Origin: Plasmodiophora brassicae | Lineage: Eukaryota > Endomyxa > Phytomyxea > Plasmodiophorida > Plasmodiophoridae | Length of the DNA stretch: 64,000 nt | Direction of reading: 5' to 3' | NCBI GenBank assembly: GCA_039704465.1 | Contig: JASFAU010000008.1 | Span: 1,240,001-1,304,000 of the forward strand | Shown: positions 1-64,000 of the stretch, in pieces | Layout: the number at the start of each line of letters is the position of its first letter | Numbering within the stretch: position 1 is the first letter of the stretch | Made by a program: the position numbers and the translations under genes | The notes under the pieces: generated by a model | Databases searched by the model: none | What the model saw: only the letters and a program-made list of their open reading frames with translations | What the model was told of the DNA's origin: nothing

Positions 1-958
1 TTCACGTCTTGTTGCATTCAGCGCGGACCTGGTCTCGCACAGCTCTTGATAGCACCGTTTCAGATTTGCTGATGTCGTGTTCGCTAGCAGCGTTAAGTTC
101 GCCAGTTCCAAATCGGCCGCTGCCGCGTAACGCTTGTGTTGCAGGCAAGCCGCTCGAGCATCTTGGAGCTCGCAGGATAGTGATTGTATGGTAATGTCGT
201 ATTGCCTCTTCGTCTTCAGGCATATGTCGTTTTCTTCATCACGCTGCTGTTGCAGCCGGAGTATATCATCACGATACTTCTTCATCGTCTTCTGATTTTC
301 ATCCCGAGTGGCCTCTAGACCTTTCATAACGGCACCGTTCTGTGCCAGCTGTTGACGCAGTCCTGCCTCAGCCGTCTGCAGTTTTTGCACGCGCGACTGC
401 TCAAACTCAATAGTCCGTTGATGTTGTTGAGCGATGGAATGCCACGAATTCGCGTTCGTTCGAAGTTCGTCCATATCGGTGTTTGCCCGCGCCAGCCGGT
501 CTGTGGCGTCCTCGAAGCGCTCTTTTATCTTGTTCACCTATGCCACGCTTCGTCAGCGGAATACGCCAGCATTGCGAAATTTGCCCTTCATACCACAAGC
601 TTGGCAGACTCTCTAGACTCAGCCGCATTGTTTAACCTGTCCAACTCAATACGCATTGCCTGTGGACATGATCGTTAATTGTCCATTCCGGAAACATGGG
701 TACAATACGGGTATTGGCGGCTACAATTACCTGATTCAGCTTAGTAGTGACCGTCGATATCACAAAATTGATATCGTATGAAGAAGCCTTTCCCAGAAGA
801 AACCGATTCACTGCTATCACGCAGGGACTAAAGCCGTACCCGCATTCGGACAGCTCGATCTGTGGCGTGAAGCCGAAAGACCTACTGAGCATCATTGATT
901 TCACGGTAGCACTGAGACTCGCTGCCGCCATAATCGCAAGAACCGTCAACTTCGGCAT
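1..958 (-). CDS. Array family copy 1 (partial): secreted/membrane coiled-coil protein
   Basis: This is the leftmost member of the nine-gene family and runs off the left edge, so the membrane segments are not seen. Exon 1 (731-958) encodes a signal peptide starting MPKLTVLAIMAAASLSA and the family C-x6-C pair (CGYGFSPC). A short exon (594-659) and a long exon (1-537) follow, joined by introns of about 70 and 56 nt with GT..AG ends; the second has a CTGAC branch-like site. The long exon is a charged heptad-rich coil (it includes DELRTNANSWHSIAQQHQ) ending in the family block with L-x-x-C at 'LKRCYQELCE'. It is the most divergent N-terminus in the array. Function is unknown; a secreted or surface role is inferred from the signal peptide and the complete paralogues. 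Confidence 0.7.
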
Positions 959-1052
959 TGTCTGATCTGACTAGAGACAACGAGAATGACGCGTCTGCCT
1001 CCCATCCGCATGCGGGATTCTGCAGGACTGCCGCAGCAGTTTGGGCCCATGT

Positions 1053-1064
1053 TTCTAAATCGGG
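1053..1064 (-). promoter_or_regulatory. Conserved upstream element of copy 1
   Basis: The plus strand reads TTCTAAATCGGG, 95 bp upstream of the copy 1 ATG. It is one base different from the array consensus TTCTAATTCGGG. Its role as a core promoter or initiator is inferred only from conservation and spacing. Confidence 0.5.
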
Positions 1065-1308
1065 ACGGACCTACGCCACTAATTCGTCGACAAATTCGGG
1101 AAGGTTTGGCAGTATCTGTTAACTGCGGTCCTCTCGAGGCGGGCTGCAGCAACCTGACGTCTACATGAACAAGACGCTCGTATTGGCACGTCTGCAACGA
1201 ACGGCGAGCGGGCCCGTCGTTCTGCCGCCTGACAATGAAACAGGCCTGACACGAAGATATAGCAGATGTGTATTGAAACCCCGTTAATGACAGAGCGCTC
1301 TACCCGGA

Positions 1309-1830
1309 TCATTGTGCGACGGAGTGCAGGAGATGATCGACCGGCGACACAGCTGGCCGTACGGCCGCAGAGCAAACGGACGGCGGCCGCCACGCGGTGA
1401 ATCTGTCATGCGCCAGGAATCGCGCAGTGTGCCCTGCGATCAGGGCAGTCGCTCCGGACAGAATCGACAGCAACTGCGATCCCGTCTTACGCAGCGTCTC
1501 ATGGTATATGACGTACGCAGCGGTGTGTGTCGCCGCCGACGATGCTTCGGTTGACCGCGAGGTGGTGATACACGATACCACTAGGGACGATACCCAACGG
1601 TTATCGGCATCCCGTTGGGGATGAAAGATTTTTCGCTGCAGGAACCTCAAGATAGTTCTAGTTTTCAAATCCGCGACAACGCCTGACAACGCCGCACCAG
1701 CCAGCATGGTCTTGGACAGACGGCCGGCCACAGGTGAGACACCGGGTTGCGTCCGGGGCGTCGTCTTTCCCAAGACGCCACCAACCACAATGAGAATCAG
1801 GACGACGCGGGCAACCATGGGCAATGACAT
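1309..1830 (-). CDS. Hypothetical secreted or membrane protein
   Basis: The open frame continues far upstream, but the first part is low-complexity arginine/aspartate shadow coding, so I start at the ATG at 1830. That ATG is followed directly by a clean signal-peptide-like stretch (MSLPMVARVVLILIVVGGVL). The product would be 173 aa, with a second hydrophobic patch in the middle (TMLAGAALSGVV) and another near residues 120-130. I recognise no domain and see no C-x6-C pair, so it is not an obvious array member, although the 'LAGAALSGVV' segment loosely resembles the first membrane segment of that family. It could also be a chance frame. Confidence 0.35.
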   Translation of the reverse strand: MSLPMVARVVLILIVVGGVLGKTTPRTQPGVSPVAGRLSKTMLAGAALSGVVADLKTRTILRFLQRKIFHPQRDADNRWVSSLVVSCITTSRSTEASSAATHTAAYVIYHETLRKTGSQLLSILSGATALIAGHTARFLAHDRFTAWRPPSVCSAAVRPAVSPVDHLLHSVAQ

Positions 1831-3045
1831 GTGAGGGTGGAACAGTGGGAGATCGGATGGCGGTCGACGACGGCCCGCGTTCGTGCGTCCAATGCCGGGG
1901 CCCTTGACGTCGTGCCCTGATTTAGACTGTCTGGCCACGAAAACTCCCACTCGGACTGCGACCCGGGGAAGAGCGCCTGGAAGGGACCTGCTCCCTCGCC
2001 ACGGACTGCGGATTCGAGGTCGCGGCAGGGCCCCGACTGACTGCGAACTGCCGCGAAGGAGCTGCAAGTCCGACTGCGAGCTGCAGCGAAGGCACCAGCG
2101 CCAATTTAATGCCGTATCCGTAGTTACATTAAAGCTGTAATTAGGTAGCCTTCCACAGGAGTGAGACCGGGCTCCGTCTTTGGTTATGTGATGGCGCAGC
2201 CGCCCCCGCACCTGCGTCGGTAGACTCCTGGACATCGTTCGCACCCGTCGCCGGATCGCGATGCCGAGCGCATGATCTTGGATGGGGGACCGCGCGCTTG
2301 TTTCAGCATTGCGTTGTCTGCCCGACAGAGAGCTGCCGCGAAGGGGCTGGTTCCGACTGCGATCCGCAGATGCGCAGACCGCACCCGGAAACGTTGCCAA
2401 CGAAACACGTACGGGACCATCGTCGTCGTCGACGACGACGGTGCGTCCGATGCAATTGCCGGATGGCAGACGGAGGCGCTGGATGCGACGCCGACGCCGA
2501 CGTCGAAGCTCCACCTGAAAGCGTACTGTGCGGCGCGGTTGCTTTAAATCTAGCCCGCGACTCCGTCTCCATCACCGTGTCGAAGGCTTGACGCAACCAA
2601 ACGTCGCACACCGAGTGCGGTTAAAGGATACCCGGGACATGCTGCTGCTTGCCCAGCAGATGCGGCGGTACGGTGTTATGTACGTCAGTGCATTGCGGAG
2701 CGCGAACCGCACATCCATCGGACGTCGCCGGTGACGGACGTGGCCAGCGCAGGGGGTCTGGCATTGCGCCAGGCAGGTGTTCGAGTCCACGAGACTCGGC
2801 GATGTTTCTGTCCTCGATCGCGCGTCACACGCACAGCCCCAGATCCCGTTGCGTCGCAGGCTCGCGACAGGAACAGGTGCGGCAGTCCACCGGGAAGCAC
2901 CTACCAGCCGCAGTGGGTGCGTAGCGCGCCACTGGGGGCGCCACCCTGATCGTGTCGTTGTTTTTGCGGAGTGTGCGGGGGCGACGGCGGTGCGCGCACG
3001 TCGTTAACCCGACGACCGAACCATTCTTTGATTCGCTCCGGGGCC
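1831..3045. other. Intergenic stretch with no convincing gene
   Basis: I see only low-complexity CGA/ACG-rich frames here, plus a short sequence (ACTGCCGCGAAGGAGCTG near 2048) that recurs in looser form near 2335 and 17100. The right part should contain the promoter of the kinase gene beginning at 3046. Confidence 0.4.
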
Positions 3046-6000
3046 ATGGACAACTATCACGTCCTGGAGCCGATCGGCGAGGGGTCGTTCGGCAAGGTCT
3101 ACAAGGCGCGGCACAAGGCGACCGGCCACCTGGTCGCCATGAAGTTCATCACGAAGCGCCGATCGCAGGAGGTCCTCCTGCGGCAGGTCGGTCGGTGATG
3201 CCCCCGCGTGCGCGCTGCCCCTCCCCTCAGGTTGGCCGCCGTTGCGACAGGAAATCGCCATCCTGCAGGACCTGAACCATCCCAACATCATCCTCCTGCT
3301 GGACTCGTTCGAGACCAACGCCGAGATCTGCCTGGTCACCGAGTTCGCCCAGGGCGAGCTGTTCCAGGTCCAGGCGGCGTTGCCGCCCTCCCCGTTCCGG
3401 GTTTCCAACACGCGTGCCCCGTTTGATAGGTCCTCGAGGACGACAAACGGCTGCCCGAGGCCATTATCCGTCGGATCGCGATCGAGCTCGTCGCCGCCCT
3501 GCACTACCTGCATTCGCATCGCGTCATCCATCGCGACATGAAACCGCAGGTCGGCGTGGCCGCTGCCCTTCGTGTGTGTGTGTGTGTGGGCATGCGCGTC
3601 CTGACCGACGCGCGCCTGCAGAACATCCTGATCGGGGCGGGCGGATCCGTCAAGCTCTGCGATTTCGGGTTCGCGCGGTCCCTGTCCACCCACTCGATCT
3701 GCATGACGTCCATCAAGGGGACGCCGCTCTACATGGTTCGGTCACGCGCCCACCGCCGTCACCTTTCGCTCGCACGTCGACTCACGGTCGTTCGCCCCAC
3801 CTGGCCAGGCACCTGAACTCGTGCAGGAGAAGCCGTACGATCATACGGGTGGGGGGCGTGCCCAACCCGCTCGATGCACACGTTGCGCTGACTCGCGTGC
3901 CGCTGCCGTAGTGGACCTGTGGTCGCTGGGCGTCATCCTGTACGAGCTGTTCGCCGGGCACCCGCCGTTCTACACGAAGAGCATCTACACGCTGATCCAC
4001 CGGATCGTGAAGGACCCGGTCGCGTACCCGGACGACATGTCGAAGCGGTTCCGCTCGTTCATCACCGGCCTGCTCCAGAAGGAGCCCAGGTCGGCCCAGC
4101 GCTGCCCACCCCGGCGTCGTTCGCGGGCTGACATCGCGTTCCGTTTAGCAAGCGTCTGTCCTGGCCCCAGCTGTTGCGACATCCGTTCATCCGAGAGACG
4201 GACGACGAGAGGAGGAGCAGGACCGAGCGCATATCGTCGCCGAGGTAGGGCGCCGTCCCCCATTCTTCATTGCCGCCTGCCCCTAACCCGGCCCAGGGAC
4301 CGGTTGTGCAATTCGCAGTTCCGGTTCCAGACGTCGCTGGTCGTGGACAAGGAGAACGTTGGCGCGTCGCACGCGGACGACAAGACGCCGTCGAACAAGA
4401 CGACGGGCGCCCAGACGCCGCTGGCGCTGACGAACAAGTCGGCCGGGTTCGGGAAGCTGGCCGGCGGCGGTCGCCAGCAGCAACGGCAACAACCCTGGCC
4501 GTACGCCCTGGCGGTAACCGATCCGGCGTACGCTCGCACGCTTCGCAACGATGCCGGCTTCCAGGTCGACGTGACGGACGCGATCCAGGTCGTCGTCGCT
4601 GCTGCACAGCGGCCTGTTTCGCTGGTTGACCTTGCCGATGTGCGCGTAGGTGGGGAGCACGGTGGCGAACGACGTCTGGGAAACGCTTCTGGCCGTCGTC
4701 CGCGTCGGGCCGACGTCGCGCCCCGGCGACCGCGCCTTCCTGGTGCACGTCACGCCGCTGATCCTGCAGCAGCTGAGCGTCGGCAGCGACCGGGCGACCC
4801 TGCTGCAGTGTGTCGACGCCGTCTGCGGCCAGTGCTTCGTCGAGGAGGCCGCCGACGACTCGGCGCTGGCGTCCGCCCCGGACGACGTGTTCGCCGCCGT
4901 CTCGGTGCACTTCCTGCCGCTGGTCCCGTCCATGCTGCAGGGCCCTGCAGACTGTATCCCGATCGTGCTCGCCATCGTCTGGAAGTGCGTTCGGCAATTC
5001 GCGTCCAACCCGTTCTGCGGTGGGAAAACGTTCGTGGACGCCGTCTGCGACCCGAGGTTCGTTTGCCGGCCGGGGGAATGCATCGAGCCGTCTGACGTGT
5101 CGCGATAGTGTCCCCGTGATCAAGGCGTTGATATCGGCACTGTCGGTGTCGTCGTCGACGAACACGGCGCTGTGCATTCTGTCGGACCTGGTCGCTCCGG
5201 CGACGGGCCTGACGCTGGCGTTCCCGCTCGGCGGCGAACAAACGAACGCGGTCCAAGTCGAGCAGGTGACGACGACGCCGGAGAAGGAACCCGGCCGGTC
5301 CTCGTCCCGTCACCTGGTCGCCATTCCGTGCTGGCAATCGGCCGTAGGTGACGCGCGCGCTTCGCCGTCTGGAACTCGTCGTCCCCTGAGCCGATCTCGT
5401 CGTTCAAAGGTTGTGTCGCACGTCGCCGACGTCGTGTGCGAAACCCAGTCCATGGCGCTGCTGTGCACCCTGCTGCTGGAATCGCATCGACCTGAGATTC
5501 TCGTTCCGATCCTGCGGATCCTGCGACGGGTAACCGATCGTGGTTTGCTCTTCGGTCACACGCTCTGACATTGCGCTCTGGGGCGCCAGGTCTGTCGTCA
5601 CTCATCCGCCTGCCGGACGGATCTGCTGTCCCACGTACGTGGCGCAAAGGTGCATGACTCTGACCCTGCCGTAGTGACTCTTGCCCTCGTGTACAGGCAC
5701 CAGCAGTGGAGCGGCTCGTTGCGCTGGCCAGTATGGCCGGGTCGTCGTCGTCGAATCTACAGCCGGCCGCCCTTGCACTATTAGGTTGCCGCGACCAACG
5801 GACCCGGTTGCCGTGACGAAAGCTGAATCTTCTCTGGCAGTGTTAACGGACGCTGGCGTCGCGTTGAGGCACATGTCGCTGTCGGACTGCCGGGCGTGCA
5901 TCGTCAGCGGGTGCCCCATGGTGAACGTCGCAGGCGGCGTCGCGCTTGCGTCGATCTCCACGGTACGTTCGCTAGGGTGCTCGGCAATGCAGCGCCGAGC

Positions 6001-8157
6001 TGATCGGCGCCGGCAGGAGCTGTCGCTGACGCACGTGATGGGCGACGATCGGGTCCTGCATGCGCTCGTGGCCATGGCGGACAGTCAGCGCCGCAAGTCG
6101 TGCACCGAGAGCACGGACCCGATGGTCGCCGTCGAGCCGAACGCCTGGGAGCTCGCCAACAACGACCTCCAGGGCACCTGCTACGGGCCGCTCGGTACCG
6201 CGTCGTTGTGCAACCTGTTGCATGCTTATCGATTGCGTTGTGCAGACGTTGCCTACTTCGACGCCTACGTGGCGCTGCTGAGGCAGTGCGCCTGCAATGA
6301 CGACGATGCATCATCGTCATCGTTCCTGGATGCCGTACACGCCTGCGGCCTATGGCAACGCCTGGGTGACGGGCTCCACCTCCAGCACGTGTGGAACTGG
6401 TTGTCGTCATCGGGCGTCCGCCTCCTCCTGGACCTGTTCTACACCGTGCTGGCGAGGTGCCGCTCGCCGAACCTGTCCAGGTTCATGATCGAGGTCGGCG
6501 GATCCGCGCGCGCTGCTGACGTCGTCGGGTGCTGACCGCTCGTTGTACAGTCGGTGTTCTCCGGTGCCATTTGCCTGCTGCACGAGTTCCGATTGAACAA
6601 GCTGTCGTGCTGGCCGGAGGAGCTCGGCGGTGGACCTCGACAGGTACGCGCCTGGCGCTCGCGCTGCCCCGTTGCCGTTGACGAACCCGACCTTCAGGTC
6701 GCGCTGCTCGTCGACGACGTCGTGCGCCTGCTGAGTCTGCCGTTGGCCATGTCGGACCTGGATTCAGTGACGCTGGCGAAAGTGCAGAAAGCCATGTAGG
6801 GGCCGGCTCCGCGTCCACGTGACCGTGCCAGCTGAATCGGGCGGGCGCAGGTACAATCAGCACGCCGTCCAGCACCTGATCAATGCGATCGTTCACGCGG
6901 GGCCGTTCGCGGACGGCGGTGACGGAGGCCCGACCGCGATCGTCGGCCTCCTGACCCGGCTGGTCTGCTCGTCAAAGCATTTCGCCCGGCAGTTTGTCGA
7001 CTACAACGGCCTGCACATGTTCAGCGTCCAGCGCTTCTTCTTCGACAGTGTCATGCCGTCGGACGCGTTCCTCGGCGACGTAAGCGGTGGCCGTCCTGCG
7101 TCGGCGTGGCGCCGTCTGACGTTCGGGCAGGTCCTCACGCTTCTCACGCAGCTGGCAAGGACCGACCAGTCCAACTATCAACACATTCACCAGTCGAACG
7201 TGTACGACGCGCTGAACACGTTCCTGACCCATGAGCAAGCCGAGATTCGCGCCAAGGTACGTGTGTGAGCGCTGCGGTTTGGCGGTGCCGGGCGCTGACG
7301 GACGGTCCCAGGCCTGCAACCTGATCGGGAACCTGTGCCGCCACTCGCCCTTCTTCTACCGGCACCTGCGCGATAACAATGTCCTGTCTGCGCTCATGGA
7401 CCGCTGCCGTGATCGGGACGCACATGTAGGGCTCGAGGGGGGCGACCGACGCCGCCGCCGTCGCTCGCCCGCGTGCTGACACCACCACCGCCCATCAGGT
7501 CCAGAAGTACGCCGCGTTCGCCATCGGCAACGCCGTGTACCACAACGATGACCTGTGCGCGTCGCTCTCCCCTTGTATACCGGACCTGGTCGCGGCCCTG
7601 TCTGTTCCTGGCATCACCGTCGGTTGTCGATCCATCGGGCGTGCCGCCCCTGGCGTTGCTGACGTGCGCGACCTTCAGGTACCCGGTAACGGCGTTGACC
7701 GCCGCATCGCTATCAACGCGGCCGGGGCGCTAGGCAACCTGGTCCGGTTCTCCGACAAGGTCGTCCCCGACCTGCTGGCCGCCATGTGCATTGAGACCCT
7801 GCTGAACTGCATCGGTATGCTGCTGGCGGTACTGGGCAGGGCAGACGCGACGAGCAGTGGGCTGACGAGGCCGGCGTTAGGGAACGCCAGCGCGGACGCC
7901 GTTGTTCGACGGACGTGCATGTACTCGCTGGCGAACATGTGCACGTTCGACGCGTGCAGGCAGCGCCTGCAAAGGTTCCAGTACAGCAAGGTCGGTCTGC
8001 AGCGGGTGTGGGCGACGCCGCGCGTTGCTGACGGGGCGGGCGGTCGCGTGCACAGATCCTGGTCGGCGTGGTCGCGCAGCTGAACGACTCGGACGAGGCG
8101 CTCAAGTTCGCGCGGCGCATCGTGCACAAGATGAACCCGAACGGCAACTGGATCTAG
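3046..8157 (+). CDS. STK36-like (fused): Fused/STK36-like serine-threonine kinase with armadillo-type C-terminal repeats
   Basis: The start ATG at 3046 opens directly into a kinase domain ([20 protein letters not shown], glycine loop). Exons 3046-3186, 3251-3367, 3430-3549, 3622-3735, 3809-3848, 3912-4089, 4149-4244, 4297-4588 and 4650-5056 join in frame across introns of 50-75 nt; more exons follow to the stop at 8157. Visible motifs are the VAMK lysine, HRDMKPQN catalytic loop, DFGFARS, the GTPLYMAPE activation segment, and [19 protein letters not shown]. The kinase domain ends near residue 255. The rest, over 1000 residues, is helical and leucine-rich with armadillo-like blocks (for example [16 protein letters not shown] and [12 protein letters not shown]). 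Fused kinases are known from Hedgehog signalling in flies and from central-pair axoneme assembly in ciliates and vertebrates; in a protist the ciliary role is more likely. Exon borders between 5300 and 8050 are approximate. Confidence 0.9.
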
Positions 8158-8318
8158 GGCGCGTACGCGCGCTGTCATTGTTCCAGCGTGGCAAACGGCG
8201 GCGTCTGCCCGGGGAGACCATCGTTCAGGCGGCTGGTGTGTGCGGGGCCGACCCGCCGACTAATTAAACGTGTGTGCGCCTGCTTGTATTCGCATGCGTT
8301 CGGGTGCGGGCCCCGTGC

Positions 8319-8884
8319 CTAGGTCGACGCGTCGTTGTCGCCGGCGCTGGATGGGTCCGCATCGGCGTCGTGCAGGTGCCGCACGGTCACTTCCTGCAAC
8401 TTCTGGACGGGCATCTCCGGCGAGCGCTCCGCCTTCACCTGTGCCAGCAGCAAACAAACCGCGTTTGGACGCCGACAGCGACGACGCGTGCCCTGCTTAC
8501 GATCGCCTCGGAATCCGACGCCAGGTACTCGTCCCAGTCCGCATCACCCTGCGCCCGCTTGATCGTGTCGCCTGCGCGGGGCCCCATTCAGCAGACGTGC
8601 GTCCCACATGCGCACTGTTCGCCGGCGTACGCTTCACATGCTGGCCGATGACCTCGGGGTCGTTGTCGCACACGTGGCTGTACTGCCCCATGGGGCGCCG
8701 CGCGTAACGCCAGGCCCCCGCAGCTGCCCCGCCGACCGTTCGCCGCTGCATGCAGCTCGTCCACCTGCGCGGGCCGCAAAAACGGAATGACGCGCAGCGT
8801 CGGGTCGGGTCGGGTCGCCGACGCGCCTCCTCCAACCAGAGCCAGAGCTGCAACGCGATGCCGTCGGCGCAAAACAACGCACAC
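8319..8884 (-). CDS. Hypothetical small protein, multi-exon
   Basis: On the minus strand, short segments that read like protein are linked by plausible short introns: IPFLRPAQVDELHAAANG, then YSHVCDNDPEVIGQHVK, then DTIKRAQGDADWDEYLASDS, then a tail beginning VKAERSPEMPVQKLQEV and ending at a TAG at 8319. The introns begin GTACGCC and GTAAGC and end GCGCAG and GGCACAG. The start codon is uncertain (ATG at 8884 or 8877). It lies tail to tail with the kinase gene. No domain is recognised. Confidence 0.45.
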
Positions 8885-9133
8885 GCAGGGAGGGGCCCTC
8901 AGATATCGCGCGCGGCCTGAATATTTATGAGGTGGGCACCTTGACGATGTATGTACATCGGGCAGGGACGGGGATGGGACGGGGTGATCTTCGCGCGGGC
9001 AACAGCGCGCGTCGACTCGGTGGGCACGTGTCGACGTTCGGCGATCGATGCCCCGTCCGCATGCATGGCGGAGCGGGTCACCAGTCCGGTGCGGGGATGA
9101 TGTCCAAACGCTTCCTGCGGCACTGAACGGCGG

Positions 9134-10539
9134 TTAGATTGCAGCGCCCGCGCGTGCACCTCCTGGGGGCGCGCGAACCTTAAGGACGAACAGCAAGATC
9201 GCGAACGCCCCGGTCAACGTGACGCCGAACCCGGCGAGCAGGTATATGATCGTGGGTTCAGGTGACGGCGGGCTCGGCGGCGTTGTCACGTGCGACGACG
9301 CATCGATCATCGGGCGGATGGGCGACAGCGACCGCAGCGCTCTCCGATCGACGGCCGACTGGAGGAACTTGACCGCCAACCCGGCAGCGATTGCACTGGA
9401 CACCGATGCCGCAATTCCTGCGGGGGGAACCACAACGTCGTCAGCACCGGCATCGTCCAACAACGTACAGGTTTGCGAACCGGAGCGAACCGCGGAGCGC
9501 CCGACCGGTTGACGTTGCGCTGGGGTCCACTTGACGAGATGCCCGGCGGCAATTAGTCCAAGACCGAACATGGACGAACCCCAGACAGGCCCGGCACCGG
9601 CTACCCAGCCGTCCTGCGACGCAGGGGTTAGCTTGCGTTGGAGTGTTGTGGACGTCAACCCGTACACGTACCTGTTGGCCAAGTCGTCGCTTTGCCTCTG
9701 TAAACTCGAGTTCCGTGTTTGCGAGTTCAGTTCTGGCGTTGTTCCAGAGTGACGTCACGTTCGCCACTTCTGCTGCCCGTTCCCGAGCGAGTTGTTCGAA
9801 CTTTACGGCCGATCGCATCATGGCATTCTTGCCCTTTGTACATATTTCCAATTCCTTGCGCATCCTTGCATTGTGTTGCCGGCACGCCTTCAACAACACG
9901 AGAGTGTGTTCCACGTCATCACCCTTCTCTAATGCATCAATGAAGGCATCCTTATCTGACAGTGCTTTCCTGTATGCCTGTTCATTCAACCTATTGCTCT
10001 CACGTAGCGTCTCCACCTCCGCTCGTAGCCGGCGCTGATCGCTGGAAATCGATTCATTGCAGACCAGTTCGCTTACATCGTTCACGATACGATTTCGTAT
10101 CAGATCCCGCTGCAGCATCTGTGAGCACAACCGGGCGTGGGTGACGTCCTGAACGGGCCTTACCAGAGGTTCGTTGAGCGCCGCGTATCGTCGATACCTT
10201 CCTTTGCCATCGGGGATTGGCATCACAGCTTTTTCTACTGTACGTTCGATGCGGTGCAACTCGCCAGCGATCGACTGTGGGGCGCACACGCGTAAGATGG
10301 GCATATACAATAAGGAGCCAGACGATGATAACTACCTTCTTCAGCTGATCCAGTATGAATCCATGACGGCCTTCCGGCACGACGACCGTCGCAATGATGG
10401 CCGCGATCGTCGCCGTGCAATTATCGAGCGACTCAGCGCAAGCCTCCCTGATCGCCGATTCGTCGCTGCCTCCCCACGATTGGGCAGCTGGCACAAGGAA
10501 CGCTGACATGATAACCCCAGCCGTTGCCATCGTCCACAT
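9134..10539 (-). CDS. Array family copy 2: signal peptide, C-x6-C domain, coiled coil, two membrane segments
   Basis: Four exons join in frame to 407 aa: 10336-10539, 9672-10274, 9481-9613 and 9134-9417. Exon 1 encodes a signal peptide (MWTMATAGVIMSAFLVPAAQ) and CAESLDNC. Exon 2 is a long charged coiled coil of about 200 residues (for example DAFIDALEKGDDVEHTL). Exon 3 carries a first hydrophobic segment (WGSSMFGLGLIAAGHLV). Exon 4 carries a short amphipathic GIAASVSSAIAAG-like stretch, a proline-rich spacer and the final membrane helix (IIYLLAGFGVTLTGAFAIL) followed by a short basic tail. The intron before the last exon contains GCTGACGACG. The topology suggests a secreted stalk anchored near its C-terminus; function is unknown. 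Confidence 0.78.
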
Positions 10540-10640
10540 CGCTGCTGGCCGACGACGACGTTGACGGTAATCAGCTGGCGCTCCACGGTCAGCTCTGGCC
10601 CGACCGAAAACGGCGCAGTCGACAGGTTGGGCCCCGGATT

Positions 10641-10651
10641 CCTATTTCAGG
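10641..10651 (-). promoter_or_regulatory. Upstream element of copy 2
   Basis: The plus strand reads CCTATTTCAGG, 102 bp upstream of the copy 2 ATG. This is a diverged form of the array element. The rest of 10540-11176 holds no supported gene. Confidence 0.35.
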
Positions 10652-11176
10652 ACGCGCACCTGCTTGCATCGGTTGGGCTTCCGGTTGGTGCGAATCTGCG
10701 CTGATCTTCTGGTGCGCGCAAACGGTTGACGTGTTTCTTAGTTTGGAAACGTGATGTGCGGACGTCACTTCCCCAGACGGCGAGTCATCGGTACGTACGC
10801 AAAGGTCATATTATAGATGACGAACAAGGTGCCTTCCGCATTGTAAGGCAGTCGAGTGTCAGTCTTGAAGTCAGAGTCACGCGTACCGGTGCGATTCAGC
10901 AGTCACCTGTACTTGAACTTGAACTTCTTCGCCCAGGCAGAGCCATGGCTTCATGAATATTCACGAAGATGTATAACAACGACTAAATGCTACGAATTGA
11001 CGGTGACTTAATTCAGCCGTCGTCACGTACGTGCTCATGGAGCCAACCAAGTTCATGGAAGTTTTTGCAATGCAATGTCGCTTCGGTGCCTCGACGAATG
11101 TCACCACATGATGTAATTGGAGTCCCTCGTCGATAACGCTCTTTTCAAACGTCGCTATACAAGACAGGGCCGCGAG

Positions 11177-12413
11177 TCAAGACACGAATAGTGTTTGGTA
11201 CCGGTTGCCAACCTTGAGGCGAGCCATCGAAACGACCAGGCCGGTAAGCAGGACGGCGAACGTGCCAGCGAGGACGTAAGCGATGATGCAGTTCGTCGAT
11301 GAACGAACGAGGGCAAAGTTCGGTGCATCGGCCGGACGACCCGACGACATTGATTGAGACGCCGCCGAGGCGGATGCCGATTGGAACGCCTTCAATGCCA
11401 CACCTCCAGCGATGGCACCCGATACGGACGACGCAATCCCTGGCGCGATCACAACGTCATCAGCACATGGAACTGTGCAACTAGGCTAAAGAAACAAACC
11501 GAAGCCACGCTTGGGCTGAAGAACGGGAACGCCTTTAGCCGGCGTTATCGTGGGCTTGCTGACAAGAGCGATACCGTATCCAAGAGCGAACAGGGCAGCA
11601 CCAGCGACGAGTACTTGACCGCGCCACCGGATCTGCCAGTACGAACCAAACGATCAGACGACTTGCAGATTGGAGTTACCAGATCCCTATTGAACCGTGC
11701 CAGTTGCGCCAGGTTGCATGCCAATACTGCCACTGTGTTTCCCTCCATGGCCAATGTTGGGGTGCTGGCCGTGCAAAGTTATCTGACCCAGCCGTTCTTT
11801 CAGCGTTGGTTTCCGTGAGGGTCGCGCAGGTGCCTAGCAGTACTTACACGATTCAGCTCTGCCGATTTGGCATCCAGTAACGCCTGCGTTGCATTGAGGC
11901 GATCCTCTAGATCCGCTTTGAAGACGGCGTCGACGCCTTTGCACGTCAGGTCGTCTGAAGCGTCCACCAAGCGCTGTCGTATGATGGTTAGCTGTATGCA
12001 CCCTTCGTCAGCATGACGCTTTAATTTGGCGATATGGAAACCCATACCAGCTCTCTATTGCGACTGATTTTCGCAACAGGTAATTTCTTGATAGCTCCTT
12101 TGAAAATACATGTTCTCTCGCCATCGATTGCCTGTGAAGGTGGATTTGATCAGCAATGATCCGTAGCGGAGGCGCCACGATCCGGGAAGACACCAACCCG
12201 CTTAAGCTCGCCCAATATGAATTCGTGCTGGCCTGTAGGTACCACTACAAGCTCAAGGATGTTGGCAATTGCGCTCATGCACCTATGGAGGGAAACGTTG
12301 CATGACGTGGTGATAGCTGTCACGTGGGTGTCACTCCACGATATCGTTAATGATTTCGCGCTCGTAACCAGGAGCGCCGTCGCTATGAAGGTGACTGTTA
12401 GCAACTTGGTCAT
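11177..12413 (-). CDS. Array family copy 3 (coil joining uncertain)
   Basis: Exon 1 (12198-12413) encodes a signal peptide (MTKLLTVTFIATALLVTSAK) and CNVSLHRC. Exons 12048-12131 and 11848-11991 follow, the latter a coil (DLEDRLNATQALLDAKSAEL) with a textbook GTAAGT donor. A further coil block (TVAVLACNLAQLARFNRDL), the first membrane segment (QVLVAGAALFALGYGIAL) and the last exon from about 11429 (GIASSVSGAIAGGVALKAF, then IIAYVLAGTFAVLLTGLVV) are all present. I could not join the GTAAGT exon to the next coil block in frame, so a frameshift or unseen small exon is possible. The TAG at 11485-11487 lies inside a normal intron and is not a premature stop. Confidence 0.65.
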
Positions 12414-12528
12414 CGCCGCTGGACGCAGACAATGAGACTGATGGCTGATCAGGTGGTCGTCCGCCGATTCGCTTGCGGGGTTCGAGCTGACGTCCCCCCA
12501 CAGGCCAACTGGATAATAGGGCCCGTAT

Positions 12529-12540
12529 TTCTAATTCCGG
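12529..12540 (-). promoter_or_regulatory. Upstream element of copy 3
   Basis: The plus strand reads TTCTAATTCCGG, 116 bp upstream of the copy 3 ATG. Confidence 0.5.
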
Positions 12541-12551
12541 GATCGCACTGC

Positions 12552-13082
12552 TCAGAATTGGCAAACCCGCGCATCTGACGTTGCAGCGGGAGCAACCGGC
12601 GTCAGCCACTGGCTGGACTTGGGGACACCACAAGTCCACCACGAAACGATGCGCGAACGGGCGCCAGGTTGGGTTGGGAGCGTTAGTCCTGGTTGGTGAC
12701 TCGCGACAGTTGATTGTAACGCTGTCGAAGCGTACTGGAACGTTAATTTGAGCGAAGCCTTGAGAGCACACAGCCTCATCGGTGTCGATTTGCTCGGAGC
12801 GCAGCAGCTCGGCGTCCACTTCTTCGATTTGACAAGGGCGATATACCTTCCGACGATGACATCGCCGATACCGGATGCGAGGCGCTTAACAGTCGTCTTC
12901 AATTTTGCAGGCGGAAACGTTGGTGTCTGTCTTCCCCGTCCTGGATGATGCATTTGCTGAACATATCTATTCATGCAGGAACAAAAGCCACCACCATTGA
13001 AGACAATGGGCTCGTCTAGGCTGAACCCGTTGCAGACAATGTGCATCCGCGAGAGCGACCGCCTGAGGTCTTCAAGTTCCAC
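12552..13082 (-). CDS. Weakly supported ORF between copies 3 and 4
   Basis: A 176-codon frame beginning MELEDLRRSLSRMHIVCNG lies in the spacer. The first 50 residues look protein-like (FSLDEPIVFNGGGFCSCMN), and an overlapping frame also looks coding (VDAELLRSEQIDTDEAVC), so a small intron-containing gene is possible. There is no signal peptide, no C-x6-C pair and no recognised domain. It overlaps the presumed promoter of copy 3, which argues against it. Confidence 0.2.
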   Translation of the reverse strand: MELEDLRRSLSRMHIVCNGFSLDEPIVFNGGGFCSCMNRYVQQMHHPGRGRQTPTFPPAKLKTTVKRLASGIGDVIVGRYIALVKSKKWTPSCCAPSKSTPMRLCALKASLKLTFQYASTALQSTVASHQPGLTLPTQPGARSRIVSWWTCGVPKSSQWLTPVAPAATSDARVCQF

Positions 13083-13245
13083 ACACGATCAACCGAAATA
13101 GTGTTTGGCCAGAGCTGACGACCACGTGCACTGACGAAACTGAACGGTTCGAAAGAACAGTAAGTGGTGGAGGTTCATTGTTCGCGCTCGTCGACAGACA
13201 TCATCGATATCAGTTCACCATCAGACGGCGCTGAACAGGGTGGCT

Positions 13246-14873
13246 TCATGTCAACAATATTTTGGTAGCGAATCGTTTGAGAGCATCACCAACCTTGAAA
13301 TAAACGAAAGTGAAGACCAGGACGACAGCCAGGGTGGAGCAAACGCCTGCCAAGATGTAGATGATCATCGTGCGGCCAGGCGATGAAGACACGGGGGTCG
13401 CAGTTGGGGGACTGATCTGGCCAACTTTCGGGGACGGTTTCGAGGTCGTCTTCGAAGCTGTCGCCGACTGGACAACCTTCAATGCGACACCTCCAGCAAT
13501 GGCAATCGACACAGCAGTCGTCGACACTGCCCCTGAGCGCATCATAGCATCAATAGAGGATTGTCAGGTGAACATGGGCGCGACAAACCTGAGAAGAGCC
13601 TCGGCTGAGCAACAGGTGCAATTTCCCCCGCCTTGGGCTTGGCGAAATGACTGACAACGTGTCCGACCGCTGAGGCGGCCGTCCCTACCAGCAGACCAGC
13701 GCCGAGCATCTGAGAGGAACACGTCATCTCATTCATCGATGATGTTGAAGACTCCAGCAGATATCAATCTCACCTGTTTGCCACGCTTCTTCACCGCCGC
13801 CTGCGAACTGTTTCTCGTGTCGGCAAGCAACGATTTCGTGCGTGCCAGTTCTCGTTGGCACATTTCAAGGCTGGAAGATGTCCGATTAACCACCAGCTGC
13901 ATTTCCTTTACCTGTGCGCCCAACTTCAATGCATTCCGCTCATGCAGTTGGATCTTGAGTAACGCCTGATCTTTCAATAGACGATCGTCTTCCTCGAACG
14001 ACGACAGATCCGTTTGTTGGTTTACACATGCGTTCGCCAATGACGGCTCTTGATGCAGCGCATTCAGCTCAGAGGTCAGGCAGGTCTGCGCCTCTTGTCC
14101 AGCTGTTAGTTCTGGAAGGCCAACCGCGGTCGCATTGACGTCTTCAGCGTCTTGGTTGCCACGAGCGGAAGTCGTAGCATTGTTCCCAGGAGGAGAATTC
14201 TGTTGACAGAGTATGTGGCCGTTCAGAGCATACTGGTAACAACGCTGATTAGGGCCCCGTAACTGACAGGAATGCTAGAAGAGCTGAATGCTTCCTTAAG
14301 GACGTCGACGACCTGCCCTTGTAAGACCTTCCGCTGTCGTCCCGGTTATTATCGTTCGCAGTGAGGAAAAATGTCTTACCAGATCCTCGTTATAGGCCAC
14401 CCATTCACGAGCCCTTCGGCTTGACCACTCCCAATACAGCTGTCTGGTGGTCCACAATGTCTCCAGGGATTTCACAACCTGTAAGGAATTGCGATCAATG
14501 ATAAGATTCCATCACGTTCATCCTCGACGCCGAACGTTTGTCAATTCGGTGAAGTCTCTCATCAACACGTGTGGGCCCACGTCGATGCTAGTCAGTGCCT
14601 GGAGCAACACGTTAGTCAGCGAACGCCATGCATTCACGGACGCTGCAGAGACATGGAGGCCACTACCTTGTTCAGCTCATCGATGAAGAGTTGGTATTGG
14701 TCTTCGGGAACTATCGTCGATTTCATGGCGGACATGATCGCGCTCATGCACTTCTCGAGGGACTTGGGACACTCCGTTTTGATCGTGTTCTCGTCGCTCT
14801 CAGCCCATGGCCTGGCGTTGGCGGAAAGGACGAGCGCAAACATTACGCAGCCAATCGTGGTCGTGCTCCACAT
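13246..14873 (-). CDS. Array family copy 4
   Basis: Exons resolved are 14667-14873 (signal peptide MWSTTTIGCVMFALVLSANA and CPKSLEKC), two small middle exons between about 14370 and 14610 (ALTSIDVGPHVLMRDFTEL, then SLETLWTTRQLYWEWSS), the coil exon 13774-14199, 13589-13709 (first membrane segment, MLGAGLLVGTAASAVGHVV) and 13246-13532 (second membrane helix, IIYILAGVCSTLAVVLVFTF). The coil ends with the family block VNRTSSSLEMCQRELART, which carries an N-glycosylation sequon. The intron between the two membrane exons (65 nt) contains CACCTGACAATC. The gene looks intact. Confidence 0.75.
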
Positions 14874-14960
14874 CCTCGATCGGTGTGTAGTCCGAACACA
14901 ACGAGAATCGACAGCGCTGGATCGATCAGTCTGTCCGAGCGGACCGCAGCGTGCAGTCGG

Positions 14961-14970
14961 CTAAATCGGG
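14961..14970 (-). promoter_or_regulatory. Upstream element of copy 4
   Basis: The plus strand reads CTAAATCGGG, 88 bp upstream of the ATG, and a related CCATTTCGGGG follows at 14979-14989. Nothing else is evident between 14874 and 15464. Confidence 0.4.
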
Positions 14971-15464
14971 CCGATACCCATTTCGGGGCACCACCCGGCA
15001 CGAGCACGTTACCATTCCAGGTTCCTCCTACCTATGTATGTAGGCATGTCCGTAGTCCTAACAGGGCGCATACGTTCATGCTCCCACAGGGTTCATGAGT
15101 CGTGCCACATCACGGTGACCCAGTCGCAGTCATTGCTGCCCTCCAATGTATTCTCATGATCCAGAAACACCATCAGCCATTGTCAATCGACATCCAATAA
15201 CTGACAGCTGCTAATAATCTGAGGGACCATATCAAAAGCCTATCAGGTAAACGAACTGGTTATCGCTAACAACGGGCCCGCTTGCTATCGTAAACAAAGA
15301 CGTCAACCTCAACTTCATTGCAAGAACATCACGGTTCTGGCGCCGGGTCAATACTCGGTCGACGTCCTCAGGAATGGCTGCAACGCACACAGTCGGCATA
15401 GCTCATCAATATCTGCATCTCTTTCAGTCGGCGCTGAGAAGGACCCGACGTTAGCAAGACAATA

Positions 15465-16990
15465 TCAGGAGATATGCGGGAGCAGTTCGCCAACCTTGAA
15501 ATGAGCGACAGAGACAACCAGGACGATGAGAAGGGTGGCGCAGACGCCAGCCAGGATGCAAATGCCGATGGTACGGACGTCGATCGGCGAACAATCGGGC
15601 GTTGCATGTGGAGAACCGGTCGGGTGGGCAAACGAGCCTGACGGCTTCGACGTCTTCGTTACGGTCGCCGCCTGGAACGCCTTCATCGCGAAACCCCCAG
15701 CGACAGCACCCGATAATGCCGACACGATCCCTGGAACAGCAGAGTATATCAGGAAGCAAATGCGCAATGGAATATAAGGCACAAACCGGCGCTTCGCTGC
15801 AGTTGAGCAGCCTGTAGAACGGGAGCGTGCCCTCCTGTCGTGGGCTTGACGAGGCGACTGACGCCGTAAACAACAGTTGATGCGGTAGCCGCCCCTGTAG
15901 CCAGACCAACTCCTAGCATCTGTTTGTACATGTGTGTCAGAGACGTCGAGCCATGCATCATAGACTGGCGGTCCACTCGACCTGTTTGCCATATTTGTTG
16001 AGAGCAGCGAGAGAGCTGATCTTAGCATTGTCAAGCGTCGTCGTAAGGTTAACGAGTTTTTGTTGGCACAACTCTAGTCTTGACGTGGTTCGATTCAATT
16101 CCAACCGCATTTGATCTGCCTCTGCGTCCATCGCGCGACGATCATACAATTGGGCAATGCGCAATGTCTCACCTAAGTGGGACTCGCTCTCCTCAGAGGA
16201 TGCCTCCACCAAATCGCGTCGAGCATTCCCATTGCTCAAGTCAGCTCTCGCCACCTGGGACGTATCGCAATCCCTGTGAAGGCTATCCTCCTTCGTCGCC
16301 TTGCCTCCTGCTTCAGATTTCACTATTCTGTGCTCAGTGGTCCGTAGGATTTCTTGGCCGTCAACACCTGATTGCGAGTATGAACATCCTGGCGCCCTGT
16401 TCAACGCAGATCCTTACTGTGCCGCTGCTCATTCGAAGTGTCGGGTTGGCGAGGTTTCCGTATCTTGGAATAACTGTCCGCTGAGTCCTGGCGGAATTCA
16501 ACATACACCACGTCCGACAGATCGTCTGTAGTGACGTGCGCGAAACGCTGTTGTATGGCTTGCAGCTGGAGTGCTTCGTCAGCCTAATAGACTATACGTG
16601 GTGGCAGCACAAAACTCTACCGTACCAGAACTCGGTTGGAACGAACACCGGCTTCATCGTAGAATCGCATTGTAGCGATGGCACGCTCGAACTGGGCCAT
16701 CTCGAGACTAAGCACCTGAGAAATCGACATTGTCAATCCAATAACAGCCGAGACCACGAACATGCTGGTTTCCCTACAAGACTCAGCTGATCCAATATGA
16801 AATCGTACTTGTCCTCAGGTACGATTGCCATCTCAAGAATGGCCGCGATTACAGGAATGCACTGATCGAGCGACACCGCACAACCGGTCCTGATATTTGC
16901 CTCGTAGTCCGCTTTCCACGACGTCCCCGATTTGACGGTGATCAGCAGCACTGCCGGTATAATCGCAGCGATTACCAGCTTCGACGTCAT
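15465..16990 (-). CDS. Array family copy 5
   Basis: Exon 1 begins at 16990 with a signal peptide (MTSKLVIAAIIPAVLLITVK) and CAVSLDQC, and ends near 16771 at a GTAGGG donor. The coil exon ends near 15980 with LNRTTSRLELCQQKLVNL. A membrane exon follows (MLGVGLATGAATASTVVYGV). The last exon (15465 to about 15732) carries GIVSALSGAVAGGFAMKAF, a Ser/Pro/Thr spacer and the helix IGICILAGVCATLLIVLVV with a short tail. The intron between the membrane exons starts GTTTGTGCC and ends GTTCCAG. The upstream coil contains a polar stretch rich in K/E/D. Middle exon borders between 16400 and 16770 were not resolved. Confidence 0.72.
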
Positions 16991-17055
16991 GGTGGCTGGC
17001 GACTAATCAGGTGTCGAGCGGCAGCCTCGCATGCGGGATTCGACCCGGCCTCCAT

Positions 17056-17067
17056 TTCTAATTCGGG
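17056..17067 (-). promoter_or_regulatory. Upstream element of copy 5
   Basis: The plus strand reads TTCTAATTCGGG, an exact consensus match, 66 bp upstream of the copy 5 ATG. Confidence 0.55.
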
Positions 17068-17239
17068 GCGCAGCACCGGATTTGAACTTGCAATCCGAAC
17101 TGCCGTGAAGAGGAGCCGGCATCAACTGCTGAGCGCTGTGCAGCTGTCCATAAGGGAGTCGAACGCCAGGCGCTGACGACTTGGCTCTCGACTACCGGCG
17201 GGCAGAGGAGGTCGACGGGGTCAAGCACCGACTGCGTAT

Positions 17240-17300
17240 GATTGTCATCCCGGCGTCAGGCGGCGCTGAACGGCAGGCGTTCGCTGACATCAGTCCAGGT
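17240..17300 (-). pseudogene. Relic of the 3' end of another array copy
   Basis: The sequence around CGTCAGGCGGCGCTGAACGG (17257-17276) matches the 3' ends of intact copies (CTCAGGCGGCGCTAAACAGA near 19961 and TCAGACGGCGCTGAACAGGG near 13223), including the following GTTCGCTGAC. No membrane exon or coil can be read upstream, so it looks like the remnant of a lost copy. Confidence 0.4.
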
Positions 17301-17461
17301 CGCGGCTCCCCGCTGCCAATTAGGTAGGGCGAGGCGGGGTCAGCGCCGCGCCGACATGCTATTCAGCAGCGGCTGCGTCCTGGCAGAATGCCGATCATTG
17401 CATAACGTGCGCTCCACACAGGTCCCCGATTGATCTTGTTCGAGGTCACGATTCGCGACGG

Positions 17462-17825
17462 TCAAGCTTGACACCAGCAATATTGCACAACTGCTGGAAC
17501 CCCTATTTCACGGACTAGTACTGTCATCGAGCTTCTGGCCGAGCTCCCACTGCCTCCCCAGACATCGACAGCAGAGATGCTTGCACACTTACGTCGTACG
17601 CTCTCGATCTCGTATGACGCGGGTATAGTGCAAAGTATCGCACGTCTCGAGGCGTTCCTTTCGGAAGACAACATTACGACTGTCCAGAACTGGCGCTTGC
17701 CGTCATGGTCATGGAGCTTTACTGTTGACCAGACCAAGCCGGCACTTCCACGATCAGTTGGTTTCGCTCTCCAAATTGGCAGGATTGGTTACCAACACGT
17801 TGAGACCATCGCAATGCGTATGTGA
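17462..17825 (+). other. Possible gene fragment in spacer
   Basis: On the plus strand a frame without an upstream ATG reads like protein (VIELLAELPLPPQTSTAEML, continuing with SYDAGIVQSIARLEAFLSE). It has no recognised domain and ends within the spacer. It may be an exon or remnant of an unrelated gene or mobile element trapped in the array. Confidence 0.25.
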
Positions 17826-17892
17826 GATGCTCCAGGACGACAGTCATGCGAATTAATGAATTGCTCATGGACGACGATGCGTCATCGCCGCC

Positions 17893-18101
17893 ATCGCGAT
17901 CATCGCGATAATCCTCGTGGCAGTCAGCTAGAACGTAAACTACGCCGGTCCTGATGTGGTTGATGTGAATCACTGTGGTTGGGACCGCGAATGTCAACTT
18001 ACACACAGCCTGTTACTTTAAGGCCTGTGATTCACATCAGCCACATCAGGACCGGCGTAGTTCTAGCTGACTGCTACGAGGATTATCGCGACGATCGCGA
18101 T
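17893..18101. repeat. Imperfect inverted repeat, arms about 75-81 bp
   Basis: The left arm (17893-17973) and right arm (18027-18101) are reverse complements apart from a few substitutions and a short indel, with a 53-bp loop. The core CTACGCCGGTCCTGATGTGG pairs with CCACATCAGGACCGGCGTAG. The arms could fold into a long hairpin or be a foldback element. Confidence 0.8.
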
Positions 18102-18195
18102 CTGACTGAACGCATTGTGTATCGGAAGTATGAAACCCCGATGTCGGCCAAAGTGTCATCGATCCGTGCAAGCAGGCAAATGCACCATTCGTCAA

Positions 18196-19374
18196 TCACG
18201 AACGCCTCATTGACTGGGACAACGAATCCAGACAGCATGCGCTCGCTGAGTAGGAATGAAAACTCAGCAGCCGTCGGCAGGATACGCAACTCTTACCGCC
18301 GTTCATTGGATTATTTGAAATGAAATTAAACAGGCACTGGTCTGACAGGTCCACTGCCAGGCGTGGCCTCAAATGCGATGAAACTGGATGCAGTTGGCAC
18401 ACCTCACTGATGTCACCTGCGAATTCTTCAAACGGCGCTGGACAGAGAGCACTGACGTCAGCGGCACGAGCCAGTACTCTACAGAGCAAACGGTGTTTGT
18501 TGACCTTGAAACGGAGGTGCGAGACAACCATAACGATGATCAGGGTGGCACAGACGCCAGCCAAGACATAGGTGGCGACGGAACTGTCACGCGCTGGACG
18601 AACGAGCGCATCGGGTGGAGAACCCGCCTGATGCATTACAGCCGGCGACGACCTCGACGCCTTCAAGGCGGTGACCGACTGGAACGCCTTCAATGCACCA
18701 CCGCCAGCGATGGCGGTCGATACGGTCGACACGATTCCTGTGGGTGAACAGGAGAGCACTCAGTAGAGGACATCCAATTGATAAAACGTCTCTGGCGCAG
18801 ACCCGAGCGGCGCCTCGGTTGACCAGAAACGAACGCGCTCTTCCCCGTCATGGGCGCTGTGCGATAGCCCACACCGTATCCGATAACAGAAGCAGCCGCC
18901 GCTACAAGCAGACCAGCGCCCAGCATCTATAAGATTGCATGCGTCTACTGTCAATAACATATTGGCTCAAGCACCCGGGCGGAGTCCATGTTCGACCTGG
19001 TTGCCACGCCTGCTGACAAAGGCCTGGGAGCCTTTGTCGGCACCGTCCAGCCGGGATTGCAAGCTGGTCAGGTCTCGCTGGCACGCCTGCAGGCTTGACG
19101 CGGTCCGGTTCATATCCAGCAGCAGTTGCTTGACCTGTTCGCCCAAGCCCAACGCGGGTTGCCCGAGCAGATGTGCCTTGCGCAGGTATCGGCCTTTAAC
19201 AACCATTGTCTTCTTCATTCCGTCCACGATCGCACCCGAGCATTTGCGCAGGGTCCTGGCGCACTCTGCAATGATCTTCCGTTCAACATTGCTCCCTGAC
19301 CACCTATTGGCGTTCGCCGAAAGGACGATTGCGGGTAGCAATAGGCAGACAGCCGCGGCCGCCTTCCATGTCAT
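18196..19374 (-). CDS. Array family copy 6 (internally shortened)
   Basis: Three exons join in frame to 352 aa: 18997-19374, 18788-18926 and 18196-18737. The first encodes the signal peptide (MTWKAAAAVCLLLPAIVLSA), CARTLRKC and then, without the usual intron and acidic stalk, passes directly into the coil (RKAHLLGQPALGLGEQ) and the block LLLDMNRTASSLQACQ. In copies 8 and 9 the matching coil residues lie over 150 residues after exon 1, so this copy has lost the end of exon 1, an intron and the stalk in one in-frame deletion. The membrane exons are intact (MLGAGLLVAAAASVIGYGV; TYVLAGVCATLIIVMVVSHL). The C-terminal tail is unusually long, about 80 residues after the last helix. Confidence 0.75.
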
Positions 19375-19461
19375 CGGTGAACCCAGACGTAGTCCGAATG
19401 GCCCGGCCCTCGTGGTCTGTCTGGTCCGCGCGCGCCGACCTGTCACGCACTCAGGCCGTCA

Positions 19462-19473
19462 TTCTAATTCGGG
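19462..19473 (-). promoter_or_regulatory. Upstream element of copy 6
   Basis: The plus strand reads TTCTAATTCGGG followed by CATCACC, 88 bp upstream of the copy 6 ATG. The same CATCACC extension occurs at copies 7, 8 and 9. Confidence 0.55.
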
Positions 19474-19958
19474 CATCACCCCCGCCTGCGCATGCAGAAC
19501 GTCAAACATGGCTAACGACTTTGCCGGACGGGTCTGTCCGTTTCGCCATCGGCTTCTCCAGTAGACCCTGCAAAGGGCCGGTCTTCTCCTGCCGAACCCC
19601 GTTTCCACTGAACTGGGCCGTTTGATCATGATGCCGACGTGTCCGCGATCGAGGCAAGCGACTGCACCACAGACGACGTGACGTTACATGCCGACACCAG
19701 GTAACCAGCAGTCACCACGTCTCAACACGCCGGCCGTCGTCTGTTTAATTGCCACTGGGATCACTACGAGGACAGACTTCGCGCGCTGCGCTGAACAGGA
19801 ACGCAAATGCCGTCGGCAGTATACGCAACGCATCCGACGATATTCACTCGATGATTTGAAACGAGACACGCACCGGTCTGAGAGGGCCGCGAATTGTCCT
19901 CAAATGTGGTGACATTCGATGCAATCCGCGTAATTGACTGATATCAGCTGCAATTCCC

Positions 19959-22006
19959 TCAGGCGGCGCTAAACAGAGCACGTTCGTCAGCGACACGGGG
20001 CAGTGCTATACGGAGCAAACGGCGTCTGTCGACCTTGAAGCGAACGAGCAAGACGACCGTAAGGATGATCAGGGTGGCAGACACACTGGCCAGGATGTAG
20101 ACGGTCGAGCTGTTGCGCGCTGGACGATCGGCCGCCGAATGCATTACAGCCGACGTCGACGATTTGGACGCCTCCAAGGCGGCGACCGATTGGAACGCCT
20201 TCAGTGCAATGCCTCCGGCGATGGCGGTCGATACCGTCGAGACGATCCCTGGGTGAACAGAAGTACACTCAGCACATGACATCCGGTCCAACAAATTGAA
20301 ACATCGCTTGCACAGACCGGAGGGGCGTTTCGGTTGACCTGAGGAAACGGGGGCGTCTTTCCCGGGCGCGGCGCGAAAGCCAACACCATATCCAATTATA
20401 ATTGACGCCAGCAGGCCGGCGCCCAGCACCTTGGAACGAACACGGCTACTGTCACTCATGGCGAAGGCCGCCGGATGGGCACGGCCGCTTTCGACCTGAT
20501 AGACGCGCCTGCTGACGTCAGCGGTATGGGAGTCGTTCCTCGCATCGCCAATTTGGGTTTGCATGCTGGTCAGGCCTTGCTGGCACGCCTGCAGGCTTGA
20601 GCGATTCCGGTGCTCACCTAGTAGCAACGTCTGGACCTGTCCGTCCAAGGCCAACGCGGGTTTCTCGAACGCTTGGGCCTTGCGAGTCGCCTCGTTCAAC
20701 ACACATCCTCTATCAACGCCCCAGGGTGCCTGTCGCACAACGAGTAGGGCATCGGTGTCGCCGATCGCAATATTGCCCTTCGTCTGGTCATCCTGGGCCT
20801 TGGTTGTCTGACCGATCGCTGCCGGATCCACTCCAGACGCAAGCGGGGTGGGCGGGTCCATTGGCTGACTTGCCAGGGCCAACGTCGTCTCCTCGCGAAC
20901 CGAATTCACACACGATATCGGGTCTTCATCAGGCGCGCCGTGCTCGGTGCCACTCCCCCCTTCAGGAACTTCGTGAACATCCTCTTCCGACAATTGGGCG
21001 TCAACTGGTGGGTTGCTGCCGCCGGGCTGGTGGCAAAGGGCCGAACGGTTAGCTGACACTACGGGAACAGCATTGGCGCTTGAATGGGCCAATGGCGCCT
21101 CCTGATGATGGACCATGCTCAGATCCGAAATCGGGTCTTCCAGTGCCCCCTGCTTGCTGTCATCCTGCCCGTCAGGAACATCAATATGGACGTCCTCGTC
21201 TTCCGACAATGTGCCGCCAAATTCCGGCATACTCACGCCGCGAGCTAACTGAAGACCAGCGTCAGCCTTTGTGGTATCGTTCACACCAAGGTTTCGGCTG
21301 GCGGACATCGACACGACGTGCCTGATGCCACCAAACTAATGACACAGGACACACCGGTTAATTAGCAGCCAATCGGGGAACAGCATAGGAGATTGTTTCG
21401 TGACTGACAGCAGTGGTACTAGCTCCAGGGTTGAGAATTTCGCCAACGGCGTTGACGATGTTCTCACGTATGTGGATACGCTGTACTGGTCGGTTAGATC
21501 TGTAAGTAATTTAGATGCAGGATACCTTACCAGTTTCTTGTTAACGTTCCTTCCTGCAAAGAACTTCCGAGCGGAAGTCGAGCCGGTCCAGAACGGCTTC
21601 AGACACGCGGCGAGCTGCACCAAATGATGGTTAGAGCAAACCCTTCATGCGAATCACCTCATAGGAAGTACTTTGGCCAAGGTGTTGATGTCATTAACAA
21701 CGGTTTCTCGGTGCAGGAACTTAGTGAGCGCCTGGACATATATGAATTACCACCGTGTCATTCCAGTGTCACGCATTCACGCTCGCTCCCTTTCACCTGC
21801 TTCATTTGCTTGACGATAAACGGGTATCGGCCTTCAGGGACCACCGTGTTCTGCGTTTCGTCCACGATCGCCTCCGTGCATTTACGAAGGGACTCGGCGC
21901 ACCCGGAAATGATTCTCCATTCATGGCTCCCTGGCCACCGGTTGGCGTTCGCTGAAAGGACTAGAGCTGACACCAGGCAGACAACCGCCGCCATCTTCCA
22001 CGCCAT
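19959..22006 (-). CDS. Array family copy 7
   Basis: Exon 1 (21797-22006) encodes a signal peptide (MAWKMAAVVCLVSALVLSAN) and CAESLRKC and ends at a GTGAAA donor. The 3' part is clear: coil exon ending at 20496, membrane exon 20303-20429 (VLGAGLLASIIIGYGVGF) and last exon 19959-20248 (STVYILASVSATLIILTVVL). The stalk exon (from 21314 or further upstream) is very acidic, with repeats of the type LSEDEDVHIDVPDG and LSEEDVHEVPEGG. The region 21330-21620 matches the second exon of copies 8 and 9 but contains a TAA where they read through; an intron from GTACCACTG to TCATTAG would remove it, but its phase does not fit simply. The central join is therefore uncertain. Confidence 0.7.
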
Positions 22007-22117
22007 CGCTGCACCCGAACGCGTATAGCCAGAATGGCCGGGCCTCGCGCGTCTGTCTGGGTCCGAGCGCTGACCTGTCGCGCACACTCTCGCGCAGTCA
22101 GCGTCAGCCGCGCGCAA

Positions 22118-22129
22118 TTCTAATTCTGG
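22118..22129 (-). promoter_or_regulatory. Upstream element of copy 7
   Basis: The plus strand reads TTCTAATTCTGG then CATCACC, 112 bp upstream of the ATG. It lies inside the left end of the segmental duplication and is repeated at 25822. Confidence 0.5.
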
Positions 22130-22193
22130 CATCACCCCCCGCCTCGGCGGGTGGCCTGCTGCCGGCAGGATACGCAACGCCAATCGACAGTAT

Positions 22194-24168
22194 TCATTTG
22201 GATGGTTTGAAACGAAACACGCACTGGCCAGCTGACAGGGACGTCTGCGCTGCCATGCATAGCCTTAAACGTGGTGGCATTGGACGCAGTCGGCGTACTT
22301 CATTGATGCCAGCTGCAGATCCTTCAGACGGCGCTGCACAGAGGACGTTGTCAGCGACACGAGGCAGCAACACACAGAGCCGGCCGACCTTGAAACGAAC
22401 GAGCGAGACGACCATAATGATGATCAGGGTGACACAGACGCCGGCCAGGACGTACGCGACGATCGAGCTGTCACGTGCTGGACGAACGCGCGCATCGGGT
22501 GGAGAACCCACCGGGTGGGTTACAGCCGACGTCGACGATCTGGACGCCTTCACGGCCGCGACCGACTGGAACGCCTTCAATGCGACGCCCCCGGCGATGG
22601 CGGTCGATACGGTCGACACGATCCCTGGGTGGACACGGAAGTTCAATCAGTACACGACATCCGGTCGACAATTAACGTCGCCGGCGCTGACCGGATCGGC
22701 GCTCCGGTTGGCCAGAAACGGGCACGTCTTTCCCGGGAATGGGAGCGGCGCGATACCCGACACCGTATCCGATCACTGAAGTGGCAGCCGCTGCCAGCAG
22801 ACCAGCGCCCAGCACCTAAACAACGCAGGCGTGATCTACTGTCAGTCATGTTGACGCGAGCACCCGGGCCGGACACGTCCGGTTCCGACCTGATTGCCAC
22901 GCCTGCTGACAGCGGCCCGGGAGTCGTTGCTCGCACGGTCCAGCCGGGATTGCATGTCGGCCAGGTCTCGCTGGCACGCCTGCAGGCTTGCGTTGGTCCC
23001 GTGCATATCCAGCAGCAATCTCTTGACCTGCTCGTCCAAGTCCAGCGCGCGTTGCTCGTGCAGTTGGGCCTTGCGTATCGTCTCGTCCAAGAGACGTCCG
23101 TTATCGACGCCCCGGCTGGGCGCCTGTGCCACATCGCTGCCGCGAGCCGCGTTGTCCTTCGTCTGGCGATTCTCCAGTTGGTCACCCTGGACTTGGGTGG
23201 CCAGCTGGCCGGTCGCTTCGGAACCCGACACGAACGCGGTAAGCGGATCCGTCTGCTGGTTTGCCAACGAACGGGCCAATGTCGTCTCCCGATCGTGAAC
23301 CGTTGTCAAACCCGGTTCGATCGGGTTTTCCGGCGCCCAGTGCTCGTCGGCATCCCACTCTTCACGAGCGTTGTGGAAACCCTCTTCTATCTCGTCATCC
23401 TCCGATATACCGACGCGAGTCGCGTCCGCCTTTGTGGTATCCTTTACACCAACTCGGCTGGACGACGCCGGGCCGGCGTGCCTGACGTCGACAGGCTGGC
23501 GGCACAGAACACAACGGTTAGCAGACAATCCGGGAACACCAACGGTGCTCGTTTCGTGTCTGACATTAGTGGTTGCTCCAGGGTTGAGAATCTCACCAAC
23601 GGCGTTGACGATGTTCTCCTTGAGGTGCGTACGCTGTACTGATCGATCAGACCCGCGAACCTCCAGAACCAGAACAACGTACCAGCCCTTCGTTTTCGCT
23701 AATTAATTCCCATGAGGAGGGCCGGTTACGTAAGGCGGTCCACAACGGCTCCAGGAACTCTGCGACCTGCACCAGTCGACAATCAGAAGAAACGCTTCAT
23801 TAGAGCCACCTGCTACGACGAACATGTTTCAGCGTGTTGATGTCTTTGACGACGTCCTCTCGGTCCACGAATGCAGTGATGGCCTGCATAAACCATCGAC
23901 GTCATTCAAACGTCGCGGATTGACGGTCGCTTCAATGCCAGGGGGTGTCGCTCACCTGTTTCAACTGGTTCGTGATAAAACCGTACTGCTCTTCAGGAAC
24001 CAGCGTGCTCTTCATTGCGGCCACAATCGCGTCCGTGCATTCAAGGAGGGACTTGGCGCACTCGCAACGGATATCCTCATCGTCGTTCGATGACCACGGA
24101 TGGGCGTTCGCCGAAAGGCATAGCGCTGATAGCAATATGCAGACAGCCGCGGCCACCATCCACGACAT
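22194..24168 (-). CDS. Array family copy 8
   Basis: Exon 1 (23956-24168) encodes a signal peptide (MSWMVAAAVCILLSALCLSA) and CAKSLLEC, ending at a GTGAGC donor. The stalk/coil exon ends at 22890 and includes ENIVNAVGEILNPGATTNV, an acidic segment and the coil block with MHGTNASLQACQRDL. The membrane exons are 22677-22815 (first segment, GAGLLAAAATSVIGYG-like) and 22194-22624 (IVAYVLAGVCVTLIIIMVVS), with a stop at 22194 giving a tail rich in arginine and proline. A second small exon between 23700 and 23950 was not resolved. It is nearly identical to copy 9. Confidence 0.78.
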
Positions 24169-24276
24169 CGCTGGCCGAAACGTTCTCAGGACGACCGGGC
24201 CTCGTTCGCGTGTGGAGCTCAGTCGCACGCCCTCAGGGGCCGTCAGGCAGCATCAGGCTATATCAGGAGCGCATAA

Positions 24277-24288
24277 TTCTAATTCGGG
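24277..24288 (-). promoter_or_regulatory. Upstream element of copy 8
   Basis: The plus strand reads TTCTAATTCGGG then CATCACC, 109 bp upstream of the copy 8 ATG. Confidence 0.55.
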
Positions 24289-25509
24289 CATCACCGCGCT
24301 GCGGCCAAACAATGACTTACCTGAGCAGACTCTGTCGGACGGCTTTGCCACAGACGTCGAGGTAACGTGGCGCAGATCGACGGCGAAGCGATCGCGGAAT
24401 GTGGAGGTGCATCTCTTCGAAATCGGCAACGAACCTGTTGTCGTCGCCGTTGTCCGCCTTGTATGAGTGGTCGCACGGCCATTGCCTAAGAAAGAGCGCC
24501 ATTGCCTATAACCAATGTGGTAAGCCGAACAGAACAGATAGAAACCATCCGAGAGACTATTGTACCGATTACGAACCGTGGTCCGATTTTCATCTGACCC
24601 GAACTCGTGTATGACGTTGGAGCGCTGACAGCACGGCCACGACTGGCCATCATGCTTGTAGGGGCGGCGATGCAACTAGCAACGTTCAGGTCAAAGACGA
24701 CAAAGTTCCCAACAAGGAACAGGAGATGATTCCAGCGACGAACTCGAGAGAATTTGCCTGTGGCAATACGTCGAGTTCATATGCGACTTCATCTCACGGG
24801 CAGGATATGAACCAGCGAATGAAACGGATCGCATTGTCAAATGTTCTAGTCAAGCATGCGCGCGCGACTGACGTACAGATATCGTAACGCGCCGGCTCGG
24901 GATAACGTCAGGCAAAGCGTCTTCCAAGAACCGACGCGCGTCACGATCAAACGTTCGCGGCTCAAAGCTCTCGAAATTGTCTTGAACAGGTGGAGACGTA
25001 GTACTGGAAGACTGTGATCCAGAATACAGCGCGGGCAAAAGCGAAACCGCCATTAATGAGGGGGAACGCAATTGCGAACGAAGGCGCGACGGCGAGGTCG
25101 CTGGTCCACACCATGGCACAATGGACCTTCCATTCGAGATGGGTACTCCGGCTTGTCAACGTTGCCGGACACCCATACAACCAGCGCCGAGTTCATTGCC
25201 TAACGCTGATTACCCCGAGACCGTTCCAGATCCAGGGGCCGACTATAATAATTCCCATGGGAATCCACATTACCAGTCTTGGAAACGAGTTACCTGGACA
25301 CTTGTCTTCGAGGTCAAATGATTGTTATAGGGACGCCCTGGTGGTAGTGGCCTCGTAGGAAATCAGCACCAAATGTCATCTAGATTGTCAGCGACTTTGA
25401 TGGTGCCTGGGAGACGTCCAGATAAACCAGTACAAAGGACCCCAGCGAAGGGTCCTCTCGTGTAGGTGCACCAAGCATCTGATCGAATGATGAGCGTTAG
25501 AGAAAACGA

Positions 25510-25767
25510 TTATGCTGCGGGCAGGACATACCGATAGTGTGAATAGGGATGGTGGCACGATTGACTCCAGACGTGCCAGCGAATCGCGATCTCGCCAACA
25601 AGTAAATTCCAAGCCTGTCTCTTGGAACGATTTCGCAAGCAACGTCGATTCCGCATGCAGAAATTCGAAGGTGGCCTTCCAGAAGACCACTGCGGGGGAG
25701 TTTGGGCCAGATTTAAACACGGGAGACAATACAGAGCTAGACTGGTGAAACCGATGCCTTTCACCAT
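25510..25767 (-). CDS. Possible small secreted protein in the unshared block
   Basis: The ATG at 25767 is followed by a signal-peptide-like segment (MVKGIGFTSLALYCLPCLNL) and an 85-codon frame. It sits 55 bp downstream of a copy of the array upstream element, as if a new coding sequence had been placed behind an array promoter. An overlapping minus-strand frame (GPNSPAVVFWKATFEFLHAE) also looks protein-like, so the true product, possibly spliced, is uncertain. No family is recognised. Confidence 0.35.
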   Translation of the reverse strand: MVKGIGFTSLALYCLPCLNLAQTPPQWSSGRPPSNFCMRNRRCLRNRSKRQAWNLLVGEIAIRWHVWSQSCHHPYSHYRYVLPAA

Positions 25768-25821
25768 GGCCAAACCAAGGGGCCGGTTTTCGGCTTGACC
25801 GCCATCATCAGCCGCGCGCAA

Positions 25822-25833
25822 TTCTAATTCTGG
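25822..25833 (-). promoter_or_regulatory. Array upstream element without an array gene
   Basis: The plus strand reads TTCTAATTCTGG then CATCACC, identical to the copy 7 element, but an unrelated ORF (ATG at 25767) follows instead of an array exon 1. Confidence 0.45.
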
Positions 25834-25993
25834 CATCACCCCTCGCCTCGGCGGGTGGCCTGCTGCCGGCAGGATAAGCAACGCCAATCGACAGTATTCA
25901 TTCGGATAGTTTGAAACGAAACACGCACTGGCCAGCTGACAGGGACGTCTGCGCTGCCATGCATGGCCTTAAACATGGTGGCATTGGACGCAG

Positions 25994-27967
25994 TCAGCGT
26001 ACTTCATTGATGCCAGCTGCAAATCCTTCAGACGGCGCTGCACAGAGGACGTTGTCAGCGACACGAGGCAGCACCACACAGAGCCGGTCGACCTTGAAAC
26101 GAACGAGCGAGACGACCATAATGATGATCAGGGTGACACAGACGCCGGCCAGGACGTACGCGACGATCGAGCTGTCACGCGCTGGACGAACGCGCGCATC
26201 GGGTGGAGAACCCACCGGGTGGGTTACAGCCGACGTCGACGATCTGGACGCCTTCACGGCCGCGACCGACTGGAACGCCTTCAATGCGACGCCCCCGGCG
26301 ATGGCGGTCGATACGGTCGACACGATCCCTGGGTGGACACGGAAGTTCAATCAGTACACGACATCCGGTCGACAATTAACGTCGCAGGCGCTGACCGGAT
26401 CGGCGCTTCGGTTGACCAGAAACGGGCACGTCTTTCCAGGGAATGGGAGCGGCGCGATACCCGACACTGTATCCGATCACTGAAGTGGCAGCCGCTGCCA
26501 GCAGACCAGCGCCCGGCATCTAAACAACGCAGGCGTGATCTACTGTCAGTCATGTTGGCGCGAGCACCCGGGCCGGACACGTCCGGTTCCGACCTGATTG
26601 CCACGCCTGCTGACAGCGGCCCGGGAGTCGTTGCTCGCACGGTCCAGCCGGGATTGCATGTCGGCCAGGTCTCGCTGGCACGCCTGCAGGCTTGCGTTGG
26701 TCCCGTGCATATCCAGCAGCAATCTCTTGACCTGCTCGTCCAAGTCCAGCGCGCGTTGCTCGTGCAGTTGGGCCTTGCGTATCGTCTCGTCCAAGAGACG
26801 TCCGTTATCGACGCCCCGGCTGGGCGCCTGTGCCACATCGCTGCCGCGAGCCGCGTTGTCCTTCGTCTGGCGATACTCCAGTTGGTCACCCTGGACTTGG
26901 GTGGCCAGCTGGCCGGTCGCTTCGGAACCCGACACGAACGCGGTAAGCGGATCCGCCTGCTGGTTTGCCAACGAACGGGCCAATGTCGTCTCCCGATCGT
27001 GAACCGTTGTCAAACCCGGTTCGATCGGGTTTTCCGGCGCCCTGTGCTCGTCGGCATCCCACTCTTCAAGAGCGTCTTCGGACTCCTCCTCGCAAATCAC
27101 GGTGTCCTCCTCCGATATACCGACTTCGCGAGCCGCGTCCGCCTTTGTGGTATCCTTTACACCAAGGCCTCGGCTGGACGACGCCGGGAAGGCCTGCCTG
27201 ACGTCGACAGGCTGGCGGCACAGGACACAACGGTTAGCAGACAATACGGGAACACCAACGGTGCTCGTTTCGTGACTGACATTAGTGGTTGCTCCAGGGT
27301 TGAGAATCTCACCAACGGCGTTGACGATGGTCTCCTTGAGGTGCGTAAGCTGTACTGATCGGTCAGACCCGCGAACCTCCAGAACCAGAACAACGTACCA
27401 GGCCTTCGTTTGTGTCCATTGGATTCGGTCCACATATAGATGCGACGGGCCGGAACAGCTCGAAAGGTAAGAGGGACTGGGCCAGGGTGAAATACGAGTC
27501 TGTCCAGGCGTTCCGGATCGGATCGGAAGATGAGGCGGTCCACAACGGCTCCAGGCACTCTGCGACCTGCACCAGTCGACAATCAGGAGCAACGCTTCAC
27601 TAGAGCCACCTGCTACGACGAACATGTTTCAGCGTGTTGATGTCTTTGACGACTTCCTTTCGGTCCACGAATGAGGTGACGGCCTGCATAAACCATCGGC
27701 GTCATTCAAACGTCGCGGATTGACGCTCGCTTCAATGCCAGGGGCGCCGATCACCTGCTTCAACTGGTTCGTGATGAAACCGTACTGCTCTTCAGGAACC
27801 AGCTTGGTCTTCATTGCGGCCACAATCGCGTCCGTGCATTCAAGGAGGGACTTGGCGCACTCGTAACGGATATCCTCATCGTCGTTCTCTGACCACGGAT
27901 GGGCGTTCGCCGAAAGGCATAGCGCTGATAGCAATATGCAGACAGCCGCGGCCACCATCCACGACAT
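25994..27967 (-). CDS. Array family copy 9
   Basis: This is the duplicate of copy 8. Exon 1 starts at 27967 (an in-frame ATG at 27988 is also possible) with the same signal peptide and CAKSLLEC. The stalk exon includes YVVLVLEVRGSDRSVQLTH and a more acidic segment than copy 8 (EEDTVICEEESEDALEEWD). The coil and the intron-separated membrane exons match copy 8; the last exon is 25994-26328. A single C-to-T change relative to copy 8 turns CGA into TGA at 25994, so the C-terminal tail is 32 residues shorter. All splice sites used by copy 8 are preserved. Confidence 0.78.
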
Positions 27968-28075
27968 CGCTGGCCGAAACATTCTCATGACGACCGGGCC
28001 TCGTTCGTTTGTGGAGCTCAGTCGCGTGCCCTCAGGGGCCGTCAGGCAGCATCAGGCTATATCAGGAGCGCATAA

Positions 28076-28087
28076 TTCTAATTCGGG
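28076..28087 (-). promoter_or_regulatory. Upstream element of copy 9
   Basis: The plus strand reads TTCTAATTCGGG then CATCCCC, 109 bp upstream of the copy 9 ATG (27967). Confidence 0.55.
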
Positions 28088-28934
28088 CATCCCCGCGCTG
28101 CGGCCAGAAATGACTTAGCAGACTCTGCCAGTGCCGGACGGCTTTGCCACAGACGTCGAGGTAACGTGGCGCAGATCGACGGCGAGGCGATCGCGGAATG
28201 TGGAGGTGCATCTCCCCGAAATCGGCAACGAACCTGTTGTCGTCGCCGTTGTCCGCCTTGTATGAGTGGTCGCACGGTTCGCCAGCTAACAAAGAACGCC
28301 ATTGCCTATGGCCAATGTGGTAAGCCGAACAGAACAGATAGAAACCATCCGAGAGACTATTGTACCGATTACGAACCGGTCCGATTTTCGTCTGACCCGA
28401 ACTCGTGTATGACGTTGGAGCGCTGACAGCACGGCCACGACTGGCCACCATGCTTGTAGGGGCGGCGATGAAACCAGCAACGTTCAGGTCAAAGACGACA
28501 AAGTTCCCAACAAGGAACAGGAGATGATTCCACCGACGAACTCGAAAGAATCTGTCTGTGGCAATACGTCGAGTTCAGATGCGACTTTATCTCACGGACG
28601 GGATATGAACCAGCGAATGAAACGGATCGCATTGTCAAATGTTCTAGTCAAGCATGCGCGCGCGACTGACGTACAGATATCGTAACGCGCCGGCTCGGGA
28701 TAACGTCAGGCAAAGCGTCTTCTAAGAACCGACGCGCGTCACGATCAAACGTTCGCGGCTCAAAGCTTTCGAAATTGTCTTGAACAGGTGGAGACGTACG
28801 CCTACGTACAGAGCTTTAACATCGAAACGACTGCAAGCAAGCGCGGACTAGCTACCTGGGTGCTGTTAAACGAGGACCCGTCGCCAAAGAAGTCCAGCGG
28901 CGAAGGCGCATCGCGTGCACCCCTTCGTGGTCGT

Positions 28935-29058
28935 AACTGGTCCGGTGCCTGAAATTGAAAACGTTCCGCGAAGAGGCTCAGATCCAAACAGATACGGTTA
29001 GATGGCCGGGCGTATCACTTTGGATCTGAGCGGTTGTCGTCGGGCACCGGACCAGTTA
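28935..29058. repeat. Short inverted repeats
   Basis: GTAACTGGTCCGGTGCC at 28935-28951 is the exact reverse complement of GGCACCGGACCAGTTAC at 29042-29058, and CTCAGATCC just inside pairs with GGATCTGAG. The block 28799-29677 otherwise holds no supported gene. Confidence 0.6.
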
Positions 29059-29677
29059 CGTACACGATGTGCCTTAGCACGTTGAAACCGTTGTTTGGGT
29101 CGCTGGAACGTCTTTGGCAAACGATCCAGCATTCGACCCAGCTACCGGGCCTCCCTATTAGCGACGCGCGGAGAAGGGGCGCCGTCGCGTATGTCTCCAG
29201 AACGACGACGACGACCGCCACGCCGTTGCGCAGGCGACCAGGTCGGCACGACGAATGATCCCTGTGCCACTATTGTTGGAGCTGGCTGCTCGGGAAGAAT
29301 AAGGCCGCCCTCTATAGGTAGGCCCCACAGCCGAAAAGGCCTCCATGAAGCCCATTTGATTCCCCGACCATGGCGGCTACTTTGTGAAGCGCGTTGACCC
29401 GGAACATCGAACGCAAACGTGACGCACAATACCTGCCACCATGGCTCGAACGAAGACACGGGCCAATTGAGATGCGCATCGACCTAATTGGTTGCAGGAC
29501 GCCAGAATGGCATCGCAGGGCTCGCGTCAGATTTCGACGCCAGCCGTTGATCGGCCGCCTGTGCGTTATTAGACCTGACATTGTCGTACGGTCGGGATCG
29601 ATCCCGTATAGATCGAGGTTGCACACGGCACGTAATAGGACGACCCCTCGGCGGCCGTCGGGTGTGTGTAGGTCGCC

Positions 29678-31388
29678 ATGCCGGACGATGACGCGATCCG
29701 CTCCAGGATCCAGTCGCACCTGGACGAGGCTGACTCGCATCGCGCCAAGGTATCGTGATCGCCAGGCGTTGTCGGGGTCGCGCGACTCACCCCGGTCGTG
29801 AGCAGGGACGAAGCGGGAAGGAGGTCGCCTGCCTGGAAGCGGCGCTGGCCTTGCAGCGCGAAGCGTTCGGCCCGGATGACCCGGAGACGGTTCGCGCGTC
29901 GCACACGCTCGCCGGGCGGTACAACGCGTTCGGCCTGCGCCTGATCATGAAGGGGCCCGAGTACCAGGGCATCGCCGAGAACATCTTCCGCAAGGCCCTG
30001 GCCCTGACCCGCCTCGCCAGAGACGGCCCCGTCGACACGAAACGCGCGGCACTTCGGGCGACCACGTTCAGCAACCTCAGCTGTCTATACCGGCGGTCCG
30101 TCCTGCGTCGTCGTCATCGTCGTCCTCGTCTGGCGCGCTGACGGCGCACGTAGGTCTGGGGACCAGCGCCTGGCCCTACGAGCCATCTCGTCGGCGCTGA
30201 AGATTGAGAAGCGGGCGGCGGCCGGCGGCGGTCGCTTGTCGCCCGTGCCGGGCACGCTGCTGAACATGAGCGCGGTCCTGTCCGAGATGGGCCGGCACCG
30301 ATCGGCGATCCACTACGCGCAGCTGGCGCTGGACCGCCTGACGGATCAGCTGGCGAAGCTGCCGCCCCACCTGGACCCGATGCCCGCCTACGTCCTCACG
30401 GCCATCGCCTACCACAACGTCGCCGTCGAGCAGGAGCACCTGCAGCGCCCCGACATTGCCCACACGTCGTACGCGCGCGCCCACGAGTTCGCCTCGCTGT
30501 ACCTGGCCCCGGGCCACGAGATCACGAACGCGATCGCGTTGAAGTTCGACGCGCTCGGCTCCGACCTGAAGCTCAGGGAGCCGCCGCGCGCGATCTCGCT
30601 CGACGCCATGGCCAGCATGGCCAGCGAGAACCGCCAGGTCCTGTTCAACATGACCGTCACGACCGACCTCCCACACAGTACGTCGTCGTCGTCGTTGTCG
30701 GGTCGGTCCGGGTGCTGACTGGCGCCTGACGTGTATGCAGAGAGGATACGGCCGCCGACGTCCACCTCGAGACGGAGAGGGCCACCATCGGCGCCGGTCA
30801 GGAAACCGCCCGTGCCGAAGGCGAAACCGTCGTTGCTGCCGCGGGTGTCGGCGCGAGCGTCCGCCGCACCGGTACCGTTGTCGGCCTGGTCAACGTTCGC
30901 GCGGGCGTCAACCGCTGACCGGAGGACGCGTGTTGCACAGACGACGTCGGCGATGGTGTCGCACAGCCACCGGTTGGCGACGCGCACATCGATGGACGTG
31001 ATCCGGTCCCTGTTCGCGGCCCCTGAAGAGGCGCCGTCGACGGCACGCCCGTACAAGGTGCCCGGGCAGCCCGGCAGGGCCCTGCGCCGGTACGCAGCGT
31101 CACCGACGCCGTCGTCGCTGTCGCCTAACGTCGTCGTTCTGCAGGGTGCTGGTCGACGTGGCCCTCGAGGAGGACAACGGGTACTGGAGCGACGGGCCGA
31201 CGATATCGCAGCACGGGTCGGCGACGCCCCGGTTCCAGATACGGGCGCTGCCCTGGACGCCGCAACCGCACGTCCGCGGCCTGAAAGCGGTCGCCATGGC
31301 GCCCGGGTCGCCGCCGGCGCCCCGCTACACCGCGACCGGCCGCCGACCCGCCACCACCACCACCAGGGCCAGCCGCGCCACTCATTAG
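29678..31388 (+). CDS. TPR-repeat protein
   Basis: Five exons (29678-29749, 29806-30095, 30154-30677, 30741-31089, 31145-31388) join in frame to 492 aa. The middle holds tetratricopeptide-like helices of the kinesin-light-chain type: residues 30-60 (AACLEALALQREAFGPDD-like spacing around LALQREAFGPDDPETVRASH), then ALTRLARDG, ALKIEKRAA and YAQLALDRLTDQLAKLPPHL. The C-terminal 180 residues are basic and low complexity, ending with a Thr/Arg/Ala-rich tail. Introns are 55-63 nt. Such proteins are scaffolds; no specific partner can be named. It lies 498 bp upstream of the PTEN gene on the same strand. Confidence 0.82.
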
Positions 31389-31462
31389 CACACTCTAATG
31401 CCTAACACGAACGCGCGTATGTAAGTTGTCTTGGAGACAGATAGGGCCCGGCAACGTCGTTC

Positions 31463-31472
31463 CTATTTCGGG
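31463..31472 (+). promoter_or_regulatory. CTATTTCGGG element upstream of the PTEN gene
   Basis: The sequence CTATTTCGGG occurs in the plus orientation 415 bp before the chosen PTEN ATG. It resembles the array element. The distance is larger than in the array, so a longer 5' leader or chance is possible. Confidence 0.3.
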
Positions 31473-31886
31473 AAGCGCGGGGGGAGGCCGCGCGCGATCG
31501 GACTGCGGTGGCGTCGCGTTTTGCGGACGCGCGATATTGTTGCTGTTTTGTTGGTGCGGAGGGCCGAGAGCGACGTTTTTGGGGCACCGGACGGATTTAG
31601 GATTGGTTCGGGTGCCGGGGGTCGTCGCTGCTGGAATTAGGTGGTCGTCCCGCCATGCATCGGATTTAGATTGCGAGAGGTCGACGCGTCGCTCGCACAC
31701 GAGGTCGTCGTCGGCGTTCCGCACAGCGGTGATCGGCGCCGACCGGGGCGCGGGGCAGATATGCAGGATCCGAGGGGCGCGCGCCCCATCGCGCTATCGT
31801 TGCACGGTACGCGGCAGGCGTTCGCCCGCGTCCCTCCGCCCTGTCGACGCGCGCACCCGGCCGAACATCGGCAGCCCGGCGGTGGC

Positions 31887-34643
<2,757 letters not shown>

Positions 34644-34682
34644 GTAAACACGCCCTGTGTGTATGTATACATGTAAACCGGC

Positions 34683-34910
34683 GGACGGCGCCGTCCCCGA
34701 CGCCGCACGAGGCGGCGACATTGTCCTCGCCCGTCACGGACAATAATTCCGGGTGCAGTCCCGCAGTCGGACGGCGCGGTCCCGCCACGGGCAATCCCGG
34801 GTGCAGTTCCCGCAGTCGGACGGCGCCGTCCCCGACGCCACACGAGGCGGCGACATTGTTCTGACCCGTCACGGACAATCCGGGGTGCAGTCCCGCAGTC
34901 GGGCGGGGCT
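34683..34910. repeat. Tandem repeat downstream of the PTEN gene
   Basis: Three units share GACGGCGC(C/G)GTCCC at the start and GTGCAGT(T)CCCGCAGTC at the end. The outer two are about 85 bp long and share GAGGCGGCGACATTGT; the middle one is about 50 bp and lacks the central part. Confidence 0.75.
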
Positions 34911-34977
34911 GACGCAGCTGTGTCCCAGGGGTCGTCGCCTGGATCGCGCAGGCGTACCCCGTCCGTGCCGGTCGTCA

Positions 34978-35906
34978 TGGCGTCCGACCTGGCCGAGGTC
35001 GTGCTCGAGGCGCAACGACGCTGGTTGCCGCAGGACGACGTCGTCCAGGTGCGCCCCAGGTGGAACACCTGGGTCCAGAAGCCATCCGGCGGCGGCGGCG
35101 GGGGCGGCCGGGCGCTGCGCCCCGATCGCCTGCTCGTGCGCCGGGCGAGCCTCGTCGTCGATGTCGACACCGATGACGACGATGACGACGACGACGGCGA
35201 CCTGGTGAACAGTGGCCCACCGGGTGCGACGTTGGAGGCGGCGCCCTCCATCGACTTGCTGGACGACGACAGGTCCGTTTTCGTTCGATCCGCAGCGGCG
35301 CGCCGACCGGCTGACCGGGACGACGTCACGTCAGGTCGGCGTCGGCGGCGCTGTGGAGCGTGTTCACGCGCGCCCATCACGACAAGACGACGATCGACCT
35401 GGTGGAGTGGTCCCGGTTCCACGTCCGCCTGCTCAAGGTGATGACGCCCGACTTTAACGTCGACGACGCCAGGCAGGACATGCCCAGCGAGGACGCACGC
35501 GTGAGTCTAACGCGAACTCGTCGACGGGTGCAACGTGTGAACCGGGTTCCGCTAGGCGCTGGAGACGGTGATCGACCGGGATCGGTTCCACTGGCTGCTG
35601 ATGCGCCTCGTGGGCGTCTGCCTCGGGGCGACGTCGCCGGCGCCCGCGCAGCACCACGCGTTCCTCGAGGCGCTGCTCGGGCTGATCACGACGCTGTCGC
35701 CGTCGGGGTTCGATTCGTCGCAGGCCACGCGACGCTGGTGCCCGTTGCACCAGATCCGGGCCGGCGCCCTACACGTTCGCCTGGACCAGATCCGATGCAC
35801 AGCAGCGACGATGGCGGACGTACCCGCCCACCCGCCCCATGTCGCGTCGCCGTTAATCGCCATCAAGGTCGGCCTGTTTCCCCATTCGGAAACGACCACC
35901 CGTTAA
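34978..35906 (+). CDS. Unknown protein
   Basis: The ATG at 34978 gives MASDLAEVVLEAQRRWLPQD, followed by a Gly-rich stretch and an acidic run (VDTDDDDDDDDGD). Introns beginning GTCGGCG near 35334 and GTGAGTC near 35501 link to exons reading LWSVFTRAHHDKTTIDLVEW and then VIDRDRFHWLLMRLVGVCL and AFLEALLGLITTLSPSG. The segment LEAQRRWL resembles the start of CG-1 DNA-binding domains, but the rest does not match convincingly. The helix-rich C-terminal half is unassigned. Exon borders are approximate. Confidence 0.5.
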
Positions 35907-36021
35907 TCTGAAACGCGCTGCTTCGTAGCCGAAACGTTTGCCGGATGGCGGGGCGTCGTCGCGTGCGACCGCATGGGACCCGCTCACGACCTCGTGCCCT
36001 GACGCGCAGGAAGGGTACCGC

Positions 36022-36855
36022 ATGACGTCGTCGTCGTCGCGGGCGTTCTCGAACCAGCTGGACCGGCTGCTGCGGAAGAAACAGGAGCAGGCGTCGTCGC
36101 CGTCGGCGGCCCAGGCTGATCGTAAACCTGCACGACAAGTGGTCGTTATTCCCGGGCTCGGCGGGGGCGACGACGTCGTCGCCAGCGCCCCGTCTCAGGA
36201 CCGACCACCAGCTTGCGACAGCGCCCGTACACCAGAAGCAGCACCCGAGGAACCCGCGGCGCCAGCGGGTACACCCGCGATGATCAGGCGAGCCCCGCCC
36301 GCGACGACGACGATCACACCGGGTCGGCCACGTCGGACGCCGGCACGGTCGTCGACCGGAGCGAGCGATGACGCCAACCCGCTGCGCGTGATCTGTTCGA
36401 GGCCGTTCCTGCCGATGGAGGCCCCGGTGGTGGTGCCGTCGTCCCCGGTACCGACTGTTGTTCGTGCACAGCACCCAGTCGTCATCTCCAGGAAGGCCCC
36501 CTTCGACGACGACGCCGCGTCCGGTTCCAGGGGTCGACTGCCGCGATTCTCGTCGGGGACCACCGGTCGCGTCACGCGACGTGGATCGGTGAAGGCGGCC
36601 GCCGACGCCCCGGAATGGGTCCGACGCATCAAGGTCGCAGGGCAGCCGGCCGGGTCCTGCCCGTCATGGCAGGCGACCGTTGGCATTGCCAGGGCGCGAG
36701 CCGGACGGCTAGCCAGCGAGCGCGCGCTGAGGATCATGGAACACGTCGCGGCAAAGCCCGACCCGTCGACGACGACGACGACGAGGCCGGCTCCGTTGCA
36801 CGCCCTGCTCAGCGAGTTGCCGTTCCAGGCCCGATCGGCGGCCCTGGCCGAATAG
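36022..36855 (+). CDS. Unknown low-complexity protein
   Basis: The frame from ATG 36022 to 36855 encodes 277 aa. It begins with a coiled segment (FSNQLDRLLRKKQEQASSP), continues through a long Pro/Ala/Thr/Arg-rich disordered region, and ends with a more ordered stretch (PEWVRRIKVAGQPAGSC, GRLASERALRIMEHVAAK). No domain is recognised. It lies between unknown and zinc-finger genes on the same strand. Confidence 0.45.
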   Translation: MTSSSSRAFSNQLDRLLRKKQEQASSPSAAQADRKPARQVVVIPGLGGGDDVVASAPSQDRPPACDSARTPEAAPEEPAAPAGTPAMIRRAPPATTTITPGRPRRTPARSSTGASDDANPLRVICSRPFLPMEAPVVVPSSPVPTVVRAQHPVVISRKAPFDDDAASGSRGRLPRFSSGTTGRVTRRGSVKAAADAPEWVRRIKVAGQPAGSCPSWQATVGIARARAGRLASERALRIMEHVAAKPDPSTTTTTRPAPLHALLSELPFQARSAALAE

Positions 36856-36937
36856 TTCCGAATACAAACAAGGCGTGACGTCACGCGTGCGATCTTGCTT
36901 CCGGGTGCGCCGCCGATCTTGCCGGGGCAGACCCCAC

Positions 36938-37252
36938 ATGAACTGGGAGGACGACATCAACGGATCGCGGCTGCCGTCGCTCGTGGAGGCGGCCGCGCTC
37001 TTGGCGGACGGCACGAGAGGGCGGGGGAGGAGCGCGCCCGAGGGGAAGCGCTTCCAGTGCGAGTTCTGCCAGCAGGCGTTCACGCGCCGCTCGAACCTGG
37101 ACCGGCACCAGCTGGTGCACACGAAGGAGAAGAACTTTGCGTGCCCGGCCTGCGGCACGCTCTTCAGCCTGGCCGCCAACGTCAAGCGCCACATGAAACT
37201 GAAGCACGGCGTCGACGTCGACCATCGCGATATTGTCGACGACGTCCTGTAA
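36938..37252 (+). CDS. Two-finger C2H2 zinc-finger protein
   Basis: The ATG at 36938 gives a 104-aa protein (MNWEDDINGSRLPSLVEAAA). It contains two adjacent classical fingers: one starting FQCEFCQQAFTRRSNLDRHQ and ending in H-x3-H, and one starting FACPACGTLFSLAANVKRHM with H-x4-H, joined by a TKEKN linker close to the TGEKP type. A short acidic tail (DHRDIVDDVL) ends the protein. It is probably a DNA-binding regulator. A CAG acceptor-like site just before the ATG means an upstream exon cannot be excluded. Confidence 0.8.
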   Translation: MNWEDDINGSRLPSLVEAAALLADGTRGRGRSAPEGKRFQCEFCQQAFTRRSNLDRHQLVHTKEKNFACPACGTLFSLAANVKRHMKLKHGVDVDHRDIVDDVL

Positions 37253-37401
37253 ACAATTACGACAGCGGACAGAGCCCTCAGACTGCCTACCGGAGACCTT
37301 CGACGGAGCCATATCGCTGGTCAGTCCGTCTAGACTCGGAAACGAACCGTATCGTGTTTAAGAATGTGGGCGAGGTCGGGTAGATGCAGGAAGCACTGTG
37401 C

Positions 37402-38066
37402 TCATAGTCGTAGCATATCGTCGGGCAGTACGGGGCCGTCGTGATAGGCTCGGGAGGCGGCCAGGCCGTCCTCGAGGTAGTCGGCCATGGATTCCGCGCC
37501 GTTCCGGAACGGTGCGAACGGGACGGTCCCGGCCGCACCGAAGAAGAAGGGCGCGGGCTGTGGCACAGCGGCGTGCGGCTCGAAGAAGTTCATCAGGACA
37601 GGGACCTCGACGACGTCGTCCCTCGGGGGACCTGCACATCGTGATGATGGTTCCGATGTGGAAGGCGGTTGAGGTTTCACATCGGCGGTCAGTGGTGCAG
37701 CCTGCTGTTGTTGCTGCTGCTTCTGTCCCTGCTGCTGATGTTGCAGATTCGCTGCAGGGATGGGAGACATGGCGCCCGGGAGGAGCACCTCGATGTTCTT
37801 GTCCCGCAGCGACTCCAGCAGGTCGTCCACGTCGTCGCTGGTGTACTTGCAGATGCCCTCGGCGTCCGACGCGATCACAACGCCGACCCGGCATCCGCAC
37901 AGGACCGCCAGTTCCTCGGCCTTCTTCACCAGGCCCATGCGGCGCTTCCGGAACGTGTTCCTCCTGCGTTTCGGATCCTCGATCTGCTCGATGAGGATCT
38001 TTCGCCGCCTGCGACAGTGTTAGATCGACGGTATGCGGACACGCGAACGCCGACGACGAACCCCAT
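37402..38066 (-). CDS. MADS-box protein 1
   Basis: Exon 1 is only ATGGG (38062-38066), followed by an intron (38009-38061, GTTCGT..CGCAG with CTAACACTG) and exon 2 (37402-38008), in frame to 203 aa. The MADS domain fills residues 1-60: MG then RRKILIEQIEDPKRRRNTF, KRRMGLVKKAEELAVLCGC. Next comes a SADEG-like region reading ASDAEGICKYTSDDVDDLL, then a glutamine-rich stretch (QQQGQKQQQQQQ) and an acidic/aromatic tail. The spacing matches SRF/MEF2-type MADS domains, which bind CArG-like DNA as dimers. It has the same 5-nt exon as the MADS gene at 42057. Confidence 0.9.
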
Positions 38067-38247
38067 CGGTGCAGGTCGACGCCCGGATGAACGTCGATGT
38101 CGCGCCGGCGATCCAGGTTGGCAACTGATCGGAGATGGGATGAACAGACTCCTGGCCGATCTCCGTCGAAACCGCGGGCCAGGTGTATTTTTAGAACCGC
38201 GCCCCGCGCGCGCACAGTGGAACCGGCGTTGTGCTCGGAGGCAGCCC

Positions 38248-38262
38248 CTATTCCCGGAATAG
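38248..38262 (-). promoter_or_regulatory. Palindromic CTATTCCCGGAATAG upstream of MADS 1
   Basis: This 15-bp near-palindrome lies 182 bp upstream of the ATG and resembles two facing halves of the CTAWTTCGGG element. It is also close in form to a CArG-like site, so autoregulation by MADS proteins is a possible reading. Confidence 0.35.
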
Positions 38263-39216
38263 AACCGCGAGCCGCGGGCATCATGCGGCCCATGGGCCCA
38301 GGGCGGAATAATGGTGGCTGCCTGCGTTCCAGCGTCCGGGTTCCTGGGACGCACGAGGCGACGCTCGAAATGTTGGGCGTATACACGGCGTCACAGCACG
38401 TTGCGCACTGTTGCCATGCTGCGTGAACCTGCCCGGCCGGGCATCACAGCAACCATCGCAGGAGAGACCCACACTCGGAATTGGCCAAGGGGGTGTACGT
38501 GGGATGTCAAGACGTCCTGTTCTAGGCGGTGCTTGATCGATTGAGGGCACGGCGCCCATCGATCGAGTCGTGACGCGTCCCCCGAATCCAGTGTTGATGG
38601 TAGATGCTTTCGTTCAGTGTGGGGAGCTGGCGCAAACACCCGTTAAACCCGCTCGCATGGCACTAGGCAAATTCGGTCGTTAAATTTGGGTACGTCTGTC
38701 AGTGGATGTCGATTTCAGTCGCCTGATCGAGACAGCTTGCACTTTGCACAGCACCCGGCCACAGAAGCCACAGCGTCGACTTCTTCTTTCCGTAGTGGGT
38801 TTAATTTGCGTCAAACGAACGAATCGAGGCGAATTTTCCCGGCAATGATGAAGGCAACGCTGGCACCTGTCGGCCACGGTTGAAATTTAAGGAGGGACCT
38901 GACATTCACTGGCACATCGTCCACGGGGTCCTTCGGTATATACTGGGGTCCCGGTAACGATGCCCTCGTGGAGGTATTGCGTGGAGCGATGTATTACGTT
39001 TATGAAGGAGATGTTGACAGTCGCGGTACCGGAACAAGAATATCGACAGGCAGCTTGGCCCTGATCTGGTGTCTACGAGATGGACGGCCGAGTCGTGTCG
39101 GTGCGTCGCGTCTGGGTCAGGTGGAACGCCCACGTTTTGCTGCCGCACGCGCAGTGGCGCGCGCGCGAGCAGCCCCGGACTTGCGTCGAGCGTCGATCGG
39201 CGCGCACAGGTCGGGC
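38263..39216. other. Intergenic stretch with no gene seen
   Basis: No frame in this interval of about 950 bp looks coding on either strand. It separates the divergent MADS 1 and SUMO-protease genes and presumably holds both promoters; a TATATAC stretch occurs near 38938-38945. Confidence 0.4.
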
Positions 39217-41258
39217 ATGACCGACGATGGCGACCGCACCACCGACAGCGAATACCTGCCCAGCGCTGAGCGCAGGCGCCGCCGTCGGCGATCCGCGCCG
39301 CCGCAGCCGGGACCGGGGGCGTGCGCCGACGACCCCATGATCATCGACGACGACGACGACGGCGTTGTCGTTGTCGCCGACGCCCCGCCCAACGACCGTG
39401 CGTGCCGTTCGCAGCCGCCCAGAGGTCTACCCCCGATCTGATTTGCGTCCGCTGAGCTTAGGGCAGCCGGACCTGGACCTGAGCGACCCGACCCGCGTCC
39501 GCTGGACGGTGCGCCGGGCCATCTTCGGCAAGCGCCTCCTGCTGGACGACAAGGCCGAGATCGTCGACCTGACGTTCACGAAGGACGCCATCCGGATCGG
39601 GACGCCCGGCAAGTCGCCCGCCGAACGCCGCATCGAGCTGTCGAGCCGGCCGCGACCCCTGGCCGACTTTGCCGTCAACAAGTGCCACTCGCCCTTCTTC
39701 ATCGGTACGGGGCGGGCTGTCTCTCGTCCCTCCTCCATCGCTGACCCGCGTTGACGCGCAGCGATCCGCCCGCGGCAGATCGTCGAGGGGCTCAGCACGG
39801 CGGAGCGCATCCCCGAGGAGCGCTACATCATCCTGTTCTTCGACGCACGCGACGAGGCCCGCGCCGACGACCTCGTCGCCCGCCTGCTCGACCTGTGCCC
39901 GACGATCGCCCCGGCCCTGACCCGCCTCGCCGTCGACGACCTGCTCCGGTACGACGGGGTGGTGGCCACTCGACCCGTCGTGCGTCGCTGAGCGCGCGTG
40001 TGCCCCCGCTCCCGCAGGTTCGACGCGATCCATCCGAGGCCGGCCCCGGTGCGGAAGCGCACGAGAAGCGCGGCGCGGGCGGCGGCGGAACGGCCACCGG
40101 CGACGAAGACGCGACGGCCGGCGTTCCTCGAGTACCCGTTGCGCGCCCGGCATCGCATGGCGCTGCACGAGGACGACCTGGGCGCGCTGGACCCCGGCGC
40201 GTACATCAACGACTCGATCGTCGACTTCTACCTGGCGTACCTGGGCGAGACGCGCCCCGACCCGCGCGTCCACTTCTTCAGCTCGTTCTTCTACCGGCGG
40301 TACGTGTCGGCGGCGACGGCCGGCGGCCGGGGCGTCGACCACGCCGCCGCCTACCAGGCCGTGCGCAAGTGGTCCCGCCACGTCGACCTGTTCGACAAGG
40401 ACTACCTGGTGATGCCCGTCTGCGAGAACGTGCACTGGACCTGCGTCATCGCCTGTCACCCGGGTCGGGCGGGCGACGACGTCGACGACGACCCGGCGGC
40501 GGCGACGACGACCCAGCGCCGCCTGCCCTGCCTGCTCCTGTTCGACTCGCTCGGGTCGCACCATGGCCCGAAGCTGTTCCGCATGCTCAGGAACTTCCTG
40601 GCGGCCGCCTGGAAGGACGCGCAGGCGTCGCGGGTAACCGTCGCGATCGTCGCCGGCTCGCCTCTGAACTGACGCGTGCGCCGCACAGGACGTGGCCGAG
40701 GTGCGGTCGTTCACGACGACGACCATGCCGGGCGTCGTCGTGCAGGTGCCGCAGCAGGCGAACGGTAGGCAAAGAAGGGGGGCGAACAGCGTTTGTGCTT
40801 GCGCTGACCGTGCGGGTTCAGACTGCGACTGCGGCCTGTTCCTGCTGGAGTACGTCGAGAGGTTCCTGGAGCGCCCGTTCGAGGACCTGTCGCGCCCGGC
40901 GGTCGCCAACCATCGCGACTGGTTCGACGCCGCCGCCGTCGGCGACAACAAGCGCGACGAGCTTCGCGCCCTGCTGCTGTCGCTGTCCGAGCAGTGGCTA
41001 GCCGTGAAGGCGGAATCGCAGGCGGCGCAGGACGACGACGACGACGCCGGCGACGTGGGACGCGAGAGCGACGCGGCGAACGGGCAGGTCGACCCCGTCA
41101 AGCAGGCGGCGTTGTTGGACCTGCAGAGGAGGTACCCTGTGGACGACGACGACGACGACGACGACGACGGCAACGCTGGCGCTGCTGTCGGCGTGGCAGA
41201 CGACGACGACGATGTCGTCCTGGCACCGCCGCCGTGTACATCAATAATATTACAGTGA
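39217..41258 (+). CDS. Ulp1/SENP-type SUMO protease
   Basis: Six exons (39217-39424, 39462-39704, 39762-39948, 40018-40633, 40689-40764, 40822-41258) join in frame to 588 aa. The N-terminus is basic then acidic (PMIIDDDDDG). The C48 peptidase domain begins near LHEDDLGALDPGAYINDSIV and contains the triad: His351 in VHWTCVIA, Asp389 in LLFDSLGS and Cys447 in NDCDCGLFLLEYVE, with the oxyanion Gln at 440-441. An Asp-rich insert (GDDVDDDPAAATTT) lies between His and Asp, as in SENP6/7-like enzymes. The C-terminal tail is again Asp-rich. It would process SUMO precursors or remove SUMO or poly-SUMO chains in the nucleus. Confidence 0.93.
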
Positions 41259-41367
41259 ATGTACGCTGCGCGCCGTCTGACGTACGCCTAGGGTTGATCT
41301 GTTGTTCGTGTATAACGACAACCCGCTCGCTACTTGTTCTTGTCGGACTCGGCACCTGGGGCAACCG

Positions 41368-41656
41368 TCAGCACACCGCACGCGTCCACCGACGATTCGA
41401 TTTTACGCAACTCGTCTTCTCCTCCTCTTCCCGGGCGCGCTTGGCCGCCTTCTTCCCTGTCGCGAGGGCAAACGAGCGTGTTAGCAAACGGCACCCGGGA
41501 ACCCGTACGGCGCGGATCGGTACGTTTCTCGTAGGTCTCAAAGACGAGGGCGACCAGCGCCAGGACGACGTACAGGAAGACGACGAACACGAGCGACACG
41601 ACGGTTGGATGGTCCTCCATGAACGCGTAGACGGCCTGCGTTACCCGGTCGCGCAT
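41368..41656 (-). CDS. Small single-pass membrane protein
   Basis: Two exons (41524-41656 and 41368-41456) join in frame to 73 aa across an intron starting GTACCGATC and ending GCGACAG. After a short hydrophilic N-terminus (MRDRVTQAVYAFMEDHPTV) there is one strong membrane helix (VSLVFVVFLYVVLALVALVF), then a charged tail beginning KRKKAAKRAREEEEK. The unspliced frame reads into unrelated sequence, so splicing is preferred. It resembles small tail- or signal-anchored ER proteins in general form only. Confidence 0.6.
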
Positions 41657-42056
41657 CGTCGCTCGCCCACTCGTCGAGGCTCTGCGTCCGTGTGGGTCCG
41701 CGACTGCTGCGGCGCGCAGTCGCGGACCTTGTCTACCGGTGTAGTTTACCCTGTCGGGCGCCCAACTGCAGCGTGGCAGACGAACTGCAGCGGATGACGG
41801 TGCAGTTCGTCCAAGTGCGTGCGGCGTGCGCCGGTCGGCACGCCCCCGCCGGGCACGTTTATCAGTCGTGTGCTCATGTCCGGACAGGGGGCATGGCCCT
41901 CTGCGCGGAATGTGGGCGGAACGTTCCGGCGGGTCAGCGTGGCGCAGTTTTCGTCACTGCCCAACCCGAGTGCCTGCACCGTCGCTTGTGAATATTGGCG
42001 AGGGCGAACGCTTCGGGCGACCTAACCGTAACCGGCTGCTGCATACGCCGTCGTCT

Positions 42057-42578
42057 ATGGGGTAGTCCATAGTATCGTCCCGCGAGCAGCGCGCCGTGTT
42101 CGCTGACCGCTGTGGTGTGCGCAGGCGCCGGAAGATTGCGATCGAGAAGATCGAGGAGGCGAAACGGCGGCGCAGCACGTTCAAGAAGCGTCGCGTCGGC
42201 CTGCTGAAGAAGGCGGAAGAGCTGGCCGTCCTGTGCGGGTGCAAGGTCGCCATCACGATCGAGTCCGACGATGGCGTCAGCCAGTACTGCAGTGACGACG
42301 TTAGCGCGATCATGCGCGCGTACTACCACGACCTCGGCAGCGTCGGGAACGCGCCCGGCCTCCACGCCATCGTCCTGTCGAACGACGACGCCCCTTCGTC
42401 GTCCATCGGGGGTTCGCACACGGACACCACCGCCGAGGACGCGTGCCGGGCACCCAGTGTGGTCGGGCACCACCCGGACGTGGGTGTCGTTAACGACATC
42501 TCGTACGATCTCCTGCAGCAGACGCAGGTCATGCTGCCGTCCGGGTTCGCCGACACGTCACAGCTCTATCCCGGGTAG
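42057..42578 (+). CDS. MADS-box protein 2
   Basis: Exon 1 is ATGGG (42057-42061). The intron 42062-42124 (GTAGTCC..GCGCAG with CGCTGACCGC) leads to exon 2 (42125-42578), giving 152 aa. The MADS domain reads MG then RRKIAIEKIEEAKRRRSTF and KRRVGLLKKAEELAVLCGC. After SDDGVSQYCSDDVSAIM the protein is short and disordered. It is closest in the window to MADS 1 (same intron, similar domain), suggesting local duplication followed by inversion. Confidence 0.9.
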
Positions 42579-42648
42579 GGCGCGACGTTAACAATAAAAT
42601 ATCGGGCGTTCGTCTATTTACACAGTAGGCAGGGGGCGGGAGGCGGGG

Positions 42649-43275
42649 TCACAGCAGTGCTTCGGCGGCATCGTAGTCGAGCCCGGCGAAGAAGTCGAGC
42701 GACGGCCGCGTGCACGCGGGGGGCAGGTCGAAGGCGGTGGACGTCAGGTAGTGCGCGTCGAGGTCGGTCAGGCTCATCATGCCGGACGCGAACGGCGACG
42801 GGTCGTCGGGGCTGGCGGGCGCGCTCGACAGGACCGGCGACAGGGACCAGTCGAGCAGCGCGCCGTGCTTGAACGCATGGTCGGCAAAGTCTTCCGGCCT
42901 GACGAGCGCAGGCAGCGTGCCGAGGTTGACCAGGTCGGCGGCACTGAAGCTGGCCGCCGTGCTGACCGGGGACCCGTTCTCGACGACCCCGCTGCCGCTG
43001 CTATCGTTAACCTTCGACGTCGCCGTCGCCGTCGTCGTCGTCCTTGCCACCCCGGACGTGACCTGGCGGTACTTGCGAAAGATCGAGTTGATGTCATCGC
43101 TGGCGAACCGCTCGCAGGGCTTGACGCGGTCGTTGATGACGACGACGACCTGGCTGCCGGACAGGCGCGCCAGCTCGGCCGCCTTCTTCACCAGCCCGAC
43201 GCTGCGCTTCCGCAGCGTCGACATGCGCCGCTTGCTGTCCTCGATACGCTCGATCGGGATCGACCGCCTGCCCAT
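42649..43275 (-). CDS. MADS-box protein 3
   Basis: A single exon encodes 208 aa from the ATG at 43275 (the frame remains open upstream to 43335, but MADS proteins normally start at MG). The MADS domain reads MGRRSIPIERIEDSKRRMST then KRSVGLVKKAAELARLSGSQ, with FASDDINSIFRKYRQ following. The rest is Ser/Pro/Asp-rich and ends in aromatic-acidic residues (DFFAGLDYDAAEALL) that resemble an activation domain. It converges tail to tail with MADS 2, 70 bp away. Unlike MADS 1 and 2 it has no intron after the start codon. Confidence 0.9.
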   Translation of the reverse strand: MGRRSIPIERIEDSKRRMSTLRKRSVGLVKKAAELARLSGSQVVVVINDRVKPCERFASDDINSIFRKYRQVTSGVARTTTTATATSKVNDSSGSGVVENGSPVSTAASFSAADLVNLGTLPALVRPEDFADHAFKHGALLDWSLSPVLSSAPASPDDPSPFASGMMSLTDLDAHYLTSTAFDLPPACTRPSLDFFAGLDYDAAEALL

Positions 43276-43400
43276 GGTCGACGACGATGATGGCCACGAT
43301 GATGCCGTGGAACGGAATGCGCTCTGAGGCTGCACCGTCGGGTCGAGCGACGGCCGAGTGCGACGACGACGCCGGAATTACTCCACCACGGGGGGCCTGA

Positions 43401-43410
43401 CCCGAAATAG
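43401..43410 (-). promoter_or_regulatory. CTATTTCGGG element upstream of MADS 3
   Basis: The minus strand reads CTATTTCGGG, 126 bp upstream of the MADS 3 ATG. Confidence 0.4.
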
Positions 43411-43680
43411 CACCGCGCGCGCGCACCACGGTTTACGTTACGGAACGTGCGCGATCCGAGCCACGCTTTTAGGCACGTCCCGCGACGAATTTAGAACGCG
43501 CCCGGCGAGGGCATCCCGCCGTCCTTGGGAGGCGCGCCCAAGAGCGTGGGCCGCCGGCAACCCTGAGAGCTGCGGCCGATCCCGCTGACCAGCGCGGCAG
43601 CACGTACCGTCGGCCGACCATATACAAGCTGGCGGTCGCATAATAAAGCCCTCGTTTTACTGACCGTCGTTTTCATTGGG

Positions 43681-45135
43681 TCATGATACGCGCAACAAGG
43701 CAAACAGGAGCCTGCAGAAGATTCGTGAGCTGAAAGCGCAGACCTTGAGTGCAGCGCCGGCCCCGTAGAGCATCGTCGGCCAGAACCGTAAGTTCAGGGA
43801 GCGGAGGAGCGCGTTCCAGGACAGGTCGGCGACGATATCGCCGGGTGTGGCGCGTGGATCCCGGGACGCCAGACGGTCGCTGAGCGCGTCCCAGACGGAC
43901 TCCTTGACGATGCTGGCGGACAGCGCCAGCCACGTGGGTGGCGATATCTCCAACGCCCGAGCGACCGCGCTGAACGGTCGCTTGACGAACGATTCGACGC
44001 TACGTTTGGCAGGGTTCAGCGCGAGCAGAACCGCGATGTGCAACGGATTTCGGGTCTCGATGGCTCTGAGTAGCGCCAGCGATGCCGTTAGTTCGGCGTC
44101 CATGTCGTTCGTTCCAAGACGGCGGCGGGTCCATTGCATCACCTTTCGAATACGGGTCACGTTCGACACAGACTGGTCCATCGCCAGCAACCTGGCCGTG
44201 GCCAGTACCCCCTGCGGTATGAGGACGTTCTTCCCGACAAACTTGGCCGCACGACGACTCGGCTGCGACTTGCCGATAAACTTTACGACCGGCCAGACGG
44301 CATTGATGACGCGAGCCACCCTGTCTTTCCAAGGCGTGCCCTCCTCGGGTAAGAAATCATCATCGTCGTCCGAAAACCAGCTGGGCGCCGCGGTTGGTTC
44401 CTCCGCAGGCGACGGCGCCGCCGGTGAAGGCTGGGACGATTCCGGATTACTGGGCGACCTCAACGACGTCGGGATCGGAATGGACGGTATAAACCGATGG
44501 GTTCGCTTTGGAGGCGGCGGGCGCCTCCTCATTCGTCGCCAGACGTACGTGAGAGCGCCGCCCAGCGCGCCAACCGCCATGATGCCCGCTGCCGTCTTCG
44601 CCGGCGTGCGCTTGCTAACCGGTCGGGCGACGTACCCGGCGTCCGGGCAGTGCCCGACCGCAAACCGGCTCTTGGAGACCGACGTTGTCGTATACTCACT
44701 GGTGTCGTCTTGGTGACCGCGGCGCCATGGGACGATGACGAAGACGGTGACGGCAACGGCGGCAGCGACGACGGCGAGGGCGGCAGACACGCCCAGCACG
44801 ATCCAGAACGTGCGCCGAGACATCCCACACAGGCGACGCTTGTCGACTGCGGGCGCCGATGCGCGCTCGTCATTGTCGCTGTCAGACAACGACAGCGACG
44901 ACGGCAGGTCGTCGTCCTCGTTGCGGCGGCGCCTGACAACCGCGGCAGCAGGCGGTCCCATGACGTGCGCCTCATGGTCCAGTTCATCCAGCTCTGCCGA
45001 TAGAGCCTGTTCCGATACAAACTGTTCGATGACCAGGTGCTGCTCCAGGCTACCTTCGGCCAGGCCGCCGGCGCCTTCCATCGTGGCCCGATGCCAACGC
45101 AGTGCTGACGACGTCGGTCCGCCAGAACCTGCCAA
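43681..45135 (-). CDS. Unknown two-pass membrane protein
   Basis: An uninterrupted frame encodes 484 aa, the longest intron-free minus-strand gene here. The N-terminal 100 residues are acidic and polar. A strong helix lies at about 109-137 (TFWIVLGVSAALAVVAAAVA) and a second at about 181-199 (AAGIMAVGALGGALTYVW), followed by a proline/basic hinge (RRMRRRPPPPKR), an acidic region and a helical C-terminal domain rich in Arg and Leu (for example LRAIETRNPLHIAVLLALN). No family is recognised. The C-terminal helices could be amphipathic and membrane-associated. Confidence 0.6.
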   Translation of the reverse strand: MAGSGGPTSSALRWHRATMEGAGGLAEGSLEQHLVIEQFVSEQALSAELDELDHEAHVMGPPAAAVVRRRRNEDDDLPSSLSLSDSDNDERASAPAVDKRRLCGMSRRTFWIVLGVSAALAVVAAAVAVTVFVIVPWRRGHQDDTSEYTTTSVSKSRFAVGHCPDAGYVARPVSKRTPAKTAAGIMAVGALGGALTYVWRRMRRRPPPPKRTHRFIPSIPIPTSLRSPSNPESSQPSPAAPSPAEEPTAAPSWFSDDDDDFLPEEGTPWKDRVARVINAVWPVVKFIGKSQPSRRAAKFVGKNVLIPQGVLATARLLAMDQSVSNVTRIRKVMQWTRRRLGTNDMDAELTASLALLRAIETRNPLHIAVLLALNPAKRSVESFVKRPFSAVARALEISPPTWLALSASIVKESVWDALSDRLASRDPRATPGDIVADLSWNALLRSLNLRFWPTMLYGAGAALKVCAFSSRIFCRLLFALLRVS

Positions 45136-45634
45136 TACCTAAATATAGCAACTTTCGCGTGTGATCAATGCCGCAGTTCACAGACTGCGCAGTTTTGTGG
45201 CTTTTCGAAACTGTGGCTCGACGAATATTCACCCACTACGGTAGGCTTTAGACGCCTCTGGGGTTGCCCTCTGAACGTATGTCACCGACGTGCCGGCGAT
45301 GGTCGAGTTAGCCTTTACAAGAGGGAATCGACGGCGCCGCAGTCTAAGCATACGGTGTGTTCGATCAGATAATGGTGCCGGCGGCCAGATGCTGCTGCAG
45401 CCGGCTTCGGGCGGATCGCGTGCCAAAACTAAACTTCCGTCATGGATCGATCGCCCTCCACCCTTGGCCGGCCGCCCTTTGTGCGTATCGTTCGGTGCTA
45501 GTATCTCGTCACAACGTGATGATGAACCGTACGAAGTCATCAGCTACGAGCGCGTACGTTACCGTAACGGGATGGGATCGCAGGCTCACTTCCGATCCGC
45601 AACCTCACAGCTGGCAAATGTTTTAATTGATATA

Positions 45635-46222
45635 CTATCGATGCCTCCGGCGAGGTGGTGTTTTCGATTTCAGAACAGGATAGCTGACCTGGTTCTTGCA
45701 GTCGTAGTAATGGAAGACGCATTCGGCGCGGGATTTGCCTTTGAGAGCGGCGGCGATGGCTGTGAAATTCTTGGGGGTCGCCGCGAACGCCTTCAGAAAC
45801 GCCGCGTGCTCGTCGTCGGTCCAGCGCGAGGTGCGGCGCTCTTCACGATCCATCTTCAGCGCCATTGGGTCAGTGACCAGCGAGGGGCGTGTTCGCGATT
45901 GAAACAACCGCTCGAACATCCCGTCTGACAGACGTCGTAACGCCCTCCATGCATCACGAAATGGCGACGTCGCAGGTGCAGGCAATGATACGTTCAGCGA
46001 CGTGGACGTCGTCGAGGTCGATTCTCGACGCTGGGTCCTTGGCGATTTCCGACTTTGTGGCTCAACAAATCCTTCCAACGCCTTACGTTTCGGTGACCGA
46101 AACGGGACTCGACCGTTGTTGGGCACCGCACCTGACGTCACTCGCCGGGCGCCCGGCCTTCCGCCCATATTCTCGTGTGTGATGAATGTAACGCATGGGC
46201 GTTGGTGGGACGAGCTGGGCAC
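45635..46222 (-). CDS. SANT/Myb-like domain protein
   Basis: The frame encodes 195 aa from 46222 (ATG at 46168 is an alternative). The N-terminal half is basic and Ser/Thr-rich. A SANT domain lies at about 130-180: SRWTDDEHAAFLKAFAATPK, then FTAIAAALKGKSRAEC and VFHYYDCKNQ. The three aromatic/hydrophobic core positions and the YY near the end match the corepressor-type SANT (NCoR/MTA-like) more than DNA-binding Myb repeats. The tail is basic. It probably takes part in a chromatin complex. Confidence 0.75.
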   Translation of the reverse strand: MPSSSHQRPCVTFITHENMGGRPGARRVTSGAVPNNGRVPFRSPKRKALEGFVEPQSRKSPRTQRRESTSTTSTSLNVSLPAPATSPFRDAWRALRRLSDGMFERLFQSRTRPSLVTDPMALKMDREERRTSRWTDDEHAAFLKAFAATPKNFTAIAAALKGKSRAECVFHYYDCKNQVSYPVLKSKTPPRRRHR

Positions 46223-46390
46223 GCGCCAATTTATTCATGACGTATCACGTAGCGACCGAGCGTGCGCTTCCTAGGTTTCATAGCATGCCTATACATGCTG
46301 CCCATGGTTATACGTTCTGCAGCACAGGCAGCCGCCGCTACGAGCAGCGTGTGCCCCTGAAATAGCAGTCTGGCACAGCGGGCGGCGCGT

Positions 46391-46400
46391 CCCGAATTAG
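46391..46400 (+). promoter_or_regulatory. CCCGAATTAG element upstream of MADS 4
   Basis: The plus strand reads CCCGAATTAG, 74 bp upstream of the MADS 4 ATG. This is the same orientation relative to the gene as in the array copies. Confidence 0.45.
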
Positions 46401-46473
46401 TCGCACGGTTCGAAGCTGGTGGTCGAGATCGCAGCTCGACCTTACTGATCACGGCCAGGGCGCCCGCTCGACC

Positions 46474-47055
46474 ATGGGCAAGGTTGCCGTCGCGATTGCC
46501 CGCATCCATGACAAGAAGAAGCGCTCGGCGACGTACCTGAAGCGATCGGCGGGCCTCATCAAGAAGGCGGAAACGCTGGCAGCCCTGTCCGGCTCGCACG
46601 TTGTCGTTGTCGTCCGCAATCGTGATGTGCGACGCAAGCCGGCCGCCTCCGATGTCATGACGTACACGTCTGGAGACATCAACGTGATCTATAGCCGGTA
46701 CAACGATGCTATGCGGAGCATGCTCCAGGAAGACGTGAACGATTCGGCACCTGAACCACAGGCGGTGGAGGCAGTGCCGACAATGGCAGAGACCGCTGGC
46801 CTTTCGACGATTGAGGAGCATGTGTCCACGACGAGCACGACGCTGGACATGGCCTGCTTACCGCGAATTAAGCTGCCAGTGGACCCGATCGTCGAAGGCG
46901 GGCACTCGGGCATGCTGGACCTGACCCCGATCCCAGACATTTGGCGGACGCGTGATGCGTCCGGCAGGCCGATACTGACGCCGCGCCGGTCTCCCAGGAA
47001 TCATGTCGGCAGCGTGTTCGGCTGGGCGACGCCCCACCTGACCACTCCCAAATGA
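46474..47055 (+). CDS. MADS-box protein 4
   Basis: A single exon encodes 193 aa. The MADS domain reads MGKVAVAIARIHDKKKRSAT then LKRSAGLIKKAETLAALSGS and is followed by a short insert (RNRDVRRKPAASDVM) before the YTSGDINVIYSRYNDAM helix. The basic N-terminal helix is weaker than in the other members (AVAIARI in place of KIxIExI), so DNA specificity may differ. The tail is Thr/Ser- and Pro-rich. No intron is present. Confidence 0.88.
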   Translation: MGKVAVAIARIHDKKKRSATYLKRSAGLIKKAETLAALSGSHVVVVVRNRDVRRKPAASDVMTYTSGDINVIYSRYNDAMRSMLQEDVNDSAPEPQAVEAVPTMAETAGLSTIEEHVSTTSTTLDMACLPRIKLPVDPIVEGGHSGMLDLTPIPDIWRTRDASGRPILTPRRSPRNHVGSVFGWATPHLTTPK

Positions 47056-47140
47056 TCCCTGTACCATCCGACGTCTATTCATCAACATGTTGTGCGTAAA
47101 TAACATTGTCAGCTATTATAGTTGAATCGTGTAACATATA

Positions 47141-47416
47141 CTAGTTGATGGTGATGGAGCATTTGCAGCACACGATCCTGTACAACTTGTACATGCAGGA
47201 TTCCATGTCGTCGCACGACGGAAGGCAGTCGCATGCGGGGCACTCGGGCATCTGGATGGAACAATCGGCGCATTCCGGGCACGACAGATCGGGGAGAGAC
47301 AGTGCGGCTGCCTGTTGACCCTCCCGTCCCGCCGCAGCGCAGACCAGCGCGAACGCACCTGTCAATGTGAACCCGACGATGTACAAGACCTTCACAAACA
47401 GCCATCCGCCTTGCAC
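47141..47416 (-). CDS. Small cysteine-rich secreted or anchored protein
   Basis: The frame from ATG 47416 encodes 91 aa. An N-terminal hydrophobic segment (FVKVLYIVGFTLTGAFALVC) acts as signal peptide or anchor. The remainder holds about a dozen cysteines in C-x2-C and C-x-C spacing (CPECADC, CPACDCLPSC, CCKC), typical of small disulfide-rich secreted proteins. It overlaps the next gene by 25 bp, so a spliced join to that gene or a slightly later start is possible. No family is recognised; a secreted-effector role is only a guess. Confidence 0.55.
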   Translation of the reverse strand: MQGGWLFVKVLYIVGFTLTGAFALVCAAAGREGQQAAALSLPDLSCPECADCSIQMPECPACDCLPSCDDMESCMYKLYRIVCCKCSITIN

Positions 47417-47949
47417 CGCCTCGGACCCGTCCTATCACCGTTATCAGCGCCTCGAGGGCAACCCGGGGAATCAACGTGGAAGACCTGAACTGATGCCCCA
47501 GCGTATAGACCGTACAGAACCAGGGAGATCGTCAGGGTGCCCAGGACGACCAGAGCCTGCCCGAGACGCGGCATTCGCAAACAGGGCGCGAACCCGTCCA
47601 GCAGAATCGACGACGGTCTGCGTTCGTCGAGGTCGCCCTGCCTTGCCGAAGTGCCGCCCTTCAACGTTGGAAGGTGTTGCTGCCCCATCGGTTGTGATGT
47701 GACTGTTTGCTGAACCCCAGCGATGCCGTCGCGTTCTCTGTCGAGTTTAGCTTTCCGGAGGCGCGAGATGATCATCATGCGATGGCCAGGCCTGAGCGGC
47801 GGCGCGTCCTTATCGGCAGCGACCAGATCGAGCATGGCGTCCCATGCGTCCTTGTCCTCGGATAGGATGAAGTCGCGGTCGGTGAAACCGAGGCGCGTGA
47901 ACGACGGCAGGTAATCGCTCAGAGGAGGGCCGCCGAGAATATCCTCCAT
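47392..47949 (-). CDS. SAM-like domain membrane protein
   Basis: Starting at the ATG at 47949 (MEDILGGPPLSDYLPSFTRL), the 185-aa frame opens with a helical domain of SAM type: LSDYLPSFTRLGFTDRDFI, a central DAWDAMLDLV helix, and PGHRMMIISRLRKAKLDRE, which matches the usual SAM ending (GHRxxIxxxI). A polar linker and one membrane helix (LGQALVVLGTLTISLVLYGL) follow. The frame is open upstream to 48132, but that part looks noncoding. The combination suggests a membrane-tethered oligomerising adaptor. Confidence 0.6.
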   Translation of the reverse strand: MEDILGGPPLSDYLPSFTRLGFTDRDFILSEDKDAWDAMLDLVAADKDAPPLRPGHRMMIISRLRKAKLDRERDGIAGVQQTVTSQPMGQQHLPTLKGGTSARQGDLDERRPSSILLDGFAPCLRMPRLGQALVVLGTLTISLVLYGLYAGASVQVFHVDSPGCPRGADNGDRTGPRRCKADGCL

Positions 47950-48599
47950 ACTCGCACGTCGACCCCCTCGACGAACCTGACACTGGCGCCCCCTGCCCAG
48001 TACGTACGAATCACATCGCTCTAACTGGCTGCCAAACACGACCATGAATCGGTGGCACGATCGACAGCAAACGTATGCGACGCCTGCAATAGCCAATTCC
48101 ACTCTCCATCCGCGGTTCGATTGGTTCTGCAATTAGGCGCGCGCGCGCAAACGTCTTCGACGGCTCCATAGCTATCGACATCGATGTCCAACGTACGCCC
48201 TTTCTTAGCCTTCCCCAATGCTGCTGTACGTGTATAGCGCCCAGATTCTCCTTCAAGGTCGGCTATGCAGAAAGTGCCACGTCTGCTACAAGGAAAATGG
48301 TGCCCAAACGACGTTGCCAGCGGGTAGGAAATGTGTTTGGGGCGTACAAATGCGCCAATTGACTCTGCTTCCGTCTACCGAGTTCCTCCCGGAACGATGG
48401 CCATTATCTGTGCGATCACGTTCCACTATCTGCAGTGGAAGTTCGGCTGTCCCCAGTTCATCGCCGAGCTTGTCCAACTTGCTGTCCACCTGCGTCTGCA
48501 GCCCGTCACTGTGGTTGATCCATCGTCATCCGAAGTCGGCCACCATTGGTGGACGACGTCGGGAACGCGATCCGCATCTGATCCGCGTCCGCTACGCTT

Positions 48600-49050
48600 C
48601 ACGAACAGGTTTCATGGCCCGGTTGACGTCCTCCTTCTTCACCGGACCGACTTGCGAAGAGCGGCGGGCAGAGAAGCGGTTGGCCGCCTTCCGCACCTTG
48701 CCCTTCTTGAACGTGTCCCGCTCTGGACCTGTTCAGGATGTCGGTATGCGCGAAACGGACGGGTGCCACAAGCAAACGATCCGGGTTTGTCGCCAATTCC
48801 TCCGGCTGCAAGACGCGATGCTCCTCGATTCTCGCGTTCAGCGCCGCACCGCAAGCGGGATCGGGGCCGGCGTTGCTCGTGGCGCCCGTCCGTTTCGCCC
48901 ACACTGGTACCCTGAACGCATCCGCGCAGGCCATGTACGTTCGAGAAGGGCAAGGTGCAGAAGGCAATGCACCGCTGCTCTGCCCGGCGCTATTCCCGAG
49001 TACGATCCTGTGAAGAAGGAGGACGTCAAGCAGGCCTTGAAAGCGTACGT
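48600..49050. repeat. Inverted duplication of a gene fragment
   Basis: The segments 48600-48770 and 48890-49050 are diverged reverse complements. The minus strand of the left arm reads TFKKGKVRKAANRFSARR and ends VNRAMKPVREA at a stop; the plus strand of the right arm reads TFEKGKVQKAMHRCSARR but then loses frame by one base. The centre, on the minus strand, reads ARIEEHRVLQPEELATNPDR. The parent protein is not recognised. The arrangement looks like a rearranged pseudogene. Confidence 0.6.
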
Positions 49051-49384
49051 ACCCGCTTCTGTCGGTCCGCGCCAGTCGCTGCGGTCGTCCAATTCACCAA
49101 CGGTCGCAAGGCGATGTCGGCACAGGTCCACACCGCTGTCAAGCGCATCCTGGACGCGTGGCCTCATTCAGGTTCCCCGGATGCGTAGCAGCGTTGCCCC
49201 CCGTATACATGGAAATTCAATCATTGGATTCATGCGGTTTACTGACGACATCCACAGTCAGCACCTGTAAGCAGTCGGCCCTCGAGGTATATATACTGGC
49301 GCCGTGCATGAAATTCTCGTCACGCCAATGAGGCACTGCAGGTTGTTCATCATGGCTTCCGCCATGCTGGCCGATTAATCCCTG

Positions 49385-49460
49385 ACGTGGATGGCGATTC
49401 ATGCCGATTAATACCTGGGATGGACGGCGATTCATGCCGATTAATTCCTGGGATCATGGC
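49385..49460. repeat. 33-bp minisatellite, about two units
   Basis: Units of the form GATGGACGGCGATTCATGCC plus GATTAATACCTGG repeat here, with a diverged extra unit at the left. It is the shorter partner of the tract at 56048-56185. Confidence 0.75.
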
Positions 49461-49627
49461 GATACGAGAGAATAATCTCGTTGACGGCTTCTTCCAGACA
49501 GTGGGACCGGTACGCGTACCGGTCCCGGTCCCATACTGGTTTCCAGACTATTTAGCGCAAGTCACAGGACACGTATTATCAAGCAAGACGCCCCAATTCC
49601 ATCAGTATACCGGTCAAAGAATTCAAC

Positions 49628-50032
49628 ATGGCCATGTCGAAGAACCATAAGATCATCATTGCCGTTGTCGTGTCGGTGCTCGTCTTAACCGGTCTCGCTG
49701 TCGGCCTGTACTTCGCGTTGCGGCCGAACCCCGCGGTCGAGGAGCTCAAGGACATTGTGCAACGCGCGAAGAACACCCCCAAGGATGACGCGAAAGCACA
49801 AGAAACGATTTTGAAGGACCTGTTGGAGTGGGTGAAGAAGTACGGGATAAAAATTGAAAGTATGTCCAAGAAGGATCAGAGGACGATCGGCGAGCTCAGA
49901 GACGAGTTGAATTCTGTCTACGAGGGACATGCGCGCGGAGCTCATGTACAATTTGGTCAGCATCAGAATACGGACGCCGCGCCCGTGATGCAGAACGGTG
50001 CAGACGGCCAGCATGAGGGGACTGCCTTCTAA
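49628..50032 (+). CDS. Small single-pass membrane protein, paralogue A
   Basis: The frame encodes 134 aa. A short basic N-terminus (MAMSKNHK) precedes one membrane helix (IIIAVVVSVLVLTGLAVGLY). The remainder is a charged helical region (AVEELKDIVQRAKNTPKDDA) and a His/Gly/Gln-rich tail. It may be a signal anchor with the helical part outside the cell. It is paired with the copy at 56360; most differences between the two change an amino acid. It begins about 170 bp after the 33-bp repeat. Function unknown. Confidence 0.75.
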   Translation: MAMSKNHKIIIAVVVSVLVLTGLAVGLYFALRPNPAVEELKDIVQRAKNTPKDDAKAQETILKDLLEWVKKYGIKIESMSKKDQRTIGELRDELNSVYEGHARGAHVQFGQHQNTDAAPVMQNGADGQHEGTAF

Positions 50033-50509
50033 CGGAGCCAGTGATGGGATAAACCAGGAAACCGGCTTGACGTGTTAACGAACCAACCAATATTGGTCGC
50101 TGCATGCAGGCCTAGGCAGGATATCGAATGTCGCCGTCTGCATGCATCAGGACGTCGCGCGCGCAGCCCGCCCTCGTCCATGCTTGCCATCGAGCCTGAT
50201 GTAATCTTCTTCTTCCACCCAGGCGCAACGGAGATCACTGGCGTTTGTGCCTTGATCAACCAATGCCTGCGCACGTCAGCTTGTTCACACTCGGAACTGA
50301 GCGTGCGACACGGCGCCCAGCAATGGCGAAGGTTTGAACCCCGTTCTTTGTTGGCGTGCTCCATGGTATGCGTCTTTTTGTCCTGGTGAGGCGGTGCCAC
50401 CCTGGAGCAGGCGCCGCTGTTAGTGTCGACGCTTGTGACAGCCTTCCGTCGGTCATTGACGTCATCCGGGCGGGGGGCGTCTGACGGCCACCCCAGATTT
50501 GGATGTCCT

Positions 50510-50735
50510 TGCGTCCCATACGCGGACGTCGCCTGCTCATCGGTTCGGGTGTCGCCCTTCTTGTCGCCGTCGTCCTCGACATCGGGTACCAGTACTGCTA
50601 CCTGCTCGGCTTCCCGTCTGCCGACATGTGATACTACGTTGCTGGGGACCTGGGCGGCACCTACTGCCGCCTGATCCTCGTGCAGGTCGGGATCATACGG
50701 TCCCCACATTGGTTCCCTGCGACAGGAACCTAACC
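50510..50735 (+). pseudogene. Broken 5' end of a glucokinase gene
   Basis: The sequence matches exon 1 of the intact glucokinase gene at 57180: the signal-anchor segment (LLIGSGVALLVAVVL) and AGDLGGTYCR are readable. A CGA codon of the intact copy is TGA here (near 50629), giving an in-frame stop between the anchor and the DLGGT motif. Downstream exons are absent because the duplication ends in intron 1. Confidence 0.8.
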
Positions 50736-50750
50736 ACATTGTGGTCGACG

Positions 50751-51973
50751 TACGTACAGGCCGTCTCTGGGCCCGAAGCCTTTACTGGGAGTCGCGACCA
50801 ACTGGTCACGCGTCTTGCAATGCTCGCCCTGTCTGCGTTGCTCGTCAGGCCTTGTCCGCCGTGGTGCAGGCGCAGGTGGGGGCGACGTAGGCGCAGGTGG
50901 GGGCGACGTAGGCGCCCTCGATCGGCGACAGGCGTCACGCCTGCACGGATTGCAGAGAACGCCGATGTCCGGCGCCGGCTGACGCCAGGAAGATCTGGAG
51001 GTCCTGTGTACGCGCGTACCCACCTCTTCTGCTTCTATTGATCGGCCCAGGTTGTGGCGATACTCCGGCAGGGATGGTGGCGGATCGCATGTCGGCTAGC
51101 GGCTCGGGAGCTGCCCCCCCCCCCCGCCGCCCTCCTGGACGGCCTGCAGGGCAGACAGGCGTCGCTCGAGATCATGCCGACTGGGAGCTCGGTGTCATCC
51201 TTGGTTGGTCGGCCCGCCATCGACGTGGTGCAGGGCAGGGGCGCACGCGACCGATTGCAGCAAACGGCAGACGGCCAGATCGCCGCCTGAGCTGAGGAGC
51301 AGGTCCGCGCGACGGTGGACCCCAACCTCCCCTCCCCCACGCCTAGGCACGACGACTGCCGGCGCCCTGCTGGTCATCATGCTGGACGGGAGACGGCATG
51401 CGACGGCAGGTGTGCCCTGTCCAGCACTCTCAGGACATCCAAACTGTTGATACGAGGTTCCAGGATCTGAACAAATAACGTTGTTAGACGCGGTCTTCAC
51501 ACGAGACTCCACCCAACCTGCAGCAGTGACACATATTGGCATTCCTCTATCACACCCTTCGTTGACGCTCCTGGAGGGCAACATGCTGGCCGACCGGCGT
51601 CATCAGCCTGCTCCTGAACGACTTCGGGCACATGTTCAGGGACGACGGTCCTGGTAACTGGGCGGCTGGTGAACTCGTCGCTTGGAAAACGTTGTTCTTC
51701 AGCGTAACCGATGCACACGACAACGATGATAGTGGCCGGACAAGCCGTGCGTCACGCGCCGGTGTACCCCCTCTTAACAGGGGAGACACTGAACACCTCC
51801 CAGCTTGCAGATCGCATGAACGCAAACGAAACCACATCGCAGGCATTCTGACCGTTATAAACTGCCGCGTGATGGAGGCTGACGATGTATACCAAGCTCC
51901 GTTGTCGCCCTGCTGCGTCCCCTGGCACCAGGACACATAGAGCTGGATCTCCTCTAGGTGAACCGGCCTTGGT
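50751..51973. other. No supported gene
   Basis: This stretch has a short direct repeat (GCAGGTGGGGGCGACGTAGG near 50874 and 50894), a run of 12 C at 51117-51128 and only low-quality frames on both strands. It lies between the left duplicated block and the flagellar pseudogene. Confidence 0.4.
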
Positions 51974-53570
51974 TTATTTCTTGGGTTCCCCGTGGAGGTA
52001 GTAGACCCAGGGCGGTACAGTGGCCTGGTCGGCGCCGCCCGTGCGTGTAACGACCAGCTTGCCGTTCGTGGGCTGGGCCACTGGAACCCGACCTGTATGC
52101 TGACCTCCTTCTTCGTATCGACCGTTTCGCCCTTCTTCCCGATCGTGAACGCCGGATTGTCCACCGTGTAGACGAACTCGCTGCGCTGGCCAAACACGTT
52201 CCTGAACCGGACGGCCTGCGAGGCCCCCGCTGTGATGCTGATGGGGCCCTCCGGTCGTGGCACCGAGCAGTGCCCGTGCAGAGCGCATCGGTACTCGCCG
52301 GCATCCGTCGACGTCACCTTCAGCTCATCGCGGACGTCGTTCAGGCCGGACGGGTCGAACAGGACCGTCACCTGGCACTCGACACCGGTGTCGCCGTTCG
52401 CGTCTGCGCCGGCGCACGTGACCTTCTTGTCCCCGACCACCTCCAGGTCACGGCAGTCAGGCACCCATATCGAAACCTAGGCGGTTACCAACCTGGAACG
52501 CTTGACCACCGACGAACGAACACTCGTAAGTGGTCGGCTTCTTCGACCACGACAGGAACCGGAAGCGCAGGGTGCAGGTCGCCCCGAGGTACGCGTCGAA
52601 CCTCAGCGACGCATCGACGGCGGCCGCGCACGCCTGCAACTCGAGCTCGTACGGGAAGTCGCCCAGCTCGGCGGACGATAGCGTCAGGCGGACGCGCTGT
52701 AGCCCGGCGGCATGGCGCGCCACGACCAACGGCCGGTACGCGATCGAGACGAGCGTCTCCCGTCGCGCCGTCAGCCGTATGGGCAGACCGCGAACGTCGA
52801 CATCGGGCGACTCGCACGAGAACGACGTCAGCGTGCAATCGCGACCCAGCCTGTTGTCCAGCGGCACGCTCGTCAGCGCGCGCTGACGCACCGGCGACTG
52901 CAGGGCGATGCGATCGATGATGCCGGCGTCGGTGACGACGATCGTCAGACGGTGCACGAGGTATTCGCCTGTGGGGCCCACGCGCGTCACATGATCGTTC
53001 AACGGACGTCCACGCACGCATCGTGTGTGTGCCGCCCACCGTTGTCGTCGTTGACGAACTTGACGAGGGCGACCGTCGTGCCGGGACGGTACGCGTAGAT
53101 CTGGAGGCGCACGTCGCGCGACACGCCCCCGGGGACGCCGACCGAGTCGCCGGCTGTGATCGACACGGTGTCGTCGGGCGGCGACTCGCGCTGGATGTCG
53201 ATGCGGAACCGCTGCGGGTCGTGCAGCCAGTTGCGGACGGGCAACGTGTGGGTCGACGCGCACTTGGCCCGCACCTGGCACGCACCGTCCGATTCCAGCG
53301 CCGGCGCCTGCGTCCGACCCTGCAGCCGGTAGGACAGGGCCGACCCGGTCGGCAGCGCCATGAAGAGCGTCCCTCGGTGCAGGTCGGCGGCCGTGGTCAG
53401 CGGCGCGTACACGACGGCCAGGTTGCAGGTGGCACCGGCGGGCACTCCAGGTCGGGGGCGGACCACGCCCCGTCGCTGATCACCGGATGCAGCTGCCACG
53501 TCGACGTCGACGTGTTCGTGATCGGCACCTGCACGGTCTGCGACCCACGTACGGTGGCGTCGAACGCCAG
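51974..53570 (-). pseudogene. C-terminal fragment of a CFAP47/HYDIN-like flagellar protein
   Basis: On the minus strand, Ig-like MSP/ASH-type modules can be read: GSQTVQVPITNTSTSTWQLH, GATCNLAVVYAP, LGATCTLRFRFLSWSKKPT, and ECQVTVLFDPSGL, ending PPWVYYLHGEPKK at 51974. The final W-x-YYL-x-G ending resembles CFAP47 proteins, which sit on the axonemal central pair. The fragment is cut at 53570, where the duplicated block begins. The frame shifts by one base near 53450 and again near 52078, neither explicable by an intron. No start codon is associated. It is therefore a decayed fragment, although an assembly error at either point would weaken that. Confidence 0.7.
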
Positions 53571-54109
53571 GACGGGTGCCACAAGCAAACGATCCGGGTT
53601 TGTCGCCAATTTCTCCGGCTGCAAGACGCGATGCTCCTCGATCCTCGCGTTCGGTGCCGCACCGCAAGCGGGATCGGGGCCGGCGTTGCTGGTGACGCCC
53701 GTCCGTTTCTCCGACACTGGTACCCTGAACGCGTCCGCGCAGGCCATGTACGTTCGAGAAGGGCAAGGTGCAGAAGGCAATGCACCGCTGCTCTGCCCGG
53801 CGCTATTCCCGAGTACGATCCTGTGAAGAAGGATGACGTCAAGCGGGCCTTGAAAGCGTACCCGCTTCTGTCGGTCCGCGCCAGTCGCTGCGGTCGTCCA
53901 ACTCACCAACGGGGCGCAAGGCGATGTCGGCACAGGTCCACACTGCTGTCAAGCGCGTCCTGGACGCGTGGCCTCGGCTCGACGCCGCACTTAAGCTTGA
54001 ATAATGCATTCATGCAGGTCCCCCGACGCCCAGCAGCGTTGCCCACCGTATACATCGTGATTCACTCATTGGATTCATGCGGTTTACTGACGACATCCAC
54101 AGTCAGCAC
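53571..54109. repeat. Duplicated block, right copy, first part
   Basis: This matches 48758-49262. In the minus direction its open frame (ARIEEHRVLQPEKLATNPDR) continues directly into the flagellar fragment, forming a chimeric ORF across the junction. The match stops at CAGTCAGCAC, where unrelated sequence begins. Confidence 0.8.
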
Positions 54110-54206
54110 GAGACCCACAAGAAATTGTTGTACAAGCGCAACATCACTTGGTCTCCTCATATGACCAAGTGATGTTGCGCTTGTACAACAATTTCTTGTG
54201 GGTCTC
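54110..54206. repeat. Perfect palindrome, 44-bp arms
   Basis: The left arm 54110-54153 and right arm 54163-54206 are exact reverse complements with a 9-nt loop (TCCTCATAT). Each arm begins or ends with GAGACCCACAAGAAATTG or its complement. The right arm lies inside the gag-like frame. Confidence 0.95.
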
Positions 54207-54761
54207 GTATACAGTCTTAGCCTTGTCCCGGAACGCGTTGTCCAAGAACACGCTCCACTGCGCGGGCCCAACATTGGACCTGCGCATGGTGTCCTCAAAC
54301 GAGTCAAACCAGCCGGCGCACTGGTTTCGCTGGCCCGTGTACTTTGTGATCTCTGTCCGTAGGCCCAGGTCCTTCGGCTTGACCTCAGGCGCTCTCATGG
54401 TTATCACCTCCTGTTCTCCTCCTGAACCACTTGCACTACCCCTTTGCTCTGTCTCGAGAAAGAACTTCCTCCAGTCCCCGTTCAGGCGCTCATCGCTGAC
54501 AACAGTCGCCACTAGGACCTCCATGATCATGTCCCTGTCGTCGATGCCCAGCTTCCTCACCACCTTTGTCCAGTTGGCCTTGCATGCCTTCAGGATGTTG
54601 ACGCTGCGGATCACGGTCTTTAGTAGACCCACGTCGCGGTGCTCAGGCCCTACAGGGTCAGTGATGTAATCCTTCACAAACGATTCTCCAACTTCCTCGA
54701 GCATCATCCAAACGCTCTTCCTCGGTCCTTGCCCGACACCCGCTCCTTGTTCACCCGACAT
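54144..54761 (-). pseudogene. Gag-like remnant of an LTR retrotransposon
   Basis: The 205-codon frame resembles the capsid region of Ty1/Ty3-type Gag: KYTGQRNQCAGWFDSFEDTM, then QWSVFLDNAFRDKAKTVYE, with the usual aromatic-G..W..F pattern and an alanine/aromatic helix after it. There is no zinc knuckle. The frame ends within the palindrome, so the C-terminal half of Gag and all of Pol are missing. Confidence 0.6.
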
Positions 54762-54919
54762 GGCCTTGAGACTCTGGGACTCTTAATCACTCAGAACCGA
54801 GTTGAAATGAGAATGAATTGTTTATCGATTGCCCGAGGGCTGACACCCATGCCCTCGCACAGCTTCGGAACCTTCCGAGGAACACAGCGCTTACGCAACC
54901 GTCGAACGTTCCAAACGTT

Positions 54920-54929
54920 CCCGAAATAG
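54920..54929 (-). promoter_or_regulatory. CTATTTCGGG element upstream of gag-like frame
   Basis: The minus strand reads CTATTTCGGG, 159 bp before the gag-like ATG at 54761. Confidence 0.3.
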
Positions 54930-55610
54930 ACCGAGAGTTCGATTCGAACCTTCCCCTGATGGCCTGGAGAACTTGCTGGTGACAACACTTTCCTGACTGA
55001 ACTTGATGACGATCGTCGACAACCGAGGTGACGTGGTCGCCAGCATGGCCCCGTCGACCCTGCCGCTCATAGTCCTCGGCTGCTTGTAGATGCTCCCCAT
55101 CAGAAGCAGCAGGAACCGACCTGGCCAGGTCGGTTCCTGCTCCTTCTCCTCGTCCAACAGAACACGCGGAACCTCGTCGAGTCTATACCGGACACCATCA
55201 CCAGAATGATCGTCATTAATCGGCAAGTTGTGGGCGGCGCCTTGATACTTTCCGCCTGTGCGAACGGCAAATTTGGAGTATCAAGAGCAGACTCATCCAG
55301 CCCTACGCGACCAGAGGAATCGCAGGGTTCTCTGGCACTGGCGAGCCTCCTGAAATCTTCACGTCTTGGAGGCAAGGTGGCTTCCGCCGAGCACTTGAAT
55401 GATATCTACAAATTACATGACATCAGAAAAGAGGTTGTGCATGGTGCATGGGACTATAATTCGAGATTGGCTGGTTCTCCAAACCCGGCTTCTGGAATAA
55501 GTTGGACATCGAGGTTTGGGAAGTGGACGTGGGTACCCGTTTGTCTTTCGACTTAACCACTTGAATATGGTTGTGCGGCGCGCGACTCGATGTGGTATTG
55601 CAGATTCCCG

Positions 55611-55716
55611 CGACACATCATGCTGTGACACGATCCAACTCGACCTGTTGGCATGGCCGCCTCCACATCATGGATAGGTCCAGTTGGATCGTGTCGCAGG
55701 ATGATGCGTCGTGTCG
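55611..55716. repeat. Imperfect hairpin
   Basis: GTGACACGATCCAACT at 55625-55640 pairs with AGTTGGATCGTGTCGC in 55682-55697, and GACACATCATG further out pairs imperfectly with a GATGATGCGTCGTGTC stretch. It lies near the right end of the insertion. Confidence 0.6.
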
Positions 55717-56047
55717 AACAAACAGGTACAGCCGCTTGTTCGACAACACATTGACGTCGGAGATCGTCCACAGCGCGTTGCATCGTCTCCGCCGACGTAA
55801 CAGCGACACGCGTCGATGACCTCGATATGGATATAACAGGCAGCTCAACAACGTCAACGTGGGAAAGATGCTGAATTCCGTGCGATACATTCCAACAACC
55901 CGTTTCGGCCATTGGCCCAAATACTGGTCGCTTCCTCAACAGCGTGCATATTCAGCCCTCGAGGTATACTGGCGCCGTGCTTGAAATTCTGGTCACGCCA
56001 ATGACGCACTGGTCGTTCATCGTGGCTTCCGCCATGCCTGCCGATTA

Positions 56048-56185
56048 ATACTTGGGATGGATGGCGACCAATGCCGATTAATACCTGGGATGGATGGCGA
56101 TCAATGCCGATTAATACCTGGGATGGATGGCGATCAATGCCGATTAATACCTGGGATGGATGGCGATCAATGCCGATTAATTCCT
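56048..56185. repeat. 33-bp minisatellite, about four units
   Basis: Units of 33 bp (GGGATGGATGGCGATCAATG then CCGATTAATACCT) repeat at least four times. One frame reads them as an 11-residue repeat (MDGDQCRLIPG), open into the following 135 bp. The left duplicated block has only about two units. Confidence 0.9.
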
Positions 56186-56359
56186 GGGATCATGGCGATA
56201 CGAGAGAATAATCTCGTTGACGGCTTCTTCCAGACAGTGGGACCGGTACGCGTACCGGTCCCATACTGGTTTCCAGACTATTTAGCGCAAGTCACAGGAC
56301 GCGTATTATCAAGCAACACGCCCTAATTCCATCAGTATACCGGTCAAAGACTTCAATAT

Positions 56360-56764
56360 ATGGCCATGTCGAAGAACCATAAGATCATCGTTGCCATTGT
56401 CGTGTCGGTGCTCGTCTTAACCGGTCTCGCTGTCGGCCTGTACTTCGCGTTGCGGCCGAACCCCGCGGTCGAGGAGCTCAGGGACATTGTGGAACGCGCG
56501 AAGAAGACCCCCAAGGATGACGCGAAAGCGCAGGAAGCGATTGTGAAGGACCTGTTGGGGTGGGCGAAGAAGTACGCGGACAAATTGGAGAATATGTCCA
56601 AGAAGGATCAGAGGAAGATCGGCGAGCTCAGAGACGAGTTGAATTCTGTCTACGAGGGACATGCGCGCGGAGCTCATGTACAAATTGGGCAGCATCAGAA
56701 TATGGACGCCGCGCCCGTGATGCAGAACGGTGCAGACGGCCAGCATGAGGGGACTGCCTTCTAA
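56360..56764 (+). CDS. Small single-pass membrane protein, paralogue B
   Basis: The frame encodes 134 aa, the same length as paralogue A. The membrane helix (IIVAIVVSVLVLTGLAVGLY) and the tail are nearly unchanged, while the helical region after it differs at many positions (AVEELRDIVERAKKTPKDDA; WAKKYADKLENMSKK). I count about 16 codons with amino-acid changes against 4 with silent changes. The TATGGCCATG context at the start differs slightly from paralogue A. The gene lies 415 bp upstream of the glucokinase gene on the same strand. Confidence 0.75.
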   Translation: MAMSKNHKIIVAIVVSVLVLTGLAVGLYFALRPNPAVEELRDIVERAKKTPKDDAKAQEAIVKDLLGWAKKYADKLENMSKKDQRKIGELRDELNSVYEGHARGAHVQIGQHQNMDAAPVMQNGADGQHEGTAF

Positions 56765-57179
56765 CGGAGCCAGTGATGGGATAAACCAGTAAACCGGCTT
56801 GACGCCAAACCAATATTATTGGTCGCTGCAGGCCTTGGCAGGATATCAATGTCGCCGCCTGCATGAATCAGCACGTCGCGCTGCCCGCCCTCGTCCATTC
56901 TTGCCATCGAGCCTGATGTTCCGCTTCTGCTTCCATCCAGGCGGGACGGATATCACTGGCGTTTGTGCCTTGATCAATCAATGCCTGCGCACGCCAGCTT
57001 GATCACATTCGGAACTGAGCGGGCGACACGGCGCGTGCTCCATGGTATGCGTCTTTTTGTCCTGGTGAGGCGGTGCCACCCTGGAGCAGGCGCTGTTAGT
57101 GTCGACGCTTGTGACGGCCTCCCGTCGGTCATTGACGTCATCCGGGCGGGGGGGCGTCTGACGGCCACCCCCGATTTGG

Positions 57180-58607
57180 ATGTCCTTGCGTCCCATACGC
57201 GGACGTCGCCTGCTCATCGGTTCGGGTGTCGCCCTTCTTGTCGCCGTCGTCCTCGGCATCGGGTACCAGTACTGCTACCTGTTCGGCTTCCCGTCTGCCG
57301 ACATGCGATACTACGTTGCTGGGGACCTCGGCGGAACCAACTGCCGGCTCATCCTCGTGCAGGTCGGGATCATGCGGTCCCCACATTGGTCCCCTGCGTC
57401 AGGGACCTAATCACATTGCGGTCGACAGGTGGCTCCGGGGCTGAAGGAGACGGTCGTCGCTGAGAAGACGTACAGGTCGGCGGAGCACGCTCACCTGGTC
57501 GCCGTCCTGGAACGATTCCTGGTCGATTCGGGTGCCAGTCGTGGCCGGCACCCGACCGTGGCCTGCATCGCCGTGGCCGGTCCGGTCACGTCCAATCGCT
57601 TCGCCCAGATCACCAACCTCGTAAGGCGCCGGCTACCGGCCTTGCTCTACTGCCTGCCCCATACGCGACGCTGATGAGCGGTCGCGCGTCGATGCACGTA
57701 GAACTGGACGCTGGATGCCGACGCCATTGCCGCGCAACTGGACATCAGGGACGTCTTCTTCCTGAATGACTTTGTGGCAATCGGGTATGGCCTGCTGGCC
57801 CTGCGTCCTGGCGATTACCTGACGATCAACGACGTCGCCGGCCAGACCGGGGCGCCGATCGCGTGCCTGGGCGCCGGCACGGGCCTCGGTGAGGTGTACC
57901 TGACGCACAACGGCGACGAGTACGACGTGTGGCCATCCGAAGGCGGCCACGCCGACTTCCCGGCGCGGACGCGCACCGAGTTCGACCTGATGGAGTTCGT
58001 ACGGCGCCGCGCCGGCATCGATCGCGTCAGCGTCGAGCGGATCGTGTCCGGGTCCGGCCTGCCCCTGATCTACGACTACTTCAAGGACGGGCACGCCGAC
58101 CTGGTCAGCGCCCGCGTCGACGCCGACCTGTCCGCCAGCGGCGCCGACCGCGCCGAGATCATCGCGCGACACGCCCTGCAGGACACCGATGTCCTGTGTC
58201 GTCGGGCGTTCGACACGTGGCTGTCTGCGTACGGTGCGGAGGTACGTACGTCGGCACACACACGCACACGCCGGGATCGTTCTGTTGATCGCGCACAGGC
58301 AGGCAACATGGCGCTAAAGACGCTGTGCTTCGGCGGGCTGTACATCGCCGGCGGGATCGCTCCCAAGGTCGTGTCGTCGTTCAAGACGGGCGACGACCTG
58401 TTCTGGAAGGCGCTGTCGTCCAAAGGGCGCATGCGCGACGTGCTGGAGCGTATCCCGGTGCACGTCGTGACGCGGCCGAACGTCGGCATGCTGGGCGCCC
58501 AGCTCGTCTGCCTGAGGCGCTTCCAGCGCGTCCTCGATCACGACGACAAGGATGACGACGACCCGAAGCTGACCGCAGATGACGAAACAAACAAGACCAG
58601 CTTATAG
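57180..58607 (+). CDS. glk-like: Glucokinase (bacterial-type) with N-terminal membrane anchor
   Basis: Four exons (57180-57362, 57429-57620, 57702-58241, 58299-58607) join in frame to 407 aa. Residues 11-33 form a hydrophobic anchor (LLIGSGVALLVAVVLGIGYQ). The ASKHA kinase fold follows: phosphate-1 motif GDLGGTNCR (49-57), CIAVAGPV, catalytic Asp148 in FLNDF, GAGTGLGEVY, and SEGGHADF with the sugar-binding Glu205/His208 of the Glk (PF02685) family. The second phosphate loop lies near LYIAGGIAPK. It phosphorylates glucose with ATP at the start of glycolysis. Bacterial Glk enzymes are soluble; the anchor suggests attachment to a membrane, or a signal for secretion or an organelle. Confidence 0.9.
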
Positions 58608-58797
58608 GCGGGTACATATATACGCGTCTTCCTGTCCGCATGCCTTCCCGCAGCAGGCAAGCGCAGACTGAGGACATGAGGAGCGTTAGGAGAGAGATGC
58701 ATGAGTCGTACAGGGGGGCGCCTTGCAGTGCAGTGACGTGTGCTTCCGGTCACCCGACGCTGAGCCCGGTGCTGACCGGCACCACAGACCTCCTGCG

Positions 58798-59412
58798 ATG
58801 GCCAGGCGCCTGCTCCTCGGCGCGGCAATCGGCGCGCCCGCCGCGACGATCGCGGCGTTGCACACGTGCATCGTGCAGGTGCCCGTGCCGGACGCGTCGT
58901 TGCTGGCGCGGGACGCCGCCCACCGGGCGAGCCTGGACCCAGCGTACCGCTCGTACGCGGACGCGTTCCGCGTCCGCGTTCGGACGCGTCGCCGACCGTC
59001 GATCGACCAGTGCCTGCAGGCGTTCATCGAGTCGCCCGTGTTCACGCTCGAGCGCCGCCTACACGTGTGGAACGGGCTGGCCCGCCCTGATCCGACGGGC
59101 CGGTCGACGTTCGACGTCGGCAGCGTCGTCTCCCTGTGGACGGTCGTGCACAAGACGGACCGTGCCGTCCTGCTGCGCTGGGGGCATCCCAGCCTGACGC
59201 TGCGAGGGTCGACGTTCCTGCAAGCGACGCGGGTCGACGGGGACGACGACGCCCACGCCATCGACGTCGTGTTCGGATCGGGGCTAGACCTCCCAGCCAG
59301 CCTCGATGACACGTCGCTGGGCTGGAGAGCGGCGTCGGCAGCGCATCGCCTCTTCTCCCGCGTCCTGCTGGCGTCCACCGTCCTCCAGATGAAGTACCAC
59401 GGGGTCATCTGA
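58798..59412 (+). CDS. Unknown protein
   Basis: The ATG at 58798 gives 204 aa (MARRLLLGAAIGAPAATIAA), with a short hydrophobic N-terminus that could be a signal peptide. The body has a mixed alpha/beta look: RPSIDQCLQAFIESPVFTLE, WNGLARP, VVSLWTVVHKTDRAVLLRWG and AHRLFSRVLLASTVLQMKYH. The arrangement vaguely recalls polyketide-cyclase/START-like or DUF2867-type folds, but I cannot assign it. No intron is needed. Confidence 0.6.
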   Translation: MARRLLLGAAIGAPAATIAALHTCIVQVPVPDASLLARDAAHRASLDPAYRSYADAFRVRVRTRRRPSIDQCLQAFIESPVFTLERRLHVWNGLARPDPTGRSTFDVGSVVSLWTVVHKTDRAVLLRWGHPSLTLRGSTFLQATRVDGDDDAHAIDVVFGSGLDLPASLDDTSLGWRAASAAHRLFSRVLLASTVLQMKYHGVI

Positions 59413-59504
59413 CGCGCGCTGTGAGCGTCGTGTGTGGCACACTGGCGGCCTCGGGGAACTTCCCTGGAACGGGAACGCATCCGGCGACATATATTGTAGA
59501 CTGA

Positions 59505-60242
59505 TTACAAGGGTAGCGGGTACTGCTGTTGCTGCTGCTGCTGCCGTACACGGTCGGTGATGCCACCTTGGGACGGCGGCGGTGGCGGCATCGGCCATCC
59601 TTCCCAAGGAGACCCGGCGCCGATGATGACATCACCGAACAGTTCGGTATCGGGCGGCGGCGCCCATTGCTGCTGCTGCTGCTGCTGCTGCTGCTGGGTG
59701 CGATTGTGGTGGTGCGCCGCCTGCAGAATCTCGGCCGCCACCAAGTTGCTCGCAATGTGCATGCTCGGCGACGTCGGCATGGCGGCGGCCGCCTCCTGCT
59801 GCTGCTGGTGCGCGGCGTCGACGTCGTAGTGGTAGCCGAGCGGAGGGAACGGGTTCGCGCCTGGCATCGGCGCCTGCCCGCAGAGCTGCGGTGGCGGCTG
59901 GACGACCTGGGCGACCAGCGGCTGCGTCAGCTGGTGACGCGTCGTCGTGATCACCTGGTTCGTGCCCTTGTACAGGCGGGACGATCGCCCCGGCTGGTCG
60001 ACGACCTCGACCTCGCCCTCGAACGCGACGTACGACTGCCACAGGTGCTCGATGTCGTCCGCCGAGCTGAACTGGGCGCATTTCGCCTTCGACTTGTGCA
60101 TGACGACCAGTGCGACGTCGACGTCGCAGAGGACGGCCAGCTCTTTGGCCTTCTTGATCAGGCCCAGGTTGCGCTTGCGGAACGTCGCCTCGCGCTGCTT
60201 GCGCTCGTGGATGCGCATCATGGGCAGCTTGCCGCGACCCAT
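59505..60242 (-). CDS. MADS-box protein 5 (glutamine-rich)
   Basis: A single exon encodes 245 aa from the ATG at 60242. The MADS domain reads MGRGKLPMMRIHERKQREAT then RKRNLGLIKKAKELAVLCD and VDVALVVMHKSKAKCAQFSS. Residues after 90 are Gln/Pro/Ala-rich, with a run of ten Gln and a second run of seven near the C-terminus. Such tails often act in transcriptional activation. The domain resembles MADS 1 and 2 in the AKELAVLCD-type segment but is much more diverged in the N-terminal helix. Confidence 0.88.
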   Translation of the reverse strand: MGRGKLPMMRIHERKQREATFRKRNLGLIKKAKELAVLCDVDVALVVMHKSKAKCAQFSSADDIEHLWQSYVAFEGEVEVVDQPGRSSRLYKGTNQVITTTRHQLTQPLVAQVVQPPPQLCGQAPMPGANPFPPLGYHYDVDAAHQQQQEAAAAMPTSPSMHIASNLVAAEILQAAHHHNRTQQQQQQQQQQWAPPPDTELFGDVIIGAGSPWEGWPMPPPPPSQGGITDRVRQQQQQQQYPLPL

Positions 60243-60638
60243 ATGATTGGACGGGCCGCCGGAGCCGCCGTCCCGATGTCTGTGCCGATGCGCCACACAG
60301 GCCCGGGCTGGGCGGCAAATGGAGCTCCTGGGGCCGACGGGCGACGTTACTGGCCGCAGCGCTCTCTTCTCGCTCTCCCTCTGTGGCCCGCGCACTCCGC
60401 CACGCAGTGCCCCGCACCGGACCCTTACGACACGCCTTACCTTTGCCCGACGACACCAGACGCGCTCGGTCAGATAGGGTACGCCCGAGCGTCATGTTGC
60501 CAGCGTTGACCCAGTGCAGCAGCGGTAATTGGACGGCGGCACCGCAGCCGCCGTCCTGTGCAGCACCGGCCGCGCATAGACGATGTGGGCGCGCGCCCGA
60601 GGCAGCCGCCGTGCCGTACCGTGCCGTGCAGCGCAACC

Positions 60639-60760
60639 GCAGTGCAGCTGCCGCACAGTGCAACTGCAGTGCAGCTGCCGCACAGTGCAACTGCAGTGCA
60701 GCTGCCGCACAGCGCAACTGCAGTGCAGCTGCCGCACAGTGCAACTGCAGTGCAGCTGCC
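60639..60760. repeat. 27-bp tandem repeat, about 4.5 units
   Basis: The unit GCAGTGCAGCTGCCGCACAG plus TGCAACT repeats from 60639; one unit has C for T. It lies between the divergent MADS 5 and NTPase genes, ending about 70 bp before the NTPase start, and is rich in CAGCTG and CTGCAG palindromes. Confidence 0.9.
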
Positions 60761-60832
60761 GTGCCCTGAGTGGCACAATGCCGTGGGGCGGCGTTGCGGG
60801 CCTCGCGCGCTGACACCGCCGCCACTGCACCA

Positions 60833-62863
60833 ATGCTGCTGGTAGCGCGGCTGTCGTCGCCGCACATTCGTCGCCCGCCCTGGCGGCGCCTGGCAGGGCG
60901 TTGCTGCTGGCGCGCCCTGCACGCGGATACGGCACCAATCGGCGCCGAGCCGCCGTCGCTGTGCGACCTGGTGGCGGCCGGCGCCGAGAAGGACCACGGC
61001 CTGGACCGGTTGCACCCGGACGCCGAGCGGCGCAGGCACGCCTGGGCGACCGCGCTCTGCGACGCCCCGTTCGTGCAGGTGTCATCGGTGGCCGACCTGC
61101 CGATGGCGGCGCCGGACGGCACCCTGTACCGCTGCCGGGTGGACCTGGCGCCCGACCAGGCCGTCGCCGACCTGCTCCCCGACAGCCACCTGGCCACCAG
61201 CGCTGCGTTCGTCCCGAAGCAGCCTGCCGCCGACGACGTGCCGCTGGCATCGCCGTCGTTCCTCGACGTGATCTGCCTGCCGGCGCCGATCGGCGATTTC
61301 GATCGCCCAGGCGGGCATTGGTCGCACATCCTGTTCCTGAGCGAGGACGACTACGACATCGCCGGCGACATGCTGGCGGACGCGGCGAACCGGGTCCTGC
61401 TGGTCGGCAGCCCGGGCATCGGCAAGACGGCCCTGTTCTTCAAGTTGGTCGCCTGCCTGGCCCGGCGCGCCGACCTGCTGCCCGACGAGACGCGCGCGCG
61501 TATCCCTGCGACGACGTCGATATCGACGATCGCCCGCGTCACGTCGCACAAGGCGTACCTGGGCATCGACGTGTACCGCCTGTGGCGTCCGGCGCCCAGC
61601 AGCAACGATGTCGCGTGGTTCACGGTCACCTGTCGCGACCTGCCGCTGGCGCTGCTGGACCGGCCCGACGTGCTCGTCCTGCTGGACCCGGCCGAGGCGA
61701 ACACGCAGGCACCGATGCAGCGGGCGAAGGTCGTCGCGATCCAGACGGCCGACAAGGAGCGCGACCGGTACAAGGTGTTTGGCGCGACGCTGCCGTACGC
61801 GACGTACTTCTACCCGTGCCCGTCCGCCCAGCAGCTGCTGACGATGGGCGGCGTCATGCGACGGGCCGACGAGCGCCTGCACCAGCTGTACAGCGTCGAG
61901 GCGGTTCGCGACCGGATCAAGCGGTTCGGGCGGTACCCGCGCTACGTGCTGCCGGCGAACGACAGCGATACGCGCCTGCACGTCATGCAGCAGGAGGGGG
62001 CCATGGCGAACCGCACGATGAACAAGCAGCACATCGACACGATGCTGCAGGTGCTGACGTCGCCGCCGGCGCCGAACACGACGAACCTGCAGATGTTCTA
62101 CCACTGGGATCTCGTCATCGACGTCGAGCGGCGCGGCCCGCACCGGTACAGGGCGTACGCGCTGAACCTGGCCAGCCACGCGGTCGAGAAGGTCGTTCGG
62201 CGGCGCCTGTTCCTGATGAAGCTCGAGCTGGCCGGGCGCACGCTGATCGGGTACCAGACGGGCCGTCTGAACCTGTCGCCCAGCCCGATCTGGATCCTGT
62301 ACCTTGCGTTCTTCGTCCAGCAGGTGCGCGTACGCGGCGGCATCCACTGGGATCGCGCCGTGACGGCCTTCACGCTGGGCGGGCACTCGTTCGAGGCGGC
62401 GCCGGACGTCGCCGCCGACCCGGTCTGGGAGACCATCTCCATCGCCAAGCGCAAGAACTACGAGCTGGAGCAGGTCAAGCACTACGAGATGTACTTTGAC
62501 TCGATCTACACGCCGCAGCAGGCCAGGTACCCGTTCGTCGACGCCGTCTGGCACGACGACGGCAAGACGTTGCACGCCGTGCGCGTGTCGCTGTCGGACA
62601 CGCAGCCCAAGTCGGTGCAGGAGCTCAAGGACTTCATCGACGCGATCGGCCTGATGGACGAGAGCGCCAAGCGCCCGAAGAAGGTCATCGTCCACTACCT
62701 GCCGCTGCCGCGCGATGCGGCCAAGATGGCGATCGCGCCGCCGTCCGCCTTCTTCCTCAACGCCGACGACCCGGACACGCAGAAGGAGGTCAAATTCCTT
62801 CTGGACAGGTACCGCATCGAGTTCGACGTTATTCGGTCGCCGATCGGCGTTAATATCGAATGA
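60833..62863 (+). CDS. RHS/CR-like P-loop NTPase with C-terminal nuclease-like region
   Basis: A single intronless exon encodes 676 aa from ATG 60833, the first ATG in the frame. Walker A is at about 191-199 (VGSPGIGKTALFF) and Walker B near 285 (DVLVLLDP), followed by the YFYPCPS and DERLHQLYSVEAVRDRIKRF segments seen in retrotransposon-hot-spot (RHS) and Crinkler-type NTPases. The C-terminal 150 residues (YPFVDAVWHDDGKTLHAVRV, then SLSDTQPKSVQELKDFI) resemble the REase-like region of that superfamily. The N-terminus is arginine-rich. Known relatives are nuclear proteins of trypanosomes or secreted effectors of plant pathogens; which applies here cannot be told. The lack of introns contrasts with neighbouring large genes. 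Confidence 0.75.
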   Translation: MLLVARLSSPHIRRPPWRRLAGRCCWRALHADTAPIGAEPPSLCDLVAAGAEKDHGLDRLHPDAERRRHAWATALCDAPFVQVSSVADLPMAAPDGTLYRCRVDLAPDQAVADLLPDSHLATSAAFVPKQPAADDVPLASPSFLDVICLPAPIGDFDRPGGHWSHILFLSEDDYDIAGDMLADAANRVLLVGSPGIGKTALFFKLVACLARRADLLPDETRARIPATTSISTIARVTSHKAYLGIDVYRLWRPAPSSNDVAWFTVTCRDLPLALLDRPDVLVLLDPAEANTQAPMQRAKVVAIQTADKERDRYKVFGATLPYATYFYPCPSAQQLLTMGGVMRRADERLHQLYSVEAVRDRIKRFGRYPRYVLPANDSDTRLHVMQQEGAMANRTMNKQHIDTMLQVLTSPPAPNTTNLQMFYHWDLVIDVERRGPHRYRAYALNLASHAVEKVVRRRLFLMKLELAGRTLIGYQTGRLNLSPSPIWILYLAFFVQQVRVRGGIHWDRAVTAFTLGGHSFEAAPDVAADPVWETISIAKRKNYELEQVKHYEMYFDSIYTPQQARYPFVDAVWHDDGKTLHAVRVSLSDTQPKSVQELKDFIDAIGLMDESAKRPKKVIVHYLPLPRDAAKMAIAPPSAFFLNADDPDTQKEVKFLLDRYRIEFDVIRSPIGVNIE

Positions 62864-63480
62864 TGCGCGGAAGGGGGGCTACGACGACAACTGATGAACA
62901 TATCTACCTTACGTACATTGTACAATATCTGGACAACATTACAGACGGTTTCTCCCTTCGTTGACGTCGACGGCCGCAGGACGCGGATGGCAATGTACGG
63001 CCCGGGATGCCGCCAGCCCAGTAGGGCGCCAGCTGGGCGACGTGGAACGCGTTGTGAGTACAACATGAGGCGGTGAACGCGACGCCCGTAGGGCAACTGA
63101 ATGGGTCGATGCCCTGCGACGGTCGCTCACGGCATACGCTGATGACGTCTGTGTGCGACGCTTGCCAACCTGGCACATGATTGCGTCTTCCAGAAACGTG
63201 CAATCAGAACATATGTTGCAGGACGAAGTCGGTACGCTCCGCGGACGTGATCGTTTCAGATCACAGGACGACAATCGGCGATGTTGGGCTCGGCAGGCGA
63301 TCCACCACCACCTGCGGAACCCGACCGCCACCTCGGGCGCAGGGGCGGCAAAGCGCAAGGAGCTAGTACATGAGTTTGGCAAGGAGACCCCCAGGACGAG
63401 GAGCAACTACGTGCTCGCACCCGCCGACGGACGGTCGGCAAGCCACGAGACCTGTAGCTGCCTGCGTGCGCTGTTGGCGC
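62864..63480. other. No supported gene
   Basis: Several short frames on both strands overlap with none preferred. A minus-strand stretch reading PFSCPTGVAFTASCCTHNAF could be an exon but has no supportable context. Confidence 0.3.
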
Positions 63481-63559
63481 CTAACTCGATCGAGTCGTGG
63501 GGGCGACCCCGCAGCCGACGACGACCCCGCGGCAACGAACATGGGACAGACTGGGTGAC

Positions 63560-63930
63560 GTGCCCGCACTCAGGCACGTCAAGGAAGTTGTCTCTATGAG
63601 GCTCAACACAAGCTCTGGCAACAGGCGCCGTTCAGGAGCCGGTCCTTGCAGGCCTCGAGTTGCCGAACCAGATCGCGGGTGAAGCAGCCGGCCTCGTACG
63701 TACTGCGTGTTCTGATAGAATGAACAGGCCGCGTCCTGGTTGGCGTTGGGGACCGCGTTCACCTGCGGTGTAAGAATTTTAGAAGGAGGTCGGAAGCCGC
63801 AAGAAGCGGCTTCCGCGTTTCCACAACCGGTGGTTCGTTGCAGACCCTGTACCGCTTGATCCGCAGCGGACGCGGGACGCCGCCGCCAACGATCACAGAC
63901 AAGCACTGCCATCGCTGCCACCTTGATCAC
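63560..63930 (-). CDS. Possible small cysteine-rich protein
   Basis: On the minus strand the ATG at 63930 opens a frame (MIKVAAMAVLVCDRWRR) that, after a possible intron ending CACCGCAG, reads VNAVPNANQDAACSFYQNTQ. In another frame directly downstream a cysteine-rich ending is readable (EAGCFTRDLVRQLEACKDR, then GACCQSLC and a stop). Joining the two needs a shift of one base that I cannot explain, so the gene may be broken or mis-spliced in my reading. Confidence 0.3.
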
Positions 63931-64000
63931 ACCTTTGTCAGGTGCCTCCGCCGGTCTGGCACTTGTCCATTAAGCCGGCCCACTCGCATCTTAAAGCAGC

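Follow-up and report, generated by a model that had tools for sequence, protein, structure and literature searches.

A nine-gene array of apparently undescribed membrane proteins at one locus of Plasmodiophora brassicae, with signs of localised diversification

Does a Rhizarian plant parasite vary its surface? The array described here provides a defined nine-gene locus at which this question can be asked. It was found in a stretch of 64,000 nucleotides (the window) from Plasmodiophora brassicae (clubroot; Rhizaria), with nine related genes, all on the minus strand. The clubroot resistance of crops breaks down, and the published effector lists of P. brassicae come from pipelines that drop proteins with membrane helices; the array illustrates what such a filter discards, namely membrane proteins in which localised diversification is indicated. 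What is new here is the near-identity of copies 8 and 9 except in one segment of exon 3, together with a mosaic of head and rear in another assembly. We consider the chances about even that the genes constitute a small, one-locus family of P. brassicae surface membrane proteins, with a front that diversifies, a rear that is partly homogenised and a putative role at the host interface.

The nine gene starts given in a preliminary description of the window were all correct: each opens a frame with a signal-peptide-like N-terminus. Copies 1 and 2 are about 8 kb apart, with a plus-strand kinase match in between. The family was found at a single locus when the genome was searched with single sequences, the counts resting on three such queries. 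In the whole genome, exon 6 was matched in eight copies at E values of 2.4e-41 to 3.5e-6 and in copy 2 at 0.037, and exon 1 of copy 8 matched seven copies (1e-43 to 1.2e-6) and copy 3 (0.055; 2.6e-9 with copy 5 as the query). Exon 1 of copy 1 was matched by neither the copy 8 nor the copy 5 query in the exon-1 genome searches, so the membership of this copy rests on exon 6, its position and its cysteine pair. Judged by these genome-wide E values, the family resemblance across the copies is not due to chance. The window had no Rfam match at gathering scores.

A full frame, modelled or publicly annotated, is available for seven of the nine copies, with six to nine exons; copies 5 and 6 are represented by their conserved exons only. 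The 5' part of copy 1 (1..958; minus strand, as for all features below) comprises exon 1 (958-731), with the signal peptide and the C-x6-C pair, exon 2 (659-594) and exon 3, which runs from 537 to six bases past the window edge and encodes a long helical stalk. Only copies 2-9 had been considered complete, but copy 1 is complete too: its exons 4-6 lie to the left of the window, at C8:1239333-1239930, with the C-terminal exon match at C8:1239511-1239723. Copy 2 (9078..10539) has six exons (10539-10336, 10274-10164, 10118-9672, 9613-9481, 9417-9179 and 9122-9078); PBTT_05063 (P0009) agrees with this model at the ends and the other junctions, its third exon beginning three codons later. Copy 3 (11101..12413), modelled by hand with seven exons (12413-12198, 12131-12048, 11991-11848, 11742-11680, 11632-11500, 11439-11213 and 11154-11101), had no public protein among the protein-search matches. 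Copy 4 (13210..14873) is tiled exactly, in nine pieces, by 394 of the 395 residues of the public record P0007, and PBTT_05064 (P0011), from another assembly, tiles it at 395 of 413 residues; from the sequence differences, we infer that the PBTT records come from another strain. For copy 5 (15368..16990), exon 1 (16990-16778), exon 6 (15730-15495) and a last exon ending at about 15368 were placed, and the central exons are partly modelled. In copy 6 (18369..19374), exon 1 continues in frame as stalk sequence (19374 to about 18997), the intermediate exons being missing; its exon 6 is at 18737-18505 and its tail exon ends at about 18369. Copy 7 (19900..22006) is tiled exactly, in nine pieces, by the public record P0005 (571/571 residues), in which the start is placed 42 codons upstream, at 22132. 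Copy 8 (22265..24168) has seven exons (24168-23956, 23883-23824, 23766-23683, 23633-22890, 22815-22692, 22624-22389 and 22333-22265), and the public annotation of its relatives splices an additional intron (23564-23496) out of exon 4. Copy 9 (25969..27967) also has seven (27967-27755, 27683-27624, 27566-27399, 27349-26594, 26519-26396, 26328-26093 and 26037-25969), with exons 1-4 tiled by P0003 at 395 of 398 residues. The hydrophobic exons listed in the preliminary description were thus recovered, and the intron between the two has an identical position and phase in four hand-modelled copies, but at least one short ectodomain exon and the last exon, encoding a cytoplasmic tail, had been overlooked.

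The protein anatomy is shared, with exceptions. A permissive -3/-1 cleavage pattern, a rule of thumb for signal peptides, is present in 9/9 N-termini, and the C-x6-C pair is invariant in all nine aligned first exons. By eye, the VPE motif is exact in six of the nine copies (2, 4, 5, 7, 8 and 9), reads VPT in copy 3 and is missing from copies 1 and 6. The block described as NRTxSxLxxCQ is similarly less uniform than proposed: by eye, its N-x-S/T sequon is found in 8/9 copies (not copy 3), its cysteine in 8/9 (not copy 2), both together in 7/9 and an exact CQ in 6/9. The sequon part of copy 4 is an intron in P0007 and is retained in P0011. The stalk is charged and, in most copies, has a site of glycosylation type close to the base; this stalk-base sequon (8/9 by eye) is consistent with a lumenal side. 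A clear heptad signal, as expected from the proposed coiled coil, was obtained for copy 1 (5 of 300 shuffles as good) and the copy-8 block (1/300); the signal was marginal for the copy-4 block (22/300) and absent from copy 2 (140/300), which supports the coiled coil in part. Two membrane segments had been proposed; three hydrophobic stretches follow the stalk, and a strong transmembrane character is limited to the last (Kyte-Doolittle 2.3-3.0, versus 1.1-2.2 and 1.3-1.75 for the other two) in six sequences, a set that leaves out copies 5, 6 and 9 and in which P0001 stands for copy 8. The first two stretches are Gly/Ala-rich, and the strong helix is followed by a short tail encoded by a further coding exon. 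Structure prediction for the related proteins P0009 and P0001 gave models with very low confidence (mean pLDDT 41.6 and 35.7). The pattern of conserved ends around a variable middle held, with a refinement: variation is sharpest in one exon-3 segment and in an acidic exon-4 segment, and a large part of the 3' half of copies 8 and 9 is homogenised. Alignment A3 leaves out copies 1 and 9.

The view that no known family is involved was supported, since Pfam cut-offs were not reached by copy 8 or by nine further proteins, and the HMM comparison with characterised families suggested in the preliminary description left the undescribed status standing. The locus tags were absent from the open-access literature searched, and the public names of members are uncharacterised, 'transmembrane' or 't-SNARE'. 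Three protein searches yielded 11 distinct proteins, eight of them with an organism name, all P. brassicae (4/4 matches in the third search). A profile search for distant relatives returned two proteins and missed members of its own query alignment, so the absence of the family outside P. brassicae is weakly supported. The family is apparently lineage-specific and previously undescribed. The nearest curated family is DUF1180 (FAM174-like), for which P0006 scored 24.1 bits, 3.6 short of the cut-off of 27.7, and P0005 scored 21.2. This and the other sub-cut-off Pfam matches (DndB, protocadherin, TMEM51, DUF4293, holin 3_6 and SRP54_N), mostly over the membrane helix, were attributed to chance or composition, and the NCBIfam SMC/Rad50 matches of copy 1, with scores far under the cut-off, were read as coiled-coil cross-hits. 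The source name of P0001, 't-SNARE coiled-coil homology domain-containing protein', and the adjacency of the helical stalk to a C-terminal membrane helix would fit a SNARE-type protein of internal membrane traffic. However, we rejected this identity for P0001, as the Pfam scans contained no SNARE model, at E <=1 (copy 8 and six further proteins) or at 0.1 (nine proteins), and a cytosolic SNARE would be expected to carry neither a signal peptide at its N-terminus nor sequons of lumenal type; a SNARE function therefore appears highly improbable.

Evidence on how these genes change comes from copies 8 and 9. The duplicated unit with copy 8 (22104..25000) pairs with 25808-28798, containing copy 9, with identities of 96.5% (1604 alignment columns) and 94.5% (1272 columns). 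Identity between the two copies is about 95% across 2.9 kb, in introns as well as exons, with the exception of one ectodomain segment in exon 3. In copy 8, this variable stretch (23696..23732) encodes 13 residues without a copy 9 counterpart and is the only place at which the unit loses its DNA homology; the stretch in its place in copy 9 (27412..27532) encodes 41 residues. No donor of the copy 9 segment was detected, a 141-bp query across it matching itself alone in the genome, and tandem repeats were rejected as its origin, none being found in 1-30000 at score 40. P0002 and P0003 both carry this segment of the window unchanged, so it is invariant in that comparison.

With exon 3 set aside, and with split points and tests picked after the alignment had been seen, copies 8 and 9 are separated by about 30 nonsynonymous differences over 386 sites of the N-terminal half and by 7 over 638 sites of the rear (p=6.6e-8), and introns differ at 13 of 373. 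The rear is itself unevenly alike, five of its seven nonsynonymous changes lying in exon 5. Between assemblies, copy 8 and P0001 differ at 5 of the 13 variable-segment residues versus 8 of 473 elsewhere (p=6.7e-6). The localised excess of amino-acid change, which concerns one pair of paralogs and one pair of assemblies, is relative to introns and to the rear and, without exon 3, not to synonymous sites. The variation in the N-terminal part may therefore reflect relaxed constraint rather than positive selection.

These patterns bear on another reading, in which a structural membrane or cell-coat protein with a change-tolerant middle underwent ordinary tandem expansion under relaxed constraint, conversion being a by-product of proximity. 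Such a history would account for the nonsynonymous and synonymous rates being alike outside exon 3 in the N-terminal half (p=0.42) and for the tendency, rough and not strict, of exon 6 to differ more from that of copy 8 in copies farther away in the array, as in stepwise duplication. It would also account for dN/dS ratios below 1 in nearly all pairs, which ranged from 0.32 to 1.21 in 28 exon-1 pairs (one above 1; copy 6 left out) and from 0 to 0.83 in 28 exon-6 pairs (copy 1 left out), many dS values being near saturation. However, relative to the introns, amino-acid change outside exon 3 is raised in the N-terminal half (p=0.012) and reduced in the rear (p=0.017), the variable segment stands out between assemblies, and a block difference lies inside a unit with about 95% identity elsewhere. 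We consider this reading rather unlikely.

A second assembly provides evidence of exchange. P0001 and P0002, its counterparts of copies 8 and 9, are identical over their last 371 residues and differ in their heads, and the first 143 residues of P0002 are those of P0003. In an alignment from which the ends of P0003 and P0004 that derive from introns were trimmed, P0002 has the copy 9 state in 49/49 diagnostic columns at positions <=148 (10/10 outside the exon-3 block) and the copy 8 state in 23 of the 25 columns with a residue from 154 on. P0001 is itself mixed, with the copy 9 state in 4/10 N-terminal diagnostic columns outside the exon-3 block. Since identical tails are joined to different heads, these proteins indicate gene conversion between the counterparts of copies 8 and 9, at the protein level, for one copy pair in one assembly; both proteins revealing the mosaic come from that assembly, and a local assembly error could mimic conversion. 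Gene conversion in P. brassicae has been reported earlier, according to PMC6794840.

The even-chance reading of a diversifying surface family would combine these elements as follows. The array would have grown by tandem duplication, and at least copies 8 and 9 would exchange sequence, gene conversion homogenising the rear (stalk base, anchor and tail), with the exon-3 segment, which lies in the N-terminal half, being replaced or changing fast. The signal peptide, sequons and membrane helix suggest a place on the cell surface, where the N-terminal segment would face outwards. Spaced seven residues apart and thus on the same helix face, the cysteines may join two chains. The diversity would serve host contact, for example through evasion of plant receptors at the surface of zoospores or plasmodia. 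More tentatively, and well short of an even chance, the array may represent a gene-conversion-driven system of surface diversification, with short exposed segments swapped or mutated so as to alter recognition by the plant or by another clubroot cell. An antigen archive would be expected to hold more than nine copies. We know of no such system in Rhizaria, and none was found among the matches listed for the open-access literature searched. The array is also a possible marker locus for strain typing.

In the allorecognition systems of other organisms, variability marks identity. The clubroot proteins might likewise mediate or gate the fusion of zoospores or plasmodia, and the anatomy would match: tandem, membrane-anchored, with a variable head and a partly homogenised rear. 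Occasional fusion is placed in the life cycle by a figure legend of Schwelm 2015 (PMC4471660). However, the copy number is just nine and reproduction is predominantly clonal according to PMC12052817, whereas PMC6794840 argues against clonality; a self/non-self role thus seems unlikely.

The array proteins resemble the candidate secreted effectors of the same organism in having a signal peptide and lacking a known domain, but differ by the strong hydrophobic helix (6/6 sequences tested). Three P. brassicae secretome pipelines discard transmembrane-helix proteins, according to their descriptions in PMC4471660, PMC4815078 and PMC12503489, so their lists are built in a way that excludes the array family. 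The likeness to t-SNAREs, a helical segment ahead of a C-terminal membrane helix, is offset by a signal-peptide-like N-terminus in 9/9 copies and a missing SNARE domain match, and that to FAM174-like proteins (DUF1180), a sub-cut-off match over the linker and membrane helix of P0006 and P0005, concerns 2/9 scanned proteins and leaves the C-x6-C domain outside. The RIFIN, STEVOR and PIR membrane proteins of Plasmodium are likewise encoded by multigene families and have a variable part beside hydrophobic segments; the array differs in occupying a single locus, and none of these families was among the Pfam matches (six members at E <=1; nine proteins at 0.1). Like the array proteins, trypanosome VSGs have a signal peptide and a variable N-terminal and a more conserved C-terminal part; they diversify by gene conversion. 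No VSG model was found in Pfam (six members at E <=1; nine proteins at 0.1) or in PDB profile searches. The array also differs in comprising nine genes at one locus, with introns, rather than hundreds, and in encoding a predicted transmembrane anchor and tail, unlike the GPI-anchored VSGs, the coding exon beyond the strong hydrophobic helix speaking against a GPI signal. Further likenesses are a putatively helical or coiled-coil ectodomain, as described for VSGs in PMC1868767, and, for one copy pair in one assembly, gene conversion between copies, indicated here at the protein level by the P0002 mosaic and the 371-residue tail that it shares with P0001.

A signal-peptide-like N-terminus opened the frame at all nine starts of the minus-strand tandem array described previously (window 958, 10539, 12413, 14873, 16990, 19374, 22006, 24168 and 27967; copies 1–9), and the C-x6-C pair was present in 9/9 aligned first exons. 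The preliminary description considered only copies 2–9 to be complete. However, copy 1 is also a complete gene, because its C-terminal exons are found a short distance to the left of the window. Two public records from the clubroot parasite Plasmodiophora brassicae (Rhizaria, class Phytomyxea) tile onto the array: P0005 onto copy 7 (571/571 residues) and P0007 onto copy 4 (394/395 residues). Both carry the source label "mitochondrion", although these genes are interrupted by introns and their contig is of megabase size, and this is probably a labelling error.

The genome searched comprised 25.34 Mb in 21 contigs, with 1,313,302 bases in the contig bearing the array (C8). The window spans C8:1240001–1304000, and the array is some 45–74 kb away from the right end of this contig. 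The exon 6 alignment covered seven copies (2–8); copy 9 encodes the same protein sequence as copy 8 in this exon. Exon 6 of copy 8 yielded 10 matches in the whole genome up to E=5; nine corresponded to copies 1–9, and the tenth, at C8:456906 (E=0.27), is likely to be due to chance. The whole-genome queries with exon 1 of copy 8 and exon 1 of copy 5 yielded 8 and 7 matches, respectively, all inside the array, with exon 1 of copy 1 missed by both. Judged from this assembly, the family is a single-locus one within the reach of single-sequence searches.

Hand models with GT...AG introns gave open frames for copies 1, 2, 3, 8 and 9; the structures of copies 4 and 7 were taken from the public records, and for copies 5 and 6 only the conserved exons were checked. 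The signal peptide and C-x6-C domain are followed by short ectodomain exons, the stalk, a first Gly/Ala-rich hydrophobic exon, and an exon encoding another hydrophobic stretch, then a linker and a strong membrane helix, ending in a short tail. Copy 6 lacks the middle exons, and its exon 1 continues in frame into the stalk. In four hand models, introns are in phase 0 except for the one that separates the two hydrophobic exons, which is in phase 1. Most modelled junctions matched the records from another assembly (P0001, P0002, P0009 and P0011), and one further 69-base segment of exon 4 is absent from P0001, P0002 and P0003. The last exon of copy 1 (L009, C8:1239333–1239440) encodes a cytoplasmic tail that is longer, with a more basic start, than those of the other modelled copies. 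The heptad contrast was clearly above that of shuffles in two of four stalk segments. The AlphaFold models were all-helical with low confidence (mean pLDDT 41.6 for P0009, a copy 2 record, and 35.7 for P0001), so no fold was drawn.

Copies 8 and 9 are products of a recent duplication spanning about 2.9 kb. Their introns differ at 13/373 sites, and the only break in their DNA homology falls within exon 3 (a stretch of 37 bases in copy 8 and of 121 in copy 9); the coding gaps in exons 3 and 4 sum to multiples of three. We compared an N-terminal half, running from the mature portion of exon 1 to codon 100 of exon 4, with the remainder, the rear. With exon 3 omitted, nonsynonymous change affected about 30/386 sites in the N-terminal half and 7/638 in the rear (p=6.6e-8), being higher than in introns in the former (p=0.012) and lower in the latter (p=0.017), p-values that, like the others here, serve as guides only, because the tests and split points were picked after the alignment had been seen. 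Inclusion of exon 3 gave 50/450 sites for the N-terminal half (p=3.3e-5 versus introns), a figure that mixes in non-homologous sequence. Five of the seven nonsynonymous changes of the rear fall in exon 5. These patterns suggest, but do not prove, positive selection on the N-terminal half, since its nonsynonymous and synonymous rates were not distinguishable (p=0.42). Between assemblies, copy 8 and its counterpart P0001 differ at 5/13 residues of the variable segment of exon 3 and at 8/473 elsewhere (p=6.7e-6); the variable segment of copy 9 shows no difference between the window, P0002 and P0003.

There is good support for the array, the family and the mosaic protein. The window copies 8 and 9 are distinguished by 76 diagnostic columns. 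P0002 follows copy 9 at 49/49 of those up to column 148 (39 form a single exon-3 block, and the remaining 10 agree too); of the 27 from column 154 onward, it follows copy 8 at 23 and copy 9 at 2, with no residue at the other 2. Its first 143 residues are those of P0003, a record of copy 9 exons 1–4 that carries the copy 9 state at every one of the 69 diagnostic columns where it has a residue, and its last 371 are those of P0001, itself mixed near the start (copy 9 type at 4/10 columns outside the exon-3 block). In the other comparisons between records, substitutions were scattered, numbering 16 for copy 2 and 11 each for copies 4 and 7. The simplest account of the mosaic is that copy 8 would have converted the rear of copy 9 in the lineage of the other assembly; an error in this single assembly may also explain it.

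Antisense to copies 8 and 9, the plus strand contains stretches free of stop codons, 457 and 461 codons long (window 22269–23639 and 25973–27355), which probably arise as a side effect of G+C-rich coding sequence. A plus-strand gene with short introns and a kinase match (window ~3050–6500) separates copies 1 and 2 and appears by eye to resemble Fused-type kinases. On the plus strand at window 57702–58604, the glucokinase family PF02685 was matched strongly (E=8.7e-67); this family is mainly bacterial, and the origin of the gene in a eukaryote may deserve attention.

Among the matches listed for the main texts of the open-access literature, neither the family nor its locus tags were described, and searches of the same scope for P. 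brassicae membrane families arranged in tandem or specific to the lineage retrieved no description of it. The portions available of PMC7996130 and PMC6177251 contain nothing on the array family, and those of PMC4471660, PMC4815078 and PMC12503489 indicate that secretome pipelines remove proteins with transmembrane helices. Judging by sequence, the predicted proteins are likely to be located at the surface. A role at the host interface is our preferred inference, and both a role in self-recognition and relaxed evolution of the family are live rivals to it.

The preliminary description recognised no known family, in agreement with the Pfam search, in which no family exceeded its cut-off in copy 8 or nine further proteins. 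PDB profile searches gave no match below E=0.08. The NCBIfam matches in copy 1 were coiled-coil cross-hits far under cut-off, and the SNARE identity implied by the name of one public record lacked domain support. The nearest Pfam family was the FAM174-like DUF1180, which scored 3.6 bits below its cut-off of 27.7 bits in the public relative P0006.
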